From the NCBI RefSeq assembly GCF_004526345.1, contig NZ_CP038213.1:62001-126000 (forward strand): 64,000 nucleotides of DNA. The letters run 5' to 3'. Under the pieces are notes generated by a model. The model worked only from the letters and a program-made list of their open reading frames with translations. It made no database searches and was not told the DNA's origin. This document shows, piece by piece, positions 1 to 64,000 of the stretch (positions within the stretch are counted from its first letter, which is position 1; each line of letters opens with the position of its first letter). The stretch comes from Ornithinimicrobium flavum (GTDB lineage Bacteria; Actinomycetota; Actinomycetes; Actinomycetales; Dermatophilaceae). Position numbers and translations under genes: made by a program.

Positions 1-6
1 GACCGA

Positions 7-508
7 TCACGGGCCTATCGTGCCGTCCGCACGGGCGCGACGCTCGGCCTCCCGCGCCATGCTCGACAGCATCGCGCTCATCACGGCGGTGTGGCCCGGC
101 AGCTCGACCCACCACATCACGCGCCCGGGCCACCCGCGGGGCCGGAACTCCAGCCGCTGGACCAGCCGTGACCCGGCCGGCAGCGGCAGCACCTCGTGGG
201 TGAGGGGGCCGTGCCGGGCATCCGGTGCTCGGAGACGAGCGTCAGGCTGCGGCCGGGGTCGACGGCCTCGACCCGCCACCCGTCGACCGGGTCACCGGCG
301 CGCAGCGCGCGGTCCGGTCGCCCCGGTTGCCCGGGCCGCCGAGGGCCCGGTCGAGCACGCCACGCAGCCGCCAGGCGGCGTCGACGGCATACCAGCCGGG
401 CTCGCCGCCCAGGTCGGCGACGCAGGTCCACGCGACCTCGGCCGGGGCCTCGACGGTGCGCGCCCGCCGCTCGCGGAAGGCGCCGTCGGGGCCGGGAAGG
501 ACCCTCAT
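7..508 (-). pseudogene. DUF2867/SRPBCC-like protein, two frameshifts
   Basis: This is the last gene of the operon that starts at 4333. Its ATG overlaps the P450 stop (ATGA at 505-508). Three consecutive reading frames together give a DUF2867-like protein: an N-terminal part with WRLRGVLDRALGGPG, a middle part with DPVDGWRVEAVDPGRSL, and a C-terminal part with FRPRGWPGRVMWWVELPGH ending at 7. The frame changes near 310 and again near 210, so no single frame covers the gene. DUF2867 proteins are related to the START/SRPBCC ligand-binding fold, and their function here is unknown. Frameshifts elsewhere in the window make sequence error as likely as real decay. The family call is by recognisable motif spacing only. 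Confidence 0.6.
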
Positions 509-1809
509 GGCGACCCGGTCGCCGGCTCCCCGCCCAGCCCGGACTCGCCGGACCGGTCCGGCTCACCGTCCCGGGCCGGCTCCCCAGCCAGCCCCGGCTC
601 GCCACCCAGCTCCAGCTCCAGCCCGCGCAGGGTGTACCCCTCGATGAGGTCGTCCCAGCCCACCTCGGGCTCCCGGACGATCCGGGGCGCGTGCGCCAGG
701 AGCCGGGTGAGCAGCACGTCGGACTCCAGGATCGCCAGCGGCTGACCGGGGCACTTGTGCGCCCCGTCGCCGAAGCTCAGGCCTGCGGCGTTGACCCCGC
801 GCGGCAGCTCGCGGCCGGGGCAGAGGTCGAGGCCGTCCTCACCCGCCACGTGCGGGTCGGCGTTGGCGGGGCGGATGCACAGGTCCACGAGGTCGCCCTC
901 GTCGATCGTCCACGACTGCGGGCCGTCGGTGATCTCGATCGGCTCCACGGCCCGCCGGTAGAGGTGCCCCACGACGGGTTCGAGGCGGATGATCTCGTGC
1001 AGGATGGCGAAGCGCTCCTCCTGGCCGGCGACGATGTAGCGCTCGCGCAGCGGCTCGTCCTGCAGCAGGTGCCAGGCCGCCATGGTCACGAACTCGCGGG
1101 TCGTCACCATGCCGGCCGTCCCGTAGGTCACACACTCCACGAGGATGTCGACGTCGGTGTAGCCCTCGGCGAGAAGGTGGCTGATGATGTCCTCGCGCGG
1201 GGTGCGCCGGCGCTCGCGGATGGCCGGGCGGACGTCGGCGAGGTAGAAGCGTCCCACCGGCAGGAGCCCGTTGACGGCGGCCTGCGCCCACTGCCGGCCG
1301 GTGCGCCCCAGGTCGCGCCGGGTGATGTCGAAGGGCGGCTGGCGGAAGAAGCTGACGAGACGCTTGGACATCCTCGGCACCGGGGAGGCGGTGAGCCCGA
1401 CGACCTCCGCGGTCACCTCCACGGTGTAGAGCAGCGCCAGCTCGTCGAGCGCGAACCGGTCCCGCCCCCGCACCTGCGCGATCAGCCGCTCCGCGCACTC
1501 CTCCATCCGGGGGACGTAGCGGGCCACGACGACGGGGGCGAAGAACCGCGCCACCTTGCTGCGCTGCTCGTCGTGCAGCGGCCCGTCGGAGACGAGGATC
1601 GGGTGGTGCTTGAGACGTCCCTTGGGGATCGCCTCCGCGGTGAAGCCGGCCTGCGTCGTCGCGTGCCGGGCCCGCAGCACCTGACGGGCGGTCTCCAGCG
1701 AGCGGATCCGCCACACCGTGCTCACGCCGCGGCTGCCGTCGGCCCCCTGCCGCTCGACCCGGGGAGCGGTCGGCTCACCCGGGCGCACGGCCCGTCGTCG
1801 GGAGGTCAT
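505..1809 (-). CDS. cytochrome P450
   Basis: Haem-thiolate monooxygenase of 434 residues, a normal length for a soluble bacterial P450. The ExxR motif (EIIR) lies near residue 268 and the haem-binding loop FGDGAHKCPG near residue 350, with its Cys as axial ligand. The I-helix segment reads GTAGMVTT, so the usual acidic residue of the (A/G)Gx(D/E)T motif is missing. This suggests unusual proton delivery or a non-standard reaction. The ATG at 1809 overlaps the stop of the upstream flavoprotein (ATGA), so translation is coupled. No ferredoxin or reductase gene is adjacent. The partners suggest oxidation of a carotenoid or terpenoid, but the substrate is unknown. Confidence 0.88.
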   Translation of the reverse strand: MTSRRRAVRPGEPTAPRVERQGADGSRGVSTVWRIRSLETARQVLRARHATTQAGFTAEAIPKGRLKHHPILVSDGPLHDEQRSKVARFFAPVVVARYVPRMEECAERLIAQVRGRDRFALDELALLYTVEVTAEVVGLTASPVPRMSKRLVSFFRQPPFDITRRDLGRTGRQWAQAAVNGLLPVGRFYLADVRPAIRERRRTPREDIISHLLAEGYTDVDILVECVTYGTAGMVTTREFVTMAAWHLLQDEPLRERYIVAGQEERFAILHEIIRLEPVVGHLYRRAVEPIEITDGPQSWTIDEGDLVDLCIRPANADPHVAGEDGLDLCPGRELPRGVNAAGLSFGDGAHKCPGQPLAILESDVLLTRLLAHAPRIVREPEVGWDDLIEGYTLRGLELELGGEPGLAGEPARDGEPDRSGESGLGGEPATGSP

Positions 1810-3554
1810 CGCCGCCCGGGGACCGGGAGCCGTCGCACCACCGCGCCGGCTGCACGACCAGCCCGGGTGAGGGCGGCTCCCGCCGCCGCTCCGGCCCCGG
1901 AGAGGTCGGGGCGGCGCTTGAGCACACCCTGCAGGGGCACGGTCCAGATGTCCTCGCCGCGCACGCCCCAGCCCTGCAGCAGGTGGTTGGCGGCGAGCAC
2001 CCCGGTCACACTGGCCCGCTCCATGAGGGCGATCGGCCAGTCGACGCGCAGGCCGTCGCCGGCCAGCACGAGCCCGGGGTATGGGGTGTCCACCGTCAGC
2101 CGGTCCCGCCACGGCCCGGTGCCGACCAGTCCGCAGTCGTCCTCGACGAGCAGCTCCTCGTGGACCGCCTCGAGCCCGCGGGTCTCGGGGTAGACCTCGT
2201 GGAGGGCGTCCAGGAGCCGGCGGCGCACCCGCGCGAGGTCCAGGCCGCACGCCCCGTCCTCGGCCAGGTCGGGGTCACGCTGCGGGTCGGCGGCGTACGC
2301 GTGCAGCTCCACGACCGAGCCACCGTGGGCGGCGGACCAGTCGGCCGCGCCCTGCTCGAAGCGCTCCAGCACGGTGACGTTGTCCAGCAGGTCGTAGCCG
2401 CTGGTCCCGAGGAACGCCTCCCGCTCGGGCGCGACCGTGCCGTCGAGCCACAGCCGCAGCACCGCGAAGGGCGGCGCGTTGCGGCCGGCGGCGACCCGCT
2501 CGTGCCAGAGACGTCGCTCCGCGTCGTCCATCGCCACCTCGGCGTCCCACCCGCTCTCGGTGTCGACGGCGCTCCCCGCCAGCCCCGCCAGCAGCTCGCG
2601 TGTCACCCGCGGGTCGGTCGCGACGACCACGGCGTCGGCGGTGAGCTCCTCATGAGAGGCGCGGACGCGCCATACCCCGTCCTCGTCGCGGGCGAGCGCC
2701 TCCACCCGGGTGCCGGTGCGCACGTCGACGCCGAGCCCGGTGAGGTAGCGGCCCAGCGGGGCCCACAGCGCGGTGTCGTAGTCGTCGTCGGGGACGTCGA
2801 AGAGCAGCCCCTCGGACGACCCGGCGAAGTAGCTGTGGAACATGCCGACCAGCTCGCCGGCGCCGAAGTCAGTCGGGTGCGCGAAGAAGGAGCGGGCGAA
2901 GACCTCCAGCGCGAGGTGGCGGGCACCCTCGGGGAAGCGCAGCCGGTCCAGGAAGGCCTGAGCGGACTCCCCGTCGTAGGCCTCGTGGCTCTCGGGGTAG
3001 GACACCGAGATGAGCTCGATCGCGCTGGGCAGGTGGACCGTCGGCAGCTTCGCCAGCGGGAAGGTGGGGCTGCGGACGACGAAGGCCGCGAGGTTGGCCG
3101 GCGGGGTCAGCGGCAGCGCGGCGAAGCTGTCGGTCAGGCCGTCGCCGCGGCGCAGGGGGTAGTCGGGCACGGGGACGAGGTGGTCCAGGTCCGGGTCGGC
3201 GCGGCGGAGCAGGGCGCGCAGCGTGTAGTACTGCCGGAAGAAGGCGTGGAAGCCGCGGCTCATCGTGCGGGCGGGAGTCCCGTCGACCGTGTCCTGCGCG
3301 GCGTCGGAGGCCGCGCCCGGGGCGCCGTCGGTGTCGGCCAGGGGCCACGCGCGGACCCGGCCGCCCAGCTGGTCGCAGGCCTCGAGCAGGGTCACCCGCA
3401 CGCCCCGCTCGGCGAGGATCGTCGCGGCCGCCAGGCCGGCGATGCCGCCGCCGACGACCACGACGTGCTGCTCGCCCGTGGCACGGTCGGCCCCGGGTGC
3501 CGCCGGGTGCAGGACGGCGCCGCGGTCGCGGCCGGGAGGGACGGGTCGGCTCAT
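1806..3554 (-). CDS. FAD-dependent oxidoreductase, CrtU (carotene desaturase/methylase)-like
   Basis: Flavoprotein of 582 residues. It has an N-terminal dinucleotide-binding motif VGGGIAGL at residues 34-41, an acidic strand end (LLEA) and the second GG motif (DQLGGR). The stretches SRGFHAFFRQYYTLRALLR, ARSFFAHP, SSEGLLFDVP and VLAGDGLRVDWPIALMERA resemble CrtU enzymes, which convert beta-rings to aromatic rings in isorenieratene synthesis. It is translationally coupled to the methyltransferase upstream and the P450 downstream by ATGA overlaps. Aryl-carotenoid formation is inferred by resemblance from memory. No phytoene synthase or lycopene cyclase lies in the window, so a related terpenoid role is possible. 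Confidence 0.75.
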   Translation of the reverse strand: MSRPVPPGRDRGAVLHPAAPGADRATGEQHVVVVGGGIAGLAAATILAERGVRVTLLEACDQLGGRVRAWPLADTDGAPGAASDAAQDTVDGTPARTMSRGFHAFFRQYYTLRALLRRADPDLDHLVPVPDYPLRRGDGLTDSFAALPLTPPANLAAFVVRSPTFPLAKLPTVHLPSAIELISVSYPESHEAYDGESAQAFLDRLRFPEGARHLALEVFARSFFAHPTDFGAGELVGMFHSYFAGSSEGLLFDVPDDDYDTALWAPLGRYLTGLGVDVRTGTRVEALARDEDGVWRVRASHEELTADAVVVATDPRVTRELLAGLAGSAVDTESGWDAEVAMDDAERRLWHERVAAGRNAPPFAVLRLWLDGTVAPEREAFLGTSGYDLLDNVTVLERFEQGAADWSAAHGGSVVELHAYAADPQRDPDLAEDGACGLDLARVRRRLLDALHEVYPETRGLEAVHEELLVEDDCGLVGTGPWRDRLTVDTPYPGLVLAGDGLRVDWPIALMERASVTGVLAANHLLQGWGVRGEDIWTVPLQGVLKRRPDLSGAGAAAGAALTRAGRAAGAVVRRLPVPGRR

Positions 3555-4333
3555 GTCAGGTCCTTCTCGGGTCGGCGGGCCAGGACGGTGTGAAGGATGC
3601 CGCGCTGCCACCCCGTGCCGGTCCGCCAGCTGATGTCGGTGAAGCCCGCGCGCTCCAGCCGCGCCTGCAGCTCGGCGGTGCTGTCGTTGTCGAGGACGCT
3701 GCGCCACAGGTAGCGGTAGATCGCCGGGTTGCCGCGCACGACGAACGACAGCGGGGTGACGACCCCCCAGCAGACGGCCGTCCACACGGCCGAGGCGACC
3801 CGGTCGTCCTTGACGTGGTAGTCCTGCAGCGCGACCCAGCCGCCGGGGCGCACCTGGTCGTGGATCGCGGCGACCACCTCGTCCCGCTGCTCCGGGGGGA
3901 CGTTGCGCAGCAGGTATGCCGCGAACGCGCCGTCAGCAGGTCCTCCCACCTGCTCGCGGGCCACGTCGGGCAGGGCCTGGGCGAAGGCCTGCACGAAGCT
4001 GACGCCGGCCGGCCAGGTCTTGGCGCGGGCCTGGCGGAGCATCCCGGCCGAGGCGTCCAGCCCGACGATCCGGGCCCCCTCCCCGGCAGCGTCCAGCAGG
4101 GCACGGGTGGACAGGCCCGAGCCGCAGCCGAGGTCCCACAGAACCCGGGCCTCCGGCGGGGTCTGCGGCAGCCGCTCCACCAGGGCGCGCGCGGCGGTGC
4201 GCAGCGCCCGGTGGTAGCCGGGGTTCAGCCTGGTCAGCAGGTCGTAGCGGTCGGAGGCCCGGTCGAACTCGTCGGCGAGCTGGACGCCGTGCCCGTCGGT
4301 GGGGTCGGCGGCGGCGGAGGAGTCACGTGACAC
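3551..4333 (-). CDS. class I SAM-dependent methyltransferase (UbiE/CrtT-like)
   Basis: First gene of the tailoring operon, 260 residues. The SAM-binding motif I is DLGCGSG at residues 67-73, followed by GLDAS and a motif-III region with VRPGGWVAL. The C-terminal part resembles UbiE-type and carotenoid-cluster CrtT methyltransferases. The GTG at 4333 was chosen because a TAGGGT box ends 6 nt upstream, which fits leaderless transcription, and no Shine-Dalgarno sequence is visible. The stop overlaps the start of the CrtU-like gene. It probably methylates the operon's small-molecule product. A quinone methyltransferase role is less likely in this context. Confidence 0.8.
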   Translation of the reverse strand: MSRDSSAAADPTDGHGVQLADEFDRASDRYDLLTRLNPGYHRALRTAARALVERLPQTPPEARVLWDLGCGSGLSTRALLDAAGEGARIVGLDASAGMLRQARAKTWPAGVSFVQAFAQALPDVAREQVGGPADGAFAAYLLRNVPPEQRDEVVAAIHDQVRPGGWVALQDYHVKDDRVASAVWTAVCWGVVTPLSFVVRGNPAIYRYLWRSVLDNDSTAELQARLERAGFTDISWRTGTGWQRGILHTVLARRPEKDLT

Positions 4334-4339
4334 GCCCTC

Positions 4340-4345
4340 ACCCTA
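4340..4345 (-). promoter_or_regulatory. -10 box (TAGGGT) of leaderless tailoring operon
   Basis: TAGGGT on the minus strand lies 6 nt before the GTG at 4333, so transcription should begin at or next to the start codon. No convincing -35 hexamer is visible. Confidence 0.5.
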
Positions 4346-4418
4346 CGTTCTGGGACGGCCCCGACCGACGTGAGATCCGGCACCCTGGCCGGTCCCCACG
4401 GCGGCGGGGGGCACCCCA

Positions 4419-4424
4419 TACGGT
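4419..4424 (+). promoter_or_regulatory. -10 box (TACGGT) of leaderless ABC operon
   Basis: TACGGT lies 6 nt before the ATG at 4431 and is divergent from the -10 box of the methyltransferase operon. The two promoters share about 90 bp. Confidence 0.45.
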
Positions 4425-4430
4425 GGGCGT

Positions 4431-5375
4431 ATGACGAGCACCCCGGTCCTGGAGGCGGTCGACCTGGTGCGGCGCTTCGGGGCCCTGACCGCGGTCGACC
4501 ACGTCAGCCTGCGGATCGACCCCGGGGAGACCGTGGGGCTCATCGGTCCGAACGGCGCCGGCAAGACCACGGCGATCTCGATGATGGCCGGGCTGCTGAC
4601 CCCGGACGGCGGCACCGTGCACGTGTCGGGGGTGCCGATGGCGGGCGAGCCGATCCGGGCCAAGCGTCACCTCGGGCTGGTGCCGCAGGACCTCGCGATC
4701 TACCCCGAGCTGTCCGCCCGCGACAACCTCACCTTCTTCGGGCGACTGCAGGGGATGGGCGGCGCCGCGCTCAGGGACCGGGTGGCGCAGGTCCTTGAGG
4801 TGGTCGGGCTGTCGGACCGGGCCAAGGGTCCGAGCAAGGCGTTCTCCGGCGGCATGAAGCGGCGTCTCAACATCGCCGTCGGCCTGCTGCACCAGCCCGA
4901 CCTGCTCATCCTCGACGAGCCGACGGTCGGGGTCGACCCCCAGTCACGCAACGCCATCCTGGAGTCGGTGGAGGCGCTGACCGGGGAGGGGATGGCGGTC
5001 CTCTACACGACCCACTACATGGAGGAGGCCGAGCGGCTGTGCGACCGCGTCGCCATCATGGACGCGGGCTCGATCCAGGCCGAGGGGACCCAGGAGGAGC
5101 TCATCGCCCTCGTCGGCGGGGTCGACACGGTGATCCTCTCGGGGCGCGGCGACCTCGAGGCCGCGGAGCGGGCGCTGAGCGCGATCCCGGCCGTGCAGCG
5201 CACCGCCCACGACGACCACGGGCTGCGACTGTCGGTCGTCGGCGCACCCACGGCCGTAACCAGCATCGTCACCGCCGCGGCTGGGGCCGGTATGACGCTC
5301 GCGGACGTCCAGATCCAGCGCCCGGACCTCGAGTCGGTCTTCCTCCACCTCACCGGCAAGGCGTTGAGGGACTGA
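4431..5375 (+). CDS. ABC exporter ATP-binding protein (DrrA/CcmA type)
   Basis: ATPase of 314 residues that powers an ABC-2 exporter. Walker A is GPNGAGKT at residues 39-46, the signature is FSGGMKRRL near 138-146 and Walker B is LLILDEP at 158-164. The H-loop is TTHY. The C-terminal extension of about 90 residues is typical of DrrA-like exporters. The gene is followed after 1 nt by the first permease, forming a three-gene operon. Such systems export drugs, lipids or polysaccharides. The substrate is not shown, though export of the adjacent operon's product is possible. Confidence 0.93.
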   Translation: MTSTPVLEAVDLVRRFGALTAVDHVSLRIDPGETVGLIGPNGAGKTTAISMMAGLLTPDGGTVHVSGVPMAGEPIRAKRHLGLVPQDLAIYPELSARDNLTFFGRLQGMGGAALRDRVAQVLEVVGLSDRAKGPSKAFSGGMKRRLNIAVGLLHQPDLLILDEPTVGVDPQSRNAILESVEALTGEGMAVLYTTHYMEEAERLCDRVAIMDAGSIQAEGTQEELIALVGGVDTVILSGRGDLEAAERALSAIPAVQRTAHDDHGLRLSVVGAPTAVTSIVTAAAGAGMTLADVQIQRPDLESVFLHLTGKALRD

Positions 5376-5376
5376 G

Positions 5377-6555
5377 GTGCGCGCGTTCCTCACCCTGGTG
5401 CTGCGCGACCTGCGCCAGCACGCGACGGACAAGTCGGTGGTGCTCTTCGCGGTCGTCATCCCGATGGCGCTGTCCTTCGTCTTCATGATGGCCTTCTCCG
5501 GCGTCGGGGACCTGGAGCTGGAGCCCGAGACGGTGGCCCTGTCGGCCCCGGAGGGCGACCGGGCGGGGCAGGCGGTCGGGGACGTGCTCGAGGGGATGGC
5601 GCAGGGCGGGGACGTGCCCATCACCGTGCGGCGCGTGCCGGCCGAGGAGGTGGCCGGCCTGGTCGACTCCGGGGAGGTGGGGGTCGGCGTGGTCGTGCCG
5701 GAGGGGTTCGAGGACGCGCTGGCCGCCGGCGAGGGGGCGCAGGTCGAGGTGAGCCAGGGGGCCGACGCCGGCATCACCGGCCACGTCGTGGTGGGGATCG
5801 TCGGCTCGACGCTGGCGCGGCTCGACACCGACGCGGCGACGATCGCGGGCGGGGCGGACGCGGGTCTGGGCGAGCAGGAGCTCGGCGCCCTGGTCGAGCG
5901 CGTGCGGTCCGCCCCGACCGACGTGCCGACGCAGGTGAGCGGGGTCTCCGGCGAGCAGCTGTCCCTGGGGGCGGGCATCGTGGCCGGCCAGGCCGGGATG
6001 TTCCTCTTCTTCACCGTGGGCTTCGCCGTGCTCACCCTGCTCACCGAGCGGGAGTGGGGGACGCTGCCGCGCCTGCGGACGATGCCGCTGCCGCGGTGGA
6101 TGGTGCCGCTGTCCAAGGGGGTCGTGGGGATCGTGCTCGGGGTCATCTCGACGACGGTGCTGCTCGTGTCGGGTCAGCTGCTCTTCGAGGGGGTGGACTT
6201 CGGCAACTGGGCGGTCGTTCTGGTCCTCGTCGTCGCCACCGTCACGGCGGCGACCTCCGTCATGGCGCTCATCCTGCGGGTGGCGCGCACCTCGGAGCAG
6301 GCGAGCCTGGCGATGTCGGTCATCGCGATCTCGCTCGGCGTGGGGGGTGGCACCTTCTTCCGGGTGCCGACCGAGGGCTGGGTCGGGCAGCTGCTCTCGG
6401 TCAACCCGGTCGCCGCGCTCGGCCGCGGTCTCGGCATCACCTCCGGCGGCGGCGGCCTGGTCGACCTGGCGCCCGTCCTGCTCGTGCTGGCCGGCTTCAC
6501 CGTCGTCGTCCTGCTGCTGGCGCGGATCCTGCCCGGCCGGAAGGACGCGCTGTGA
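5377..6555 (+). CDS. ABC-2 type permease, subunit 1
   Basis: Integral membrane subunit of 392 residues, starting at GTG 1 nt after the ATPase stop. One N-terminal membrane segment (SVVLFAVVIPMALSFVFMMAF) is followed by a long extracytoplasmic region of about 180 residues and then about five membrane segments. This is the classic layout of ABC-2 permeases of the YhgE/Drr type. It overlaps the next permease by GTGA, so the two permeases probably form a heterodimer. Confidence 0.88.
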   Translation: MRAFLTLVLRDLRQHATDKSVVLFAVVIPMALSFVFMMAFSGVGDLELEPETVALSAPEGDRAGQAVGDVLEGMAQGGDVPITVRRVPAEEVAGLVDSGEVGVGVVVPEGFEDALAAGEGAQVEVSQGADAGITGHVVVGIVGSTLARLDTDAATIAGGADAGLGEQELGALVERVRSAPTDVPTQVSGVSGEQLSLGAGIVAGQAGMFLFFTVGFAVLTLLTEREWGTLPRLRTMPLPRWMVPLSKGVVGIVLGVISTTVLLVSGQLLFEGVDFGNWAVVLVLVVATVTAATSVMALILRVARTSEQASLAMSVIAISLGVGGGTFFRVPTEGWVGQLLSVNPVAALGRGLGITSGGGGLVDLAPVLLVLAGFTVVVLLLARILPGRKDAL

Positions 6556-7694
6556 GACCTGTCCTCGCCCTCGTCGAACTGGAGCTCAAGCGCTTCCTGG
6601 CCGACCGGTTCAACCTCTTCTTCGTCTTCGTCCTCCCGCTGGTCCTGGTCGGGGTCCTCGGGCTGCAGTCCGGCGGCGGCGGCCAGGGCCGCGTGGCCGT
6701 GACCGGTGAGGAGCCGACCCTCGGCCAGCTCGCCGACCGGCTGGAGGCGGCGGGGGTGGAGGTGACGACATACCCGGACCGCGACGCGGTGGACGACGGG
6801 GTCGCGGAGGGGTCCTTCGACCTCGGCGTCGTCGCCGGCGGCGCCGAGGGCGAGCCGGTGACCCTGGAGCTCGTGGCCGTCGGCGCCGAGCCCAGCCCGC
6901 TGCTCGAGCCGGTCGTGCGGACCGCCGCCGAGCAGGTCGTCCTCGCGCACGAGCACGCCGCCGCGCTGGAGGAGGCAGGGGTCGACCCGGTCGAGGCCGA
7001 GCGGGTGGCGTCCGCGGGGCCCGAGGGGTGGACCGACGCGCAGGTCGTCGTCAGCGACGGTGACCCGGTGCGGGCCGAGCTGGCCTCGATGGGGCGCTTC
7101 GACCTCGGCGCCGGCGGGCAGCTGCTGCTCTTCGTCTTCCTCAACACCATGACCGCGGCCGCGTCGACCATCAAGGCCCGCCGGTCCGGCGCGATGCGGC
7201 GGGTCATGGGGGCGCCGGTGACCAGCGCGCAGACGGTGACCGGGCTGGCGCTGGGGCGTTTCGTCATCGCGCTCTTCCAGGGGGTCTACATCATCGGGGC
7301 GAGCAGCCTGCTCTTCGGGGTGGACTGGGGCGACCTTGGCGCGGTGGTCGTCGTGCTCGCGGTCTTCGGCCTCATCTCCGCCGGGCTGGCGCTGCTCATC
7401 GGGGTCCTGCTGGACGCCGAGGGCCCGGCCAGCGGCATCGCCGTCGGGGCGGGTCTGATCCTCGCCGCGCTCGGCGGGTGCATGGTCCCGCTGGAGTTCT
7501 TCCCCGACACGATGCGCGCCGTCGCCAACGTGACCCCCCACGCCTGGGCCTACCAGGCCCTCGCCGAGATCCAGCGGCGCGACGGCGGCCTGCTCGACGT
7601 CCTCCCCCAGCTGGGCGTGCTCGCCGCGATGGCGCTCGTCGTCCTCGCCGTGGGCACCGTCGCGCTGCGCCGCAGCCTGGCGCGCGCCATCTGA
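6552..7694 (+). CDS. ABC-2 type permease, subunit 2
   Basis: Second membrane subunit, 380 residues, with a GTG start overlapping the previous stop. It repeats the layout of subunit 1: an N-terminal membrane helix (NLFFVFVLPLVLVGVLGL), a large outer domain, then a C-terminal block of about five helices beginning near GGQLLLFVFLNTMT. The pairing of two homologous but different permeases with one ATPase indicates a heterodimeric exporter. It ends just before the intergenic iteron element at 7706. Confidence 0.87.
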   Translation: MRPVLALVELELKRFLADRFNLFFVFVLPLVLVGVLGLQSGGGGQGRVAVTGEEPTLGQLADRLEAAGVEVTTYPDRDAVDDGVAEGSFDLGVVAGGAEGEPVTLELVAVGAEPSPLLEPVVRTAAEQVVLAHEHAAALEEAGVDPVEAERVASAGPEGWTDAQVVVSDGDPVRAELASMGRFDLGAGGQLLLFVFLNTMTAAASTIKARRSGAMRRVMGAPVTSAQTVTGLALGRFVIALFQGVYIIGASSLLFGVDWGDLGAVVVVLAVFGLISAGLALLIGVLLDAEGPASGIAVGAGLILAALGGCMVPLEFFPDTMRAVANVTPHAWAYQALAEIQRRDGGLLDVLPQLGVLAAMALVVLAVGTVALRRSLARAI

Positions 7695-7705
7695 CCCCCC
7701 TGCAA

Positions 7706-7860
7706 CCGGACGCGCGTTCCTGCCAGACCGGACGCGGATTCCTGCCAGACCGGACGTCCGTTCCTGCCACACCGGACGCGGGTTCCTGACGGTTTCCCCA
7801 GGTGGCTGTGGATAACTGTCACGAACGCGCGTCCGGTCTGACCAGAATGCGCGTCCGGTC
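7706..7860. repeat. 22-bp iterons with a DnaA-box 9-mer, copy 1
   Basis: Four direct 22-bp units start at 7706, 7728, 7750 and 7772 (core GGACGCGGGTTCCTGNCA). Then follow TGTGGATAA at 7807-7815, which is a perfect DnaA box on the minus strand, and two inverted units at 7817-7838 and 7839-7860. The box is 1 bp from an iteron. The element lies between convergent genes and has a second copy at 31871-32058. Confidence 0.85.
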
Positions 7861-7907
7861 GGGGGTGCGGCGCGGCGTGGCGCCGCCGCGCCGCGGGCCG
7901 TCCGCGC

Positions 7908-8519
7908 TCATGCCTCCCCCCGGAAGGCCAGGTCGCCACTTCCGCCGAGCTCGCTCACCAGCGGTCCGAGCACGACAGCCAGCTGGGCGAGGACGGCCGG
8001 GAGGTCCGTGCCGGACTCGAGCAGCCGGGTGGCGGCGTGGACGACACCGTTCACCAGCTCGGACACCTCCCGCGGCGACTCGACGCCCAGGGTCTCCAGT
8101 GTGCGGACCAGCGGCTCCTGGACCTCCTGGTGCATGCGCGCCGCCTGCTCCCCCGGGTCGTCGGTCGGGATGACGCTGACGAGCGCCCCGGCCACCGCGT
8201 GGGCTCCGCGCGCGACCAGCTCGACGCTGGCGACGGCGTAGGCGAGCACCCGGTCGGCGTCGGTCGGGGCGGCGTCCATCACCTCGGCGACGTGCGCCGT
8301 CCACCGGGGGTAGATGTCCCGGACCATGGCCTGGAGGAGCACCGGCGTCGAGGCGAAGTACTGGTACACGCTGGAGCGGGCCAACCCCGCCCGCGCCGCG
8401 ACCTGCGCCATGGTCGGGGCTCGTCCGGTCTCGAGCAGGATCGTGTGGGCGGCGTCCAGCAGCTGGCGCTCGCGGGCGCTGTGATGTTCAGCCACCGTGG
8501 CCTCGGTGATCCGGGGCAC
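7908..8519 (-). CDS. TetR/AcrR family transcriptional regulator
   Basis: Repressor of 203 residues with an N-terminal helix-turn-helix (TMAQVAARAGLARSSVYQYF) followed by a helical ligand-binding domain. The GTG at 8519 is chosen because GGAGG lies 5 nt upstream. It is divergent from the small membrane gene at 8728, and the intervening region holds a perfect 15-bp dyad at 8695-8709, which is the expected operator. It probably controls the membrane gene and perhaps itself. The inducer is unknown. Confidence 0.9.
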   Translation of the reverse strand: MPRITEATVAEHHSARERQLLDAAHTILLETGRAPTMAQVAARAGLARSSVYQYFASTPVLLQAMVRDIYPRWTAHVAEVMDAAPTDADRVLAYAVASVELVARGAHAVAGALVSVIPTDDPGEQAARMHQEVQEPLVRTLETLGVESPREVSELVNGVVHAATRLLESGTDLPAVLAQLAVVLGPLVSELGGSGDLAFRGEA

Positions 8520-8694
8520 GAGTCCCTCCTCCCGGTCCCGTCCGCACCCTGCCTCGTGCCGGGCGATGCCTGCGGGCCGGGGGGCCCGCGCGATCAGCCT
8601 ACGACGAGCAGCCTCCGCCGGTCCCGGGGCGACGGGGCCGCCGACCGGCGCGGTATGCGGATCCGCGTCGGCTCGGTGCCGCGCACGGATTTTA

Positions 8695-8709
8695 CCGACA
8701 CAGTGTCGG
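8695..8709. promoter_or_regulatory. TetR-type operator, perfect dyad
   Basis: CCGACACAGTGTCGG is a perfect 7-1-7 inverted repeat. Partial symmetry (TTT and AAA) extends it to 8691-8713. It abuts the TACTGT -10 box of the membrane gene, so binding would block its promoter. Confidence 0.75.
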
Positions 8710-8714
8710 GAAAC

Positions 8715-8720
8715 TACTGT
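8715..8720 (+). promoter_or_regulatory. -10 box (TACTGT) of the small membrane protein gene
   Basis: TACTGT is 7 nt before the ATG at 8728. The mRNA would be leaderless or nearly so, and the operator lies directly upstream. Confidence 0.45.
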
Positions 8721-8727
8721 GGAGCCC

Positions 8728-9075
8728 ATGACCTTCGTGTACTCGTTCCTCGTCTTCCTGCACATCGTCGGCGCCGCAGCCCTCGTCGGCGGGTGGCTCA
8801 TGACCTTCCGCACGCCCACCGTCGGGTTCTGGCAGCACGTCGGGGCGTGGGTGCAGCTCGTGACGGGTCTGCTCCTGGTGGGCCTGCTGGAGATGGACGA
8901 CGCGGAGGTGAACCAAGTCAAGATCGGGATCAAGCTCGTGGTCCTCATCGGCGTCCTCGTCGCCGCCTTCCTCGGTCGCCGGGCCGTCAAGCGGGGCGCC
9001 TCGGTCCCGGTGGGCATGGCCCACGCGGTCGGCGGGCTCGCGCTGATCAACATCGCCATCGCCGTCTTCTGGTGA
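8728..9075 (+). CDS. conserved four-helix membrane protein
   Basis: Protein of 115 residues with about four hydrophobic segments: FLVFLHIVGAAALVGGWLM, WVQLVTGLLLVGLL, KLVVLIGVLVAAFLG and GGLALINIAIAVFW. A His in the first helix (FLHIVG) recalls small heme-type membrane proteins, but no second ligand is clear. It is divergent from a TetR regulator with an operator at its promoter, so it is likely induced by the TetR ligand. The function is unknown. Confidence 0.8.
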   Translation: MTFVYSFLVFLHIVGAAALVGGWLMTFRTPTVGFWQHVGAWVQLVTGLLLVGLLEMDDAEVNQVKIGIKLVVLIGVLVAAFLGRRAVKRGASVPVGMAHAVGGLALINIAIAVFW

Positions 9076-9099
9076 CGGCCGGCGGTCGACCCGGCTGCT

Positions 9100-9126
9100 C
9101 CGGGCTCACCGGGCTCACCGGGCTCA
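9100..9126. repeat. 9-bp tandem repeat, three copies
   Basis: CCGGGCTCA is repeated three times head to tail between the membrane gene and the phosphotransferase. No function is evident. Confidence 0.7.
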
Positions 9127-9154
9127 CCCGAGGAGACGCGCGAAGCCGGGTGCC

Positions 9155-10084
9155 GTGACCTCCGCCCCCGGGGTGCCGCGGGAGACCGGCCCGGACCCTG
9201 CGGTCGTCGCCCAGCTCCTCCGCGCGCAGGCACCCCGGTGGGCGCACCTCCCGGTCCGCCCGACCCCGACCTCCGGCAGCAGCACCTGGGTCTACCGCCT
9301 GGGCGACGAGCTGGCCGTCCGGCTGCCGCGGTCCGACGGGAACGTCCCGGACCTCCTGAACGAGGTGCGCTGGCTCCCCCACCTCTCTGACCGGCTGCCG
9401 GTCGTCATACCCCGGGTCGTCGCCGTCGGAGAACCCACGGAACACTTCCCGCGCCCGTGGACCGTCGTCTCGTGGGTGACCGGGGACCCTCCCCGACAGC
9501 TCGATCCGAATCAGCAGGGCCGGCTCGCCCGGACCCTCGGGCGCTTCCTGAGGAGCCTGCACGAGCTCGACACGTATGGAGCCCCCGCCGGGGCTGCGTC
9601 GTGGGGCTACCGGTGCGGGGAGCCGGTCACTGACACCATCGACGCGTGGGCGGAGCACGCTGCGGCAGCTCTCACCGACGTCTTCGACGAGGCGGCGGTG
9701 CGTGAGGCGTGGCGGCGGCTGCGCGACGTGCCGCCCGCCACCGGACCGCCGTGCCTCGTGCACACCGACGTGTCGGCGGAGAACGTCCTGACCCACGCCG
9801 ACGGGCGTCTGGCGGGGGTCATCGACTTCGGGGGGACGGGCGTCGGCGACAGGTCGGTCGACCTCCTGTACGCGTGGAGCCTCCTGGAGGCGCCGGCTCG
9901 CGAGCAGCTCCGGGTCGAGGCGGGGGCCGACGAGGCGACGTGGACCCGGGCGCGGGCGTGGGCCTTCGTCGGCCCGGGGCTGCGCACGATCGCCGGCTAC
10001 CGCGACGTCATGCCGGCGCGGACCGCGCGTCTCACCCGGATGGTGGAGGCCGTGGCGGCAGAGGTCGGCGTCCGGCTGTGCTGA
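9155..10084 (+). CDS. aminoglycoside phosphotransferase (APH) family protein
   Basis: Kinase-like protein of 309 residues. The catalytic loop is HTDVSAEN (H203, D205, N210) and the metal-binding motif is IDFGG at 223-227, in the order of APH/choline-kinase fold enzymes. The N-lobe has LAVRLPR, where Arg replaces the usual Lys of the ATP-contact strand, as in some APH subfamilies. The start is GTG at 9155. It may phosphorylate an aminoglycoside, macrolide or an unrelated metabolite. Antibiotic resistance cannot be inferred from sequence alone. Confidence 0.85.
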   Translation: MTSAPGVPRETGPDPAVVAQLLRAQAPRWAHLPVRPTPTSGSSTWVYRLGDELAVRLPRSDGNVPDLLNEVRWLPHLSDRLPVVIPRVVAVGEPTEHFPRPWTVVSWVTGDPPRQLDPNQQGRLARTLGRFLRSLHELDTYGAPAGAASWGYRCGEPVTDTIDAWAEHAAAALTDVFDEAAVREAWRRLRDVPPATGPPCLVHTDVSAENVLTHADGRLAGVIDFGGTGVGDRSVDLLYAWSLLEAPAREQLRVEAGADEATWTRARAWAFVGPGLRTIAGYRDVMPARTARLTRMVEAVAAEVGVRLC

Positions 10085-10184
10085 GCGGCCGTGGAGGCTC
10101 GACGGTGAGGTTGCCCCGCAGGTGAGGGTGCCCAGGGGCGAGCCCGCCCCCGGGCGGCGGACACCCTTCACGGCAGGCCTCTGT

Positions 10185-10204
10185 CCCGGCCCGTGAGGGC
10201 CGGG
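10185..10204. terminator. hairpin between convergent genes
   Basis: CCCGGCCC-GTGA-GGGCCGGG is a perfect 8-bp stem with a 4-nt loop and no T tract. It lies between the convergent APH and HNH genes. Confidence 0.5.
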
Positions 10205-10216
10205 TGCGGGGCGCGG

Positions 10217-11548
10217 TCATCGGAGGTGCCAGGTGACGCCGAAGGCGGTCACGGTCGCGGTGAGGTCGTTGTCATGGACCCACGTGTGGTGCCGGGGACA
10301 GAGGAGCGCGTAGTTGGACACGTCGGACTTCCCGCCCCGGGACCACCACACGACGTGATGGGCGTCGCACCAGGTCGCGGGTACGGAGCATCCAGGGATG
10401 GTGCAGCACTGGTCGCGCCTCGCCAGCTGGATCCGCTGCCCGGGGGTCACCAGGCGCTTGGCCCGGCCCTGGTCGAGGACCTCGCCCTCGCTCCCCAGCA
10501 CCACCGGGATGAGGTCGGCCTCGCAGGCCAGCCGACGGATCGTCTCCGCGGTCACGGTGGCGCCGTCGAGGGTGCTGCCGCACCCGGCCTGCGTCGTGGT
10601 CTCCGACAGCATGCGCCGGAGCACCTCGAAGTCCAGCGAGACGACGAGCGCGGCCTTGGACGTGGTCGGCTCGCCCTTGGTGCCGGCCACGCCCCGCCGC
10701 AGCACGGTGAGGAAGGCGTCGTAGCGGCGCTGCCCCGGGGTCCGGGTGTCGACCACGCCGGTGGCCTCCTGCTCCTCCTGGGAGGCGGGAGCGGCCAGCG
10801 GGGAGGTCAGGATGGCCCGGACGGCCTCGTAGTCACCGTCGTCGCCGAAGGTCATGATGATCCGCTTCACCGACCCGTCGGCGAGGCTGGACTCGTGCAG
10901 GTCACGCAGCGAGCGGCGGGCCTTGTTGGCCTCGTCGTGGTCCTTCTCCCGCAGGCAGCGCCGCACCATCTCCGTCAGCGTGCGCCCCAGCGCCGCGTCG
11001 TCGACCCCGTCGTCGCACGCGGCGTCGACCAGCGTCGTCACCAGATCGGCATACAGCTCGGTCGTGATCGCTCCCCGCACGCGCTGCAGCGACCGGAGCA
11101 GCCGAGCCGCCCGCGCCAGGCCCAGGCCCCGCTCGAGGACCGCCCCGACCACGGCCGCGTGGACCGGCTCACTGCCGGCCGAGGCCACCTTCGCCAGGTC
11201 CCGCACCGCCGGGCCGTCCAGGTCCGGGCAGCGCATCGCGAGCCAGTCGACCAGCCCGAAGCCGCTGCCCAGGTGCAACCCGCGCTGGGCCGCCTCGCAC
11301 GCCAGCCGCACCCGGGTGCGCATCAGCGTCGCGCCGACGTGCCCGACCTGGTCGAAGCCGTCCGCGACCTGGGTGTCCTGCAGCAGCGCCACCCCGCGCA
11401 CCGCGGTCTCGGCGATCATCGCGTCACGCCCGGCGCCGCGCAGGCGCGAGGTCACCACCTCACCGGGGGTCCGTGCCGCGGGCAGCCCTCCCTCGGCGAG
11501 CTCCGCTGCCCCGAGCCTCAGGATGTCACCGCCCCACGTCCCCTTCAT
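10217..11548 (-). CDS. HNH endonuclease, DUF222 (13E12 repeat) family
   Basis: Protein of 443 residues with a helical DUF222 region and a C-terminal HNH nuclease motif: CTIPGCSVPATWCDAHHVV, WSRGG and NYALLCPRHH. The ATG at 11548 is preferred because TACACT lies 7 nt upstream (leaderless). An alternative ATG at 11569 has GGAGG about 10 nt upstream. DUF222/HNH genes are common, multi-copy and mobile in actinobacteria. Several M. tuberculosis 13E12 genes are in the LexA regulon, and an SOS-like box covers this promoter. Its role in DNA damage or mobility is unproven. Confidence 0.88.
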   Translation of the reverse strand: MKGTWGGDILRLGAAELAEGGLPAARTPGEVVTSRLRGAGRDAMIAETAVRGVALLQDTQVADGFDQVGHVGATLMRTRVRLACEAAQRGLHLGSGFGLVDWLAMRCPDLDGPAVRDLAKVASAGSEPVHAAVVGAVLERGLGLARAARLLRSLQRVRGAITTELYADLVTTLVDAACDDGVDDAALGRTLTEMVRRCLREKDHDEANKARRSLRDLHESSLADGSVKRIIMTFGDDGDYEAVRAILTSPLAAPASQEEQEATGVVDTRTPGQRRYDAFLTVLRRGVAGTKGEPTTSKAALVVSLDFEVLRRMLSETTTQAGCGSTLDGATVTAETIRRLACEADLIPVVLGSEGEVLDQGRAKRLVTPGQRIQLARRDQCCTIPGCSVPATWCDAHHVVWWSRGGKSDVSNYALLCPRHHTWVHDNDLTATVTAFGVTWHLR

Positions 11549-11549
11549 G

Positions 11550-11563
11550 CGAACAAGTGTACG
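11550..11563. promoter_or_regulatory. SOS (LexA)-like box over the HNH promoter
   Basis: CGAACAAGTGTACG differs at one base from the actinobacterial LexA consensus CGAAC-N4-GTTCG. It overlaps the TACACT -10 box (11556-11561, minus strand) of the HNH gene, the place where LexA would repress. Confidence 0.55.
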
Positions 11564-11666
11564 AAACATGACCGACAGACCCTCCGTGACACGCCGTCGT
11601 GGGCACCGCTCGACACCGGAGGGGTCGGCCACGAGGGCAGGTGGGTCGGCGGGCCACACTGTGGGG

Positions 11667-12470
11667 GTGACCTCCGGCTTCGACGAGCACCGCGACGACT
11701 GGCGCTCCTACGCCGCCACCCCCTGGAGCCGCATCCGGTATGCCTTGGTCCGGCAGGTCCTCGCCGACCACCTCGGCGACGCCACCGCGGGCGCGCCCCG
11801 GCTCCGGGTGCTGGACTTGGGTGGCGCAGACGGCCTGGACGCGCTGCCCCTGGCCCGCCTCGGGCACGACGTGACGGTGCTCGACCCCGCACCCGAGCTG
11901 CTGGCGGACGCGCGAGCACGCGGGCTCCGGACCCGTCTCGGTGGCCTCGACGACCTGCACGACCTCACCACTGCCCGGGAACCCGCTGACCTCCCCGACC
12001 CCGCCGACCTCCCCGACCTCGGACCGGTGGACGCCGTGCTCTGCCACTACGTGCTGCAGTACCGCCCCGACGAGGACGCCGACCTGGCCCGCCTCGTCGC
12101 CACGGTCCGGCCCGGCGGCCTGATCTCCGTCGTCCTGCCCAACCCCGACCACCGCGTACTCACCGCGTTCCTGCGCGACGGCCCCGAGGAGGCGCTCGCG
12201 GAGATCGACCGGTCCGAGGCGCCCACCCTCACGTTCGGCACGCAGGTCCGCAAGATCCCCCTCCCGCGCGTCGAGCAGGTGCTCACCGACCTGGGTGCGC
12301 AGGTGGTCGAGGTCGTCGGCGGCCGGATCGTCGGCGACCTGCTCCTGGACAACGACCCCAAGCACGACCCGGACTTCTACGCGAGCTGGGAACGCCTCGA
12401 GCTGGCACTCTCCCGCCGCGACCCGTTCCGCCGGCTCGGCCAGTTCTACGGCGTCCTCGCCCGGGTATGA
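11667..12470 (+). CDS. class I SAM-dependent methyltransferase (SmtA/CmoM-like)
   Basis: Methyltransferase of 267 residues. Motif I is VLDLGGADGLDAL near residues 48-60, followed by VTVLDPA (acidic ribose contact) and VRPGGLISVVLPN. The C-terminal half fits small-molecule or tRNA-modifying CmoM-like enzymes. The GTG at 11667 is used, with CACACT 6 nt upstream as a weak leaderless promoter. It stands alone between the divergent HNH gene and the convergent ABC operon. The substrate is unknown. Confidence 0.8.
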   Translation: MTSGFDEHRDDWRSYAATPWSRIRYALVRQVLADHLGDATAGAPRLRVLDLGGADGLDALPLARLGHDVTVLDPAPELLADARARGLRTRLGGLDDLHDLTTAREPADLPDPADLPDLGPVDAVLCHYVLQYRPDEDADLARLVATVRPGGLISVVLPNPDHRVLTAFLRDGPEEALAEIDRSEAPTLTFGTQVRKIPLPRVEQVLTDLGAQVVEVVGGRIVGDLLLDNDPKHDPDFYASWERLELALSRRDPFRRLGQFYGVLARV

Positions 12471-12524
12471 CGCACCGCTCACCGGTGCAGGGCCGCCTCC
12501 CGGCGGGCCACGCCATACCGGTCG

Positions 12525-14552
12525 TCAGCCGACCGGCTGCCCGTCCGGCTCCTCTAGGCTGACCGCCGCCCCGCTGAACTGCGAGGCGTGCAGCCGGGCG
12601 TAGGCCCCGTCCTGCGCGAGCAACTCCTCGTGGGTGCCCTGCTCGACGATCCGCCCCGACTCCATGACGAGGATGAGGTCGGCGTCGCGGATCGTGGAGA
12701 GCCGGTGGGCGATGACGAAGGAGGTCCGGTCGGCCCGCAGCCGCGCCATCGCCTCCTGCACCAGCAGCTCGGTGCGGGTGTCGACCGAGGAGGTCGCCTC
12801 GTCGAGGATGAGCAGGGAGGGCTGGGAGACGAAGGCGCGGGCGATGGTGATGAGCTGACGCTCACCGACCGACACGGTCGACCCCTCGTCGTCGAGCACG
12901 GTGTCGTAGCCCTCGGGCAGGTGCTGGACGAAGCGGTCGACGTAGGCCGCCTCGGCCGCCGCCTGCACCTCTTCCGCGGTCGCACCCGGCCGGCCGTAGG
13001 CGATGTTCTCCGCGATCGTGCCCTCGAAGAGCCAGGTGTCCTGCAGCACCATCCCGACCCGGGAGCGCAGGTCCTCGCGGGTCATCGTCGTGATGTCCCG
13101 CCCGTCCAGCGTGATCCGCCCGCCGTCCAGCTCGTAGAAGCGCAGGATGAGGTTGACCAGCGTCGTCTTCCCCGCCCCCGTGGGCCCCACGATGGCGACC
13201 GTCTGCCCCGGCTCGGCGACCAGCGACAGGTCCTCGATGAGCGGCTCCTCGCCGTAGGAGAAGCTGACGTCCTCGAAGGCGATCCGCCCCGGGCCGCCGT
13301 CCCGGCCGGCGGTCTCGACCCCCTCCGGGTCCGGCCGCTGCTGCTCGGCGTCGAGCAGCTCGAAGACCCGCTCGGCCGAGGCCACGCCCGACTGCAGCAG
13401 GTTGGCCATCGAGGCGACCTGGGTGACGGGCTGGGTGAACTGGCGGGAGTACTGGATGAAGGCCTGCACGTCGCCCAGCGACAGCGTGCCGGTCGCCACC
13501 CGCAGCCCCCCGACGACCGCCACGAGCACGTAGCCGAGGTTCCCGATGAGGAACATCGCCGGCATGATCACGCCGCTCATGAACTGCGCGCGCCAGGTCA
13601 CGTCGAAGAGCTGCTCGTTGGTCTCCCGCATGCGCGCCCCGACCTCCTCGCGCCGGCCGAAGACGGTGACCAGCTCGTGGCCGGTGAAGGCCTCCTCGAT
13701 CTGCCCGTTGAGGGTGCCGGTGTGCGCCCACTGCGCCTTGAAGAGCTTCTGGCTCCGCGAGGCGATGAGCAGCGTCACCACCACCGAGACGGGGATGGTG
13801 AGCACCGCGATGATCGTCAGCACCGGGCTGATCCACAGCATCATGCCCAGGATCGCGATGACGGTGACCAGCGCGTTGAGCAGCTGACCGAAGGTCTGCT
13901 GCAGGGTCTGCTGCAGGTTGTCCAGGTCGTTGGTGACGCGGGAGAGGGTCTCGCCGCGCGGCTGCCGGTCGAAGTAGGACAGCGGCAGCCGGTGCAGCTG
14001 GTCCTCGGCGTCCGAGCGCAGGTCGCGCACCGTCCACATCGAGATCCGGTTGACCAGGCGGGTGGAGATCCACATGAGCAGGGCGCCGACGGCATACAGG
14101 GCGATGACCAGCGCGATCGTGCGCCCGACCGCGCCGGTGTCCACCCCCTGGCCGATGACGAGGTGGGGTGTCCCCTCGATCATGTCGGCGAAGGTGTCCT
14201 GCCCCTGCGAGCGCAGGATGGCCGCCACGTCCTCGGGGGGCGTCCCGGCCGGGAAGGTGTCGCCGAGCCGGTTGCCGAGCAGGCCGGCGAAGACGTAGTC
14301 GGTGGCCCGGCCGAGCACCCGCGGGCCGAGGGTCGACAGCAGGACGGCGCCGATCGTCAGCAGGACGGACAGGCCGACGAGCATCCGGTATGGCGCGAGC
14401 CGGCCGAAGAGGCGCCGCGCCGACGCCTTGAAGTCGCTGGGCTTCTCCACGGGGACGCCGAAGCTGCCGTGACCGCCGGGGCGGGGGCCGCGCACGGGCA
14501 CGGGGCGGGGGGCCTCGTGCTCCCGCTCGTCCGCGGTGTCGCGCTCGCTCAT
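12525..14552 (-). CDS. heterodimeric ABC exporter, subunit with catalytic Glu
   Basis: Fused membrane and ATPase protein of 675 residues. It has a polar N-terminal tail of about 50 residues, six membrane helices and an NBD with Walker A GPTGAGKTT (456-464), Walker B LLILDEA with catalytic E585, and H-loop His616. The signature is degenerate (VSVGE at 560-564 instead of LSGGQ). Its start overlaps the partner's stop by 1 nt (TGATG). With the partner it forms an asymmetric transporter of the BmrCD/TmrAB type. An insertion between helices 1 and 2 (about residues 95-140) is longer than usual. Confidence 0.92.
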   Translation of the reverse strand: MSERDTADEREHEAPRPVPVRGPRPGGHGSFGVPVEKPSDFKASARRLFGRLAPYRMLVGLSVLLTIGAVLLSTLGPRVLGRATDYVFAGLLGNRLGDTFPAGTPPEDVAAILRSQGQDTFADMIEGTPHLVIGQGVDTGAVGRTIALVIALYAVGALLMWISTRLVNRISMWTVRDLRSDAEDQLHRLPLSYFDRQPRGETLSRVTNDLDNLQQTLQQTFGQLLNALVTVIAILGMMLWISPVLTIIAVLTIPVSVVVTLLIASRSQKLFKAQWAHTGTLNGQIEEAFTGHELVTVFGRREEVGARMRETNEQLFDVTWRAQFMSGVIMPAMFLIGNLGYVLVAVVGGLRVATGTLSLGDVQAFIQYSRQFTQPVTQVASMANLLQSGVASAERVFELLDAEQQRPDPEGVETAGRDGGPGRIAFEDVSFSYGEEPLIEDLSLVAEPGQTVAIVGPTGAGKTTLVNLILRFYELDGGRITLDGRDITTMTREDLRSRVGMVLQDTWLFEGTIAENIAYGRPGATAEEVQAAAEAAYVDRFVQHLPEGYDTVLDDEGSTVSVGERQLITIARAFVSQPSLLILDEATSSVDTRTELLVQEAMARLRADRTSFVIAHRLSTIRDADLILVMESGRIVEQGTHEELLAQDGAYARLHASQFSGAAVSLEEPDGQPVG

Positions 14553-16297
14553 CAGGCCACCTCCCCCGCGGCCGCGAACTCCTGGGACCGGGCGATCTCG
14601 GCGTAGGTCTCGTTGCCCGCCATCAGCTCGTCGTGGGTGCCGAGGCCGACCACCCGCCCCTCGTCGAGCACGACGATCTGGTCGGCGTCGACGACGGTGC
14701 TGACCCGCTGGGCGACGACGATGACCGTGGCCGCGCGGGTCACCGGCCGCAGCGCCGCCCGCAGCCGCGCGTCGGTCGAGACGTCGAGCGCGGAGAAGGA
14801 GTCGTCGAAGAGGTAGATGTCGGGCCGGGCGACGAGGGCCCGGGCGATGCACAGCCGCTGCCGCTGCCCGCCGGAGACATTGGTGCCGCCCTGGGCGATC
14901 GGGTGCTCGAGGCCGTCGGCATACCGGCTGACGAAGTCCTCCGCCTGGGCGACCCGCAGCGCCTCCCACAGCTCGTCGTCGGTGGCATCGGGGTTGCCGA
15001 AGCGCAGGTTGGAGGCGACGGTGCCGGAGAAGAGGTAGGGCCGCTGGGGCACGATGGCCACCCGGGACCACAGGTCGCGCGGGGCGAGGTCGCGCACGTC
15101 GATCCCGTCGACGCGCACCGTCCCCCCGGTGACGTCGGCGAGCCGGGGTATGAGGCGCAGCAGCGTGGTCTTGCCCGAGCCGGTGCCGCCGACGATCGCC
15201 GTGGTCGTGCCCGGCCGGGCGCGCAGCGAGATGTCGTGCAGGACGGGCGCCTCGGCCCCGGGGTAGGTGAAGTCGACGGCCTCCAGGTCGACGGTCCCCA
15301 CGACGTGGTCGGCGTCGGGCCGGACGGGGTGCTCGGGCGTGACCACGGTGGAGTCGGTCTCCAGGACGGCGCCGATCCGCTCGGCCGAGACGGACGCCCG
15401 CGGGATCATCGTCGCCACCATCGTCGCCATCATGATCGACATGAGGATCTGGATGAGGTAGCTGATGTAGGCGGTGAGCGCACCGACCTCCATCTGCCCG
15501 GCCTCGACCCGCTGGGCGCCGAACCAGATGACGCCGACGCTGGAGAGGTTCATCACCAGCATGACGATCGGGAACATCAGCGCCATGAGGTCACCGACCT
15601 TGAGGCCGATGCCGGTGAGCTCGGTGTTGGTCCGCCGGAAGCGCTCGGTCTCCTCGCGCTCGCGGGTGAAGGCGCGCACGACCCGCACGCCGCTGATCTG
15701 CTCGCGCAGGATGCGGTTGACCGCGTCGAGCTGCTTCTGCTGCGCGCGGAAGAGCGGCACCATCCGCCAGATGACCAGGCCGATGGCGAGGAGCAGCACG
15801 CCGACCGCCACGGCGATGAGCGGCCAGAGCCCGACGTCCTGGCGCATCGCCATGTAGACGCCGCCCACCCCGGTGATCGGTGCGGCCACGAGCATGACGA
15901 GCGCCATGAAGGTCATCTGCTGGATCTGCTGCACGTCGTTGGTGTTGCGGGTGATGAGGGTCGCCGCGCCGAACTGCCCCAGCTCGCGCGAGGAGAAGCT
16001 GAGGACCCGGTCGAAGACCCGGACCCGCAGGTCGCGACCCACCGACATGGCGGTCCGGGCCGCCGCCCACGTCGCGCCCACCTGGGCGACCGCCTGGACG
16101 GCGCTGACGGCGAGCATGACCCCGCCCAGCCGCCAGATCGTCGCGGTGTCGCCGCGGGCGATGCCGTCGTCGATGATGTCGGCGTTGAGGGTGGGCAGCC
16201 ACAGGGAGGCGATCGTCGCGACGAGCTGGAGCACCAGCACCCCCACGATGAGCCCGGTGTAGGGCCGCAGCTGGCGGCGCAGCAGTCGGGTCAGCAC
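14552..16297 (-). CDS. heterodimeric ABC exporter, subunit with degenerate Walker B
   Basis: First gene of the pair, 581 residues. Six membrane helices are followed by an NBD with Walker A GGTGSGKTT (370-378) and signature VSGGQ (474-478). The Walker B motif reads IYLFDD, with Asp499 where the catalytic Glu belongs, and the H-loop His is Gln530. These defects fall in the same composite site as the partner's degenerate signature, as in known heterodimeric exporters. The start is GTG with a CACAAT box 6 nt upstream. Drug, lipid or peptide export is likely. Confidence 0.92.
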   Translation of the reverse strand: MLTRLLRRQLRPYTGLIVGVLVLQLVATIASLWLPTLNADIIDDGIARGDTATIWRLGGVMLAVSAVQAVAQVGATWAAARTAMSVGRDLRVRVFDRVLSFSSRELGQFGAATLITRNTNDVQQIQQMTFMALVMLVAAPITGVGGVYMAMRQDVGLWPLIAVAVGVLLLAIGLVIWRMVPLFRAQQKQLDAVNRILREQISGVRVVRAFTREREETERFRRTNTELTGIGLKVGDLMALMFPIVMLVMNLSSVGVIWFGAQRVEAGQMEVGALTAYISYLIQILMSIMMATMVATMIPRASVSAERIGAVLETDSTVVTPEHPVRPDADHVVGTVDLEAVDFTYPGAEAPVLHDISLRARPGTTTAIVGGTGSGKTTLLRLIPRLADVTGGTVRVDGIDVRDLAPRDLWSRVAIVPQRPYLFSGTVASNLRFGNPDATDDELWEALRVAQAEDFVSRYADGLEHPIAQGGTNVSGGQRQRLCIARALVARPDIYLFDDSFSALDVSTDARLRAALRPVTRAATVIVVAQRVSTVVDADQIVVLDEGRVVGLGTHDELMAGNETYAEIARSQEFAAAGEVA

Positions 16298-16413
16298 CCG
16301 CCCATTGTGCTCCGCCGACCAGGGAGACGGGAACGGTGTTGGCCCACGGTGGTATGGGGTGGGTGTGACGGACGGGAGATGTGGGGCGTCCGTTCACCCT
16401 TGAGGGTGGGATA

Positions 16414-16452
16414 CGTGATAGGAGCGTGATCAGATCGTGATCGGATCGTGAT
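16414..16452. promoter_or_regulatory. four CGTGAT direct repeats with 11-bp period
   Basis: CGTGAT occurs at 16414, 16425, 16436 and 16447, exactly 11 bp apart and so on one face of the helix. The array ends 33 bp upstream of the TAGGGT box at 16485. This geometry suits an OmpR-family activator. A single GTTCACC lies nearby at 16392. Confidence 0.6.
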
Positions 16453-16484
16453 GTAGGCCCGGTGCTTCCAGGGGCCGTCCAGCC

Positions 16485-16490
16485 TAGGGT
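16485..16490 (+). promoter_or_regulatory. -10 box (TAGGGT) of the S8 protease gene
   Basis: TAGGGT lies 51 nt before the ATG at 16542. The resulting leader would carry the AAAGGAG ribosome-binding site at 16526-16532. Confidence 0.45.
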
Positions 16491-16541
16491 CGGGGTGGTG
16501 CGCCGTCCCGGGTGCGCCCTTCATCAAAGGAGATGGATTCG

Positions 16542-19500
16542 ATGGGTTCACGTACGCCTGGGGGACCCTCCCCACGACGTGCTCTCTCCGGTGTCGCCGT
16601 CGTGGCGCTGACCGGGGCCATGCTGGCCCCGCTCGCCGCCACCGCCGACGACGACGCCTACGTCGCGCCGGGATCACCGGCCCCCGAGAGCAAGATTCAT
16701 GACGGCACCCTGACCGGTGCCGACTTCGTCCCGAACAGCTACTTCGTCCAGCTGGCCGCGCCCGCCACCACCGACGGTGGCTCCGCGGAGCGGATCGAGA
16801 CCCAGCGCGACCAGTTCCTGGCCGACGCGCGGACCGCCGGGGTGGACGTCGAGGTCACGAGCGAGTACTCCACCCTGTGGAACGGTCTCGCCGTCACCAC
16901 CGACGAGGGGTCGCTGACGACCCTGGCCGGCTCCGACGTCGTGGAGGCCATCTTCCCGATGGGTGTCATCGACGCACCCGTCCGGCCCGAGGGCGAGGAC
17001 TACGCCCCGCAGATGGGCACCGCCAAGGGCATGACCGGTGCGGACATCGTGCACAGCGAGCTCGGCATCACCGGCGCGGGCATCAGGATCGGCATCATCG
17101 ACACCGGTGTCGACTACGACCACCCCGACTTCGGTGGCGGGGGCGTTCCCGACGGCGACACCTTCCCGACCGAGCGCGTCGCCTTCGGCTACGACTTCGT
17201 CGGCGACAGCTTCAACGCCAGCTCCGCGGACGGGGACGCCTACCAGCCGATCCCCATGCCGGACGAGGACCGGACGACTGCCAGGGCCACGGCACCCACG
17301 TGGCCGGCATCTCCTCCGCCGACGGCGAGGTGACCGGCGTCGCCCCCGACTCGATCATCGGTGCCTACCGTGTCTTCGCGCTGCGAGGGCTCGACGACCG
17401 CGGAGATCATGCTGCACGCCATGGAGAAGTCCCTCGAGGACGGTATGGACGTCGTGAACCTGTCCATCGGCTCGGCCTTCTCCTCGTGGTCGGAGTACCC
17501 GACCGCACGTGCCACCGACGCGCTCGCCCGCGAGGGCGTCGTCGTCGCCGCCTCCATCGGCAACTCCGGCGCCAACGGGCTCTACTCCGGCGGCGCCCCC
17601 GGCGTCGGGCGGGACACGATCGGCGTCGGCTCGGTCGACAACACCTTCTTCATGGCCAACTACTTCGTGGACCACGAGGGCAACGAGGTCACCTACGTCA
17701 CGGGCACCTCTGTCCCGGCCCCGCCCACCGAGGGCACCTCGACGGTGGTGGCCGTCGCCGAGCCGGGCTCCGACGCAGCGCGGACCTGCAACGCTGACGG
17801 CACGATCCCCGTCCCCTTCACGCCGGAGCAGGCAGCCGCGATCGAGGGCAACTGGGTCCTCATCGAGCGCGGTGGCTGCTCCTTCTACGACAAGGCCGCT
17901 CGCGGCCAGGCCGCCGGTGCCGCGGGCGTCATCATCTACAACAACACCGCGGGCCTGCTCACCCCCAGCGTGGCCGGCGACCCTCCGGTCACGATCCCGG
18001 TGATCATGGTTCCGCAGGCCGACGGCCAGCGGATGGTGAACGACGCGCTCTGGCCCGACCAGGACCCGATCGAGATCACCTGGACCGACGAGATGCTGTC
18101 CTCGCCGAGCCCGACGGGCGGCCTGATGAGCTCCTTCAGCTCCTTCGGGACCACGGCCGACCTCTGGTACAAGCCGGACCTGTCCGCTCCCGGTGGGCAG
18201 ATCTACGCTCCCTACCCGCTGGAGAACGGTGCCTACGCGACCCTCTCCGGCACCTCGATGGCGTCCCCGCACGTCGCCGGCGCCGCGGCGCTCATGCTCG
18301 AGGCCGAGCCCGGTCTGTCCGTCGAGGACGTCAAGCTGCGCCTGCAGAACAGCTCGGAGCAGGTCCCGCTGAACATCGCCCCGTCCGTCGGCCTGGAGGT
18401 CGTGCACCGGCAGGGCAGCGGCGTCTGATCCAGATCGACGACTCGATCCTGGCCGACGTCCTGATCGAGCCCGGTCTGGTCCAGCTCGGCCAGCAGCTGG
18501 CCGGCGAGACCAGCACCAGCACGGTGACGGTCTCCAACCGCACCGACGCCGCGCAGGTCTTCACGCTCAGCCACACGCCCGCCGTGTCCACCTCGGGCAC
18601 CGCGAACGACTGGTTCTACACCCTCTGGCCGGCTGAGGTCACCCACCCCGAGACGGTCACGGTGCCGGCCGGTGGCTCGGTCGACGTCCCGCTCGTCATC
18701 ACCTCTCCGGAGGCGGACGAGGAGGAGATGAGCCCGAACTTCGGCGGCTACGTGCAAGCCCCGCCGAGGAGGACGGTGCGGTCTACAGCGTGGCCTACGG
18801 GGGCTCGGCCTTCGACCTGCAGGACATCGAGGTGCTGGCCGACATGACCACCGGTCTGGAGCTGCCCGCCCTGGCCCACGTCACCGCGTGCGAGGTCTGG
18901 GACGGCATCGACTGCGTCGCCGGCGGCAGCTACGCCCTCGCCGACGAGGACGCCGAGTACACGATGGGTCGGGGTGACCACCCGGTCTTCCTGATCCACT
19001 TCGAGCACCAGGCCCGGCACATGCGCTGGGAGGTCTTCGCCGCGAACGAGGACGGCACCGCGGGCGAGTCCCTCGGCACCGTCGCGGCCGTGGACTATCT
19101 GGCCCGCACCGCCACCCGCAACGGCTTCTCGGCCTGGAGCTGGGACGGCATGGTGGTCGACGAGGCCACCGGTGCTCGTCACCGCGTGCCCGCCGGCGAC
19201 TACGTGATGGAGATCGACGTCACCAAGGCCAGCGCCTGGAACGACGACCGTGAGCCCGGGGTGGAGTCCTACTCCAGCCAGAGCTTCTCGATCATGTGGC
19301 CGGGTCAGGGCCCCGACGTCAACCGCGTCGCCGGTCACGACCGCTACGCCACCGCCGCCGAGCTCGCGGTCATGCGCTTCGAGCCCGGTGTGGGGACGGT
19401 CTTCGTCGCCAACGGCCTGGACTTCCCGGACGCCGTCGCGCGGCGGCGCGCTCGCGGTGGAGGACGAGGGTCCGGTCCTGCTGACCCGCGAGGGCAGCCT

Positions 19501-20215
19501 GCCGGGTGCGACCCGGTTGGCGCTGCAGGACCTGCAGCCCGAGCGGATCGTCGTCCTGGGCGGGAACGGTGTCGTCAGCGAGGCCGTGATGGCCGAGCTG
19601 GGCGGGTATGCCGACGAGGTCGAGCGGGTCGCCGGCAGCGACCGCTACCGCACGGCGGCGGCGATCGCCCAGGAGTGGGCCGCCAGCGACGTGGTCTTCC
19701 TCGCCAGCGGGCAGGACTTCCCGGACGCGCTGTCCGCGGCGGCCGCCGCCGGCGTCGAGGGCGCCCCGGTCCTGCTGACCCGTCAGCACGGTCTGCCGGG
19801 TGCGACCATGGCCGAGCTGGAGCGGCTGGCGCCGTCGACGGTCTACGTCATCGGTGGCGACGCGGCGGTGTCCGACGAGGCCGCCCAGGAGGCCGGCTGG
19901 TACGCCGACGAGGTCGTCCGCCTGGGTGGTGCGGACCGTTACCGCACCGCCTCCCACGTGGCGCAGGAGTTCTTCCCGACGCCGACCAACGAGGCCTTCC
20001 TGGCCACCGGCATGGACTTCCCCGACGCGCTCGCCGCGGCTCCGGCCGCCGCGATGAACGGCGGACCGGTCCTGCTGACCCGCCCGGCCTCGCTGCCCTC
20101 GGCCACGGTGACCGCCCTGGACGCGATCCGCGCCCAGACGATCACCCTGGTCGGTGGGTTCGGCGCCATCTCGCTGGAGGTCCAGGAGACCCTCGAGCGG
20201 CACGTCTACCCGTGA
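16542..20215 (+). pseudogene. secreted S8 (subtilisin-like) peptidase with PA domain and CWB2 repeats, five frameshifts
   Basis: Reconstructed, this is a protein of about 1,220 residues. It has a signal peptide (RRALSGVAVVALTGAMLAPLAATA), an I9-type propeptide and an S8 catalytic domain with Asp ([12 protein letters not shown]), His (GHGTHVAG) and Ser (GTSMASPHVAG). A PA insert (IERGGCSFYDKA) interrupts the catalytic domain. A beta-rich C-terminal region is followed by three CWB2 cell-wall-binding repeats (RVAGSDRYRTA, DFPDAL, GPVLLTR). Single-base shifts near 17270, 17385, 18425, 18762 and 19440 split it, and all domains remain well conserved between them. Sequence error is likely. If real, the protein is inactive. 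The start is the ATG 9 nt after GGAG. Confidence 0.8.
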
Positions 20216-20258
20216 GGTCGAACCTCCACGGGTGACCCGCCCCTCGGGTGATCCACCA

Positions 20259-20294
20259 GGAAGCCCCCCGGACCCTTCGGTCCGGGGGGCTTCC
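20259..20294 (+). terminator. strong hairpin terminator after the S8 peptidase gene
   Basis: A perfect 16-bp stem (GGAAGCCCCCCGGACC and its complement) encloses a CTTC loop. It lies 43 nt after the stop codon, between convergent genes, with no T run. Confidence 0.8.
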
Positions 20295-20302
20295 CGCTGC
20301 AC

Positions 20303-20346
20303 CCGGTCTGCGGCGCCGCCCGGGTCCGCCGGTCTGCGGCGCCGCC
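20303..20346. repeat. short direct repeat, 26-bp period
   Basis: CCGGTCTGCGGCGCCGCC occurs at 20303 and again at 20329, just beyond the terminator. Related GC-rich fragments continue into the end of the DUF305 gene. Confidence 0.6.
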
Positions 20347-20398
20347 GGGTCAGCCGGTGCGACGCCGCCGGCGTCAGCCCGTGAGGCGCCGCCCGCCG

Positions 20399-21154
20399 TC
20401 AGCCCGTGAGCCGCTCGCGGATCTGGGCCATCCGGTCGATCTCCACGCTCTGCTCGACGTGCACGTCGCTCGACATCTCCACGGCCCGCACGTCGATCCC
20501 CTCGACGCCGTGCGTCTCGGCCATCGCCAGGGCGCCCTCGTGGTGCCGGGTCATGAGGTCCAGGAAGAGCAGGTCCGCCTCCCGGCCGCTGGCGGCGGCG
20601 AGGGCCTCGAGCTCCTCGGGGGACGCCATACCGGGCATGTCGGCGTGGTCGGACCCGTGTCCGGCGTGCCCGGACCCCGCGGTGCCGGCGCCACCGTCGA
20701 CCGCCCGCGCCACCTGGCCGCCCATCCTCGCGACGTCCACCCCCGCGTCGACCGCCTCCTGCGGCACCGGGCGGTCGTGCTGGACGAGCCAGGTGGCCAT
20801 CGCCTGCAGCTCGGGACCCTGGGCGGCCTCGATGCGGGCGGCCAGTGACCGGACCTGCTCGTCCTGCAACCCCTCCCTCGAGCGCTCCACCATCTCGATC
20901 GCCTGGCTGTGGTGGATGATCATCTCCGCCATGAAGCGGGCGTCCGCGTCGTTGTGCTGCGGTGCGGGCACCTCGACCGGGCCGGTGTGGGTCGTGTTGG
21001 CCTCCCCCGGTCGACCCGGCTGGAGGACCGGTCCGTCGGGGGTGACGGTCGCCATCGCGCTCGCCGCCGGGTCCTCGGCGGTGCAGCCCGACATGGCCAG
21101 ACCGAGCACGAGCAGGACGGGGGCGAGGGCGACCCGGGGGGCGGCGAACGGCAT
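20399..21154 (-). CDS. DUF305 lipoprotein
   Basis: Exported lipoprotein of 251 residues. A signal peptide ends in the lipobox LAMSGC (Cys24). Two DUF305 halves follow, each with a helix carrying a His pair: MAEMIIHHSQAIEMV and LDLMTRHHEGALAMA. The linker is His/Met-rich (GHAGHGSDHADMPGM). DUF305 proteins are ferritin-like helical proteins often linked to copper or other metals, and metal binding is suggested by these residues. The ATG at 21154 is used, and a TTG at 21184 is possible. It is divergent from the LVIVD protein gene. Confidence 0.87.
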   Translation of the reverse strand: MPFAAPRVALAPVLLVLGLAMSGCTAEDPAASAMATVTPDGPVLQPGRPGEANTTHTGPVEVPAPQHNDADARFMAEMIIHHSQAIEMVERSREGLQDEQVRSLAARIEAAQGPELQAMATWLVQHDRPVPQEAVDAGVDVARMGGQVARAVDGGAGTAGSGHAGHGSDHADMPGMASPEELEALAAASGREADLLFLDLMTRHHEGALAMAETHGVEGIDVRAVEMSSDVHVEQSVEIDRMAQIRERLTG

Positions 21155-21178
21155 ACCTCCCACCTCAGCACAGAGGAC

Positions 21179-21261
21179 GGTCAAGATTCAGCAAGGGAAG
21201 TCTCTGCATTCGGTCAAGAATGCGTGCGCCTTTGGTCAAGACCTCAAGAGTTTGGCAAAGA
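21179..21261. promoter_or_regulatory. GGTCAAGA repeats between divergent secreted-protein genes
   Basis: GGTCAAGA is at 21179, 21212 and 21234, with a variant GGCAAAGA at 21254. The first two are 33 bp apart and the next step is 22 bp, both multiples of 11. A pair with identical 33-bp spacing precedes the deacetylase gene at 29920 and 29953. Confidence 0.5.
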
Positions 21262-21340
21262 ATGCGCCGAACCCCTGCCGCGGGGCTGGACCCGGGGTTA
21301 GTTTCGCCGTTGACCAGTCCCTCCGAACGGAAGGTCCACC

Positions 21341-22805
21341 ATGACCTCTACACCACGACGACGTGGTCCCGGGCGTGTCCTCACCGGCGTGCTCGGTGCG
21401 CTCACCCTCACCGTGGGCGCCGGCCTGGCGGCGGGCTCCCGCCGCCGTCGCCGAGGCGCCCGACGACACCCTGGAGAGCCTCCGGGCCACCTCGGCACAG
21501 CTCGCGACCGCCTCCGAGGACGTCTCCACGAGCGACAACATGACCCACCTGGCCAACCTGCCGATCCCCGCCGCGTTCGACAACGCGATCGGCTCCGACC
21601 TGGCCTTCCAGGACGACCTGGCCTTCATCGGCAGCTACGCCGGCTTCTGGGTCGCCGACATCTCCGACCCGGCCAACCCCAGCGTCGTGGCCCAGGTCCT
21701 GTGCCCGGGCGGTCAGGGCGACATCACTGTCGAGGGTGACCTGCTCTTCCTGTCCGTCGACGCCGCGCGCAGCGACGACACCTGCGCGAGCACCTCCTCG
21801 AGCGCCGCCAACCCGGACGCGTGGGAGGGGATGCGCATCTTCGACATCAGCGACGTGAGCGACCCGCAGTACGTCGCGGCGGTCCGCACCGACTGCGGCT
21901 CGCACACCCACACGCTGGTGCCGAGCAAGAACAAGAAGAACATCTACGTCTACGTCAGCAGCTACGGGCCGCGCAGCAACTACCCGAACTGCCAGCCGCC
22001 GCACGACAAGATCTCGATCATCGACGTGCCGGTGGCCGACCCGGCCGCCGCCGCGATCGTGGCCACCCCGAACCTCTTCGCCGAGGACGAGGGCGGCAAC
22101 CCGGGCGGCAACGGCTCGTCGACCACCGCCGGCTGCCACGACATCACGGCCTACCCCAACATCAACAAGGCCGCCGGCGCGTGCATGGGTGACGGGATCA
22201 TCCTCGACATCACGCACCCGACGAAGCCCAAGGTCATCGAGCGGGTGCGGGACACCGAGAACTTCGCGTTCTGGCACTCGGCCACGTTCAACCAGAAGGC
22301 CGACAAGGTCGTCTTCACCGACGAGCTCGGTGGCGGGGGTGCCGCGACGTGCGTCGAGGCCGTGCCGGACACCAAGGGCGCCAACGCGATCTACTCGATG
22401 AACTCGCGCGGCCAGCTCGACCACCAGAGCTACTACAAGATCCCGCGGACCCAGACCGACACCGAGAACTGCGTGGCCCACAACGGCTCGCTCGTCCCGG
22501 TCAAGGGCAAGGACCTGATGGTGCAGGCGTGGTACCAGGGCGGGGTCTCCGTGTGGGACTTCACCGACAGCCAGGCCCCTGAGGAGTTCGCCCACTTCGA
22601 GCGCGGCCCGATCGACGAGGACGAGCTGGTGCTCGGCGGGTCGTGGTCGGCGTACTACTACAACGGCCACATCTACTCCTCGGACATCACCCGGGGGCTG
22701 GACGTGATCGCGATCGACGACGAGCGCACCGACCCTGCGGCCAAGGTGCGGATGGACACCCTCAACCCGCAGACCCAGCCGCGCTACGTGGGCAACGGCA
22801 ACTAG
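21341..22805 (+). CDS. secreted LVIVD-repeat (beta-propeller-like) protein, one frameshift near the N-terminus
   Basis: About 487 residues once one shift is corrected. The ATG at 21341 follows GGAAGG by 7 nt and encodes a signal peptide (RVLTGVLGALTLTVGAGLAAG). One extra C near 21440 moves the rest into the next frame, which is open from 21363 to 22805. Repeats such as FIGSYAGFWVADISDP, MRIFDISDVSDP and GVSVWDFTDSQ mark LVIVD-type propeller blades. The function is unknown. Secretion and association with the cell surface are inferred, and a DUF305 lipoprotein is divergently encoded. Confidence 0.8.
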
Positions 22806-22825
22806 CCGATCGCCCACAGGCCGAC

Positions 22826-22897
22826 CGACGCACCGGTCGGCAGGAGCTCCCCCCGGGCCGTGGCCCGGGACCCGGGCCCCTGCCGGCCGGTGCGTCG
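22826..22897. terminator. 19-bp inverted repeat between convergent genes
   Basis: Arms 22826-22844 and 22879-22897 match at 18 of 19 positions around a 34-nt GC-rich loop. It probably terminates the LVIVD gene and the ArsA operon from both sides. Confidence 0.65.
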
Positions 22898-22907
22898 TCG
22901 TGGGAGA

Positions 22908-23990
22908 TCAGCCGAGGTATGCCGCCAGCCTGGCCAGGCCCTCCTCGCCCAGCACCTCGCCGGGCAGGAGGGGGACCTCGACCCGGGGGATGCCGGGCAG
23001 GGCCTGGTCGAGCTGCCCGAGGTAGCCGTCCTCGACCTCGCGGCGGGCGGCCAGCAGGTCCCCGGCGTCGCCGGGCGAGCGCTTGTTGACCACGAGCGCC
23101 CCGACGCTCATCCGCGAGCGGCCCAGCTGCTCGTGCAGCTCGATCGTCTCGAGGACGGGAAGCCGCTCGGCCGCCAGCACGATGACGAAGGCCGAGCGCA
23201 CGGGGTCCTGCAGCACCTCGCGCAGCGCGCGGAAGCGCTCCTGCCGCCGGTCCAGGATCGCCCGGATCTCCGCGTCCCGCCGGGCGCGGCGGTCGGGGCC
23301 GCCCACCGGTCCACCGGAGGAGGGGTCCCCCGTCCCACCGGCACCGGACCCCGGCCCACCGGCCGAGCCCGGCTCCGCGCCATACCTCGGCGTGATCCCG
23401 ATGATGCCCGCCGCCCGTCCGTCGCCGCGGTCGCCCTCCAGCCCGCGCAGCGCGGCGCCGAAGCGTGCCGACCGGTCCTGCCGGCGCAGCAGGCCCTCCG
23501 TCCACGCCTGCATCAGCTCGGGCAGGGCGACGAGCCGGGAGGTGTGCCCGCTGGGGGCGGTGTCGAAGATGACCAGCTCGTCGCGCTCCCGCCCCTCCAC
23601 GACCTCGGCGACCCGCTCCAGCACCGCGGCCTCGTGGGTGCCGGGGGCGTCGCGGGCGAGGTCGAGGTGCTTGCCGATCTCCTTGTGCAGGTGCTCGGGC
23701 ATGAGCTTGCGCATCGTCGTGCGCACGGCGGCCAGGTGCTCGTCGGTCGTGCGGGCCGGGTCGATCTCCACGCCGCGCAGCAGCGGCGCCAGCTCGACCG
23801 GTCGGTCGCCGATGCGGCGCTGCCACAGGTGGCCGAGGTTGTGCGCCGGGTCGGTCGAGACGAGGAGCACCCGCCGCCCGCCGCGAGCCTGGGCGAGCGC
23901 CAGGGCGGAGGCGACGGCGGTCTTGCCGACGCCCCCCTTGCCCCCGACGAAGAGCACCTCGCGGGTGGCGGCCAGCTCGGACAGGGTCAC
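22908..23990 (-). CDS. ArsA family ATPase
   Basis: P-loop ATPase of 360 residues with the deviant Walker A GGKGGVGKT at residues 16-24, switch motif STDPAHNL and Walker B region VIFDTAPSGHTSRL. These mark the ArsA/Get3 branch of the SIMIBI class. A Gly/Pro-rich insertion (about residues 210-240) interrupts the middle. The start is GTG with AAAGGAC upstream. It follows the cory-CC-star gene by 46 nt and CstA lies upstream in the same direction. No arsenical pump gene is present, so a role in membrane-protein handling is more likely than arsenite export. Confidence 0.87.
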   Translation of the reverse strand: MTLSELAATREVLFVGGKGGVGKTAVASALALAQARGGRRVLLVSTDPAHNLGHLWQRRIGDRPVELAPLLRGVEIDPARTTDEHLAAVRTTMRKLMPEHLHKEIGKHLDLARDAPGTHEAAVLERVAEVVEGRERDELVIFDTAPSGHTSRLVALPELMQAWTEGLLRRQDRSARFGAALRGLEGDRGDGRAAGIIGITPRYGAEPGSAGGPGSGAGGTGDPSSGGPVGGPDRRARRDAEIRAILDRRQERFRALREVLQDPVRSAFVIVLAAERLPVLETIELHEQLGRSRMSVGALVVNKRSPGDAGDLLAARREVEDGYLGQLDQALPGIPRVEVPLLPGEVLGEEGLARLAAYLG

Positions 23991-24036
23991 GGGGGTCCTT
24001 TCGGTGCGGCGGTGGGCGTCCGGGGAGCGCCCGGGC

Positions 24037-24312
24037 TCAGCAGCAGGAGAAGTGGTCGAGCGGGCTGCGGTCCATCCCCATGCGCCGGTGCCAGTCGTGG
24101 AACTGCTCGTAGACGACCGGCAGCAGCTCGACCGTGTAGTAGCTCGCCGGGTTGGGCACCCCGAGCGCCTCGGCCATGACGATGACGAGGAAGAGGTCGT
24201 CCTCGTCCTGGCGGGCGCGCGCGAAGGTGCGGCGGTAGGGACCGCTGTAGAACTCCTGCAGCCCCGCCGCCACCTTCGACAGGCGGCTGCGGGGCTGCGG
24301 GGAGTCGGTCAT
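24037..24312 (-). CDS. cory-CC-star protein
   Basis: Small protein of 91 residues ending in ...DHFSCC-stop, which is the hallmark of the actinobacterial cory-CC-star family. The middle (DEDDLFLVIVMAEALGVPNPASYYTVELLPV) is conserved-looking. It precedes the ArsA ATPase and follows cstA, an arrangement I recall from corynebacteria and relatives. Two terminal Cys residues could bind metal or be modified. The start is fixed by a TACCCT box 6 nt upstream of the ATG. The function is unknown. Confidence 0.8.
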   Translation of the reverse strand: MTDSPQPRSRLSKVAAGLQEFYSGPYRRTFARARQDEDDLFLVIVMAEALGVPNPASYYTVELLPVVYEQFHDWHRRMGMDRSPLDHFSCC

Positions 24313-24318
24313 ACGACC

Positions 24319-24324
24319 AGGGTA
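24319..24324 (-). promoter_or_regulatory. -10 box (TACCCT) of leaderless cory-CC-star/arsA operon
   Basis: TACCCT on the minus strand lies 6 nt before the ATG at 24312. The small gene and arsA may therefore be transcribed separately from cstA. Confidence 0.45.
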
Positions 24325-24381
24325 TGCCGTGCCCCTCCCGGCCGGTGCCTGCCTCGGCGACCGGTCGGGAGGGCGGGTCGG

Positions 24382-26172
24382 TCAGTCGCGCGTCGGCGGC
24401 TGGTCGTCCCGGTGGCGCTGGTGGTGGTGGCCGGCGTCGGTGTCCTCGTGCGGCGCCGGGCTGTCCAGCCCGATGGCGATCTCGGCGACGCTGAGCTCAC
24501 GCAGCTCGGCGTCGTCGTCCCCGGGGTAGTCCCGGGCGGTGCGCATGGAGTTGATCGCCTCCACGATGACCCAGACGGCCGCCACGATGATGATGACGTC
24601 CAGGACGAGGAGCAGCCAGTTCCTGGCCTCCCAGAAGGTCCCGAGCTGGATGAACGCCGCGTAGATCGTCATGAAGGCGACGAACGCCAGCGGGATGAGC
24701 GCGGGCAGCGGCGAGCGGCGGCGACGCAGGAGCATGATCGCCAGGATCGACAGCGTGAGGGCGGCCATCAGCTGGTTGGTCGTGCCGAAGAGCGGCCAGA
24801 TGAGCAGACCGCCCGAGCCGTCTGCGCCGGCGCCGAAGGTCAGGGCCAGCGCGATGCCGACGGCGACGACCGTCGCGACGATCTTGTTGAGGGAGACCCC
24901 GGCGATCTCGCCGATCTCCTGGACGACGAAGCGCTGCAGGCGCACGCCGGTGTCCATCGTCGTGGCCGCGAAGAGGATCGCGGTCGTCGCCATGATGGTG
25001 GCCGACAGCGACTGCGGCAGGCCGATGCCGGCCTCGACGATGGCGCCGCCACCGTTGACGAACGCGACCACGCCGCCGTCGTTGAACTTCTGGTAGACGC
25101 CCTCCCACTCCGCCAGCGAGGCGAAGCCGGCGGTGGTGGCGATGATCGAGCCGAGCGCCAGCAGGCCCTCGCCGACCGCGCCGAAGTAGCCGACGAAGCG
25201 GGCGTCGCTCTCCTTGTCCAGCTGCTTGGAGCTGGTCCCCGAGCTGACCATGCCGTGGAAGCCGGAGATGGCGCCGCAGGCGATCGTGACGAAGAGCAGC
25301 GGCACCAGAGACGGGGTGCCCTCCGGCGGGGAGGAGTTGTACATCGGGGCGACGACCTCGGGCCGGGCGATGAGGACCGCGCCGTAGAGGATGCCCAGGG
25401 CGATGAACAGCTGCAGGCCGTTGATGTAGTCACGCGGCTGGAGCAGCATCCAGACCGGCAGCATCGAGGCGATGCCGGCGTAGATGAACAGGATGACGAT
25501 CCAGAAGGAACGCTCCGGCAGGCCCAGGACGGTGTCCGGGAGCTCGATGGGGTTGTTGTCGCCGATCCAGATGAGGGTGTAGAGCGCGACCACGCCCACG
25601 ACCGAGACGAGCGGCAGGTTCCAGTTGAAGCGGTAGATCGCCTGGCCTACGAGGAGCGCCACCAGGAGCGCGCCCCAGGTCGGGATGACGGCGGTCGGGG
25701 TGGAGACCAGCAGGTTGGCGATGACGACCGAGAAGGCCGCGTTGACCATCAGCAGCAGCAGGAAGATGACGACCAGGAAGAGGTTGCGGCCGCGGGCGCC
25801 GATGTAGCGGCCCGACAGGGCGCCGATCGACTGGCCCTTGTTGCGGATGGAGGCCCACAGGGCACCCATGTCGTGCATGCCGGCGAAGAAGACGGTGCCG
25901 ATCGTGACCCAGAGGAAGGCGGGCAGCCAGCCCCAGATGACGGCGATGGCCGGGCCCACGATGGGCGCGGCGCCCGCGACGGAGGTGAAGTGGTGACCCC
26001 AGAGGACGTACTTGTTCGTGGGGACGTAGTCGACGCCGTCCTGCAGCTGGTGGGCCGGGGTCGGGATGGAGTCGTCGAGGGCGTAGATCTTCTCCGCGAG
26101 GAACTTGCTGTAGAGCGCGTACCCCGCGATGATCATCGCCACGCCGACGAGGGCGAGGACGAGCGAGTTCAT
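24382..26172 (-). CDS. cstA: carbon starvation protein CstA (peptide/pyruvate transporter family)
   Basis: Polytopic membrane protein of 596 residues with about 15 hydrophobic segments. Family stretches are TNKYVLWGHHFTSVAGAAPI, VTIGTVFFAGMHDMG, GFHGMVSSGTSSKQL and WPLFGTTNQLMAAL. CstA/BtsT proteins import peptides or pyruvate during carbon limitation. The N-terminus begins directly with a membrane helix and the C-terminal tail is polar and His-rich (HEDTDAGHHHQRH). The ATG at 26172 has GGGAG upstream. The usual YbdD-like small partner is absent, and the cory-CC-star gene takes the downstream position. Confidence 0.93.
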   Translation of the reverse strand: MNSLVLALVGVAMIIAGYALYSKFLAEKIYALDDSIPTPAHQLQDGVDYVPTNKYVLWGHHFTSVAGAAPIVGPAIAVIWGWLPAFLWVTIGTVFFAGMHDMGALWASIRNKGQSIGALSGRYIGARGRNLFLVVIFLLLLMVNAAFSVVIANLLVSTPTAVIPTWGALLVALLVGQAIYRFNWNLPLVSVVGVVALYTLIWIGDNNPIELPDTVLGLPERSFWIVILFIYAGIASMLPVWMLLQPRDYINGLQLFIALGILYGAVLIARPEVVAPMYNSSPPEGTPSLVPLLFVTIACGAISGFHGMVSSGTSSKQLDKESDARFVGYFGAVGEGLLALGSIIATTAGFASLAEWEGVYQKFNDGGVVAFVNGGGAIVEAGIGLPQSLSATIMATTAILFAATTMDTGVRLQRFVVQEIGEIAGVSLNKIVATVVAVGIALALTFGAGADGSGGLLIWPLFGTTNQLMAALTLSILAIMLLRRRRSPLPALIPLAFVAFMTIYAAFIQLGTFWEARNWLLLVLDVIIIVAAVWVIVEAINSMRTARDYPGDDDAELRELSVAEIAIGLDSPAPHEDTDAGHHHQRHRDDQPPTRD

Positions 26173-26201
26173 GGTGGCTCCCGGTGACGGATGAGACGGG
26201 T

Positions 26202-26213
26202 GTGAATTGTCAC
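26202..26213. promoter_or_regulatory. GTGA-N4-TCAC dyad upstream of cstA
   Basis: GTGAATTGTCAC resembles CRP/GlxR half-sites, but the spacer is 4 bp rather than 6. cstA genes are cyclic-AMP controlled in other bacteria. This site is only suggestive. Confidence 0.25.
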
Positions 26214-26350
26214 GCTAGCCCCGCACTTCCCTGCCGCCTCACAGGAAGTTCCCGTTCGGCGAGAAAGTTACCCGTTCGTGATGTATGCGGCCCCCGCGTG
26301 CCCTGTATCGCCGCGCCCGCCCCGCGACCGCCCGCCGTCGCGCCCCGCCG

Positions 26351-26446
26351 CGCCCCGTGAGCGCGCGCCGCACCGCGCCCCGTGAGCGCGCGCCGCGCGC
26401 GCCCCGTGAGCGCGCGCCGCGCCGCGCCCCGTGAGCGCGCGCCGCG
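26351..26446. repeat. 24/25-bp GC-rich tandem repeat, four copies
   Basis: The unit CGCCCCGTGAGCGCGCGCCG begins at 26351, 26376, 26400 and 26425. It fills the gap upstream of cstA, beside palindrome copy 1. No coding potential is supported. Confidence 0.8.
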
Positions 26447-26498
26447 CCGCCGCGCGCCGCGCCGCCGCCCGTCGCGCCCCGCCCCGCCCGCGTTCCCC

Positions 26499-26565
26499 TA
26501 TGGACAAGGAAGATCGTCATAGGCAAGGTCGAGAGCCTTGTCCATGTCGATCCTCCTTGCCTATC
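26499..26565. repeat. 67-bp palindromic element, copy 1 (inverted orientation)
   Basis: A 30-bp arm, 7-bp centre TCGAGAG and 30-bp arm, with inner stem GGCAAGG/CCTTGTC and outer stem GGACAAGG/CCTTGCC. It ends 8 bp from the stop of the 26573-26842 gene. Other copies are at 38724-38790 and 40043-40109 in the opposite orientation. Confidence 0.85.
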
Positions 26566-26572
26566 CAGGGCC

Positions 26573-26842
26573 CTACCGGGTGCGGCGCACCACGACCGCG
26601 GCGACTCCGGCCGCGACGAGGGTCAGGCACCCGATGGGGAGCGGGAGGCAGCAGCCGCCCACCGTGACCCGGGTGTTGCCCCGGCTCCAGGTGCGGCTGG
26701 GCAGGGGCCCCATACCGCCGCTCTGGGAGGTCCACCCCTCAGGATGCTGAGCCTGCCGCTGCGCCTCGTCCTCGGCCCACGGGTCCAGCGGCTCTCGCCC
26801 GGGGTCCTGGTCGGGGGGCGGGGGGAAGGCCGGTGTGGTCAT
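26573..26842 (-). CDS. small hypothetical single-pass membrane protein
   Basis: Predicted protein of 89 residues. A polar, Pro- and Gln-rich N-terminus (PPPPDQDPGREP) is followed by one C-terminal hydrophobic segment (CCLPLPIGCLTLVAAGVAAVVV) and a basic end (RRTR). The ATG at 26842 has a weak CACGAT box 6 nt upstream and no Shine-Dalgarno sequence. It resembles no family I can name. It sits alone between palindrome copy 1 and the pxp operon. It could be a non-coding open frame, but its composition looks protein-like. Confidence 0.5.
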   Translation of the reverse strand: MTTPAFPPPPDQDPGREPLDPWAEDEAQRQAQHPEGWTSQSGGMGPLPSRTWSRGNTRVTVGGCCLPLPIGCLTLVAAGVAAVVVRRTR

Positions 26843-26904
26843 CGGCCGATCGTGGCACCGATCCGCCCATCCGGCAGTCCGGGCCGTCGCAGCCCCACCC
26901 ATCG

Positions 26905-27043
26905 GGCAGTCCGGCCCCGGCCGGCCGTTCCGCCTGTCCGGTCAGGCTGAGCCGCCAGTCCGGCCCGAGGCCCGGCCCTTCTGGAAGGCCGGTCAGGCTG
27001 AGTCGCCCGCACCGGCAGTCCGGCCCCGGCCGGCCGTTCCGCC
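26905..27043. repeat. 30-bp direct repeat, two copies
   Basis: An identical 30-bp stretch at 26905-26934 and 27014-27043 (beginning GGCAGTCCGGCCCC). CCGGTCAGGCTGAG is also duplicated in between. It lies between the divergent 26842 and 27135 genes. Confidence 0.75.
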
Positions 27044-27121
27044 CGCCCGGTCAGGACACCGACCCATAAGCGCCTCGGCCCCCTGGTGGGTCGAGCCGTC
27101 CCGCGGGCCGGGGAGGCTCTC

Positions 27122-27127
27122 TACGCT
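27122..27127 (+). promoter_or_regulatory. -10 box (TACGCT) of the pxpABC operon
   Basis: TACGCT is 7 nt before the ATG at 27135. A GGGAGG sequence lies in the same interval, so either a leaderless or a very short leader start is possible. Confidence 0.4.
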
Positions 27128-27134
27128 GGGAGGT

Positions 27135-27992
27135 ATGCGGATCGACCTCAACGCCGATCTCGGCGAGTCCTTCGGCACCTGGGTGCTCGGCGACGACGCC
27201 GCGATGCTCGACGTGGTGACGAGCGCGAACGTCGCGACCGGCTTCCACGCCGGGGACCCCGGCACGCTGCTGCGCACCGTGGGGCACGCCGCGCGGCGGG
27301 GGGTGGCCGTGGGTGCCCAGGTCGGGTACCGCGACCTCGGGGGGTTCGGGCGCCGGTTCGTCGACGTCGACCCCGAGGAGCTGGAGGCGGAGGTGCTCTA
27401 CCAGCTCGGCGCGCTGGACGGGCTGGCCCGGGTGATGGGAACGCGGGTGACCTACGTGAAGCCGCACGGCGCGCTCTACCACGCGGTCGCGCACCACGAG
27501 CGCCAGGCGCGGGCCCTCGTGCGCGCGATGCACGACTGGGGCCGGACCCACGGCGACCGGTCCATGCCGCTGCTGCACCAGGCCGGCTCCCTGGCCCATC
27601 GGGTGGCCCAGGGGGAGGGCATCCCGGTGGTGACCGAGGCGTTCGCCGACCGCGGTTACCGGCCCGACGGCCGGCTCGTCCCGCGTGGCGAGCCGGGCGC
27701 CCTCCTGGAGGACCCGCACGAGGTGGCCGAGCGGCTGGTGCGCCTGGCGGTGGAGGGGGTCGTCACCGCGGTGGACGGGACCGAGGTCGAGGTGCGGGCG
27801 GAGTCGATCTGTGTCCACGGCGACACCCCGGGCGCGGTCGGTATGGCGCGGCAGGTGCGGGCCGCGCTGGAGCGGGAGGGGATCGAGCTCGCCTCCTTCG
27901 CCCCTCCGCCCGTCGCGGGGGAGCCGGGTGGGTCCTCACCGGCCGCGGCGCCCCGCGAGTCGTCGCCGCCGGTCGCAGGCGGCCCCGGATGA
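27135..27992 (+). CDS. pxpA: 5-oxoprolinase subunit A (LamB/YcsF family)
   Basis: Protein of 285 residues beginning with the family signature DLNADLGESFG and carrying NVATGFHAGDP, YVKPHGALYH and EAFADRGY. PxpA with PxpB and PxpC forms the bacterial ATP-dependent 5-oxoprolinase, which opens 5-oxoproline to glutamate. All three genes follow in order. The C-terminus has an added Pro/Ser/Gly-rich tail of about 35 residues. Its stop overlaps the pxpB start (ATGA). Confidence 0.93.
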   Translation: MRIDLNADLGESFGTWVLGDDAAMLDVVTSANVATGFHAGDPGTLLRTVGHAARRGVAVGAQVGYRDLGGFGRRFVDVDPEELEAEVLYQLGALDGLARVMGTRVTYVKPHGALYHAVAHHERQARALVRAMHDWGRTHGDRSMPLLHQAGSLAHRVAQGEGIPVVTEAFADRGYRPDGRLVPRGEPGALLEDPHEVAERLVRLAVEGVVTAVDGTEVEVRAESICVHGDTPGAVGMARQVRAALEREGIELASFAPPPVAGEPGGSSPAAAPRESSPPVAGGPG

Positions 27993-28735
27993 CCCTCCGG
28001 CTGCTGCGTCTCGGTGAGCACGCGGTGCTCGTCGAGGTGGCCGGCGCCCGGGAGGTGCTCCGCGTGACGGAGCGGCTGCACCGCCTGCCCGGCGTGGCGG
28101 AGGGGAGGCTGGAGGTCGTGCCCGCCGCGCGCACGGTCATGGTGCGCGCCGAGGACCCGGCCGACCTGGCGCCGGTCGCCTCCGTGCTGGAGGTCGCTGA
28201 TGTGGTGGAGCCCGATGCGGCGCGACACGGTGGGTCAGGCCCCGACGCACGGTCCGGGCCGACGGGCTCGGAGCGCCCCGACCCCGCCATCGGGCCGTCG
28301 GGCCCCGGCGACCCCGATGAACCGCCCGGGCCCTCGGTCTCCGCGGGCGCAGACCTCGACGTCATCGTCGTCCCGGTCCGCTACGACGGCCCGGACCTCG
28401 AGGAGGTCGCCCGGCTGACCGGCCTCGGGGAGGACGAGGTCGTGCTCGCGCACACGGGCGTGGTGTGGACGGTGGCCTTCATCGGCTTCGCACCCGGGTT
28501 CGCCTACCTCGCCGGGGGCGACCCCCGGCTGCACGTCCCACGGCGTCCCAGCCCGCGGACCTCCGTCCCCGCCGGGGCGGTGGGCCTGGCCGGCGAGTGG
28601 TCGGGGATCTACCCGCGCCCCTCGCCCGGGGGCTGGCAGCTCCTCGGCCGCACCGAGCTCGTGCTGTGGGACGTCGAGCGCGACCCGCCCGCGCTGCTCA
28701 CCCCGGGGGCACGCGTGCGCTTCGAGGCGACATGA
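27989..28735 (+). CDS. pxpB: 5-oxoprolinase subunit B (KipI family)
   Basis: Protein of 248 residues with the KipI-type C-terminal domain (FIGFAPGFAYLAGGDPRLHVPRR, PAGAVGLAGEWSGIYP). Between the N-terminal domain and this domain is a Gly/Pro-rich linker of about 45 residues (about 75-120) that is not typical of the family. It overlaps pxpA by 4 nt and is followed by pxpC after 28 nt. It acts with pxpA and pxpC in 5-oxoproline recycling. Confidence 0.9.
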   Translation: MTLRLLRLGEHAVLVEVAGAREVLRVTERLHRLPGVAEGRLEVVPAARTVMVRAEDPADLAPVASVLEVADVVEPDAARHGGSGPDARSGPTGSERPDPAIGPSGPGDPDEPPGPSVSAGADLDVIVVPVRYDGPDLEEVARLTGLGEDEVVLAHTGVVWTVAFIGFAPGFAYLAGGDPRLHVPRRPSPRTSVPAGAVGLAGEWSGIYPRPSPGGWQLLGRTELVLWDVERDPPALLTPGARVRFEAT

Positions 28736-28763
28736 CGGACCGCGCCTCCGCGCCGGGTGCGCC

Positions 28764-29711
28764 ATGACCGACCGCGGCCGGTCCCTCCTGCGGGTGCTGG
28801 CCACCGGCACCCAGGCCCTCGTCCAGGACCTGGGCCGTCCGGGCCTCGCGTCGCTCGGCGTGGGCCGGGCCGGCGCCGCCGACCGGGCCGCCCACGCGCT
28901 CGCCGCCCGGCTCCTCGCCCAGGACCCCTCGGTCGCGGGGCTGGAAGTGCTGCTCGGCGGGCTCGTCGTGCGGGTGGAGACGTCCGGGTCACGGACCACC
29001 CCCTTGACGATCTGCCTCGCCGGCGCCCCGGCGCCCGCCACGGTCGACGACCGGCCCGTGGCGCTCGGGGCACCCCTCCTCCTCCACCCGGGCCAGGTCC
29101 TGTCCATCGGGGTGCCGACCGCGGGGCTGCGGACCTATCTCGCCGTCCGCGGCGGGGTCGCGGTGCCCTCGGTGCTGGGCTCCCGCTCTCACGACACGCT
29201 GGCCGGTCTCGGCCCGCCGCCGCTCGCGCCGGGCGACCTGCTGCCGGTCGGCGACCCACCCCCGTCCCACCCGCACGTCGACGTCGCCCCGACCCCGCCC
29301 GTCCCCGACCTGGACTCCGTCCTGACCCTGCGGGTCAGCGCCGGTCCGCGGGCCGACTGGGTCGAGGCGGGCGCGCGGGGCGACCGGGCCGACGGTCGCC
29401 ACGGCACACCCGCCGCCCTGCTGGACACGACCTGGACCGTCTCCGAGCACACCGACCGGGTCGGCACCCGCCTCGAGGGGACGGGACTCACCCGGGCGGC
29501 GGCATACCGGGACCGCGAGCTCGCGAGCGAGCCGATGGTGCGCGGTGCGGTGCAGGTGCCCCCGGACGGACGGCCGGTGGTCTTCGGGGCCGATCATCCG
29601 GTGACGGGTGGGTACCCGGTGGTGGCCGTCGTCCTCGACGCCGACGTCGACCGCCTGGCGCAGGCGAGGCCAGGGCAGCGGGTGCGGTTCCGACCCGGTC
29701 CGGGGGCCTGA
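28764..29711 (+). CDS. pxpC: 5-oxoprolinase subunit C (KipA/biotin-dependent carboxylase-like domain)
   Basis: Protein of 315 residues from the AHS2/KipA family: QDLGRPGLASLGVGRAGAADR, LRTYLAVRGG, VLGSRSHDTLAGLG and HPVTGGYPVVAVV are characteristic. It completes the PxpABC complex. The ATG at 28764 is used because the earlier ATG at 28732 is out of frame. A hairpin terminator follows directly. Confidence 0.92.
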   Translation: MTDRGRSLLRVLATGTQALVQDLGRPGLASLGVGRAGAADRAAHALAARLLAQDPSVAGLEVLLGGLVVRVETSGSRTTPLTICLAGAPAPATVDDRPVALGAPLLLHPGQVLSIGVPTAGLRTYLAVRGGVAVPSVLGSRSHDTLAGLGPPPLAPGDLLPVGDPPPSHPHVDVAPTPPVPDLDSVLTLRVSAGPRADWVEAGARGDRADGRHGTPAALLDTTWTVSEHTDRVGTRLEGTGLTRAAAYRDRELASEPMVRGAVQVPPDGRPVVFGADHPVTGGYPVVAVVLDADVDRLAQARPGQRVRFRPGPGA

Positions 29712-29720
29712 GGGCATGAG

Positions 29721-29759
29721 GAAGGGCGCGCCGGACCCGTGACAGCCGGCGCGCCCTTC
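29721..29759 (+). terminator. hairpin terminator after pxpC
   Basis: A perfect 14-bp stem (GAAGGGCGCGCCGG and its complement) with an 11-nt loop begins 10 nt after the pxpC stop. No T tract. Confidence 0.75.
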
Positions 29760-29794
29760 GGCGCCGCACGTCGACAACCGAGGCCGGTCGCGCT

Positions 29795-29902
29795 ACGCCG
29801 GGAGCTGCAGGGGGGCTCCCGGGGCGCGAGGCCAGCCGGCGTGCAACGGGACCATCTTCGGGAGTGAAGGGGTAGAACACCCCGTCCGACGATCTCTGGT
29901 CC
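29795..29902 (+). promoter_or_regulatory. candidate structured leader RNA upstream of the CWB2 deacetylase
   Basis: Hairpin 1 is CCGGGAGC (29798-29805) with GCTCCCGG (29815-29822). It competes with ACGCCGG/CCGGCGT. Hairpin 2 is layered: GGACCA/TGGTCC (29849-29854, 29897-29902), TCGG/CCGA, then GGGGT-AGAAC-ACCCC (29869-29883) with asymmetric internal loops. Mutually exclusive pairings are typical of riboswitch-like leaders. I could not match it to a known class. Confidence 0.35.
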
Positions 29903-29919
29903 GAGCCTAGACCGCGGTC

Positions 29920-29960
29920 GGTCAAGGGTGGGTATGCGTCGGGTATGGAGTTGGTCAAGA
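29920..29960 (+). promoter_or_regulatory. GGTCAAG pair, 33-bp spacing
   Basis: GGTCAAGG at 29920 and GGTCAAGA at 29953 are 33 bp apart, the same spacing as the pair at 21179 and 21212. They lie 41-81 bp upstream of the TAGCGT box at 30001. Confidence 0.45.
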
Positions 29961-30000
29961 AATCATCCCTCCGCGTGACGCGTCGCGGGTCGCGCAGGCC

Positions 30001-30006
30001 TAGCGT
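30001..30006 (+). promoter_or_regulatory. -10 box (TAGCGT) of the CWB2 deacetylase gene
   Basis: TAGCGT is 6 nt before the ATG at 30013, which predicts a leaderless transcript. If the leader at 29795-29902 is real, a second upstream promoter would be needed. Confidence 0.45.
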
Positions 30007-30012
30007 CGAGGT

Positions 30013-31872
30013 ATGGGAGCAGGGCGCATCTGGGCCACCGGGGCCGCGCTCGCCGCGCTGACGTTGACCGCGCAGGGAGCACCGGCCGTGACACCGGGGG
30101 CGGGGGTCGACGCGTCGCCGGTCGTGGCAGCGTCGGTGGGCGCAGCGTCCGCAGGGGTGGAGCTCGGCGCCGTCGCCCCGGTCGTCGCCGCCGAGGAGGG
30201 CACGACCGCGGTGGTGGGGCCGCCGACCAGCCGGCTGAGCGGTGCCGACCGCTACGCCTCCGCGGTGGCCATCTCGCAGTGGACGTATGCCGATCCCTCC
30301 GCCGCCGAGGTCGTCTACCTCGCGCGGGGTGACGTCTTCGCCGACGCGCTCACCGCGGGCACGCTGTCGGACGGTCCGGTGCTGCTGACCAGGGGCGGCT
30401 GCCAGCCGGTGCCGAGCGTCGTGCTGGCCGAGGTCGACCGGGTCGACCCCGACGCCGTGATCGCGATCGGTGGCACCGCCGCCGTGTGCGACGAGGCCCT
30501 CGCGGACGCCGCCCAGGGCCGACCGACCGGCCGCCTCGCGGGCGCCGACCGGCAGGAGACCGCCGCGCTGATCGCGCAGCGGGCGTTCCCCGACGGCGCC
30601 GCCCGGGTCTACCTCACGCGCGGTGCCATCGGTCCGGACGCCGTGGCCGCCGGGTCGCTGCGCGACGGCCCGACCCTGCTGCTGTCGTCGACCGCCACCT
30701 CCGTCCCCGCGGTCACGGCCTCCGCCATCGACGCGCTCGACCCGTCCGCCGTCGTCGCTCTGGGCGGCACGGCCGCGGTGCCGGAGGCCACGCTGCAGGC
30801 CGCCGCGGAGGGACGCCCGACCGCGCGCCTGGCCGGCAGCGACCGCTACGGCACCGCCGTCGCCATCGCCCGCCACGCCTACCCCTCCCGCACCACGCGG
30901 GTCTACCTCGCCCGCGGTGACGGCTCCAACTTCGTCGACGCGGTCGCCTCCGGGATGCTCACCGACGGCCCGGTGCTGCTCACGCCCGGCACCTGCGAGC
31001 GGGTGCGGGGCACGACCGACGCCTTCCTGGAGCAGCGGCACCCCGGCCGCGTGGTCGCCCTCGGTGGCCCGGCGGCGCTGTGCGGCTCGACGCTGGTGGG
31101 TGTCTCGATCGCGTCGCGGCCCGCGGTGAACTGCGCCCAGACCGCGTGCATCGCGCTGACCTTCGACGACGGCCCGGCGTGGCCGACGCCGATCCTGCTC
31201 GACACGCTCGCGGGGGCCCGGGTGCCCGTCACCTTCTTCGTCGTGGGGCAGCAGGTCGACGCCAACGGTGCCTACAGCCGACGCGCGCACGTCGAGGGCC
31301 ACGCGGTCGAGAACCACACGTGGAGCCACCCCGAGCTGCCGACCCTCACGTGGTCCCAGCAGAAGGAGCAGACCGAGCGCGTCGAGACCGAGCTCGGCAC
31401 GTGGCGCCTCCAGCGCACCGACCTGCTGCGCCCGCCCTACGGGTCCTACAACACCAACACCCGCACCCTGGGCTACCCGCTCATCCTGTGGGACGTGGAC
31501 CCCGAGGACTGGAAGGGCTACAGCTCCGCCTACATCCGCAACCACGTCGCCACCTACGCTCGGTCGGGCTCGATCGTGCTCCAGCACGACCTGCACATCA
31601 ACTCGGTCAACGCGGTGCCGGGCATCATCAGCGACCTGCACTCGATGGGCTACACCCTCGTCACCGTCGAGGAGCTCGTCCCGGACATGCAGCCCGGCGA
31701 CCTCGTCTACCGCCGCGACCACGTCGTGCCCCGCTCCCAGCCCGCCGACGCCTCCGACCCCGTCGTCCTGCCCGACGGCACCGACCTCGGCCGGGTCCTC
31801 GACGGCGCCGGCGTCGACGGCATCGCCCCGGAGCGCACCGAGGACCAGCTCCTCGAGACCCTCACCGACTGA
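30013..31872 (+). CDS. secreted polysaccharide deacetylase with three CWB2 repeats
   Basis: Protein of 619 residues. A signal peptide (ATGAALAALTLTAQGAPA) is followed by three cell-wall-binding type 2 repeats (about 75-370; RLSGADRYASA, RLAGADRQETA, RLAGSDRYGTA, each with a DGPVLLT-like strand). The C-terminal NodB-type deacetylase domain has TFDDGP near residue 384, the metal-binding HTWSH, RPPYGSYN and LQHDLH. It probably de-N-acetylates peptidoglycan or a wall polymer. The repeats match those of the S8 peptidase, so both enzymes may share a wall anchor site. Confidence 0.92.
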   Translation: MGAGRIWATGAALAALTLTAQGAPAVTPGAGVDASPVVAASVGAASAGVELGAVAPVVAAEEGTTAVVGPPTSRLSGADRYASAVAISQWTYADPSAAEVVYLARGDVFADALTAGTLSDGPVLLTRGGCQPVPSVVLAEVDRVDPDAVIAIGGTAAVCDEALADAAQGRPTGRLAGADRQETAALIAQRAFPDGAARVYLTRGAIGPDAVAAGSLRDGPTLLLSSTATSVPAVTASAIDALDPSAVVALGGTAAVPEATLQAAAEGRPTARLAGSDRYGTAVAIARHAYPSRTTRVYLARGDGSNFVDAVASGMLTDGPVLLTPGTCERVRGTTDAFLEQRHPGRVVALGGPAALCGSTLVGVSIASRPAVNCAQTACIALTFDDGPAWPTPILLDTLAGARVPVTFFVVGQQVDANGAYSRRAHVEGHAVENHTWSHPELPTLTWSQQKEQTERVETELGTWRLQRTDLLRPPYGSYNTNTRTLGYPLILWDVDPEDWKGYSSAYIRNHVATYARSGSIVLQHDLHINSVNAVPGIISDLHSMGYTLVTVEELVPDMQPGDLVYRRDHVVPRSQPADASDPVVLPDGTDLGRVLDGAGVDGIAPERTEDQLLETLTD

Positions 31873-32058
31873 CCGGACGCGGGTTCCTGACAGAGCGGAC
31901 GCGGGTTCCTGACAGACCGGACGCGGGTTCGTGACACTTGTCCACAGGTGTCGGTCCCCTCGGCGACCGGACGCGGGTTCCTGACAGACCGGACGCGGGT
32001 TCGTGACACTTATCCACAGGTGTCGGTCCCCTCGGCGACCGGACGCGCGTTCCTCCAC
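31871..32058. repeat. 22-bp iterons with DnaA-box 9-mers, copy 2
   Basis: Six 22-bp units (core GGACGCGGGTTCCTGACA) begin at 31871, 31893, 31915, 31965, 31987 and 32037. Two identical-length 72-bp modules (31893-31964, 31965-32036) each hold two iterons plus a 28-bp spacer that carries a DnaA box: TTGTCCACA at 31938-31946 and TTATCCACA at 32010-32018. In each, the box sits 1 bp after an iteron, as in the copy at 7706. Confidence 0.9.
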
Positions 32059-32107
32059 CCGTCCCGCCGCCGCGCTCCTGTCGGTGCCCGCTGCCAGACT
32101 CCTCGGT

Positions 32108-33640
32108 ATGCAGCTCGCCCGCGTCATCGAGACCTCCGCCGCGGTCGCCGCGACCCGCTCCCGGACGGCGAAGACCGCCCTGCTCGCCGACACGCTGCGC
32201 GAGGCGGCCCAGGGCGGCGACCCCCGGCTGACGGAGGTGGTGGCCGACTACCTCGCCGGGGTCCTCCCTCAGCGCACGGTCGGCGTCGGCTACCGCGGCC
32301 TGAGCGCCCTCCCCGACCCGGCGGAGGAGTCCACCCTGGAGGTGCTGGAGGTCGACGCCGCCCTGGAGTCCCTGCGCGGCCTGGCCGGCTCCGGCTCGGC
32401 CGCCGCCCGGAGCGCCGCGGTCGGGGCGCTCTTCGTCCGGGCGACGGGGGACGAGCAACGCTGGCTCGTCGGCCTCATCACCGGTGAGCTCCGTCAGGGC
32501 GCCGGCGACGGGGTGCTGATGCCGGCGATCGCGCAGGCCGCGGACGTGCCGGAGGTGCTCGTGCGCCGGGCGGTCATGCTCGCCGGGTATGCCGGGCCCG
32601 TCGCCCGGGCCGCCCTCGACGGCGGGGCCGAGGCCCTGGAGGAGATCCGGCTGGAGGTGGGGCGGCCGCTGCGCCCGATGCTGGCCGGATCCGAGCCCGA
32701 CGTCGGGGCCGCGCTCGCCGCGGCCTCCGGCGCCGAGGTCGCGCTCGACGCCAAGCTCGACGGCATCCGCCTCCAGGCCCACCTCGACCGCGCCGCCGAC
32801 GTCCCCGTGCGACTGTTCACCCGCAGCCTGGACGAGATCACCGACCGGCTGCCCGAGGTGGTCGAGGCGATCGCGGGCCTGGACGCGTCGACGGCCGTCC
32901 TCGACGGGGAGGTCATCGCCCTCCAGGACGACGGGCGCCCCCACCCCTTCCAGGTCACCGGTGCACGCACCGCCTCCAGTGCCGACCCCGCGACGCTGGC
33001 GACGAGGACCCCGGTGACGACATACCTCTTCGACCTGCTGCACCTGGACGGCCGCGACCTCGTGGACGAGCCGGCCTCCGAGCGCTGGGCAGTGCTGCAG
33101 GCACTCGCGCCGGGGCTGAGCGTGGAGCGCATCACCACGACCGACGCTGCGCGCGCCCAGGCGTTCTTCGACGACGTCCTGGCCCAGGGGCACGAGGGGG
33201 TCGTCGTCAAGGACCCGCAGGCGGTGTATGCCGCAGGCCGCCGCGGGGCAGGGTGGGTCAAGGTCAAGCCGCGGCGCACCGCCGACCTCGTCGTCCTCGG
33301 CGTGGAGTGGGGCAGCGGCCGACGGCAGGGGTGGCTGTCCAACATCCATCTCGCCGCGCGCGACCCGGAGTCCGGGGAGCTGGTCATGGTGGGCAAGACG
33401 TTCAAGGGCATGACCGACGCGATCCTCACCTGGCAGACCGAGCGGTTCCTCGCGCTGGAGACCTCACGGGAGGGGCACGTCGTCCACGTGCGCCCGGAGC
33501 AGGTGGTGGAGATCGCCTACGACGGGGTGCAGACCTCCCGGCGCTACCCCGGCGGGATCGCGCTGCGCTTCGCCAGGGTGCTGCGCTACCGGGACGACAA
33601 GGGGCCGGAGGAGGTGGACACCCTGGACAGACTCAAGTGA
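32108..33640 (+). CDS. ligB: ATP-dependent DNA ligase (LigB type)
   Basis: Ligase of 510 residues, close in length to M. tuberculosis LigB. A helical N-terminal domain is followed by the nucleotidyltransferase core with KLDG (adenylation Lys216), the SLDEITDRLPEVVEA region, DGEVIAL, GHEGVVVKDP and GWVKVKP, and a C-terminal OB domain (EWGSGRRQGWLSNIHL, PEQVVEIAYDGVQ). It seals nicks using ATP and is not the essential NAD ligase. The ATG at 32108 was chosen. Only a weak CAGACT box precedes it. It follows the iteron element. Confidence 0.93.
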   Translation: MQLARVIETSAAVAATRSRTAKTALLADTLREAAQGGDPRLTEVVADYLAGVLPQRTVGVGYRGLSALPDPAEESTLEVLEVDAALESLRGLAGSGSAAARSAAVGALFVRATGDEQRWLVGLITGELRQGAGDGVLMPAIAQAADVPEVLVRRAVMLAGYAGPVARAALDGGAEALEEIRLEVGRPLRPMLAGSEPDVGAALAAASGAEVALDAKLDGIRLQAHLDRAADVPVRLFTRSLDEITDRLPEVVEAIAGLDASTAVLDGEVIALQDDGRPHPFQVTGARTASSADPATLATRTPVTTYLFDLLHLDGRDLVDEPASERWAVLQALAPGLSVERITTTDAARAQAFFDDVLAQGHEGVVVKDPQAVYAAGRRGAGWVKVKPRRTADLVVLGVEWGSGRRQGWLSNIHLAARDPESGELVMVGKTFKGMTDAILTWQTERFLALETSREGHVVHVRPEQVVEIAYDGVQTSRRYPGGIALRFARVLRYRDDKGPEEVDTLDRLK

Positions 33641-33673
33641 GACCGCGCGGCGCCGATGAGCCTGGGTGCTCGC

Positions 33674-34474
33674 TCAGCCCTCGATGCGCGGCAGGAGCGG
33701 CCCCCGAGCGCCGAGCACGGGGTCGGTGGCGGCCCGGGGCGGGAGGGGGTCGAGCGACTGGTCGGGGTTCCAGCGCAGCTGCACGCTGTTGGCGACCGCA
33801 CGCTCGGCCAGCCCGGCCGCGTCATACCCGTCCGCGATCATCGCCTCCTCGATGGCCCGGGCGATCCGCTCCGGCTGCGGGGAGCCCATCAGCCACCAGA
33901 CGAAGGGGGTGGCGCGGGTGCCGTGCACGTCGGCGACGTCCGTGCTGCTGTAGAGGTGGGGCAGGTGCAGCGCGCCGAAGGGCGCGGTGTCCAGGCCGTT
34001 GACCGCCAGCGACCGGGTGGTGAGGAAGCCCTGGCGGAAGTGCGGCCCGGTCGCGGGGACCCGGTCGTAGCGGCCCAGGAGGGAGGAGCGCTCGACGATG
34101 CGCACCCGTCCCGGGTCGAGGGTCGACCACGGCACCACCAGGGTGCTGCGCCGGCGGAGGCCGAGCACCAGCCCGTGCTCGCACACGCGGTGCCGGTCCA
34201 CGACCCCCGCCAGCAGGAAGATCAGCAGGGTGCCCCACTGGCAGACGAGCAGGGTGGCGCTGAGCGCCCAGCTGTTCTCGCCGGGCAGGAGCCACGGGAG
34301 GAGGAAGAGCGCCGACAGCGCCAGCTGGACGAGCCAGACCCGGGGGGAGGGCCAGGGTCGGAAGGAGGCGAGCACCGGGCCCATGTCGTCGGAGTCGAGC
34401 CCGGCGAGGTCGGCGAGCGGCTCGAGCTGGTCGTCGTCCTCGACGTCCCGGATCTCGAGGAAGGGCTTGGTCAT
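33674..34474 (-). CDS. hypothetical two-helix membrane protein in a WXG100-like operon
   Basis: Protein of 266 residues, last gene of the 36928-33674 operon, with ATGA coupling to the gene upstream. An acidic N-terminus precedes two membrane helices (WLVQLALSALFLLPWLL and LSATLLVCQWGTLLIFLLAGVV). The remainder is soluble, with a PH-like pattern (LVLGLRRRSTLVVPWSTLDPGRVRIV). It resembles no named family to me. Its place suggests a role in the export or control of the WXG-like proteins, or immunity. Confidence 0.7.
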   Translation of the reverse strand: MTKPFLEIRDVEDDDQLEPLADLAGLDSDDMGPVLASFRPWPSPRVWLVQLALSALFLLPWLLPGENSWALSATLLVCQWGTLLIFLLAGVVDRHRVCEHGLVLGLRRRSTLVVPWSTLDPGRVRIVERSSLLGRYDRVPATGPHFRQGFLTTRSLAVNGLDTAPFGALHLPHLYSSTDVADVHGTRATPFVWWLMGSPQPERIARAIEEAMIADGYDAAGLAERAVANSVQLRWNPDQSLDPLPPRAATDPVLGARGPLLPRIEG

Positions 34475-35289
34475 GCCGGCGCACCCAGAGTGGTCGCCCA
34501 ATGGTCGAGCACGGCGGCGTGGTCGGCCCCGACGTAGCGCAGCGCGTCCTCGCGCGTGCCCAGCGAGAGGTAGTGGCCATCGGCACCGCTGTAGACGCCC
34601 GACCACGTGGCGACGGGAGGGTCGGACAGGTCGATGCGGGTGATCGTCACCGCGGCCGTCGCCGCCGCCACCGGCTCCAGCTCCGCGGGCCGGTCGGCCA
34701 GCTGCTCGCGGGTGAGCGTCACGTCGAGGTCCGGCACAGGACGGTCGGGCTGGGCCCCGCACCACAGGGTCATCGCCTCCGCCGCCACCTCGGCGGTGGC
34801 GAGGACGAACTCGTGCAGCCCACGGTGGTCGACATACTCGATCAGCCACATCCCGGCCCGCTGCTCGTGCAGGACCGCGAAGTCGTCCGTGCCGTCCACG
34901 TGCCGCTCACCCACCACGACGCTCGTGACGTGACGGCGCATGGTCAGCAGGGCGAAGAGCTCCGGGGCCGCGTGCACGACCACCCCGTCCCCGTCCGTCT
35001 GCTGCTCGACGTGCACCATCCCCCGGGCGATGAGGCCGCGCAGCGCGGTGCTCAGCGCCGTGTCGGTATGCCCCTGCTCCAGGCGGGAGGTCCATGGCGT
35101 CGGCACCGTGGCCGGCTCGGGCGCGCCGTCGAGGACCAGCAGTTCCTCGTCGGTGAAGATGCCGAGCCGCTGCGGCCCGTCGACCGCGTCCCCGAGCCAG
35201 CTCAACCGGGTGTCGAGGACCTCCTCGTCGTCCAGCGCGACGAGGTCGGACAGGGCGACCAGGGTGGCGCCGCCAGGTGCAGCGGTCAT
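34471..35289 (-). CDS. hypothetical protein, possibly EspG-like chaperone
   Basis: Protein of 272 residues with no membrane helix. Alternating strands and helices include LGIFTDEELLVLDG, LRGLIARGMVHVEQ and a C-terminal TWSGVYSGADGHYLSLG. Position after a WXG-like effector and overall size recall EspG-type chaperones of type VII secretion, but I see no diagnostic motif. It is coupled by ATGA to both neighbours. EspG-like is a hypothesis only. Confidence 0.6.
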   Translation of the reverse strand: MTAAPGGATLVALSDLVALDDEEVLDTRLSWLGDAVDGPQRLGIFTDEELLVLDGAPEPATVPTPWTSRLEQGHTDTALSTALRGLIARGMVHVEQQTDGDGVVVHAAPELFALLTMRRHVTSVVVGERHVDGTDDFAVLHEQRAGMWLIEYVDHRGLHEFVLATAEVAAEAMTLWCGAQPDRPVPDLDVTLTREQLADRPAELEPVAAATAAVTITRIDLSDPPVATWSGVYSGADGHYLSLGTREDALRYVGADHAAVLDHWATTLGAPA

Positions 35290-36653
35290 CCGAAGAGCCC
35301 CTTGACGAAGCCCCCGACCTTGGAGCCGACGTCCTTGGCGCCCTCCCACAGCTTGCTGCCGGTCTCGGTGACCGTGTCCCAGTTGCGGTAGGCCCAGGTG
35401 CCGACGGCGACCGCCCCGGTGCCGGCCAGGACGGCCCAGCCGACCGGGTTGGAGACCAGCCCGGCGACCATCAGCACCGTGGTGGCACCACCGGCCACCG
35501 TGGCCAGGCCTCCGGCCCCCTGGGCCCAGCGGTGGCCGGTGGACTGGCTGTCGTCGGTGAAGGCGGCGTAGACGTCCAGCCCGCCGGTGATGATCGCGAC
35601 CGGCCCCATGACCTTGTTGAAGATCGGCAGGGCCTTGCCCATCAGCCCCTTGACCCCCGCGAAGCGCGTCGGTGCCGGGCCGGTGATCTGGCGCGGGGGC
35701 AGGTGGGGGTAGTACTTCCGCTGCAGGATCTCCAGGGCCCGGGCATCGCCACGCATGCCCCGCAACCACCGGTAGTGCTGCTGGGCCCGCCGGACATCCG
35801 CCGGGTTGCGGCCGGCGTAGGCCTTGAGCATCTGCCGCTCGGCCTTCATGTACTGCCGGTAGACGCTGCGGTTGCTGAGGCCCGGCGCCCCGCCCTTGAT
35901 GGCCTGGTAGGCCTGCCGGGCCTGGAGAAACTTGTCCTCCGAGCGCCGGGCCAGCCCCGCCGCGCGGGCGAAGCTGAGGACCTCGTAGATCTGCTTGCCC
36001 TTGAGCGAGGAGGTCACGGTCTTCATCAGCAGCTGGCCGCCGGCGACCAGCGCCGGGTCGATGTCGGCGTAGAAGTCCTTGAGCTCCTGCGGGTCGATGG
36101 AGATGTCCTGCGGCAGGAGGTTGGCGCTGGCCTGGGCCCAGGCGCTGGCCGGGTCCGCGGAGGACAGGTCGGGGACCCAGACGTCGACCTCGCCCGACAG
36201 GGTGCCGGCCGCGCGCCGCTCCGCCTCGGCCAGGTCGCTGCGCGCGTCCTCGGCGCTGCCCCGCTCGCGGGTCATCGCCTGCTGGTAGTCCTGCGCGAGC
36301 TCCTCCTCGCCCATCGAGCGGGCCATCCGCCACCGGTCCTGCGCCGTGCCGTAGGCGGCGGACGCCTGCGTCACGCGCTGCTGGGCCGTCCGCAGCCCCT
36401 CCGCGTAGTCGCCGAGCGCCCGCGCGATGGTGCTGAACGACATACCGACCGCCTGGGTGGCGTCCTTGACCGTGCCGCTGGCGCCCGAGTAGTCCGGGAC
36501 GCGGGCGGTGGGCAGGCCGCTGACGACGCTCCGTGAGATCGCGGCGAGCCGGTCCGAGCGGGTCCCGCCGACGGTCTCGGCGAGCGTGGAGATGCTGGCG
36601 GCGACCTCCTGCAGGCGGTCCGGGCTGCCCGGCGGGCGGGCGAAGACGCTCAT
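35286..36653 (-). CDS. WXG/LXG-like large protein, putative type VII secretion substrate
   Basis: Protein of 455 residues. The N-terminal 110 residues form long amphipathic helices (LQEVAASISTLAETVGG, ALGDYAEGLRTAQQRVTQASAAYG) as in WXG100/LXG proteins. A charged coiled-coil follows (RERGSAEDARSDLAEAERRA). The C-terminus has a Gly/Ala-rich hydrophobic block (GGLATVAGGATTVLMVAGL, VGWAVLAGTGAVAVG) and ends in GSKVGGFVKGLFG. It overlaps the 92-residue small protein upstream by 4 nt. It could be a toxin or pore-forming effector with a later gene as immunity. No known toxin motif is visible. Confidence 0.65.
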   Translation of the reverse strand: MSVFARPPGSPDRLQEVAASISTLAETVGGTRSDRLAAISRSVVSGLPTARVPDYSGASGTVKDATQAVGMSFSTIARALGDYAEGLRTAQQRVTQASAAYGTAQDRWRMARSMGEEELAQDYQQAMTRERGSAEDARSDLAEAERRAAGTLSGEVDVWVPDLSSADPASAWAQASANLLPQDISIDPQELKDFYADIDPALVAGGQLLMKTVTSSLKGKQIYEVLSFARAAGLARRSEDKFLQARQAYQAIKGGAPGLSNRSVYRQYMKAERQMLKAYAGRNPADVRRAQQHYRWLRGMRGDARALEILQRKYYPHLPPRQITGPAPTRFAGVKGLMGKALPIFNKVMGPVAIITGGLDVYAAFTDDSQSTGHRWAQGAGGLATVAGGATTVLMVAGLVSNPVGWAVLAGTGAVAVGTWAYRNWDTVTETGSKLWEGAKDVGSKVGGFVKGLFG

Positions 36654-36928
36654 CGCGGTCCCCCGGTGACGATGGTGAGCTGCTCGCCCGCCGTGTCCGT
36701 CGCGTCGGAGAGCGCGCGGACGATCGTCGACGACGCGACGAGCGCGCCGGAGACCGCGGCCATGGCGAGCTCGGCGGCCTCGCTCACCATGCCCCCGCCG
36801 GCCGCCGCCGCGGCGGCCTTGCCCTGGGCGAGCGCGGTCGCGGCGTCCCCCGCGAGGTCCGAGCTCAGGGTGGACAGGTTGCGCGATCCGGTCGCGAGCG
36901 TGCTGGGTGATCCCCCGGCGAAGGCCAT
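36650..36928 (-). CDS. WXG100-like small protein
   Basis: Helical protein of 92 residues (LATGSRNLSTLSSDLAGDAATALAQGKAAAAAAGGG, then AAELAMAAVSGALVASSTIVRALSDATDTAGEQ). Size and two-helix layout are as in ESAT-6-like proteins, though the WXG turn itself is replaced by an Ala/Gly-rich loop. GGAGG lies 7 nt before the ATG. It heads the four-gene operon and probably pairs with the following protein. Confidence 0.65.
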   Translation of the reverse strand: MAFAGGSPSTLATGSRNLSTLSSDLAGDAATALAQGKAAAAAAGGGMVSEAAELAMAAVSGALVASSTIVRALSDATDTAGEQLTIVTGGPR

Positions 36929-37067
36929 CGACTTTCCTCCCCAGTCTGACGTGGTCGCGGGACAGTCTGCCACGCCCCGGCCGGCTCGCCCACCTGCTCT
37001 TGTGGGGCGTCGGGGATGGGGTGAGGATGGGACGGCATACCCGCCTGTCCGTGTCGAAGGAGACCCG

Positions 37068-38570
37068 ATGACCAACCTGGCCGCCAACCTCGCCCGCACC
37101 GCCGGGCAGCACCCCGACCGCCCCGCGGTCATCCTGGACGACTTCGTGCTCACGTATGCCGAGCTCGAGCAGTCGGTGCGGCAGCTGGCCGGGTGGTTGC
37201 GGGGGCAGGGGGTCGGCGTGGGCGACCGGGTCGCGCTGATGCTGCCGAACGTCCCGAGCTTCCCCGTGATCTACTACGCGGCCCTGCGGCTGGGCGCCGT
37301 GGTGGTGCCGATGAACCCGCTGTTCAGGAAGCGCGAGATCTCCTTCTACCTGGAGGACTCCGGGGCCAGGCTCCTCGTGGCGCTCCCCGGGGAGGACGCG
37401 CGGGCCGCGGCCGAGCAGGTCGGCACCCAGCTGATGGAGATCGGGCCGGAGGGGCTGTCCGCCTGGGTGCACGGCGAGCTCGCGACCGAGCCGGTCGAGG
37501 AGATCGTCGACCGGGCCGGCGACGACACCGCCGTCCTGCTCTACACGTCCGGCACGACGGGCCGGCCCAAGGGGGCGGAGCTGACCTGCGACAACCTGCA
37601 GACCAACCTGGAGACGGTCAACGAGACCCTGCTCCACCTCGGCCCGGACGACGTCATCATGGGGTGCCTGCCGCTCTTCCACGTCTTCGGCATGACCTGC
37701 GGGATGAACACGGCCTTCGCCGCCGGCTCCGCGCTCACCCTCATCCCACGGTTCGAGCCGGGCAAGGTGCTGGAGATCCTGCAGCGCGACCGGTGCACGG
37801 TCTTCGAGGGGGTCCCGACGATGTATGGCGCGCTCCTCGCCGCCGCGGGCACGTCCCCGCCCGACCTGTCCTCCCTGCGCACCTGCGTCTCCGGCGGGGC
37901 GAGCCTGCCGGTGGAGCTGATGCGGCGCTTCGAGCAGACCTTCGGCTGCGAGATCCTCGAGGGCTACGGGCTGTCCGAGACCAGCCCCGTCGCCTCCTTC
38001 AACCGGCCCGACGTCGGCCGCAAGCCCGGCTCGATCGGCGTGCCTGTCCGCGGGGTGGAGATGAAGCTGACGGCCCCCGACGGCTCCGACGTCGACCCGG
38101 CCGACCCGGACGGCGTCGGCGAGATCTGCATCCGCGGCGAGAACATCATGAAGGGCTACTGGCAGCGCCCCGAGGCCACCGCCGAGGCCATCGACGCCGA
38201 CGGCTGGTTCCACTCCGGCGACCTGGCCCGGCGGGACGAGGACGGGTTCTACTTCATCGTCGACCGCAAGAAGGACATGATCATCCGCGGCGGCCTCAAC
38301 GTCTACCCGCGCGAGGTGGAGGAGCTGCTCTACGAGCACGAGGCCGTGGCCGAGGCGGCCGTCATCGGGGTGCCGCACGAGGAGCTCGGCGAGGAGATCG
38401 CCGCCTACGTCGTCCTCAAGCCAGGAGCCACCGCCACCGAGGCCGACCTCGTCGAGCACGTGAAGTCCCAGGTCGCCCCCTACAAGTACCCCCGCACCGT
38501 CCACCTCATCGATGAGCTCCCCAAGGGCGCCACCGGCAAGATCCTCAAGCGGGAGCTGCGCGAGCGCTGA
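37068..38570 (+). CDS. long-chain fatty acid-CoA ligase (AMP-binding)
   Basis: Acyl-CoA synthetase of 500 residues. The P-loop is LLYTSGTTGRPKGAE and later motifs are GYGLSETSP, GWFHSGDLA and DRKKDMIIRGGLNVYPREVE. The catalytic Lys is in GATGKILKRE. It activates a fatty or aryl acid through an acyl-AMP. The ATG at 37068 follows GAAGGAG by 6 nt. It is monocistronic, divergent from the WXG-like operon and convergent with the DUF559-like gene. The chain-length preference cannot be read from the sequence. Confidence 0.92.
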   Translation: MTNLAANLARTAGQHPDRPAVILDDFVLTYAELEQSVRQLAGWLRGQGVGVGDRVALMLPNVPSFPVIYYAALRLGAVVVPMNPLFRKREISFYLEDSGARLLVALPGEDARAAAEQVGTQLMEIGPEGLSAWVHGELATEPVEEIVDRAGDDTAVLLYTSGTTGRPKGAELTCDNLQTNLETVNETLLHLGPDDVIMGCLPLFHVFGMTCGMNTAFAAGSALTLIPRFEPGKVLEILQRDRCTVFEGVPTMYGALLAAAGTSPPDLSSLRTCVSGGASLPVELMRRFEQTFGCEILEGYGLSETSPVASFNRPDVGRKPGSIGVPVRGVEMKLTAPDGSDVDPADPDGVGEICIRGENIMKGYWQRPEATAEAIDADGWFHSGDLARRDEDGFYFIVDRKKDMIIRGGLNVYPREVEELLYEHEAVAEAAVIGVPHEELGEEIAAYVVLKPGATATEADLVEHVKSQVAPYKYPRTVHLIDELPKGATGKILKRELRER

Positions 38571-38621
38571 CGGGTCGGGAGGGGTAAGTGGCGGGCCGGC
38601 TGGCGGGCGGCGGGACGGCCC

Positions 38622-38705
38622 GACGGGTGCTGGGCCCGGCGGGTGCTGACGGGTGCTGGGGCCGGCGGGTGCTGACGGGTGCTGGGGCCGGCGGGTGCTG
38701 AGGCC
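38622..38705. repeat. 26-bp tandem repeat beside palindrome copy 2
   Basis: Two exact 26-bp units (38641-38666, 38667-38692; core ACGGGTGCTGGGGCCGGC) with partial units on each side. They lie just after the acyl-CoA ligase gene. Confidence 0.8.
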
Positions 38706-38723
38706 GGTCACCGATCGCCACCG

Positions 38724-38790
38724 TAGGGACCAGGAACATCGACATGGACAAGGTTCTCGACCTCGTCCATGTGCGCCTTCCTTGTCTATG
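38724..38790. repeat. 67-bp palindromic element, copy 2
   Basis: A 30-7-30 layout with centre TTCTCGA and inner stem CATGGACAAGG/CCTCGTCCATG. It lies between the convergent acyl-CoA ligase and DUF559-like genes, a terminator position. It is related to copies at 26499 and 40043. Confidence 0.85.
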
Positions 38791-38843
38791 CGCGTCGGCG
38801 AGGAGGAGGGTCGCGAGGTCACGTGCCCCTTCGCGTCGCCGGT

Positions 38844-38891
38844 CCACGTGTGCCTCCGGCCCGCCGACCACGTGTGCCTCCGGCCCGCCGA
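38844..38891. repeat. 24-bp tandem repeat, two copies
   Basis: Two 24-bp units (core ACGTGTGCCTCCGGCCCG) at 38844 and 38868, flanked by a duplicated ACGTGCCCCTTCGCG. They lie between palindrome copy 2 and the end of the DUF559-like gene. Confidence 0.75.
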
Positions 38892-38916
38892 CGACGTGCC
38901 CCTTCGCGCCGCAGGT

Positions 38917-39996
38917 TCACGCGCCGAGACGGGAGCGTGCCTCCGCACGAGCGATGGCCGCGAGGATCATCTGACGGACGCGCGCCGGGTGGGCCAGGTC
39001 GGCCCAGGTGAGGCGCACGACCTCGTAGCCCATCTCGCGGATCCGGTCCTCACGACGCTTCTCGGCGAACAAGGCCGCCGGGTCGGAGTACTTGAGCTGG
39101 CCGTCGAACTCGGCGAGCACCATGACGTCCTTCAGCTTGAGGTCGGCCACCCCGAGCAGCACCCCACGCTCGCGCACCTGGAACTGCGTGATGAAGGGGC
39201 CGAACCCGAGGCCGTGGAGGAGCCAGCGGGTGCGGCTCTCACCGGCCGACTGGCTGCCGCCGTCGGCGAGCTGCACCACCTGCCGCACGACCCTGTCCGC
39301 CCTGGGGAAGCCCTGGGCCACGGCCCGGTCGATCTGCTCCTGCACGTCGGCACGGGCGGGCCCGTCGCGGCGTCCGACCTGGCGGAGGTCCTGCTCCTCG
39401 GCGCGGTTGAGGACACCGTCGAGGCACACCAGGCCGGCCTCCACCCCGCTGTGCGCTGCCACCTGCAGGGCCGCCATGGCGGGAGCGACGACGCGCAACC
39501 CGTCGACCACCGTGACCCACTCCTCGACGACGGGGGTGTGCACGAAGACGGTGCGGTCCCGCCGCCCCCTTCCGCCGTCCGTCCGGCAGAGGTGGACCAG
39601 CTCATCCTCGCCGCCGAGGTGCGGGAGCCCGTGGATGACCAGCGCGCTCTGATGGCTCAGGGCGTGGACCACGTCCTCCGGGCCAGCCGTCCCCTCCTGC
39701 CCAGCAGGTCCTGCAGGGCGGCCGGACGCCGGGGCGAGGCTCAGGCCCACCGCCCGCGTGATGACCGCGCGCCGCTCCCACGGGGTCCTGTCCTGCAACG
39801 CCGAGGCCAGGACGAGGGTGTCGCGGCGCACCCGCACCAGCTCACCCCGCCGGACCATCCTGCACAGCTCCGCGCGGCTCGCGCCCGCCGCGATCAGCTG
39901 CGCGGCGTCCGCCACACCCTCCTGGCCGACCAGGACGGACATCACGTGCGCCAAGGCCGTCGAACCCTGACCCCCCTGCGTTCCCATGCCGAGCAT
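38917..39996 (-). CDS. AbiEi-like / DUF559 domain protein
   Basis: Protein of 359 residues. The N-terminal part resembles the winged-helix AbiEi antitoxin-like domain (LVGQEGVADAAQLIAAGASRAELCRMVRRGELVRV). The C-terminal domain has the DUF559 nuclease-like pattern: ESRTRWLLHGLG, then GVADLKL and VLAEFDGQLKY, giving an E-D-E(F)DG spacing seen in Vsr-like folds. Such genes are abundant in actinobacteria and usually lack a partner toxin, as here. The start at 39996 is tentative, as no Shine-Dalgarno sequence is visible. Confidence 0.72.
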   Translation of the reverse strand: MLGMGTQGGQGSTALAHVMSVLVGQEGVADAAQLIAAGASRAELCRMVRRGELVRVRRDTLVLASALQDRTPWERRAVITRAVGLSLAPASGRPAGPAGQEGTAGPEDVVHALSHQSALVIHGLPHLGGEDELVHLCRTDGGRGRRDRTVFVHTPVVEEWVTVVDGLRVVAPAMAALQVAAHSGVEAGLVCLDGVLNRAEEQDLRQVGRRDGPARADVQEQIDRAVAQGFPRADRVVRQVVQLADGGSQSAGESRTRWLLHGLGFGPFITQFQVRERGVLLGVADLKLKDVMVLAEFDGQLKYSDPAALFAEKRREDRIREMGYEVVRLTWADLAHPARVRQMILAAIARAEARSRLGA

Positions 39997-40027
39997 GGTG
40001 CCCGGTCCGGCGCGCGTCGCGCAGAAG

Positions 40028-40036
40028 TTGTCCACA
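40028..40036 (+). promoter_or_regulatory. DnaA-box 9-mer beside palindrome copy 3
   Basis: TTGTCCACA matches the DnaA-box pattern found inside both iteron elements. It lies 6 bp from palindrome copy 3 and upstream of the DUF559-like gene. There are no iterons here. Confidence 0.45.
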
Positions 40037-40042
40037 GGGGCG

Positions 40043-40109
40043 TACGGACAAGGAAGACGGGCATGGACCACGCTCTCGACGTGGTTCATGCGCGTCTTCC
40101 TTGTCTATC
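40043..40109. repeat. 67-bp palindromic element, copy 3
   Basis: A 30-7-30 layout with centre CTCTCGA. The arms differ at only a few positions. The inner stem is GGACCACG/CGTGGTTC, where two base pairs changed together relative to copy 1. It lies between two minus-strand genes, downstream of the lipoprotein gene. Confidence 0.88.
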
Positions 40110-40148
40110 GGCTCGGGCGCCGCGGTGGGCTGCGCGGTGCCGCCCGCG

Positions 40149-40245
40149 CTGCCGCCCGCACCGGGCTGCCGCCCGCACCGGGCTGCCGCCCGCACCGCGC
40201 TGCCGCCCGCACCGGGCCGCCGCCCGCACCGCGCTGCCGCCGCAC
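40149..40245. repeat. 17-bp tandem repeat, five copies
   Basis: CTGCCGCCCGCACCGGG repeats from 40149 with period 17 (units at 40149, 40166, 40183, 40200, 40217 and a partial). It abuts palindrome copy 3. Confidence 0.85.
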
Positions 40246-40309
40246 CGTTCCTCGCCCGACCTCCGCGCCCGGCCGCCCTGGTGCCGAGCGACCCGACAGG
40301 TATGACGCC

Positions 40310-40801
40310 TCAGGCCTCGGCGCCCTCGGCACCGGTGTCGCAGGGCGACTCGACCGAGATGCCCACGCGCCCGTCGGACCAGGTGGACACCATCACGGTG
40401 AACCCGTCGCGCTGGTGGCCGGTCGCCGTCGCGGTGCTGGGGAGGTCGAGGCGCTCGTAGCCCTCGGCGTCGAGCCAGGACCGGATGCGCTCCGCCTGCG
40501 CCGCCTCGTCGTCGACCCGCAGCCGCACCTCTTCGCTCCACGCCAGGACTGGGTCAGGCCCGCCGAGCGTGCAGGCGATCTCGCCCCCCGGCCATTTCTG
40601 GTCCTCCAGGGCGGGCCGGTCCGCGACCTCGATCCGCTCGTAGGCCGCGGCCAGGATCTCCAGGGTGCGCCCCTGGTGGGAGGCCGCGTCACCCGTCTGC
40701 GCTGGTGTCGTCATCTGCGTGTCTCCTTCCGGAGCGGTCTGGAGGGTGCAGCCCGGCAGCAGCAGCGCGAGCGCGGCGGCGGCGGGAAGGGCCGACCTCA
40801 T
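40310..40801 (-). CDS. hypothetical lipoprotein downstream of a DUF1023 hydrolase
   Basis: Exported lipoprotein of 163 residues with signal peptide ALPAAAALALLLPGC (lipobox LPGC, Cys18). The mature part alternates strands and helices (YERIEVADRPALEDQ, EVRLRVDDEAAQAERIRSWLDAEGYERL). It overlaps the hydrolase stop by ATGA and ends the WXG-like operon. No family recognised. It may be an accessory or immunity lipoprotein. Confidence 0.75.
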   Translation of the reverse strand: MRSALPAAAALALLLPGCTLQTAPEGDTQMTTPAQTGDAASHQGRTLEILAAAYERIEVADRPALEDQKWPGGEIACTLGGPDPVLAWSEEVRLRVDDEAAQAERIRSWLDAEGYERLDLPSTATATGHQRDGFTVMVSTWSDGRVGISVESPCDTGAEGAEA

Positions 40802-42723
40802 GGTGCCTCCGGGGAGAGGGCGTCGATCGGCACCGGGTCGGTGCCCTGGTAGTCCGGGTCGTCGTAGACGTTGTGCCACGATCCCCACCACCGGCGCTCC
40901 TCGCGGTAGGGGATGACCTGACCGCCGGAGACCACGCCGACGATGTTGTTCCACGCGTCGTTGCCGGGGGTGACGACCCAGCTGTGCGACTCCATCCCCT
41001 CCAGCCGGTCCCCTCCGGTCCAGCGACCGGTCTCGAGCCGGACGAACTGCTCGTGGTCGTTCGGGTCCAGCCCGTGGCCCCAGTCGTCCGGCACCCCGCC
41101 GACCCAGAAGCGGACGTCCTCCGAGGCCTGGGCCACGAGGATCGCGTCGCCCGGGGCCGTCATCGTGAAGCGGGTGGTCGAGCGCACGGTCTCCCCGTCC
41201 CACGCCACGGCGGGGTAGCGGCTCGGCGTGTCAGGCTCGGCCCCCCACTCGCCGAACGGGAAGGGCAGGGGGGTGTTGATGCCCAGGCCCGACCCGGACG
41301 GGGCGACGAGGAAGGTGCGGTCGACGACCATGCCCAGGACGTCGGCATACCCGACGATGCCGCCGCCGGCGGAGTGCCCGACGGCGGTGACCGTGCGGTC
41401 GCGCAGGTCGAGGCCCTCGACGAAGCGGAGCAGGGCGGCGCCGCCGTCGCTGGAGTAGCGCGTCTGCGTCGCGTCGGCGACGACGGCGTTGGGCAGGTCG
41501 ATGCCCATCCACGTCACCATGGCGGTCGTCTCAACGGCGGCGGGGATGCCTGCCATGCGTCGCGCGTAGACCTCGATGCCGGCCATGTCGGTGGTCGTGC
41601 CGGGCACGAAGATGCCGACGTTCGCGGCCTCCAGGTCGCCGTGCCACTCGGCGTAGAGGCCGTCGCCGCGGGGGTCGAAGAGCAGGATGGCGCGCTGGTC
41701 GGAGGGCAGCAGCATCCCGGAGGCGTCGGTCACGTCCTGGGCGCGCAGGCCGGGCCGAGCGGCGAGCAGGTCGGTGTAGAAGGCGATGCGCGACCGCGAG
41801 CGGGCGAGCTCCCCGTCCCGCAGACGGAAGTCGTGCAGGAGCCCTTGCGAGGGCGGTGAGGCCAGTCCGTCCATCACCTTGCCGGCGACCCATCGGCTGA
41901 AGGGGTCGCCGGGCAGCGTCGCGCGCAGCTGCTCCAGCTGGGTGGCGTTGTCGGGCAGGGTCTCCAGCCACGCCAGGTGGATGCGCTCCTGCTCCAGCGC
42001 GCTCGCGACGAGCAGCCGGTTGGCGGCCGCCCGGTGCGCGACGGGTATGCCGTCCAGCCGGCCGACGAGCCCGGGGTAGAGCAGGCGCATCCGCAGCTGC
42101 TCGTCGGCGTCCAGGCCCTGCCAGAAGGCGCGGATGTCGGCGATGACCGCCGGGTCGCCGACCTGGCCGCTGTCGCTGACCGGCCCGACGATCTCCCACA
42201 GCCGGGTCAGGGTCGCGTCGCTCCCGTCGCGCGGGAGGTAGCTGTCGGCCAGGATCCCCATCGCGAGGGGGTGCCGGGCGAGGAAGCTCTCCAGCCGGTC
42301 GACCGGGATCCCGGCCAGCAGGTGGCGGAGCTGGGTGGCGGTTAGGTGCTCGGTGATCCGGGCGGCCAGTGCGGCCTCGGCGCTGGTGTCGACGACGCCG
42401 CTCTCCTGGAAGGCGCCCCACGCTCCGCCCGGGACCAGGCTGCGCAGGAACTGCGGGCTCGTGCCGGGCGGCACCAGCGCCTCGAGGTCGTCGTCGACGC
42501 GGGCGAGCGCGTCGCGGCAGGCGCGGTCCCGGGCGGCGAGCTCGTCCCGGTGCTCGCTCGCCGGGCGCTCCAGCGCCTCCCGCTGACGGTGGTATGCCGC
42601 GAAGTCGGTGACCACCTGGGTGCCGACGCCGCTGTCGGTGGGGATCTCCATGGTCGGCTTGTCCGCCTCGAGCGCGTCGATCTGCGCGAGCAGGTCCTTC
42701 AGGCGCGGGCCGCGCCAGGTCAT
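40798..42723 (-). CDS. DUF1023 alpha/beta hydrolase
   Basis: Protein of 641 residues from the ATG at 42723. The C-terminal half has an alpha/beta hydrolase core: a long segment with AVVADATQTRYSSDGG, then the nucleophile elbow GHSAGGG with Ser, a late Asp and a final His near MESHSWVV. DUF1023 hydrolases in actinobacteria often follow WXG-like genes. The reading frame probably continues upstream into 42720-43001, because one base appears to be missing near 42770. The corrected protein would be about 734 residues with an N-terminal WXG-like hairpin. The substrate is unknown. Confidence 0.82.
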   Translation of the reverse strand: MTWRGPRLKDLLAQIDALEADKPTMEIPTDSGVGTQVVTDFAAYHRQREALERPASEHRDELAARDRACRDALARVDDDLEALVPPGTSPQFLRSLVPGGAWGAFQESGVVDTSAEAALAARITEHLTATQLRHLLAGIPVDRLESFLARHPLAMGILADSYLPRDGSDATLTRLWEIVGPVSDSGQVGDPAVIADIRAFWQGLDADEQLRMRLLYPGLVGRLDGIPVAHRAAANRLLVASALEQERIHLAWLETLPDNATQLEQLRATLPGDPFSRWVAGKVMDGLASPPSQGLLHDFRLRDGELARSRSRIAFYTDLLAARPGLRAQDVTDASGMLLPSDQRAILLFDPRGDGLYAEWHGDLEAANVGIFVPGTTTDMAGIEVYARRMAGIPAAVETTAMVTWMGIDLPNAVVADATQTRYSSDGGAALLRFVEGLDLRDRTVTAVGHSAGGGIVGYADVLGMVVDRTFLVAPSGSGLGINTPLPFPFGEWGAEPDTPSRYPAVAWDGETVRSTTRFTMTAPGDAILVAQASEDVRFWVGGVPDDWGHGLDPNDHEQFVRLETGRWTGGDRLEGMESHSWVVTPGNDAWNNIVGVVSGGQVIPYREERRWWGSWHNVYDDPDYQGTDPVPIDALSPEAP

Positions 42724-43001
42724 CGCGGCGGCGAGGCTGACGAGCGCCTGGCCGGCGGCTCGCAGGACGCCTCGAGCCGGGAGAGCAGGACGGTGCCGGC
42801 GTCGGCGGCCTCGTCGGCCCGGTCGGTGATCCGGCCCTCCCAACCCAGGGCGGTGGCGGCGTCCCCGAGGGTGCCGCGCAGGGTGGTGGTGAGCGTGGAG
42901 ACGGTCTCGGCGACCCCGGAGAGGTTGCGGCCGGCCGTGCGGACCGTGTCACCGTCCTGGGTCATCCAGGCGGAGACGCCGAGGTCGGAGGCCGCCGACA
43001 T
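42720..43001 (-). CDS. WXG100-like N-terminal region, probably the same gene as the DUF1023 hydrolase
   Basis: Open frame of 93 residues with the helix LSGVAETVSTLTTTLRGTL, a GWEG turn (the WXG position) and a second helix ITDRADEAADAGTVLLSRLEA. It then turns into low-complexity CEPPARRSSASPPR and stops at 42720. In the next frame the helix continues as LRAAGQALVSLAAAMTWRGPRLKDLL, so a single-base loss near 42770 is likely. If not, it is a separate small protein coupled to the hydrolase by ATGA. It overlaps the upstream gene by 1 nt. Confidence 0.65.
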   Translation of the reverse strand: MSAASDLGVSAWMTQDGDTVRTAGRNLSGVAETVSTLTTTLRGTLGDAATALGWEGRITDRADEAADAGTVLLSRLEASCEPPARRSSASPPR

Positions 43002-43264
43002 CAGCCGGACCCTGTGGCGGTGGAGGTGTGGTCGGCGAGCGACCGCATACCCCTGGCCATGGCCTCCAGCTCGGTCGCCACCTGCCCGAGCCGCAGCGCG
43101 AGGGCGCCGGTCAGGGGGTAGACGACGGGCAGGGTCGCCGACCCGGCCAGCTCGTCCGCGCAGCTGGTCGCCCGGCCGTCCGCGATCGCCTCCCGCGCGG
43201 TGTCCCCGGCCTGCTCGAGTTGCCGCGCGGACCGTCGGGTCGCGGCGATGTCGACGTGCGGCAT
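43001..43264 (-). CDS. WXG100/ESAT-6-like small protein
   Basis: Helical protein of 87 residues (VDIAATRRSARQLEQAGDTAREAI, LTGALALRLGQVATELEAMARGMRSLADH), first gene of the second WXG-like operon. A GGAGG-type site precedes the ATG, and TAGGGT (43289-43294, minus strand) provides a promoter with a short leader. It probably partners with the WXG-like hairpin encoded next. Confidence 0.7.
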   Translation of the reverse strand: MPHVDIAATRRSARQLEQAGDTAREAIADGRATSCADELAGSATLPVVYPLTGALALRLGQVATELEAMARGMRSLADHTSTATGSG

Positions 43265-43345
43265 GTCCCCTCCGATCGCTCGGGCACGACCCTACGACAC
43301 GGCGGCGACACAGGCCAGAGGTCCGCGCCCGCGTCGGGCCCGCCG

Positions 43346-44605
43346 TCAGTCCGCCAGCACGCCCTCGCGCTGACGGTGCAGCCAGCCCTCGGCGGCCCGG
43401 CGCCCGCTCTCCATCGCGCCCTCGATCGACGCGGTGTCGACGTGGTCGCCGGCCAGGATGAGGCCGGGCTCGACCTCAAGGTCCCAGCGCTCGACGAAGG
43501 GCACGGGCTGCACGGGCAGGGCGTAGGGGATGTCGTCGCGGCGCAGCAGCTCCCAGCCGGCCGCGTCGGTGGCGTAGATCTGACCCACGTGCTGGCGCAC
43601 GTCGGCGTCGGACACCGGCTCTGCGCCCGCCCGCAGCAGCGACGACGCCTGCACCAGGTGGCGCCCGGGAGGGGCGTAGCTCGGCGCAACGTTGGTGATG
43701 ACCGCGGTCGAGACGACCGGCTTCACCGGGCGCTCGCACTGGTCGATGATGACCTTCGCCCGCGGGGTGGGGGCTTCGTCGACCGCGAACCAGTGCGTCG
43801 TCACACCCTTGCCCTCGGGCACCGGGCGCCCGGTGAGCCGCTGCGCGGACTGCGGGTCGGTGGCGACGACGACGAGCCCGGCCTCGATGGTCTCGCCCCC
43901 GGCGGTGACGACACGCCCGCCGCTGACGGACTCGACAGGGGTGTTGAGCTCGACCGGGGTTCGCAGACCGGCGGCGAGCTGCTCGGGGAGGCGCTGCATA
44001 CCCCCGCTCGGCAGAGAGGCCGTGCCGCGTAGGAAGTGGCGCACGAGCGCCATGGTGAAGGCGTTGGAGGTCGACCCGTCGTCCTCGAGCAGCACACCGG
44101 CGAGGAAGCCGTCGACGACCTTGCGCAGCGGCCCGGTGAGGCCGGCGCGGTCCATCGCCTCGGCGCGGGTGACGTCACCCTCGGCCCGAGGGGCGAAGCC
44201 CTCGAGCAGGGAGGGGCCGTACCACCGCGCCAGGGCCGCGATCGTCGCCGGGTGCAGCTTGCCGGAGGCGAAGGTCTGGGGGATGAGCGCCGGCTCGCGG
44301 CGCACGTCGGCCAGCACGACGAAGTCGGAGTGTCGGGGGCTGCGGACGGCCACCGCGTTCTTGAAGGGCTGCAGGTCGAGGGCGTCGAGGTCGACCAGGT
44401 CGGACTGCAGCATCGGGTATGCGGGGTTGAGCACCTGGAAGCCGCGGTCCAGCAGGAAGCCGTCGACCTCGTCCGTGCGCACGCGTCCACCGACGGCGTC
44501 CGACGCCTCGAGCACGCGCACCGGCACGCCCTCGGCCTCGAGGGTGAGGGCACAGGTCAGTCCGGCGAGGCCGGCTCCCACGATCACGACTTCGGGTCCC
44601 GACAT
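43346..44605 (-). CDS. FAD-dependent oxidoreductase (flavin amine oxidase family)
   Basis: Flavoprotein of 419 residues with VIVGAGLAGLTCALTLEAEG at the N-terminus, the second motif VGGRVRTDEVDGFLLDRGFQ, and a C-terminal FAD-contact segment LILAGDHVDTASIEGAMESGRRAAE. It resembles amine-oxidase-like enzymes and phytoene-desaturase-type flavoproteins. The ATG at 44605 is preferred (TAGGGT box 7 nt upstream), and a GTG at 44614 is possible. The substrate is unknown. It forms no operon with its neighbours. Confidence 0.87.
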   Translation of the reverse strand: MSGPEVVIVGAGLAGLTCALTLEAEGVPVRVLEASDAVGGRVRTDEVDGFLLDRGFQVLNPAYPMLQSDLVDLDALDLQPFKNAVAVRSPRHSDFVVLADVRREPALIPQTFASGKLHPATIAALARWYGPSLLEGFAPRAEGDVTRAEAMDRAGLTGPLRKVVDGFLAGVLLEDDGSTSNAFTMALVRHFLRGTASLPSGGMQRLPEQLAAGLRTPVELNTPVESVSGGRVVTAGGETIEAGLVVVATDPQSAQRLTGRPVPEGKGVTTHWFAVDEAPTPRAKVIIDQCERPVKPVVSTAVITNVAPSYAPPGRHLVQASSLLRAGAEPVSDADVRQHVGQIYATDAAGWELLRRDDIPYALPVQPVPFVERWDLEVEPGLILAGDHVDTASIEGAMESGRRAAEGWLHRQREGVLAD

Positions 44606-44612
44606 GGCACCC

Positions 44613-44618
44613 ACCCTA
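44613..44618 (-). promoter_or_regulatory. -10 box (TAGGGT) of the FAD oxidoreductase gene
   Basis: TAGGGT on the minus strand lies 7 nt before the ATG at 44605, predicting leaderless mRNA. Confidence 0.45.
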
Positions 44619-44650
44619 GGCGTGGCCGGGGCGTGCGTCTCGTTGTGGTG

Positions 44651-45217
44651 TCACCGGGGGACGAGCACGCCCAGGATGCTCTCCAGGGTGGGCTCGAGCT
44701 GGCTGCGCATGAGGGCGTAGGTCTCGTCCGAGCGCCGGTAGGGGTCGGCCACGTCGAGGTCCGCCGGGTCGAGCAGCGCGTTGGTGCCGCGGAGCGCCAC
44801 GCCCTGCGCCGCGACGGCCCGCAGGCGCTCGCCGGGCTCGGTCGGCAGGGCGGCCGGGTCCATCTGGTCGGCCAGGTGCCCCAGCTCGCGCACGGTGAAG
44901 GCGGTGCGCAGCGCCTTGGGGTGCATCCGCACGACCGCGGCCCGGTGCTCCCGGGTGGCGGTGACGACGAGCTCGGTGTCACGCAGCAGCGCCTCGGTCA
45001 GCCGGCGCGCGGCGAAGCCGGCCGGGTCGCCACCCATCTCGGTGAGGATCGCGGCGGACCGCTCGTCCATCGGGCTGTCGACCATCCCCATCGTCCCTGC
45101 CGAGCTGACCTCGACCGCCCCCGGCCCGTAGGCCTGGTCCAGCGCCCCCTGCAGCACCCGCTCGATGAGCGGGGAGCGGCAGATGTTGCCGGTGCAGACG
45201 ACGAGGATGCGGGACAT
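44651..45217 (-). CDS. low-molecular-weight protein-tyrosine phosphatase
   Basis: Phosphatase of 188 residues with the active-site loop CTGNICRS (Cys8, Arg14) at the N-terminus and the general acid in DPYRRSDE near residue 157. Wzb-type enzymes of this family dephosphorylate bacterial tyrosine kinases. A BY-kinase with a tyrosine-rich tail lies 3 kb away in the polysaccharide locus and is the likely partner. The ATG at 45217 has TACCCT 6 nt upstream. Confidence 0.92.
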   Translation of the reverse strand: MSRILVVCTGNICRSPLIERVLQGALDQAYGPGAVEVSSAGTMGMVDSPMDERSAAILTEMGGDPAGFAARRLTEALLRDTELVVTATREHRAAVVRMHPKALRTAFTVRELGHLADQMDPAALPTEPGERLRAVAAQGVALRGTNALLDPADLDVADPYRRSDETYALMRSQLEPTLESILGVLVPR

Positions 45218-45223
45218 GGGGTC

Positions 45224-45229
45224 AGGGTA
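45224..45229 (-). promoter_or_regulatory. -10 box (TACCCT) of the tyrosine phosphatase gene
   Basis: TACCCT on the minus strand lies 6 nt before the ATG at 45217. Confidence 0.45.
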
Positions 45230-45267
45230 TGCGGCGGGCCGCGGCCGCAGGGACCCTGCAGCGTCGC

Positions 45268-46437
45268 TCAGGGACCTGTCGTCCGGCCGGGGTCGGTCAG
45301 GCCTGGTGAGCTGTCATCGGTGTGCTGTTCGACAACCTCCTGGGTCTCTGCGTCGGCGGGCGTTCCCCTGGGCTCGACCGCATGTCCGCCGCCTTCAGGC
45401 GCGTCGGTAGTTGTGCCCCCGCCACCACCCCCGGGGGTCGGGTCCTCGGCCATGATCGGTGCCAGACCGTCCGCCGCTTTGCCCGCTACGGAGTCCAGCA
45501 ACCGCTCTGTGAAGCCAAACAAGAAGGCTGCCGCCAACGTCGCCATGCTTGCGCTCTCAGCGCCAAAGTGCACGTCCTTGAAGACGTCTCCCAGAACCTC
45601 CCACGTCCGCATGGCGTCGACCAGCAGGACCCCTGCGAAGCCCGACAGTCCTCCGACCACCGGCGTGAGCATGAGGACGGCCCAGTGGTACTTCTGACCC
45701 TCGTCAGTCGACGACGCAAAGAAAGAGATCATTCGGCTCACGACCGCCCCGAGCACACCGAAGGCGACCAGTGCGGGGTTGCCGAAAAGGACGACGAGGA
45801 GAATAAGAAGCAGGGCACCTGCCGTGCTGAGGGCCTGGCTCTTCCGGAGGCGGCGCAGCAACAACCTGGTCTCGATCGCCGTGTTGGAGGCCTGCTCCCT
45901 GCTGATCTCGAGGAGAACCTCGCGGAGGGCCCGGCTCTTTGGGTCGGTGAGCTCGGTCGCCTCGAGATACGTGTCGACCGGAGGGGTGAGCTTGTCCCTG
46001 ACGGCGGCCGCCGCCCAGATGAGAGCGGGCCCAGAGAGGTTGTCCAGCTCATTCTTTCGGAACGACACGGTGCTGTCGCGCAGCAGGAGCAGCGCTCGGT
46101 AGAAGCGCTGCTCCTTCTCCTGCGCGGAACCTCCGTCAACGTCAAGATCGTCGATGGTGCCCTCGTCGAGTCCTGCAATGGCGAGACCGGAGCGGTGCAG
46201 GCTCTTGAGTTCCTCGATCAGCACCCGCCGCATCGGGGCGAGCAGCATCTTCTCCATCACCTGTCTGATCAGCCACAGGAAGGCGAGGACGCTCAGCACG
46301 ACCAGGAGAGTGTTACGGAGCCGCTCGACGTCGAAAAAATCTAAGAAGCCTTGATGGGACGCCCTCCACCACCCCGGCTCCGGCGACGCCCCCCGCAGCG
46401 AGAGTGGACCGAACCCGAGAATGAATGCCGCAGCCAT
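45268..46437 (-). CDS. hypothetical membrane protein with central coiled region
   Basis: Protein of 389 residues. One membrane helix near the N-terminus (LLVVLSVLAFLWLIRQVM) is followed by a helical cytoplasmic-type region of about 170 residues, then three or four helices (ALLLILLVVLFGNPALVAFGVLG, LMLTPVVGGLSGFAGVLLV, MATLAAAFLFGF). The tail is Gly/Thr-rich and acidic. GGGGAAGG precedes the ATG at 46437. Base composition is visibly lower in GC than its neighbours, suggesting transfer. No known domain is recognised. It may be a membrane sensor or defence-type protein, but nothing proves that. Confidence 0.7.
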   Translation of the reverse strand: MAAAFILGFGPLSLRGASPEPGWWRASHQGFLDFFDVERLRNTLLVVLSVLAFLWLIRQVMEKMLLAPMRRVLIEELKSLHRSGLAIAGLDEGTIDDLDVDGGSAQEKEQRFYRALLLLRDSTVSFRKNELDNLSGPALIWAAAAVRDKLTPPVDTYLEATELTDPKSRALREVLLEISREQASNTAIETRLLLRRLRKSQALSTAGALLLILLVVLFGNPALVAFGVLGAVVSRMISFFASSTDEGQKYHWAVLMLTPVVGGLSGFAGVLLVDAMRTWEVLGDVFKDVHFGAESASMATLAAAFLFGFTERLLDSVAGKAADGLAPIMAEDPTPGGGGGGTTTDAPEGGGHAVEPRGTPADAETQEVVEQHTDDSSPGLTDPGRTTGP

Positions 46438-46650
46438 GCGCCTTCCCCCGTTCGATGGAGATAGCTGGAAGCCGTCTCCACGATGATCCCGCTGTATCGG
46501 TTCGGGGGCAATACGCAATGTCAGTTTTCGTCAGGCGGTTCGCCGACCGGGTAGGTCACACTGGCTTTGGGCTCGCGCTGGGTCGTGGACGGGCTAGCTC
46601 ACCAAGCAGGCGCAGCATGCTCTCGTCGAGTGATCTCCGGTGGCACCTGC

Positions 46651-47028
46651 TCAGCGACGGGAGTAGTCGTCCTCTAACCGCTCGATGTCGTCCTCGTCGA
46701 AGCGGCCGAAGCCCAGTTCGAGCACCACGGCCTCCTGCTCGCCCGGGTTGCCCATCCGGTGAACGGCACCGCGGGGCACCCACACGAGATCCCCCACCTG
46801 TGCCACCCAGGAGCGACCGTCGACCGTGACGTCCAGCGGGCCGGCCAGGACGTGCCACAGCTCGGCACGGTGCTCGTGCCGCTGCAGGGAGAGGCGCTGA
46901 CCCGGGTCGACGGTGATGGTCTTGACCGTCGTCGGCTCGTGGCGCGTGAACTGCCGGAACCGGCCCCACGGGCGCTCGACGACGAAGACGTCCTCTCGCC
47001 GGTCACGCTCCGGCGCACGCTCGTTCAT
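46651..47028 (-). CDS. cupin protein, mannose-6-phosphate isomerase type II-like
   Basis: Single cupin domain of 125 residues: PWGRFRQF, then LSLQRHEHRAELWHVLAG (metal-binding His and Glu) and GDLVWVPRGAVHRMGN. This matches the C-terminal domain of bifunctional ManC enzymes (phosphomannose isomerase part) without the nucleotidyltransferase. The likely role is mannose or fructose phosphate interconversion for GDP-mannose supply to the adjacent polysaccharide locus. The ATG at 47028 follows GAGGGTGG. It is divergent from the nucleotidyltransferase gene. Confidence 0.83.
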   Translation of the reverse strand: MNERAPERDRREDVFVVERPWGRFRQFTRHEPTTVKTITVDPGQRLSLQRHEHRAELWHVLAGPLDVTVDGRSWVAQVGDLVWVPRGAVHRMGNPGEQEAVVLELGFGRFDEDDIERLEDDYSRR

Positions 47029-47223
47029 GGGGCCACCCTCCTGGCTCACGGGGAAAGACGTCGAACACCACGGACTCCCTGCTGCCGGGCGACGCGGGTC
47101 CATGATGCCACCAGGGGCAGCTCCGTTCACCACGGACCGTTCGGGCCCCTCCTGACATCGGCACCATTCGCATGTCCCGGGACACCGGCCTGCCACAGTC
47201 CATTCGGTCGTACCGTGGATGCA

Positions 47224-47229
47224 TAGGAT
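47224..47229 (+). promoter_or_regulatory. -10 box (TAGGAT) of the nucleotidyltransferase gene
   Basis: TAGGAT is 6 nt before the GTG at 47236, so the mRNA should be leaderless. Confidence 0.45.
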
Positions 47230-47235
47230 CGGGAC

Positions 47236-48093
47236 GTGCCCCCCGCTGACCCGACCGTCGAGGTCCCCGTGTGGGTGCGGGCCGCCTTCGGGCACGCGGT
47301 GGTCCAGCACCTCGCCGACGAGATCGGCGTCGACGTGCTCCACCTGAAAGGAGCCGCGACCGACCTGGACCTGCGTACCCGTCCCGAGGGCGGTAGCGAC
47401 GCGGACGTCCTGGTCCGCCCCGCCCACATGCCCGGGCTGCTGGCGGCGATGAGCGCCCATGGGTGGAGCCGGTACAGCGTCTTCGAGACCGGCAGCGCCT
47501 TTGAGCACGCCACGACCGTGCAGCACCCCGACTTCGTCTACGCCGACCTCCACCGGATCGTGCCCGGTTTCGACGCGGACCCGGAGGCAGCCTTCGAGAC
47601 GCTGTGGAATCGCCGGGAGCAACGGGAGATCGCCGGTCACCCTTGCTGGGTGCCCGACAGGGCCGGGCAGGTGCTGGTGCGCGTCTTCAACGAGACCCGC
47701 AGCGGCAGACGCCGCCGCTGGACGGGCGAGGAGATCGACGCACTCCTCCCCGACGGTCACGACCTGCCGGGCCTGGTCGACGCGCTGGACGCGCACGTCG
47801 CCATGGGTGCGGCGATGGGGGAGCTGGAACGCTACCGGGGGCGACGTACCTATTGGCTGTGGAAGATCCAGGTGGAGGACTCCACACGGGTGCAGGAGTG
47901 GCTGGCCCGGATGCGCGCGGCCGGGACGGTGCGGGGTGCTCTGCGGGTGGCGCTGCGTGCGCCGCTGGTCAACGTGGATCGGCTGAGCCACCAGCTGGGG
48001 CATCCGCCGAGCCGGGCCGAGGTCGCCCGCGAGTTCGTCGCGCGGCCGGCTCGGGGCGTCCGGGAGGAGTGGGCGCGGTGGAGGTCGAGGTGA
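47236..48093 (+). CDS. nucleotidyltransferase family protein (PF14907 type)
   Basis: Protein of 285 residues. LKGAATDLDLRTRPEGGSDADVLVRP carries the GS-x-D-x-D motif of the pol-beta nucleotidyltransferase fold, with a further acidic strand (DFVYADLH). Family members accompany lasso-peptide and polysaccharide clusters. The GTG at 47236 is used. The stop overlaps a PqqD-like gene (GTGA). The pair has no visible precursor peptide, cyclase or protease nearby. A role in modifying a peptide or glycan is possible. Confidence 0.75.
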   Translation: MPPADPTVEVPVWVRAAFGHAVVQHLADEIGVDVLHLKGAATDLDLRTRPEGGSDADVLVRPAHMPGLLAAMSAHGWSRYSVFETGSAFEHATTVQHPDFVYADLHRIVPGFDADPEAAFETLWNRREQREIAGHPCWVPDRAGQVLVRVFNETRSGRRRRWTGEEIDALLPDGHDLPGLVDALDAHVAMGAAMGELERYRGRRTYWLWKIQVEDSTRVQEWLARMRAAGTVRGALRVALRAPLVNVDRLSHQLGHPPSRAEVAREFVARPARGVREEWARWRSR

Positions 48094-48362
48094 ACCGTGG
48101 GTATGCGCGGCCGGCGACCGTCGCGCGCGTCGACGGCGGGCAGGCACCGACGTCCGACCTCTACCTCGCGCGGCTGCCCGAGGGGCCGATCGTCGTGCTG
48201 GGCGGGCCTGCTGCCGCGCTCTACCGCGCGGCCGAGACGGGGGAGGACCCGGTGCCGGCGCTCGCGGTGGCGTTGGAGGTCGAGGACGAGGAGATCGACA
48301 GGGAGGGCGTGGAGGATCTGCTGGCCGAGTGGGTGGGCCAAGGACTGCTCAGCGGGGGCTGA
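48090..48362 (+). CDS. PqqD-like peptide chaperone (RRE domain)
   Basis: Protein of 90 residues with the PqqD winged-helix pattern (EGPIVVLGGPAAALYRAAETG, then EIDREGVEDLLAEWVGQGLL). PqqD-type RRE domains bind leader peptides of RiPP precursors and present them to modifying enzymes. GGAGG precedes the GTG at 48090, which overlaps the nucleotidyltransferase stop. No other RiPP gene is visible in the window. Confidence 0.72.
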   Translation: MNRGYARPATVARVDGGQAPTSDLYLARLPEGPIVVLGGPAAALYRAAETGEDPVPALAVALEVEDEEIDREGVEDLLAEWVGQGLLSGG

Positions 48363-48368
48363 GTAGCT

Positions 48369-48397
48369 GCAGGCCCGCGCTCCTTGGCGCAGCCTGC
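48369..48397. terminator. hairpin between convergent PqqD and BY-kinase genes
   Basis: GCAGGC-N2-GCGC, a 6-nt loop, then GCGC-A-GCCTGC forms a stem with small bulges just after the PqqD-like stop. Confidence 0.5.
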
Positions 48398-48399
48398 CG

Positions 48400-50025
48400 T
48401 CAGCTGCCTCGGCGGCTTGCGGTCGTCGCCTGCTCGTCGGAGCCCGGGTCGACCTGCTCGTCAGCCGCAGGAGCCACGACCGCCGGTTGCCACGCGGCAC
48501 GGGTCTCGTTGCGGGTCTTCCGCTCCTCCGCCGCGCGGGTGGCGTTGGGGAACTGCTTCTCCACGCGCTTGGTGCGCCGGGCGCGGGTCACGGTGTTGCC
48601 GCGGCTGCGCCCTCGGCGCCGCCGGCCCCCGCCGTCCCCTCCACTGTCGCGGCCGGTCCCGTTACGGGAGGCGCGCGTCTCGCCATACTCCGAGGTCTGG
48701 GTGCCGCCGCCGTAGTAGTAGTAGGCGGTGGGTGCGGCCGGCGCCTTGGTGAGGACGAAGCCGCCGAGCTCGACGTCGGCGGTGCCCAGGACGCGCATCG
48801 CCTCGGCGAGGTGGCGCTTGCGGGTGGTGCCGGAGGCGACGACCATGATCGAGCCGCTGGTGAGCCGGCTGACGACGAGGGCGTCGGTGACGGGGAGCAC
48901 GGGCGGGGTGTCGACGAGGATGAAGTCGAACTGCTCGGTGAGCTGGTGGAAGAGCGTGCGCATCGCGCCGGAGCCGAGCAGCTCGCTGGGGTTGGGCGGC
49001 ACCTCACCGGCGGCGAGGATGTGCAGGTTGGTCCCGGCCCACTGCTGGATGACGTCGTCAGGCTCGGCCGCGCCGACCAGCACGGTCGTGAGTCCGACGG
49101 CGCTCTCCAGGCCAAGGGTCTTGGCCACGGTGGGGTGGCGCAGGTCGGCGTCGATGACGAGCACCTTCAGGCCGGAGTCGGCCAGCGAGAGGCCCAGGTT
49201 GACCGTCGTCGTGGTCTTGCCCTCACCCGGCAGGGAGGAGGTGAGCAGGAAGGAGTGGCCGCCGGTCGTGACGTCCACGAAGAGCATGTTGGTGCGCAGC
49301 TGGCGAACGGCCTCGGCCTGCGCGCCGAAGGGGTCGCTCTCGACGTAGAGCTCGTGGCCGGCCTCGCTCTTGTCCGTGACGGGGATGGAGGCCAGTAGCG
49401 GGCGGTCGGAGAGCGAGGCGATGTCGCGCTGCGTGCGCACCCGGTTGTCGACGTTGTGGCGCAGCACCGCGAAGGCGATGCCGAGCAGCAGTCCGGCCAG
49501 GGCGCCGAGCAGCAGGTTGGTGACGATGTCGGGCTCGACGGGCGAGCCGGGGGTGCCTGCCGGGGCGATGACCTGGGCCTCGACGGTCTGACCGCTGATG
49601 GCCAGGGACGGGGCGAAGTTGCGGGCCACGGCCGCCAGCTCCTGCGGGACGGCGGTCGCGATCTGCTGGGCACCCTGCGGGGTGTCGGAGCGGGCGGTGA
49701 CGTCCATGAGGTTGGTGTCGCCCGAGGTGCTGGCGCTGACGTCGATTGGGGTGCCGGCCGGCAGGCCCAGCTGCTCGCGGACCGCGTCGAGGACGACCGG
49801 TGAGCTGGCGACCTGGACGAGGGTCTCCTTCTCCGAGCCGGGCATGTTGTAGGCGTTGCCGGAGCCGCCCTCGCCGCTGGCGAGCAGGTAGACCCGGGTG
49901 CTCGACTGGTAGACCAGCGGGGTCTGCATGGTGACGATCGCCGTGGTCGACACCACGATGAGCAGGGTCGCCACGATGATCCGCCACCGCTGCTGCAGTG
50001 CCGAGAGGAAGTCTGAGATGGTCAC
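48400..50025 (-). CDS. polysaccharide co-polymerase / BY-kinase (Wzz-Wzc type)
   Basis: Fused protein of 541 residues. The N-terminal Wzz domain has a first membrane helix (IIVATLLIVVSTTAIVTM) and a second after a Pro/Gly stretch (LLLGALAGLLLGIAFAVL). The kinase domain has Walker A SLPGEGKTTT near residue 263, A-prime VLVIDADLRHP and Walker B FILVDTPPVL. The tail carries a tyrosine cluster (TAYYYYGGGTQTSEYGE near 435), the expected autophosphorylation site, and a long basic end. It controls chain length and export of the polysaccharide made by the divergent gene cluster. The start is GTG with GGGGAGAG upstream. Confidence 0.93.
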   Translation of the reverse strand: MTISDFLSALQQRWRIIVATLLIVVSTTAIVTMQTPLVYQSSTRVYLLASGEGGSGNAYNMPGSEKETLVQVASSPVVLDAVREQLGLPAGTPIDVSASTSGDTNLMDVTARSDTPQGAQQIATAVPQELAAVARNFAPSLAISGQTVEAQVIAPAGTPGSPVEPDIVTNLLLGALAGLLLGIAFAVLRHNVDNRVRTQRDIASLSDRPLLASIPVTDKSEAGHELYVESDPFGAQAEAVRQLRTNMLFVDVTTGGHSFLLTSSLPGEGKTTTTVNLGLSLADSGLKVLVIDADLRHPTVAKTLGLESAVGLTTVLVGAAEPDDVIQQWAGTNLHILAAGEVPPNPSELLGSGAMRTLFHQLTEQFDFILVDTPPVLPVTDALVVSRLTSGSIMVVASGTTRKRHLAEAMRVLGTADVELGGFVLTKAPAAPTAYYYYGGGTQTSEYGETRASRNGTGRDSGGDGGGRRRRGRSRGNTVTRARRTKRVEKQFPNATRAAEERKTRNETRAAWQPAVVAPAADEQVDPGSDEQATTASRRGS

Positions 50026-50039
50026 GGTCGCTCTCCCCT

Positions 50040-50059
50040 GCCAGAGATCTGTCCCTGGC
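50040..50059. promoter_or_regulatory. dyad at the BY-kinase transcription start
   Basis: GCCAGAGA-TCTG-TCCCTGGC is an 8-4-8 inverted repeat with one mismatch. It lies just downstream of a TAGAGT box (50061-50066, minus strand), so it would cover the transcription start and could be an operator for the polysaccharide locus. Confidence 0.45.
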
Positions 50060-50131
50060 CACTCTACTGGGTGGTAGCGCACGGCATACCGGACAAGACC
50101 GCGGCACCGGAACGGTGCGACACTGCTGGGA

Positions 50132-50137
50132 TAGCGT
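50132..50137 (+). promoter_or_regulatory. -10 box (TAGCGT) of the glycosyltransferase at 50171
   Basis: TAGCGT would start transcription near 50144 and give a short leader containing a purine-rich ribosome-binding site. It is divergent from the BY-kinase promoter. Confidence 0.35.
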
Positions 50138-50170
50138 GCTGGCGTCCGTGAGGCGTCGAGAGAGGCAGGT

Positions 50171-51319
50171 ATGGGGTCGGAGGATCGGGTGCCGGTGGCG
50201 ATCGCCCACGACTACCTGACGCAGCGGGGGGGCGCGGAGCGGGTGGTCCTCGCGCTGAGCCGGGCCTACCCGGAGGCGCCGATCTACACCACCCTCTACA
50301 ACCCGGACGCGACCTACCCGGACTTCCGGGAGCGCACGGTCATCACCAGCGGGATCAACAAGTGGCCCGGCCTGAGGTCGGACCACCGCCGGGCCCTGCC
50401 CGTGCTCGCCCCCGCCTCGAGCGGCATCCGGATCGACGCGGACGTGACGATCGCGTCCAGCAGCGGCTGGGCGCACGGCTTCTACACGACGGGCAAGCTG
50501 CTGGTCTACTGCCACAACCCGGCGCGCTGGCTCTACCAGACCGAGGACTACCTGGGCGACGCCGGCAGGCTGTCGCTCAAGCGGCTGGCGGTGACGGCGC
50601 TCGGCCCCGCGCTGCGCGGATGGGACCGGGAGGCGGCCCGGCAGGCCGACCGCTACCTCGCCAACTCGTCGGTCGTGCGGCAACGGATCATGAGCGCCTA
50701 CGGCATCACCGCGCCGGTGCTCTTCCCGCCGCCCGGCCTGTCGACGGCCGGGGACGAGCACCCGCATCCCGAGCTGGAGGAGTGGGCCGGGGACAGTTTC
50801 TGGCTGGTGGTGTCGCGGCTGCTGCCCTACAAGAACGTCGACGTGGCGATCGAGGCCTTCCGCGGCACCGACCAGCGGCTCGTCATCGTCGGCAACGGCC
50901 CGGAGCGGGAGCGGCTCGTGGCCGAGGCGCCGGAGAACGTCCGGATCGTCTCCGACGTCCCCGACGGCGAGCTGCGCTGGATCTACGCCCACGCCACGGG
51001 TCTGCTGGCCCCCAGCCACGAGGACTTCGGCCTGACGCCGCTGGAGGCCAACGCCCGTGGCCTCCCCGTCGTGGCGCTGCGGGCGGGCGGCTACCTCGAC
51101 ACGGTCGACGACGGTCTGAGCGGCATCTTCTTCGGCGAGGTGACCCCCGAGGCCATCCGCGCGGCGGTGCAGGAGGCATCCGCCCGGGACTGGGACGCCG
51201 AGGCGATCCAGGCGCACGCCGCGACCTTCGACGAACCGAGCTTCATCGAGAAGATTCGGTCCGAGGTGGACAGCCTGCTCGACAGCGGCAAGCCGTTGGG
51301 GTCCGGCCGTTCCCGCTGA
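50171..51319 (+). CDS. glycosyltransferase family 4 (WbaZ/mannosyltransferase-like)
   Basis: GT-B enzyme of 382 residues. The N-terminus has AIAHDYLTQRGGAERVV, a typical acceptor-side motif of WbaZ-like mannosyltransferases. The C-terminal donor domain has VSRLLPYKNVDVAIEAF and the EX7E-type motif HEDFGLTPLEANA. It likely adds a mannose or similar residue to the lipid-linked repeat unit. The nearby cupin could supply mannose precursors. It begins the plus-strand run of sugar genes. Confidence 0.9.
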   Translation: MGSEDRVPVAIAHDYLTQRGGAERVVLALSRAYPEAPIYTTLYNPDATYPDFRERTVITSGINKWPGLRSDHRRALPVLAPASSGIRIDADVTIASSSGWAHGFYTTGKLLVYCHNPARWLYQTEDYLGDAGRLSLKRLAVTALGPALRGWDREAARQADRYLANSSVVRQRIMSAYGITAPVLFPPPGLSTAGDEHPHPELEEWAGDSFWLVVSRLLPYKNVDVAIEAFRGTDQRLVIVGNGPERERLVAEAPENVRIVSDVPDGELRWIYAHATGLLAPSHEDFGLTPLEANARGLPVVALRAGGYLDTVDDGLSGIFFGEVTPEAIRAAVQEASARDWDAEAIQAHAATFDEPSFIEKIRSEVDSLLDSGKPLGSGRSR

Positions 51320-51357
51320 GGCCGGGCTCGCGCAGGATCGCTCGCCCTCACGGCAAG

Positions 51358-51363
51358 TAGGCT
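51358..51363 (+). promoter_or_regulatory. -10 box (TAGGCT) of the fused glycosyltransferase operon
   Basis: TAGGCT is 7 nt before the ATG at 51371. It probably starts a long leaderless transcript covering the overlapping genes that follow. Confidence 0.45.
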
Positions 51364-51370
51364 GGAGCGC

Positions 51371-53377
51371 ATGCGCGTCCTGCGGGTCTTCCACAGCGGC
51401 GTCGTGACAGCGTGGCGGGCCCGTGAGGGGGAGCTCCGCCGGCAGGGGCACGACGTCACGCTGCTCTCCGCCGCGCGCTGGAACGAGGGCGGCTCGGTGG
51501 TCACCCTCACGCCCGACCCGTCCGAGCCCGACCGCTCGGTCGAGCCGGTGGCCACCGTCGGCAAACACCCGGCCCTCTTCGCCTACGACGCACGGCCGCT
51601 GTGGCGGGCGCTGGGCCGGCGCTGGGACGTCATCGACCTGCACGAGGAGCCTTTCGCGGTCGCCACCCTGGAGGCGCTGGTCCTGCGAGCCTTGCGTCGC
51701 AATCCCGCTCCCTACGCCCTCTACTCGGCGCAGAACCTCCACAAGCGCTACCCGATCCCCTTCCGCTGGTGGGAGCGCTGGGCGCTGCGGCACGCGCGCG
51801 CCCTCATCGTCTGCAACACCGAGGCCGGTGAGATCTGCCGGCGCAAGGGCTTCCCCGGGGTGCCCGACGTCATCCCGCTGGGGGTCGACGTCGAGCGGTT
51901 CTCCCCGGCCGACCGGCAGCCCCCGGCCGCCGACGCTCCGGTGCAGGTCGGGTATGTCGGGCGTCTCGCCCCGCACAAGGGGGTCGACGTGCTGCTCGAC
52001 GCCGCGGCAACCCAGCATGAACTGGAGCTGACCGTCGTCGGTGCCGGGCCCCAGGAGGACGAGCTGAGGGGGCGGGCCGACGTGCCTGGTCTTAGCGAAC
52101 GGGTGCGCTTTGCGGGCTCCGCCACCCCGGAGCAGCTGCCAGGTCTGCTGCGGGAGATGGACGTGCTCGCCGTGCCGTCGCGGACCACGCCAGGGTGGGT
52201 CGAGCAGTTCGGCCGGGTGGTCGTCGAGGCGATGGCTGCCGGGGTCCCGGTCGTGGCGAGCGACAGCGGTGCGCTGCCCGAGGTCGTCGGGGAGGCGGGC
52301 CTGCTGGTGCCCGAGGGTGACCCGGTGGCACTGGGGGAGGCGCTGCAGCGCGTATGCCGTGAGCCCGGCCTCTGGGAGCGCCTGCGTCAGGCGGGGCTGG
52401 AGCGGGCCCAGGAGTGCTCGTGGGAGGAGGTGGCCCGACGCTACGACGAGGTCTACCGCCGGATGACGCACTCGACCCGCAGCGAGGTCGCGGACACGAC
52501 CGACCCGGAGGTGGTGGTCGTGGCCTACGGCTCGCCCGAGCTGCTCCGCTCGGCGCTGGAGCCGGTCCGGGAGCTCCCGGTCACGGTCGTGGACAACTCT
52601 TCCATGACCGAGATCCGCGACCTGTGCGCCGAGCTGGGGGTCCGCTACCTCGACCCGGGGTGGAACGGCGGCTTCGCCGCCGGCGTGAACCACGCCCTGG
52701 CCCACCGGCAGACCCCCGGCACCGACGTGCTCCTGCTCAACCCCGACGCGATCGTCGACGTCGACGGTGTGCGCCAGCTCTACCGAGCCCTGCGTGCGGA
52801 CCCCGACCTGGCCAGCGTCGCACCGGCTCAGGTCGACGCTGACGCCCAGCCGTCGAGGGTCGCCTGGCCCTTCCCCACCCCGGTGCGGTCCTGGATCGAG
52901 GCCAAAGGCCTGGGCCGGCTCAACGACCGGCATGAGGACTACGTCATCGGGTCAGTGCTGCTGCTGCGGACCGAGGCGCTTGAGCAGGTCGGCGGTTTCG
53001 ACGAGGACTTCTTCCTCTACGCAGAGGAGACAGACTGGGCCAAGCGGGCCTCGCTCATGGGCTGGCATCACCGGCTGGTGCCCGAGGTGACTGCTGTGCA
53101 CGTCGGAGCTGCCACCTCGACTGACCCGCAGCGTCGGGAGGTTCACTTCCACGCCGGGCAGGAGCGGTACTTCCGCAAGCATTTCGGCGCGGTCGGTTGG
53201 CAGTACGCGCGGATCGGCCAGTTGATCGGCGCGGTGGCCCGGGCGGCGGTGCTGCGAGGAGTCCGTGGTCAGCGCGCCCGATCGCGGGCAGAGTTGCTGA
53301 TCCGAGGCCCGCGCACTGTCGAGACTGCCCGCTTCCCTCGACCCCGAGACACCAATCTGATGGGAGCCGCGGGATGA
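51371..53377 (+). CDS. fused glycosyltransferase, GT4 plus GT2
   Basis: Bidomain protein of 668 residues. Residues about 1-370 are GT-B family 4 (YVGRLAPHKGVDVLLDA, FGRVVVEAMAAGVPVVASDSGALPE). Residues about 380-620 are a GT-A family 2 domain of the rhamnosyltransferase type (VVVVAYGSPELLRSAL, GWNGGFAAGVNHAL, LLLNPDAIVD, FDEDFFLYAEETDWAKRA). The fusion likely couples two successive transfers. There is no frame break at the junction. The stop overlaps the next gene by ATGA. Confidence 0.9.
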   Translation: MRVLRVFHSGVVTAWRAREGELRRQGHDVTLLSAARWNEGGSVVTLTPDPSEPDRSVEPVATVGKHPALFAYDARPLWRALGRRWDVIDLHEEPFAVATLEALVLRALRRNPAPYALYSAQNLHKRYPIPFRWWERWALRHARALIVCNTEAGEICRRKGFPGVPDVIPLGVDVERFSPADRQPPAADAPVQVGYVGRLAPHKGVDVLLDAAATQHELELTVVGAGPQEDELRGRADVPGLSERVRFAGSATPEQLPGLLREMDVLAVPSRTTPGWVEQFGRVVVEAMAAGVPVVASDSGALPEVVGEAGLLVPEGDPVALGEALQRVCREPGLWERLRQAGLERAQECSWEEVARRYDEVYRRMTHSTRSEVADTTDPEVVVVAYGSPELLRSALEPVRELPVTVVDNSSMTEIRDLCAELGVRYLDPGWNGGFAAGVNHALAHRQTPGTDVLLLNPDAIVDVDGVRQLYRALRADPDLASVAPAQVDADAQPSRVAWPFPTPVRSWIEAKGLGRLNDRHEDYVIGSVLLLRTEALEQVGGFDEDFFLYAEETDWAKRASLMGWHHRLVPEVTAVHVGAATSTDPQRREVHFHAGQERYFRKHFGAVGWQYARIGQLIGAVARAAVLRGVRGQRARSRAELLIRGPRTVETARFPRPRDTNLMGAAG

Positions 53378-54687
53378 CCCCGGAACGTTGGGATCGGCTC
53401 CGGGGCCCAGCACTGGTGCTGCTCGCCGGTGCAGCGACCGCGCTCGCGGTCCTGGTGGGGTACGCCATTCCGGACATGCCCCTCCTCGTCGTCGGCGGAG
53501 TGGTGTTCCTGCTCCTCGCAGTCGTGGCGCTCACCCAGCCTGTCCTGCTGCCCCTCCTGGCCATGCCCCTCATCGTGGTCGTCCTCCGCTTCGGTGCGGG
53601 TCCCGTCGACATGACCATCGCCGACTGGATCTTGGCCCTCGCGTTCTGGCCTGCTGTCTTCTTCGCGCCTCGTCCCTTCAGTCCCGAGTTGCGCAAGCTC
53701 CTCTGGCTCAACGCGATCTACCAGGCCGCCACTCTCTTCACAGTGATCGCCAACCCCTTCGTCGCCAATGGCGTGGAGTGGTTCCACGCGTGGCTGCTCG
53801 TCTCCGGCGCGCTGGTCGTCGGGTGGGCTGTGGGAGCGACGGGGCACGCTCGTCTGGGAGTTTCGCTCTTCCTTCTGGCTTGTGTGGCCCTCGCCCTTCC
53901 GACCATCGCCGAAGGGCTGCTGGGCTACGCACGGGGTAACTTCAGCGCCGTCTACCCGAGTTGGCCCTGGGGGATGCATAAGAACTTCATGGGCAACCTG
54001 ATGGGGATCGCGGCGCTGATCCTCTATGCCCGCCCGACCTGGCTGGGGTGGACGAAGCGGTGGGCCGTGCCTGCTCTGGTCGTCGTGGTCACCGCGTTGG
54101 CCGTCACGCAGTCCCGGCAGGCACTCGTCGGATTGGCTGTTGGGCTCCTTGTGGTGTCATTTCGCAGGCACGCCGAACGGCGACGTGGCGTCGTGGCCCT
54201 CATCGTGGTGGCACCGATCATCTATCTCGTGCTCACCATGGCACGAGACCAGATCGCCTCGGGCAACGTACACAACTCCTGGTTCCAGCGACTTGAGTGG
54301 TACACCGAGTCCTTCCGCATCTGGCTAGATGCACCATTCTTCGGACATGGGCTTCGATATTGGACTCAGGCCGACGCACCAGGGTTTTTCCAGCCACCGA
54401 ACGCCTTCCTTGAGGTGATGGCCTCGGCCGGTCTTATCGGTCTGTTTGGATTCCTGGTGCTGTGGGTCGGTGCGATTGCTGTCCTGTATAGAGCCGACCC
54501 CGCGTTCGGGACCTTGGCCCTGGCGCTGGGACTCTCCCGGCTGGCACAGGCGCAGCTGGACCTCTTCTGGGTGTCCATCTCCGTCTCTGCGCCATTCTTG
54601 CTCATCGGCGTGCTGCTGGGACTCGCCGCTCATACCGCCAGGGAGTCTGTGCCCGAGCGCCGTAGAGAGCCAATGGTCACACGGTGA
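53374..54687 (+). CDS. O-antigen ligase/polymerase-like membrane protein (Wzy)
   Basis: Polytopic protein of 437 residues with about 11-12 hydrophobic segments, a long periplasmic-type loop before the last helices (NVHNSWFQRLEWYTESFRIW, FFGHGLRYWTQ, PPNAFLEVMASAGLIG), as in WaaL/Wzy proteins. The PP/PHN-type motif near the end (QPPNAFLE) is characteristic. It probably polymerises repeat units. It is coupled to both flanking glycosyltransferases by overlaps. Confidence 0.85.
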   Translation: MTPERWDRLRGPALVLLAGAATALAVLVGYAIPDMPLLVVGGVVFLLLAVVALTQPVLLPLLAMPLIVVVLRFGAGPVDMTIADWILALAFWPAVFFAPRPFSPELRKLLWLNAIYQAATLFTVIANPFVANGVEWFHAWLLVSGALVVGWAVGATGHARLGVSLFLLACVALALPTIAEGLLGYARGNFSAVYPSWPWGMHKNFMGNLMGIAALILYARPTWLGWTKRWAVPALVVVVTALAVTQSRQALVGLAVGLLVVSFRRHAERRRGVVALIVVAPIIYLVLTMARDQIASGNVHNSWFQRLEWYTESFRIWLDAPFFGHGLRYWTQADAPGFFQPPNAFLEVMASAGLIGLFGFLVLWVGAIAVLYRADPAFGTLALALGLSRLAQAQLDLFWVSISVSAPFLLIGVLLGLAAHTARESVPERRREPMVTR

Positions 54688-55691
54688 AGGTGCGTCATCT
54701 TGTGCTGACGTCAGCCTTCGCCGGCGTCGAGCGTCACGTCGCCGTCCTCGCAAATGAGCAAGCGCGGATGGGTCACACTGTCGAGGTGTTGGGCGGGGAC
54801 CCAGCGGCCATGCGGTTACGCCTGCATCGAGGTGTCAAGCGAAGCGCGGCCTCCGGCTTGCCGGCGACCGCGCTTCGCTTCGTGCTGGCCTCCCCCGTGG
54901 ACCTCGTCCACGCGCACATGACTGCGGCCGAGGCCGCGGCGCTGCCGACCCGCGCCCTCCGCGGGACGCCCGTGGTTGCCACGAGACATTTCGCCGCGCC
55001 GCGGGGCTCTGGCATGAAGGGTCGGCTGGTCCGCTCGCTGCTGGGTCCGCGGGTGGACGCCCAGATCTCTATCAGCTGCTATGTCGCAGGAGCGATCGAC
55101 GGTGCCTCCACTGTGGTCTACCCCGGGGTCGAGGCTGTGGCCACACAAGACGTAGCTCGTCGCCCCGTGGTTCTCGTCGTGCAGCGGCTACAGCCGGAGA
55201 AGCGGACGGACATTGCCTTGCGGGCTTTTGCAGCCGGTGCTCCGGAGGGTTGGTGCCTCGAGGTGGTGGGGCAGGGACCCGAGTTGGCCGGACTGCAACG
55301 AGCGGCAGCCGACCTGGGGATTGCGGAGCGCACCACCTTCCTCGGCTTTCGTGATGACGTCGCCCAGCTCATGCGCTCGTCGGCTGTGCTCATCGCGCCC
55401 TGCGACATCGAGGGCCTGGGCCTCAGCGTGCTCGAAGCCATGGCCCAGGGTCTGCCCGTCCTGGCCAGTGACGCGGGCGCCCACCCCGAGACCGTCGGAC
55501 GAGCAACTGAGGCTCAACTCTTCCGGCCGGGTGCGGTCGCCGAGGCGGGGGCGATGTTGGCTCGGCTGTGCGAGGACGCTGACCTGCGGGCACGGTATGG
55601 GGAGCAGCTCCAGACGGTCCAGCGGACGACCTTCACCCCCCGCGCCCAGGCGGAGGGCACGGAGGCGGTCTATCAGGAGGTACTGGGATGA
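54684..55691 (+). CDS. glycosyltransferase family 4
   Basis: GT-B enzyme of 335 residues: an N-terminal acceptor domain (FAGVERHVAVLANEQARMGHTVEVLGG) and a donor domain with VVQRLQPEKRTDIALRAFA and EGLGLSVLEAMAQGLPVLASDAGAHPE. The GTG start overlaps the Wzy stop. Its role is transfer of one sugar in the repeat unit; donor unknown. Confidence 0.9.
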   Translation: MKVRHLVLTSAFAGVERHVAVLANEQARMGHTVEVLGGDPAAMRLRLHRGVKRSAASGLPATALRFVLASPVDLVHAHMTAAEAAALPTRALRGTPVVATRHFAAPRGSGMKGRLVRSLLGPRVDAQISISCYVAGAIDGASTVVYPGVEAVATQDVARRPVVLVVQRLQPEKRTDIALRAFAAGAPEGWCLEVVGQGPELAGLQRAAADLGIAERTTFLGFRDDVAQLMRSSAVLIAPCDIEGLGLSVLEAMAQGLPVLASDAGAHPETVGRATEAQLFRPGAVAEAGAMLARLCEDADLRARYGEQLQTVQRTTFTPRAQAEGTEAVYQEVLG

Positions 55692-56821
55692 CCGACCTGG
55701 TCGTGATCTCCCTGGAGCCCTGGGACGAGGTGTGGCGCAGGAACCAGCACCTTGTGGCCGGGCTGCTCCGGTCGGGAGAGGTCCGGCGTGCCCTCTTCGT
55801 CGAGCCCCCGGTCGACGTCCTGCATGATCTGCGGAGCCGGAGACGACCCACGTCCACGGGGATGCGCAGCGTCGATCTCGAGGGCGCCGAGGGCAGGCTG
55901 TGGGCACTCCGACCTCAGAAGACGCTCCCTCGCCGGGTCGATCCTGCGGGGGACCGCCGGCGTGCCCGCACCGTGGTCCGGACCGCGCAGCGCCTCGACC
56001 TGAGGGACCCCGTGCTCTGGGTGAACGACCCCGGTGGCTGGGAGGTGCTGGCGGCGTCCGGTTGGCCCGCCCTCTACGACATCACCGACGACTGGCTGGT
56101 CGCGGACCGCCCCGAGCCCGAGTTGGCCCGTCTCCGGCGGCAGGAGACCTCACTCTTCGCCGACTGCCGAGAAGTCGTGGTCTGCTCCGAGGGTCTGGTG
56201 CGGACGAAGTCCCAGCATCGGGACGTGGCGCTGATCCCCAACGCCGTTGACGTCGGCCCTTACCGGTCACGACAGCCTCGACCGGCAGACCTGGGTGAGG
56301 GGCCGGTCGCCCTCTATCTCGGCACGGCACACCGTGACCGCGTCGATGTGGACCTGCTCGTCAGGACAGCGCTCCACCTGGGTCGTGCCGTCGGTGGCAC
56401 CGTGGTGCTCGCCGGCCCTGCCCCTCTGCCGCGTGACGACCTCGTGCGCCTGCAGGCCGCCGGTGTGCGCGTCCTCGGCCCCCGCCCCAGCAACATGGTC
56501 CCGGCATACCTGCAGCACGCCGACGTCCTCATCGTGCCGCACGTCCTGACCGAGTTCACCGCGTCCCTCGACCCCATCAAGGCGTACGAGTACCGGGCGG
56601 CGCGTCGCCCGGTGGTGTCCACCCCGGTGCCCGGTTTCGAAAGCGGAACGGACCCCCTCGTCACCGCGGTCGGAGCGGAGGAGTTCCCGGAGGCCGTCGC
56701 GGTGGCGGCTGGGCGGTCGACCCCATGGTCGCCCGACATTCCCCACGACATACCGACCTGGTCGCAGAGGGTCCAGCAGATGGCCGGCGTCCTCGAGCGA
56801 GTGCAGGCGGCCCACCCATGA
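55688..56821 (+). CDS. glycosyltransferase, GT1/GT4-like (TuaH-like)
   Basis: Protein of 377 residues beginning VVISLEPWDEVWRRNQHLVAGLL with FVEPPVDVL, as in TuaH-like glycosyltransferases that keep the GT-B fold. The second half has VALYLGTAHRDRVDVDLL, VVLAGPAPLP and PIKAYEYRAARRPVVSTPVPG. The ATG overlaps the previous stop. The specific sugar is unknown. Confidence 0.83.
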   Translation: MTDLVVISLEPWDEVWRRNQHLVAGLLRSGEVRRALFVEPPVDVLHDLRSRRRPTSTGMRSVDLEGAEGRLWALRPQKTLPRRVDPAGDRRRARTVVRTAQRLDLRDPVLWVNDPGGWEVLAASGWPALYDITDDWLVADRPEPELARLRRQETSLFADCREVVVCSEGLVRTKSQHRDVALIPNAVDVGPYRSRQPRPADLGEGPVALYLGTAHRDRVDVDLLVRTALHLGRAVGGTVVLAGPAPLPRDDLVRLQAAGVRVLGPRPSNMVPAYLQHADVLIVPHVLTEFTASLDPIKAYEYRAARRPVVSTPVPGFESGTDPLVTAVGAEEFPEAVAVAAGRSTPWSPDIPHDIPTWSQRVQQMAGVLERVQAAHP

Positions 56822-57858
56822 CCGAGGCTCAGCGGGTCACCTTCGTCTCGCACACGAACAAGCCGGGCGGCGGCGAGCTCGCCCTGCGACGCTACCTCGG
56901 GGCGACGACTCTCCCGGTGCGGCTGGTGGCGTTGGAGGGTGAAGGCGTGTGGGCTGGTCTCACGGCGGACGTGGTGGCGGTCAAGGGTGTTCGTGGTCTG
57001 GCGCGAGCCCTCCGGGGCGAGAAGTTGGTCGTCGCCAACTCCATGCGCTCCGCCTTCCTCACCGCACTGGTGCTGCCTCGCCAGGCACGTCTCGTCTACT
57101 GGGTGCGCGACGGCCTGACGGACAGCGCGATGTCGAGACTGGGCCTGACCCTCACTGGGGTGGTCACGGCCAGACGGGTGAGCCACTATCTCGCCAACTC
57201 CCGCTGGACCGCGAGGACCGTGGAGCAGGTGCTCCGGGTGGAACCTGACCAGATCGCCGTGGTGCCCAGCATGAGCGGGGTCAGGGCCGCGGCACTCGGA
57301 CCTCCTCGGATCCAACCTCATACCCCGCTACGGCTGCTGTACCTCGGTCGGATCGCGGCCTGGAAAGCCCCGGACGTGGCCGTCCGAGCGCTGCCCGAGC
57401 TGCAGAGACTTGGTATCGAGGCGAGGTTGACGATCGCTGGTGGTGCGCACTTTGGGGAGGACACCTACTGGCGGGAACTGCAACTTCTGGTGGATGCGGA
57501 GCCGGGCGCCACATTGGTAGGGCACGTGGATGACGTGCCTTCCTTGCTGCGAGATCACGACGTCCTCGTCCACTGCTCGACCACGCCAGAACCGTTCGGC
57601 CAGGTCATCGTCCAGGGACTGGCATCGGGGATGCCCGTGGTGGCCACCAACCACGGGGGGCCGGTCGAGATCCTGCGGGATGCACCAGCATGCCTGCTCT
57701 ATCCGCCGGGTGACCACTCTGGCTTAGCCCGCGTCGTGGAGGGTGCGGTCGCCAGCTACGCGGAGGTGAGTGCGTGGGGTCATGAGCGGGCCGCCTCATT
57801 CGACGACGACCTGCTCAGGGAGCAGCTGGACCGGACCCTCATCGCTCTAACCATGTGA
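56818..57858 (+). CDS. glycosyltransferase family 4
   Basis: GT-B enzyme of 346 residues with an N-terminal NKPGGGELALRRYL and donor domain YLGRIAAWKAPDVAVRALPEL, PEPFGQVIVQGLASGMPVVATNHGGPVE. It is coupled to the gene before it by ATGA. It ends 23 nt before the broken GT2 gene. Confidence 0.9.
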   Translation: MTEAQRVTFVSHTNKPGGGELALRRYLGATTLPVRLVALEGEGVWAGLTADVVAVKGVRGLARALRGEKLVVANSMRSAFLTALVLPRQARLVYWVRDGLTDSAMSRLGLTLTGVVTARRVSHYLANSRWTARTVEQVLRVEPDQIAVVPSMSGVRAAALGPPRIQPHTPLRLLYLGRIAAWKAPDVAVRALPELQRLGIEARLTIAGGAHFGEDTYWRELQLLVDAEPGATLVGHVDDVPSLLRDHDVLVHCSTTPEPFGQVIVQGLASGMPVVATNHGGPVEILRDAPACLLYPPGDHSGLARVVEGAVASYAEVSAWGHERAASFDDDLLREQLDRTLIALTM

Positions 57859-57881
57859 GATGCCCTGTTACCGTTGAGCAC

Positions 57882-58842
57882 ATGGGGCGCCCTGGTCTGC
57901 CGTTGTCGGTCGTAGTGTGACCTACGAACGCCCGGCGTTTCTCGAGCGGTGCCTCGCATCCCTGGCGAGTGAAGGATCATCGATCGATCAGGTCGTGGTC
58001 GTCGACGCTTCCGCACGGCGCCCCAGGAGGATGCGCTCAGGACTCTGCCAACAGCGATCTACATCCATGCCCCCGAGCTCGCCGGCCACATGACGAAGTC
58101 GCGAAACCGCGCACTGCACCACGTGGTAGGAGACGTGGTGTCCTTCATCGACGACGATGTGGTGGTACGCAGCGGCTGGGCTGACGCAGTCCGTCAAAGC
58201 CTTCGAGGACGAGAATATTGACGCGCTTGCGGGACGGACCCTCAACGGATCCCGGTGAGGATTGCCTGATGAACCGATCGGGACCCTGACGGCGGACGGC
58301 CGTCTCACCGCTGGGTTCGGCGCGGCAACTGAGGGGCGGGTTCCCGTTACCCACGGGATCGGGGCCAACATGTCGTTCACTCGCCAGGTGCTGCAGCGCC
58401 TGGGCGGTTTCCGGGACGACTACCCCGGCACAGCCCTTCGTGAGGACACCGACATCTTCCTCCGGATCGCTCGACTCGGCGGAAGCTGTGCTCTACGACC
58501 CGGCTGCTTGCGGTGGACCACCTCCCGGCACCCCATGTTCATGGCAGACGGTTCGACACCCGGTACAAGTTGTACGGGCGACGGAATCACATGGTGCTGC
58601 TCGCCCGACACTCAGGTGCAGCATCGCCACTCCTGAGGCGGTGGATCGCTGGCCAGTATCGGGACGTCGGCGGGGTCTCCGGCCTGCGGCGACGGGCAGA
58701 ACGCTTTGGTGTCACGACACTAGGCGTAGCGTGGGGCGCATTGGCAGTACTACGGGACGTCGCAGCCAGACCGGCCCAACCGGAGCGGCACGACGAGAGT
58801 GGCGAGGCAGTCCGGGCCTCGCTTGAGCAGGGGAGGTCCTGA
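57882..58842 (+). pseudogene. glycosyltransferase family 2, at least six frameshifts
   Basis: Stitched frames give a GT-A family 2 enzyme: LPLSVVV then VTYERPAFLERCLASL, VVVVDASAR, HMTKSRNRALHHVVGDVVSFIDDDVVV (metal-binding DDD), HGIGANMSFTRQVLQRLGGF and LREDTDIFLRIARLGG, ending in a basic tail. The frame changes near 57917, 58020, 58190, 58255, 58270 and twice around 58490-58510. This is far denser than in the intact genes beside it, so real decay is possible here, although error cannot be excluded. Confidence 0.72.
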
Positions 58843-58848
58843 AACGGC

Positions 58849-59800
58849 ATGCAGCCGCGGGCTGGATATCATCTCAGCCATCAGGACTCCCCCCAGGGTA
58901 GAACGGCTCGTGAGGACGATCCTGGACCGAAGCCCCGAGTCGCGGGTTCTCGTCGCGCACGACGATCGGCAGGCCCCCGCTCCACACTTGGCCGACCACC
59001 GCGCTCGGGTGTGGATCCATGGGCAGAAGACGGACTGGGGGTCGTGGGCGTTGGTGGCTGTGACGCTGGAGGGCATCCGCCGCTTAAGGGAGTGGATCGA
59101 CCCGGACGTGACCATCCTCGCCTCCGGCCAGGACTACGTGTGCGGTGACTTGAACGCATGGCATCGTCGGTTCGTCGCGGGGGGTGGGGGATGGGTCGGG
59201 TCCGCCTATCCGCTCGATTACGCGCCGAGGTGGGGGCGGACACGCGGCGTCGGAGATGACAACTGGACCCGATACCAGTACCGCTGGTTCGACGTTCCGT
59301 CGCTTTCCAGCCGGCTGCCCCCAGCAGCGCGTCCTCTGGCCCGACGCGTGAGAGACGCCATTTTTCTCCGAGCCGAACCTCTGATCGCCCACAGGGTGAT
59401 GGCGCGCGCTGGTCGCCGTCTCATCGGAGTCCGACGAGTACATCCGCTCGACGGACGCACCATCTACAAGGGGCAGCAGATGCTTGCGCTGGACCGTCCG
59501 CTGTCGGATGTTGTGCTGTCCGAGACAGAAGGGCAGACTGGGCTGGTGCGGCACTACAAGCGCAGCGTGATCCCAGATGAATCACTGATCCAGACACTGC
59601 TCTCGTGGCAGACGCCACCGAGATCTGACATGGAGCTGACATTCATCGGCTGGGATGAAGCAAGTGATGGCTGTCGCTACCTTGACAGCGCGGATCTACC
59701 GGCACTGCTCGCATCTCCAGCCATCTTGTGTCGCAAAGTGTCCTCATCAACCGGCCAAGAGTTGTGTGACGCCCTGGACCGTGAATTCGATGCCGGATGA
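58849..59800 (+). CDS. GT14-like (core-2/I-branching) glycosyltransferase, one frameshift at the N-terminus
   Basis: About 316 residues after correction. The ATG at 58849 gives AGYHLSHQDSPQ. One extra G at 58896-58898 moves to the frame with VERLVRTILDRSPESRVLVAHDD, WGSWALVAVTLEGIRRL, DVTILASGQDYVC and YKGQQMLALDR. Together these match bacterial beta-1,6-N-acetylglucosaminyltransferase-like (GT14) proteins. Without the shift, the frame from 58799 would be used but has an unnatural start. It resembles the gene at 61808. It probably adds a branch sugar. Confidence 0.75.
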
Positions 59801-60711
59801 ACGGGTCACGAGTTCGGGATGTCATCAGGGACGGTCTGTACTACGGGAACCGACCACGTAGGGCGCTCCGTCGAGCCGGTAGGTATGCGACCGCTGCGCT
59901 GAGACCCTCGAACTACCCGGCGGGCTTGGCGGTGCGCGCCTTCTGGTTCGATCAGTTCCCCAACTTCGGCGACGCGCTCACCCCATGGTTGCTCGCCAGG
60001 GCGGGCTTCATGCCTCGGTTGTCGACGGCTCGTGACGCACAGCTCATCGGCGTGGGCAGCCTGCTGGAGATGGTGCCACGAGACTACGCGGGGGCCGTGT
60101 GGGGGTCCGGCCTCCTGCAAGGTCGATCCGTGCCGCTACCTTACGCCAAGTACCTAGCGGTCAGGGGCGTGCTCACCATGGAGACGCAGGGGTTGGAGCG
60201 AGATATCGCGCTGGGAGACCCAGGGCTTCTGGTCTCAAAATTTCTGCCGAAACGTCGTCCCAGTGTCGAGCTCGGCATCATTCCCCACCACGCACAAAAG
60301 ACCGCTAACATTTGGGAAGAGTTGCAGCAAGCTAGCCCAGGCTCACTACTCATCGACCCTGTCGGGTCGCCGACTAAAGTCATCGGAGAAATCTCGAGAT
60401 GCAAGCGGATATTGACTTCTTCGCTGCACGGTCTCATCACCGCAGATGCCTACGGGATACCGGCCTCATGGGTCGAGTTGCCGACGCAGACGCTGGCCGG
60501 TGGCGCGTTCAAGTTTCGTGACTACGAGAGCGTGGTCCTGCCATCTCGCAACAGGCGGCTCGTCGCTGAGAGCGCCACTCAGGTGCTCGGTCAGATAGAC
60601 GAGAAGGCCTCGACCGTGGACGCTGAGATTGTCAGGGATACCCAAGACCAACTGCTGAGGGCTCTCACTAATGCGCCGCACACCGTTTCACGGCCGTGGA
60701 CGAGTTGGTAG
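59797..60711 (+). CDS. polysaccharide pyruvyltransferase family protein
   Basis: Protein of 304 residues with the PF04230 pattern: FPNFGDALTPWLLARAG (N-terminal), LIGVGSLLE, VWGSGLL, DPGLLVSKF and the later ILTSSLHGLITADAYGIPASWVE, whose SLHG-type motif is diagnostic. Such enzymes attach ketal pyruvate to sugars, giving the polymer negative charge. The ATG overlaps the GT14-like stop. Confidence 0.87.
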   Translation: MNGSRVRDVIRDGLYYGNRPRRALRRAGRYATAALRPSNYPAGLAVRAFWFDQFPNFGDALTPWLLARAGFMPRLSTARDAQLIGVGSLLEMVPRDYAGAVWGSGLLQGRSVPLPYAKYLAVRGVLTMETQGLERDIALGDPGLLVSKFLPKRRPSVELGIIPHHAQKTANIWEELQQASPGSLLIDPVGSPTKVIGEISRCKRILTSSLHGLITADAYGIPASWVELPTQTLAGGAFKFRDYESVVLPSRNRRLVAESATQVLGQIDEKASTVDAEIVRDTQDQLLRALTNAPHTVSRPWTSW

Positions 60712-60713
60712 TG

Positions 60714-61763
60714 ATGTATCAACGCGGATCCGCGGAACTCTTGGACTACAGCGTTATCATCCCCAGTAGAGCTCGTCGCGACATGCTACTGGCGGCGTTG
60801 GAGAGTGTCTTCGCCCAGACCCTTCCCCCCAGCGAAGTCATCGTGGTCCTCGACGGCGATGTGGATGGGTCGGCTGACGCAGTCGCGGCCACCTATCCCG
60901 ACGTGCGGATCATCGTTCACGCTGAACCTTTAGGGCCGGCCCAGTCCCGGACTGAGGGCCTCGCAGCCGCGAGGTCCGACTGGGTATGTCTGCTGGATGA
61001 CGACGACATCTGGCACAGCGAAAAGCAGGAAGCGGCCCACCGCTATCTGGCGGAGAACCCCTCCTGTCAGGCCCTCCGTTCAGCCTTCTGGCAGTTCTCA
61101 GAGAAAGAAGCGGAGAGGGAGCTCAACGGTTTCGTCACCGAGATCTTTGCTCCGGGCGCTAGAGAGACCTTGGAGCAGCGAGCCATCTCCGCGACACCAG
61201 CAAATGACTTTGAGTACCTCGATATCGAAGGTGCAAGTCTCGAAGCCATGCTTCGAAAAAACTGCGGCGTTACGTCGTCCACGATGTTTCGAAGGGAGCT
61301 TCTCGAGCAGATTCCGGCTATCGCGCCGGAACTGCGAACCGCGGAGGACTGGCTGCTGTTCGTCTACATCTCTGCGTTGACCGAGTGGCACCTCGTCCCC
61401 GGACGTTGGTTCTTCTATCGGGTTCACAGTTCACAACTGACCACGACGAGGGACCCCGCGAAGTGGCGCCACAGAGTGAGTGCGTGGAGTCACGCGTGGG
61501 AGAACGCTGGGTCCCCTCGGGGATTCAGACTCACGGACTACTCGGATGAGTATGCGGCGGAGTCTCACCGCTGGCTTTGGGAGGCCATCAAGGATCATGA
61601 GTGGAAAGAGGCGTTGGAGATCTACCGCCGAACCGCAAGGTTCATCCCATCTAGAGGATTGCGGCGCTCCGCTCTTCTGCCGCCCCCTGTTCGCTGGCGG
61701 GCACGCAAATTTCTTCGCACCTCTGGGCGGATATGGGTCACGGGAATGTTCAAGAGTCGATGA
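60714..61763 (+). CDS. glycosyltransferase family 2
   Basis: GT-A enzyme of 349 residues: SVIIPSRARRDMLLAALESVFAQ, VIVVLDGDVDGS and the metal-binding LLDDDDIW. The C-terminal half is helical. The start is uncertain: ATG at 60714 is chosen, and GTG at 60711 or 60696 is in frame. Codon use is clearly less GC-rich than in the first half of the window. Confidence 0.87.
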   Translation: MYQRGSAELLDYSVIIPSRARRDMLLAALESVFAQTLPPSEVIVVLDGDVDGSADAVAATYPDVRIIVHAEPLGPAQSRTEGLAAARSDWVCLLDDDDIWHSEKQEAAHRYLAENPSCQALRSAFWQFSEKEAERELNGFVTEIFAPGARETLEQRAISATPANDFEYLDIEGASLEAMLRKNCGVTSSTMFRRELLEQIPAIAPELRTAEDWLLFVYISALTEWHLVPGRWFFYRVHSSQLTTTRDPAKWRHRVSAWSHAWENAGSPRGFRLTDYSDEYAAESHRWLWEAIKDHEWKEALEIYRRTARFIPSRGLRRSALLPPPVRWRARKFLRTSGRIWVTGMFKSR

Positions 61764-61807
61764 CGGGGCACAGGGCCCGAGACGGGCATGAGGGTGAGGG
61801 GGAAAGT

Positions 61808-62746
61808 ATGGACCTCTCAGAGGCCCCAGTCTTCACCTACATCGTGACCAGTTACAAGAACAATCTGCAAACGTATCGCCTGGTGGAGCGGATCCGTTCG
61901 CTGAGTCCCGATGGGCATATTCTTGTGAGTCATGACCGCAAAGCGGACCCCTTGGATTCAAGCGTCCTCGCAGCGGCGGGTGCTCAGTGGGTACGGACCC
62001 CCCGCGCGGTCATATGGGGGGACGGTAGTTACCTTGACTCTCTATTGGCTGCTCTGGCATTGGCCAACACGGGGCGGCCCAATGATTGGTACACCTTGCT
62101 GACGGCTCAGGACTACCCGCTGCATCCCCTCACCGACTACGAGTTGCACCTGGCAAAGGTGGGAGCAGACGCACTGATGGAGGCCCCTGGTCAGGGCGCC
62201 GACTATGAGTTCGTCCTGCAGAGGTACTTAAGCCGGAGTTTCGCAGCCCCCGATTTTGTCAAGAGGCCGGCCGTGCTTCGAATGACCACAAAGGTCATCC
62301 ACCGGATTCCCGGCATCACCATCCACCCGCAGCCTCACGGGTTATCGCCGCGTATAGATGTTCGCCGTCGGAAGACACCCTTCGGCAAGAGTCTCCAGTT
62401 GCACAAGGGGAACGATTTGTTCGCCCTGAATGGTAGGGCTTTGGCGCACCTGCTGTCTGCTCCCGCGTCCTTGCTGGAATATTTTCGTCGGACGCGAATA
62501 CCCAGTGAGGCCTTTCCCCATACTGTGCTTCGCAACGGTCCGTTGGTGGTGCGATCAGAACTCTTACACTACTCCGTCTGGGAGGGGAACCATCCGCTCG
62601 ATCTCGAGGAGAGTGCTCTACCCGATGCTCTGGCCTCGGGGCGCTGGTTCGCGCGCAAGTTTGCGCCTGACTCCGCAAGCCTCGCCGTCTTAGACGCGCG
62701 GTTTGGTCCGCACGAAGGCGGAGCCCGTAGGGATCCCGCACAGTGA
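61808..62746 (+). CDS. GT14-like (core-2/I-branching) glycosyltransferase
   Basis: Protein of 312 residues: FTYIVTSYKNNLQTYRLVERI, ILVSHDRKADPL, VIWGDGSYLDSLLAALALA, WYTLLTAQDYPLHPL and KGNDLFALNGRAL. These are GT14 hallmarks. The ATG at 61808 has GGGGGAAAGT directly upstream. An ATG at 61760 overlapping the previous stop is the alternative. It is the second enzyme of this type in the locus. Confidence 0.85.
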   Translation: MDLSEAPVFTYIVTSYKNNLQTYRLVERIRSLSPDGHILVSHDRKADPLDSSVLAAAGAQWVRTPRAVIWGDGSYLDSLLAALALANTGRPNDWYTLLTAQDYPLHPLTDYELHLAKVGADALMEAPGQGADYEFVLQRYLSRSFAAPDFVKRPAVLRMTTKVIHRIPGITIHPQPHGLSPRIDVRRRKTPFGKSLQLHKGNDLFALNGRALAHLLSAPASLLEYFRRTRIPSEAFPHTVLRNGPLVVRSELLHYSVWEGNHPLDLEESALPDALASGRWFARKFAPDSASLAVLDARFGPHEGGARRDPAQ

Positions 62747-64000
62747 GCGCGGGGGATCCAACGCCGGAACGGCTGGACCGCGCCCAGCTACAGACCCGCG
62801 CCGTCAGTGGGGCTATGTGGACGTTGCTCCATGTTGCTGTTTCACTGCCTCTAGCGTTCGTCGTGAACATCGTGCTTGCCCGTGTCCTGGGGGTTGCTGA
62901 CTACGGGCGTCTCGCCTACCTGACGATGGTGATGGAGATCGTCGGCGTCATCGTCATGGTCGGGGTCGGGAACGGGCTCATCCAGTTCGGGGCCAAGGCC
63001 CACTCGCGGGGTGATCACGACACCGTCAAGTCACTCCTGCGTCGGACCCAGGGCTTCCGTGTCCTTGTCGGCGCCCCGATTCTCACGGGTGTGGTGCTTC
63101 TCTTGGCCGACGTGCCAGTGGCGCTGCTGGTCCTGGCGATCCTGTTCGGCATCTGGGTACCGGCTGGCTTTGGTGGAGCCCCCGCAGCCCTCACGATCCA
63201 GAACGACACTGCGCGAGCCGCGCGTCTGGCCATGGTGATGAACCTCGTCACCCAGGCCGTGGTGGTCACCGCGGTCCTGTCCATCCCCCAGCCGGATGTC
63301 GTATGGAGCGCCCGCATGGTGGTGGGCGGTGTGAGTGTGATCGTCGCGATCTTCCTAGTGCAGCGCCGCTACCGTCGTGCTGTTCTCACACCCAGGTGGC
63401 CCTCGGGCATGCCCGCGGGGTTCTGGCGGTATGCCGTGCCCATGGGGCTGTCGGGCATCCTCTCTACCATCGCTCTGAGCCGCTCGGAGGTGGTGCTTCT
63501 GGAGCACCTGTCCACCGCGGAGCAGGTCGGTCTCTACGCCATGGCTTTCGGTCTAGCAGGGCACCTCTTCGCACCCGCTCAAGCCCTCCTCAACCCTCTG
63601 ACACCGGCAATCTCAGCACTTCGCGAGGTCGACGTCACCGCGATCAAGGAAGCCTTCCGGCGGACGGTGCGGATGAGCAGTGCCATCGCGGGGCTCATCA
63701 TCGCGGTGGGTGGACCGGTGCTGGCGCTCTTGGTCCCGGTTCTATATGGAGAGGCCTTTGCCTCAGCCAGCCGCCTTGTTCTTGCACTGGTCGTTGTCTC
63801 GGGATTCCTGATCGTCACCTATCCGATGCAGACCTTCGTCAGCGCTCGGCTCCGGGCTGGCAGTGCGCTTACAGTCAACGCGCTATCGCTGGTCGCCACC
63901 GTGGTCGTGGCCCTCCTCCTCATACCCGCCGTCGGCGCATGGGGGGCGGTCATGGGCAAGTTCGCTGTCGTCCTGACACGGGTGGCCTGGCTCGGTTGGA
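62743..64000 (+). CDS. polysaccharide flippase (Wzx/MATE-like), partial at the window end
   Basis: Open frame from the GTG at 62743 (overlapping the previous stop, GTGA) to the last base, 419 codons without a stop. Many hydrophobic segments start near residue 25 (GAMWTLLHVAVSLPLAFVVNIVLARVLGVADYG), the layout of oligosaccharide flippases. It likely moves the lipid-linked repeat unit across the membrane. The C-terminus lies outside the window. Confidence 0.88.
   Translation, partial: MSAGDPTPERLDRAQLQTRAVSGAMWTLLHVAVSLPLAFVVNIVLARVLGVADYGRLAYLTMVMEIVGVIVMVGVGNGLIQFGAKAHSRGDHDTVKSLLRRTQGFRVLVGAPILTGVVLLLADVPVALLVLAILFGIWVPAGFGGAPAALTIQNDTARAARLAMVMNLVTQAVVVTAVLSIPQPDVVWSARMVVGGVSVIVAIFLVQRRYRRAVLTPRWPSGMPAGFWRYAVPMGLSGILSTIALSRSEVVLLEHLSTAEQVGLYAMAFGLAGHLFAPAQALLNPLTPAISALREVDVTAIKEAFRRTVRMSSAIAGLIIAVGGPVLALLVPVLYGEAFASASRLVLALVVVSGFLIVTYPMQTFVSARLRAGSALTVNALSLVATVVVALLLIPAVGAWGAVMGKFAVVLTRVAWLGW

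Follow-up and report, generated by a model that had tools for sequence, protein, structure and literature searches.

The 67-bp palindromes of the actinobacterium Ornithinimicrobium flavum appear to be the termini and dispersed copies of an undescribed type of actinobacterial mobile element. They are probably spread by the nuclease whose gene they flank; the finer mechanistic steps are less certain. The best reading is a REPtron-like system of mobile palindromes driven by a nuclease, with an enzyme unrelated to the REP transposases. No such system was found in the open-access literature, covered mostly at the level of titles and abstracts.

Anatomy of the unit

The window, a stretch of 64,000 nucleotides (contig NZ_CP038213.1, positions 62,001 to 126,000), holds three palindromes, each with two 30-bp arms around a 7-bp centre: c1 (26499-26565, minus strand; 72.5 bits with model R2), c2 (38724-38790, plus strand; 68.4 bits), and c3 (40043-40109, plus strand; 77.7 bits). 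An earlier note, made from the sequence of the window, had these coordinates, orientations, and the 30+7+30 layout right. The second and third copies bracket a single intact gene (38917-39987, minus strand) for a 356-residue protein: c2 lies 3' of the gene, and c3 lies 5', on the promoter side. Between c3 and the gene start stands the 9-mer TTGTCCACA (40028-40036, plus strand), identical to the high-affinity DnaA box of Streptomyces coelicolor, according to passages of PMC4285127. The whole unit (38724-40109) thus reads palindrome, DnaA box, abiEi::vsr-like gene, palindrome. At 38920-39987 lies the window's sole match to the nuclease family, so c1 stands without a gene. The neighbour beyond c2 encodes an AMP-binding enzyme; the minus-strand frames beyond c3 (about 40310-41203) and beside c1 (26573-26902, 109 residues) have no Pfam match.

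The N-terminal two-thirds of the protein (residues about 10-242) are AbiEi-like by fold and profile, and residues about 245-350 form a Vsr/homing-type nuclease. Pfam, PADLOC (whose AbiEi profiles match the protein), and structure comparison agree on this architecture. The nuclease part, which is Vsr-like and of the PD-(D/E)XK type, conserves E250, D282, E293, and K299 and has the active-site pattern D...ExDGxxK; its predicted fold best matches the EDxHD homing endonuclease I-Bth0305I and Vsr. The same three approaches found no match to an HUH motif or to the catalytic tyrosine of a Y1 transposase, and NCBIfam and PHROGs each returned no family. Genomes carry many paralogs of the gene. A phage origin was also considered and set aside: 48 stretches in viral contigs fit a search pattern, and none encodes a relative of the nuclease. 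This absence says little either way.

Copies, stems, and gene context

A DNA search of the O. flavum genome yields ten palindromes, eight of them solo, so the count of three in the earlier note holds for the window and not for the genome. Nine of the ten lie within 431 kb of coordinate zero. The search returned only weak short matches besides, and an insertion sequence carrying palindrome ends was therefore rejected as a candidate for this genome. No flanking tetranucleotide common to the ten copies was seen by eye. The reported centre, YTCTCGA, is present in all ten, each time followed by C; across the genus it is found in only 25 of 47 copies and is otherwise variable.

Neither of the outcomes that would have spoken against the earlier note, an absence of further copies or of covariation, was observed. 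In the genus stems, both sides have changed in 25 of 30 pairs, and double-sided changes fill 254 cells in the 47 copies, compared with 110.5 in shuffles (a value reached in none of 500). Covariation within the O. flavum copies alone is weaker (11 pairs versus 7.0; 9 of 500 shuffles). The compensatory change first noticed between c1 and c3 is real but falls where the stem pairs worst: the three base pairs towards the tip are formed in five, seven, and four of the ten O. flavum copies, and in 24, 27, and 29 of the 47 genus copies. Near its tip c2 has an A.C mismatch; the mismatches of c1 lie farther out along the stem. The rest of the stem covaries strongly, but a folded hairpin can be deduced from this with partial confidence only, because arms each read by one protein monomer, in the way AbiEi reads paired inverted repeats, would also covary when specificity changes. 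The possibility that the palindrome is coding sequence, with a frame resembling MD.VLDLVHARLPCLS, was rejected: by eye, changes do not favour third codon positions.

Gene context was assessed with a crude gene caller for 35 genus copies, including c2 and c3; among the 32 classifiable, 16 lie in convergent gaps, 14 in tandem gaps, and two in divergent gaps (one further copy lies within a frame, and two are unclassified). The claim that copies sit directly downstream of gene ends survives as a broad bias but is unsure for c3, which adjoins the nuclease gene at its start; beyond it, the frame at about 40310-41203, which ends 200 bp away, was omitted by the gene caller. The two "divergent" copies include c1, although the minus-strand frame at 26573-26902 ends 7 bp from it.

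A gene family with cognate palindromes

Seven genomes of the genus, O. flavum included, have two palindromes 1.2-1.3 kb apart around the nuclease gene (the second palindrome of one, G001, is weak at 31.9 bits). The six other proteins are 52-57% identical to that of O. flavum. Between the palindromes there is space for the nuclease gene alone; the two palindromes share one orientation in five of the seven units and are opposed in the others. Within the genus, these palindromes are present in all 11 genomes with a homolog scoring at least 200 bits, compared with one of the 20 others (Fisher 1.4e-7, with a cut-off picked after inspection of the data, and among genomes related to each other). There are exceptions in both directions: one genome (G021) carries palindromes but no close homolog; the homolog of another (G027) has no palindrome nearby; and a close O. 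flavum paralog at 812.6 kb (L125) has no long palindrome.

The association extends well beyond the genus. Of 80 loci with a homolog, almost all of them assigned to Actinomycetota by label, 52 carry a long palindrome next to the gene and 28 lack one by the criterion used. Palindrome centres are concentrated within 200 bp of the gene (65 in 155 bins), compared with seven in 1951 bins farther out (to about 2.8 kb) and three in 387 bins inside the gene. At all 15 two-sided loci the left and right palindromes match, the partner being in each case the best match among 26 downstream palindromes. Similarity between proteins tracks similarity between palindromes (n=52; Pearson 0.63, Spearman 0.25, permutation p 0.0005). 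O. flavum itself has a second palindrome family, of different sequence, which flanks its own gene at 3.69 Mb and is found at four further places. The gene family and its cognate palindromes recur in many actinobacterial genera. For AbiEi-type proteins more generally, a link between palindromes and presence of the nuclease is suggestive only: palindromes are found at 10 of 18 loci with the nuclease versus two of 12 without (Fisher 0.058), in an HMM-based sorting that scored one locus (L385; 3.3 bits) as lacking a nuclease although it shows a plausible motif and is flanked by palindromes.

The DnaA-box 9-mer lies upstream of the gene in 44 of 76 loci (32 lack it), compared with three matches in 487,446 bp elsewhere. 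Where a locus has both box and palindrome, the box stands between palindrome and gene in 22 of 23 cases. It is missing from six of 14 genus genes examined and from all 26 solo copies.

Solo, unit, and cargo states in Rhodococcus

An 80-bp palindrome family is present in 22 of 37 Rhodococcus genomes, and one locus occurs in three states: a solo palindrome; palindrome, gene, palindrome; and cargo between palindromes. At this locus G215 has a single palindrome where others carry the unit, G232 has lost most of the gene, and G225 holds 6.2 kb of additional genes between two palindromes, a segment not found in the compared stretches of 11 other genomes. In G210, two copies enclose 2.3 kb with a TetR gene and a beta-lactamase-family gene, and G209 has one copy without this DNA. 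The cargo differences of G225 and G210 come with 110-290 bp of shared repeat and require nothing beyond ordinary homologous recombination.

By eye, the 57 listed Rhodococcus palindrome rows, several of them the same place, show no consistent target-site duplication; one site (rows L237 and L239) has a possible 6-bp repeat. A clean empty site was not found among the 37 genomes at the solo site L232. There, ten genomes have the palindrome; 16 have the flanks adjacent without it; three carry another insertion, about 1.6-1.8 kb long (that of G232, the one checked, encodes a DUF222-HNH protein); one has the flanks on separate contigs; and seven match, at E up to 1e-20, the right flank only. Identity in the left gene is only 68-75% in genomes that lack the palindrome, and this divergence in the 16 genomes accounts for the lack of a base-exact junction. 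Around the O. flavum copy at 1,053,557, matches in relatives are not syntenic.

Weighing the explanations

Of the three options in the earlier note (a terminator type, a site for a nucleoid protein, and a non-autonomous mobile unit), the last fits best; the note missed that c2 and c3 are the two ends of a gene-bearing unit. An alternative in which nothing moves makes the palindromes operators of an AbiEi autorepressor, the solo copies a regulon or chromosome-organising sites, and the nuclease incidental. It has attractions: in its own promoter AbiEi recognises a pair of 23-bp inverted repeats separated by 3 bp (PMC7319586), close to the 30+7+30 layout; upstream copies lie in the promoter region; and the O. 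flavum copies appear to cluster towards coordinate zero. Yet it leaves unexplained the matching copy downstream of the gene at every two-sided locus, promoter-facing gaps rarely hold copies, and solo copies lack the DnaA box that precedes the gene. We regard it as unlikely. Intrinsic or bidirectional terminators, or stabilisers of RNA 3' ends, specific to each species and duplicated around the genome, would account for the strong hairpins, for the half of classifiable copies in convergent gaps, and for the pairing covariation. They would not account for matching copies on both sides of one gene family, nor for a palindrome type that covaries with the nuclease-family protein; in addition, no U tract was seen by eye 3' of the O. 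flavum copies, and a search of RNA families at the gathering score found no Rfam match in the window. A plain terminator or single RNA family was rejected as the main reading, since matching palindromes flank one gene family and seldom occur elsewhere in the surrounding 2.8 kb or so; the terminator account as a whole seems improbable.

The Vsr fold is tied to mismatch or modification repair. This, together with the PADLOC matches, the many paralogs per genome, and the decayed module in G232, could point to a defence or addiction module, in which the palindrome marks self DNA or serves regulation and the nuclease acts against DNA that is foreign or unmarked; solo copies would then be remnants of decayed modules. 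However, the seven genus units contain no partner toxin or methylase, because 1.2-1.3 kb fits the nuclease gene alone, and eight solo copies in O. flavum are many for decay alone. This account, too, has little probability.

From the anatomy of the unit, the gene association, cognate pairing, dispersal, catalytic residues, predicted folds, and the Rhodococcus states, we infer DNA binding, cleavage, movement, control by DnaA, and a transposition route for a system of nuclease-driven mobile palindromes. The AbiEi-like part would bind both arms of the cognate palindrome, much as AbiEi binds the paired inverted repeats of its own promoter, and the promoter-side palindrome may double as operator. 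The fused Vsr/EDxHD-like nuclease would nick or cut DNA at the palindrome or next to it, perhaps when replication exposes it as a hairpin; the DnaA box would couple nuclease expression to replication. Repair of the break from another palindrome copy could spread the palindrome alone, the whole unit, or adjacent cargo; recombination between two flanking copies could delete the gene, leaving a solo palindrome like c1.

Relation to known systems

REPtrons (REP sequences with TnpA-REP/RAYT) likewise combine an enzyme gene and its cognate, family-specific palindromes, with irregularly paired stems and solo copies between genes. In contrast, the enzyme here joins AbiEi to a Vsr-like PD-(D/E)XK nuclease without an HUH or tyrosine match, a DnaA box precedes the gene, and O. 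flavum has ten copies rather than the hundreds to thousands of REP. REP palindromes span 20-50 nt behind a GTAG-type tetranucleotide (passages of PMC8266576), whereas those here span 67 bp with 30-bp arms, and no GTAG tetranucleotide was seen by eye.

AbiE type IV toxin-antitoxin systems share the AbiEi fold and profile and the binding of paired inverted repeats in the protein's own promoter; here the AbiEi part is fused to a nuclease, a second palindrome lies past the gene end, no space is left between the palindromes for an AbiEii toxin gene, and solo palindromes are dispersed. The modelled nuclease fold resembles Vsr and I-Bth0305I, which dimerises on a target of nearly 60 bp (according to parts of PMC3943268). 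Unlike these, the present nuclease is not intron-borne, has no relative in the viral contigs searched, and combines an AbiEi-like DNA-binding part, a D...ExDGxxK active site, and its own flanking palindromes.

MITEs and insertion sequences also have matching ends, solo non-autonomous derivatives, and intergenic locations, but here each end is a full palindrome, in the same or opposite orientation, and the search for target duplications gave nothing consistent. Integron attC cassettes share imperfect palindromes past gene ends and the gain and loss of segments between them, but the palindromes here are dispersed rather than arrayed, and attC box sequences, judged by eye against their consensus, were not seen.

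Implications

A broader and more tentative proposal is that of a new element class widespread in Actinomycetota: a DnaA-controlled AbiEi-Vsr nuclease, active when forks expose hairpins, that might recognise a lineage-specific palindrome and spread it to gene ends, making these palindromes hot spots for the capture of incoming DNA such as the 6.2-kb and 2.3-kb Rhodococcus segments. If so, nuclease-triggered repair would do what REPtrons and integrons do through strand transfer, and enzyme and palindrome would evolve as lock and key.

To our knowledge, the origin and spread of short palindromic repeats in bacteria have so far been credited to the HUH transposases of REP systems; nuclease-driven palindromes, if confirmed, would be a second, independent route. 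Actinobacterial genomes have several genes whose sole annotation is "AbiEi family antitoxin domain" or "DUF559"; each of these gains a role that can be tested and a partner acting in cis. Every subfamily has a protein and a palindrome of its own, and the subfamilies therefore offer a natural set of proteins and sites for studies of specificity. The DnaA box, moreover, hints that replication control may be connected with a repair/homing-type nuclease and with the gain of genes at palindromes.

Palindromes of the window and their solo copies

The three 67-bp palindromes lie where the earlier note placed them, at 26499-26565 (reverse strand), 38724-38790 and 40043-40109 (both forward). The latter two flank a gene (38917-39987, reverse strand) for a 356-residue protein with an AbiEi-like part and a Vsr/homing-type nuclease. 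DNA search and a covariance model find ten copies in the 3.71-Mb genome (88.5, 100.7, 102.0, 229.6, 236.7, 251.3, 1053.6, 3282.1, 3286.9 and 3327.1 kb), a count from which one weak partial match is left out. In every one, the 30+7+30 layout surrounds a [C/T]TCTCGA centre with C as the next base, although in several the outer arm is degraded. By eye, the better copies carry two similar ATGGACAAGG-like boxes per arm, 19 bp apart.

No more than 431 kb separates nine of the ten copies from coordinate zero; they form clusters at 88-102, 230-251 and 3282-3327 kb, a pattern that may reflect linkage to the origin or local spread. GC-rich tandem arrays adjoin all three window palindromes (26309-26482, 38617-38707 and 40140-40247; periods 25, 26 and 17). 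Across the genus (28 loci), arrays near a palindrome account for 20 rows, from 10 loci, versus 5.3 expected if uniform; the rows overlap, and intergenic position is a confounder.

Solo palindromes track the cognate gene. Window-type palindromes occur in 12 of 31 genus genomes: the 11 whose homolog scores 200 bits or more (a cut set post hoc, among related and so non-independent genomes), and one other (G021). Among 186 family genomes, with filters that drop weak matches, the count is again 12, with none outside the genus. The same genome has a second palindrome family, which brackets a further gene of this protein family at 3.69 Mb and has additional copies at 666.5, 1079.1, 1272.9 and 3421.5 kb. 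An 80-bp Rhodococcus family, found in 22 of 37 genomes, forms both pairs about 1.1 kb apart and solo copies.

Another dispersed repeat, built of ACCGGACGCGNGTTCCTG units in both orientations, lies at window positions 7705-7863 and 31866-32054. Each group has a DnaA-box-like TTRTCCAC (7808, 31938, 32010). These repeats may be remnants of a sister palindrome family that lacks its gene.

The nuclease family and its cognate palindromes

Cognate palindromes beside the gene are the rule of this protein family. Relatives of the window nuclease occur in all 31 genus genomes, and many of them, though not all, have palindromes of other sequence in their flanks. From a scan of GTDB genomes the best 80 of 508 loci were taken, representing Ornithinimicrobium, Serinicoccus, Kribbella, Rhodococcus, Janibacter, Knoellia, Phycicoccus, Flexivirga and others; one record is labelled Acidobacteria. 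Scoring covered palindromes of 48-110 bp that had no gaps, each assigned to a bin by its centre. Near the gene, to a distance of 200 bp, these best 80 loci have 39 palindromes in 77 upstream bins and 26 in 78 downstream bins, versus 3 in 958 and 4 in 993 farther bins, out to about 2.8 kb (Fisher 9e-72, far bins summed by hand); bins inside the gene hold 3 in 387. A palindrome lies within about 350 bp of the gene in 52 of the 80 loci; the counts are 41 upstream, 26 downstream and 15 on both sides.

At two-sided loci, the left and right palindromes agree with each other more closely than with any other downstream palindrome (15 of 15, in the same 80 of 508). Palindrome similarity also rises with protein similarity (n=52; Pearson 0.63; Spearman 0.25; p 0.0005), in a comparison where same-genus loci are non-independent: above a protein score of 0.6, 51% of pairs have a common palindrome (score above 33); below 0.4, sharing is 0.00 to two decimals in each class (1184 pairs).

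For AbiEi_4 matches from the order, a long palindrome is present at 10 of 18 loci with the nuclease domain versus 2 of 12 without it (Fisher 0.058). Four AbiEi-type loci from other genera of the order (L380, L381, L385 and L389) have long palindromes on both sides, those of L385 nearly perfect and near the gene.

The gene start has a further feature. Of 76 loci from the best 80 of 508, 44 have TTRTCCACA on one strand or the other from -160 to +30 relative to the estimated start, mostly at -45 to -61; the remaining 487,446 bp of these loci contain 3 matches. A count of every 9-mer in that same region, made with no motif set beforehand, ranks those of the DnaA box highest. A DnaA box is present in 8 of 14 genus genes of the family (within -250 to +120), and TTRTCCACA is found within 250 bp of none of 26 solo palindromes. 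The window box, TTGTCCACA at 40028-40036, is identical to the high-affinity box given for Streptomyces coelicolor and Mycobacterium tuberculosis in a review (PMC4285127), where the Escherichia coli counterpart is TTATCCACA. By its sequence, the box before the nuclease gene is a probable DnaA binding site.

Gain and loss of segments

Palindrome-bounded segments are gained and lost, as the states of several Rhodococcus loci reveal. At one site compared in twelve genomes, palindrome and then gene are present in G225 and nine others; BLAST detects a second, far-side palindrome in 5 of the nine, and it is decayed in three aligned genomes (G209, G226 and G231). G225 has 6.2 kb of extra DNA with permease-like, ornithine-cyclodeaminase-family, PLP enzyme and LysR-like genes (the permease and LysR names read off translations by eye), followed by a third palindrome bearing the last bases of the nuclease gene. 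In G215 a single palindrome directly abuts the right flank, and G232 is missing most of the gene. Elsewhere, a TetR gene and a beta-lactamase-family gene of G210 are enclosed by two palindromes, within 290-bp repeats; G209 has a single palindrome there. At a third place, similarity between G209 and G211 stops at the outer edge of the palindrome.

Homologous recombination between copies accounts for part of this gain and loss. Something further is required for the initial spread of copies, with the flanked nuclease as the natural candidate.

An intergenic site with a solo palindrome in ten Rhodococcus genomes instead holds a DUF222-HNH gene in G232 (L294, G232:C16:264400-268300), and two further Rhodococcus genomes have a similar-sized insertion there. 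This site seems to draw different small elements.

Stem covariation

The palindrome is conserved along its whole length, with an irregular tip: the three pairs beside the closing G-C pair are formed in 24, 27 and 29 of 47 genus copies; C26-G42, just outside them, is invariant; and the closing pair is retained in 40. In these copies, whose retrieval by a palindrome model biases toward pairing, 83.1% of cells pair versus 67.3% in shuffles. Both sides have changed in 25 of 30 pairs, and two-sided changes occupy 254 cells versus 110.5 in shuffles (0 of 500 shuffles). Shifting partners by 1-3 columns lowers pairing to 32-43%. Within the O. flavum genome alone, the excess is modest.

The earlier note took compensatory stem changes to imply selection for structure. 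Strong pairing covariation holds across the genus, but other causes fit it equally. Selection on a folded strand could produce it. So could an arrangement in which each arm is read by one protein monomer, with specificity shifting between lineages. Template switching can turn imperfect palindromes perfect, and this process could also lie behind the pattern. The data fit all three alike.

A proposed mobile system

To this observed anatomy and comparative record we add a series of proposed steps. In Streptococcus agalactiae, AbiEi recognises its own promoter at two 23-bp inverted repeats spaced by 3 bp, and two such inverted-repeat pairs are bound by a relative (PMC7319586). The 30+7+30 palindrome, lying where an AbiEi-nuclease gene has its promoter region, closely parallels this arrangement, and because of this resemblance we propose that the AbiEi part would, by analogy, read the palindrome arms. 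The nuclease would then cut at or near the palindrome site, and repair would spread the palindrome, alone or along with gene or cargo. DnaA timing could place cutting close to replication, a phase in which long palindromes are able to fold.

Enzyme gene, matched palindromes and solo palindromes together follow the REPtron plan (PMC8266576). However, the defining features of a REPtron, an HUH/tyrosine enzyme and the GTAG motif, were looked for here and not found. The system acts like a REPtron and is not one; its movement is putative. Among the titles and abstract openings brought up by searches of open-access full texts (subscription papers and preprints lying mostly outside), none describes such an enzyme-palindrome system. 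Among open-access full texts, those on DUF559 and palindromes concern other topics only, by title, and none has AbiEi together with DUF559. The general logic is a known one, but no known family was found in these searches to pair such an enzyme with such ends.
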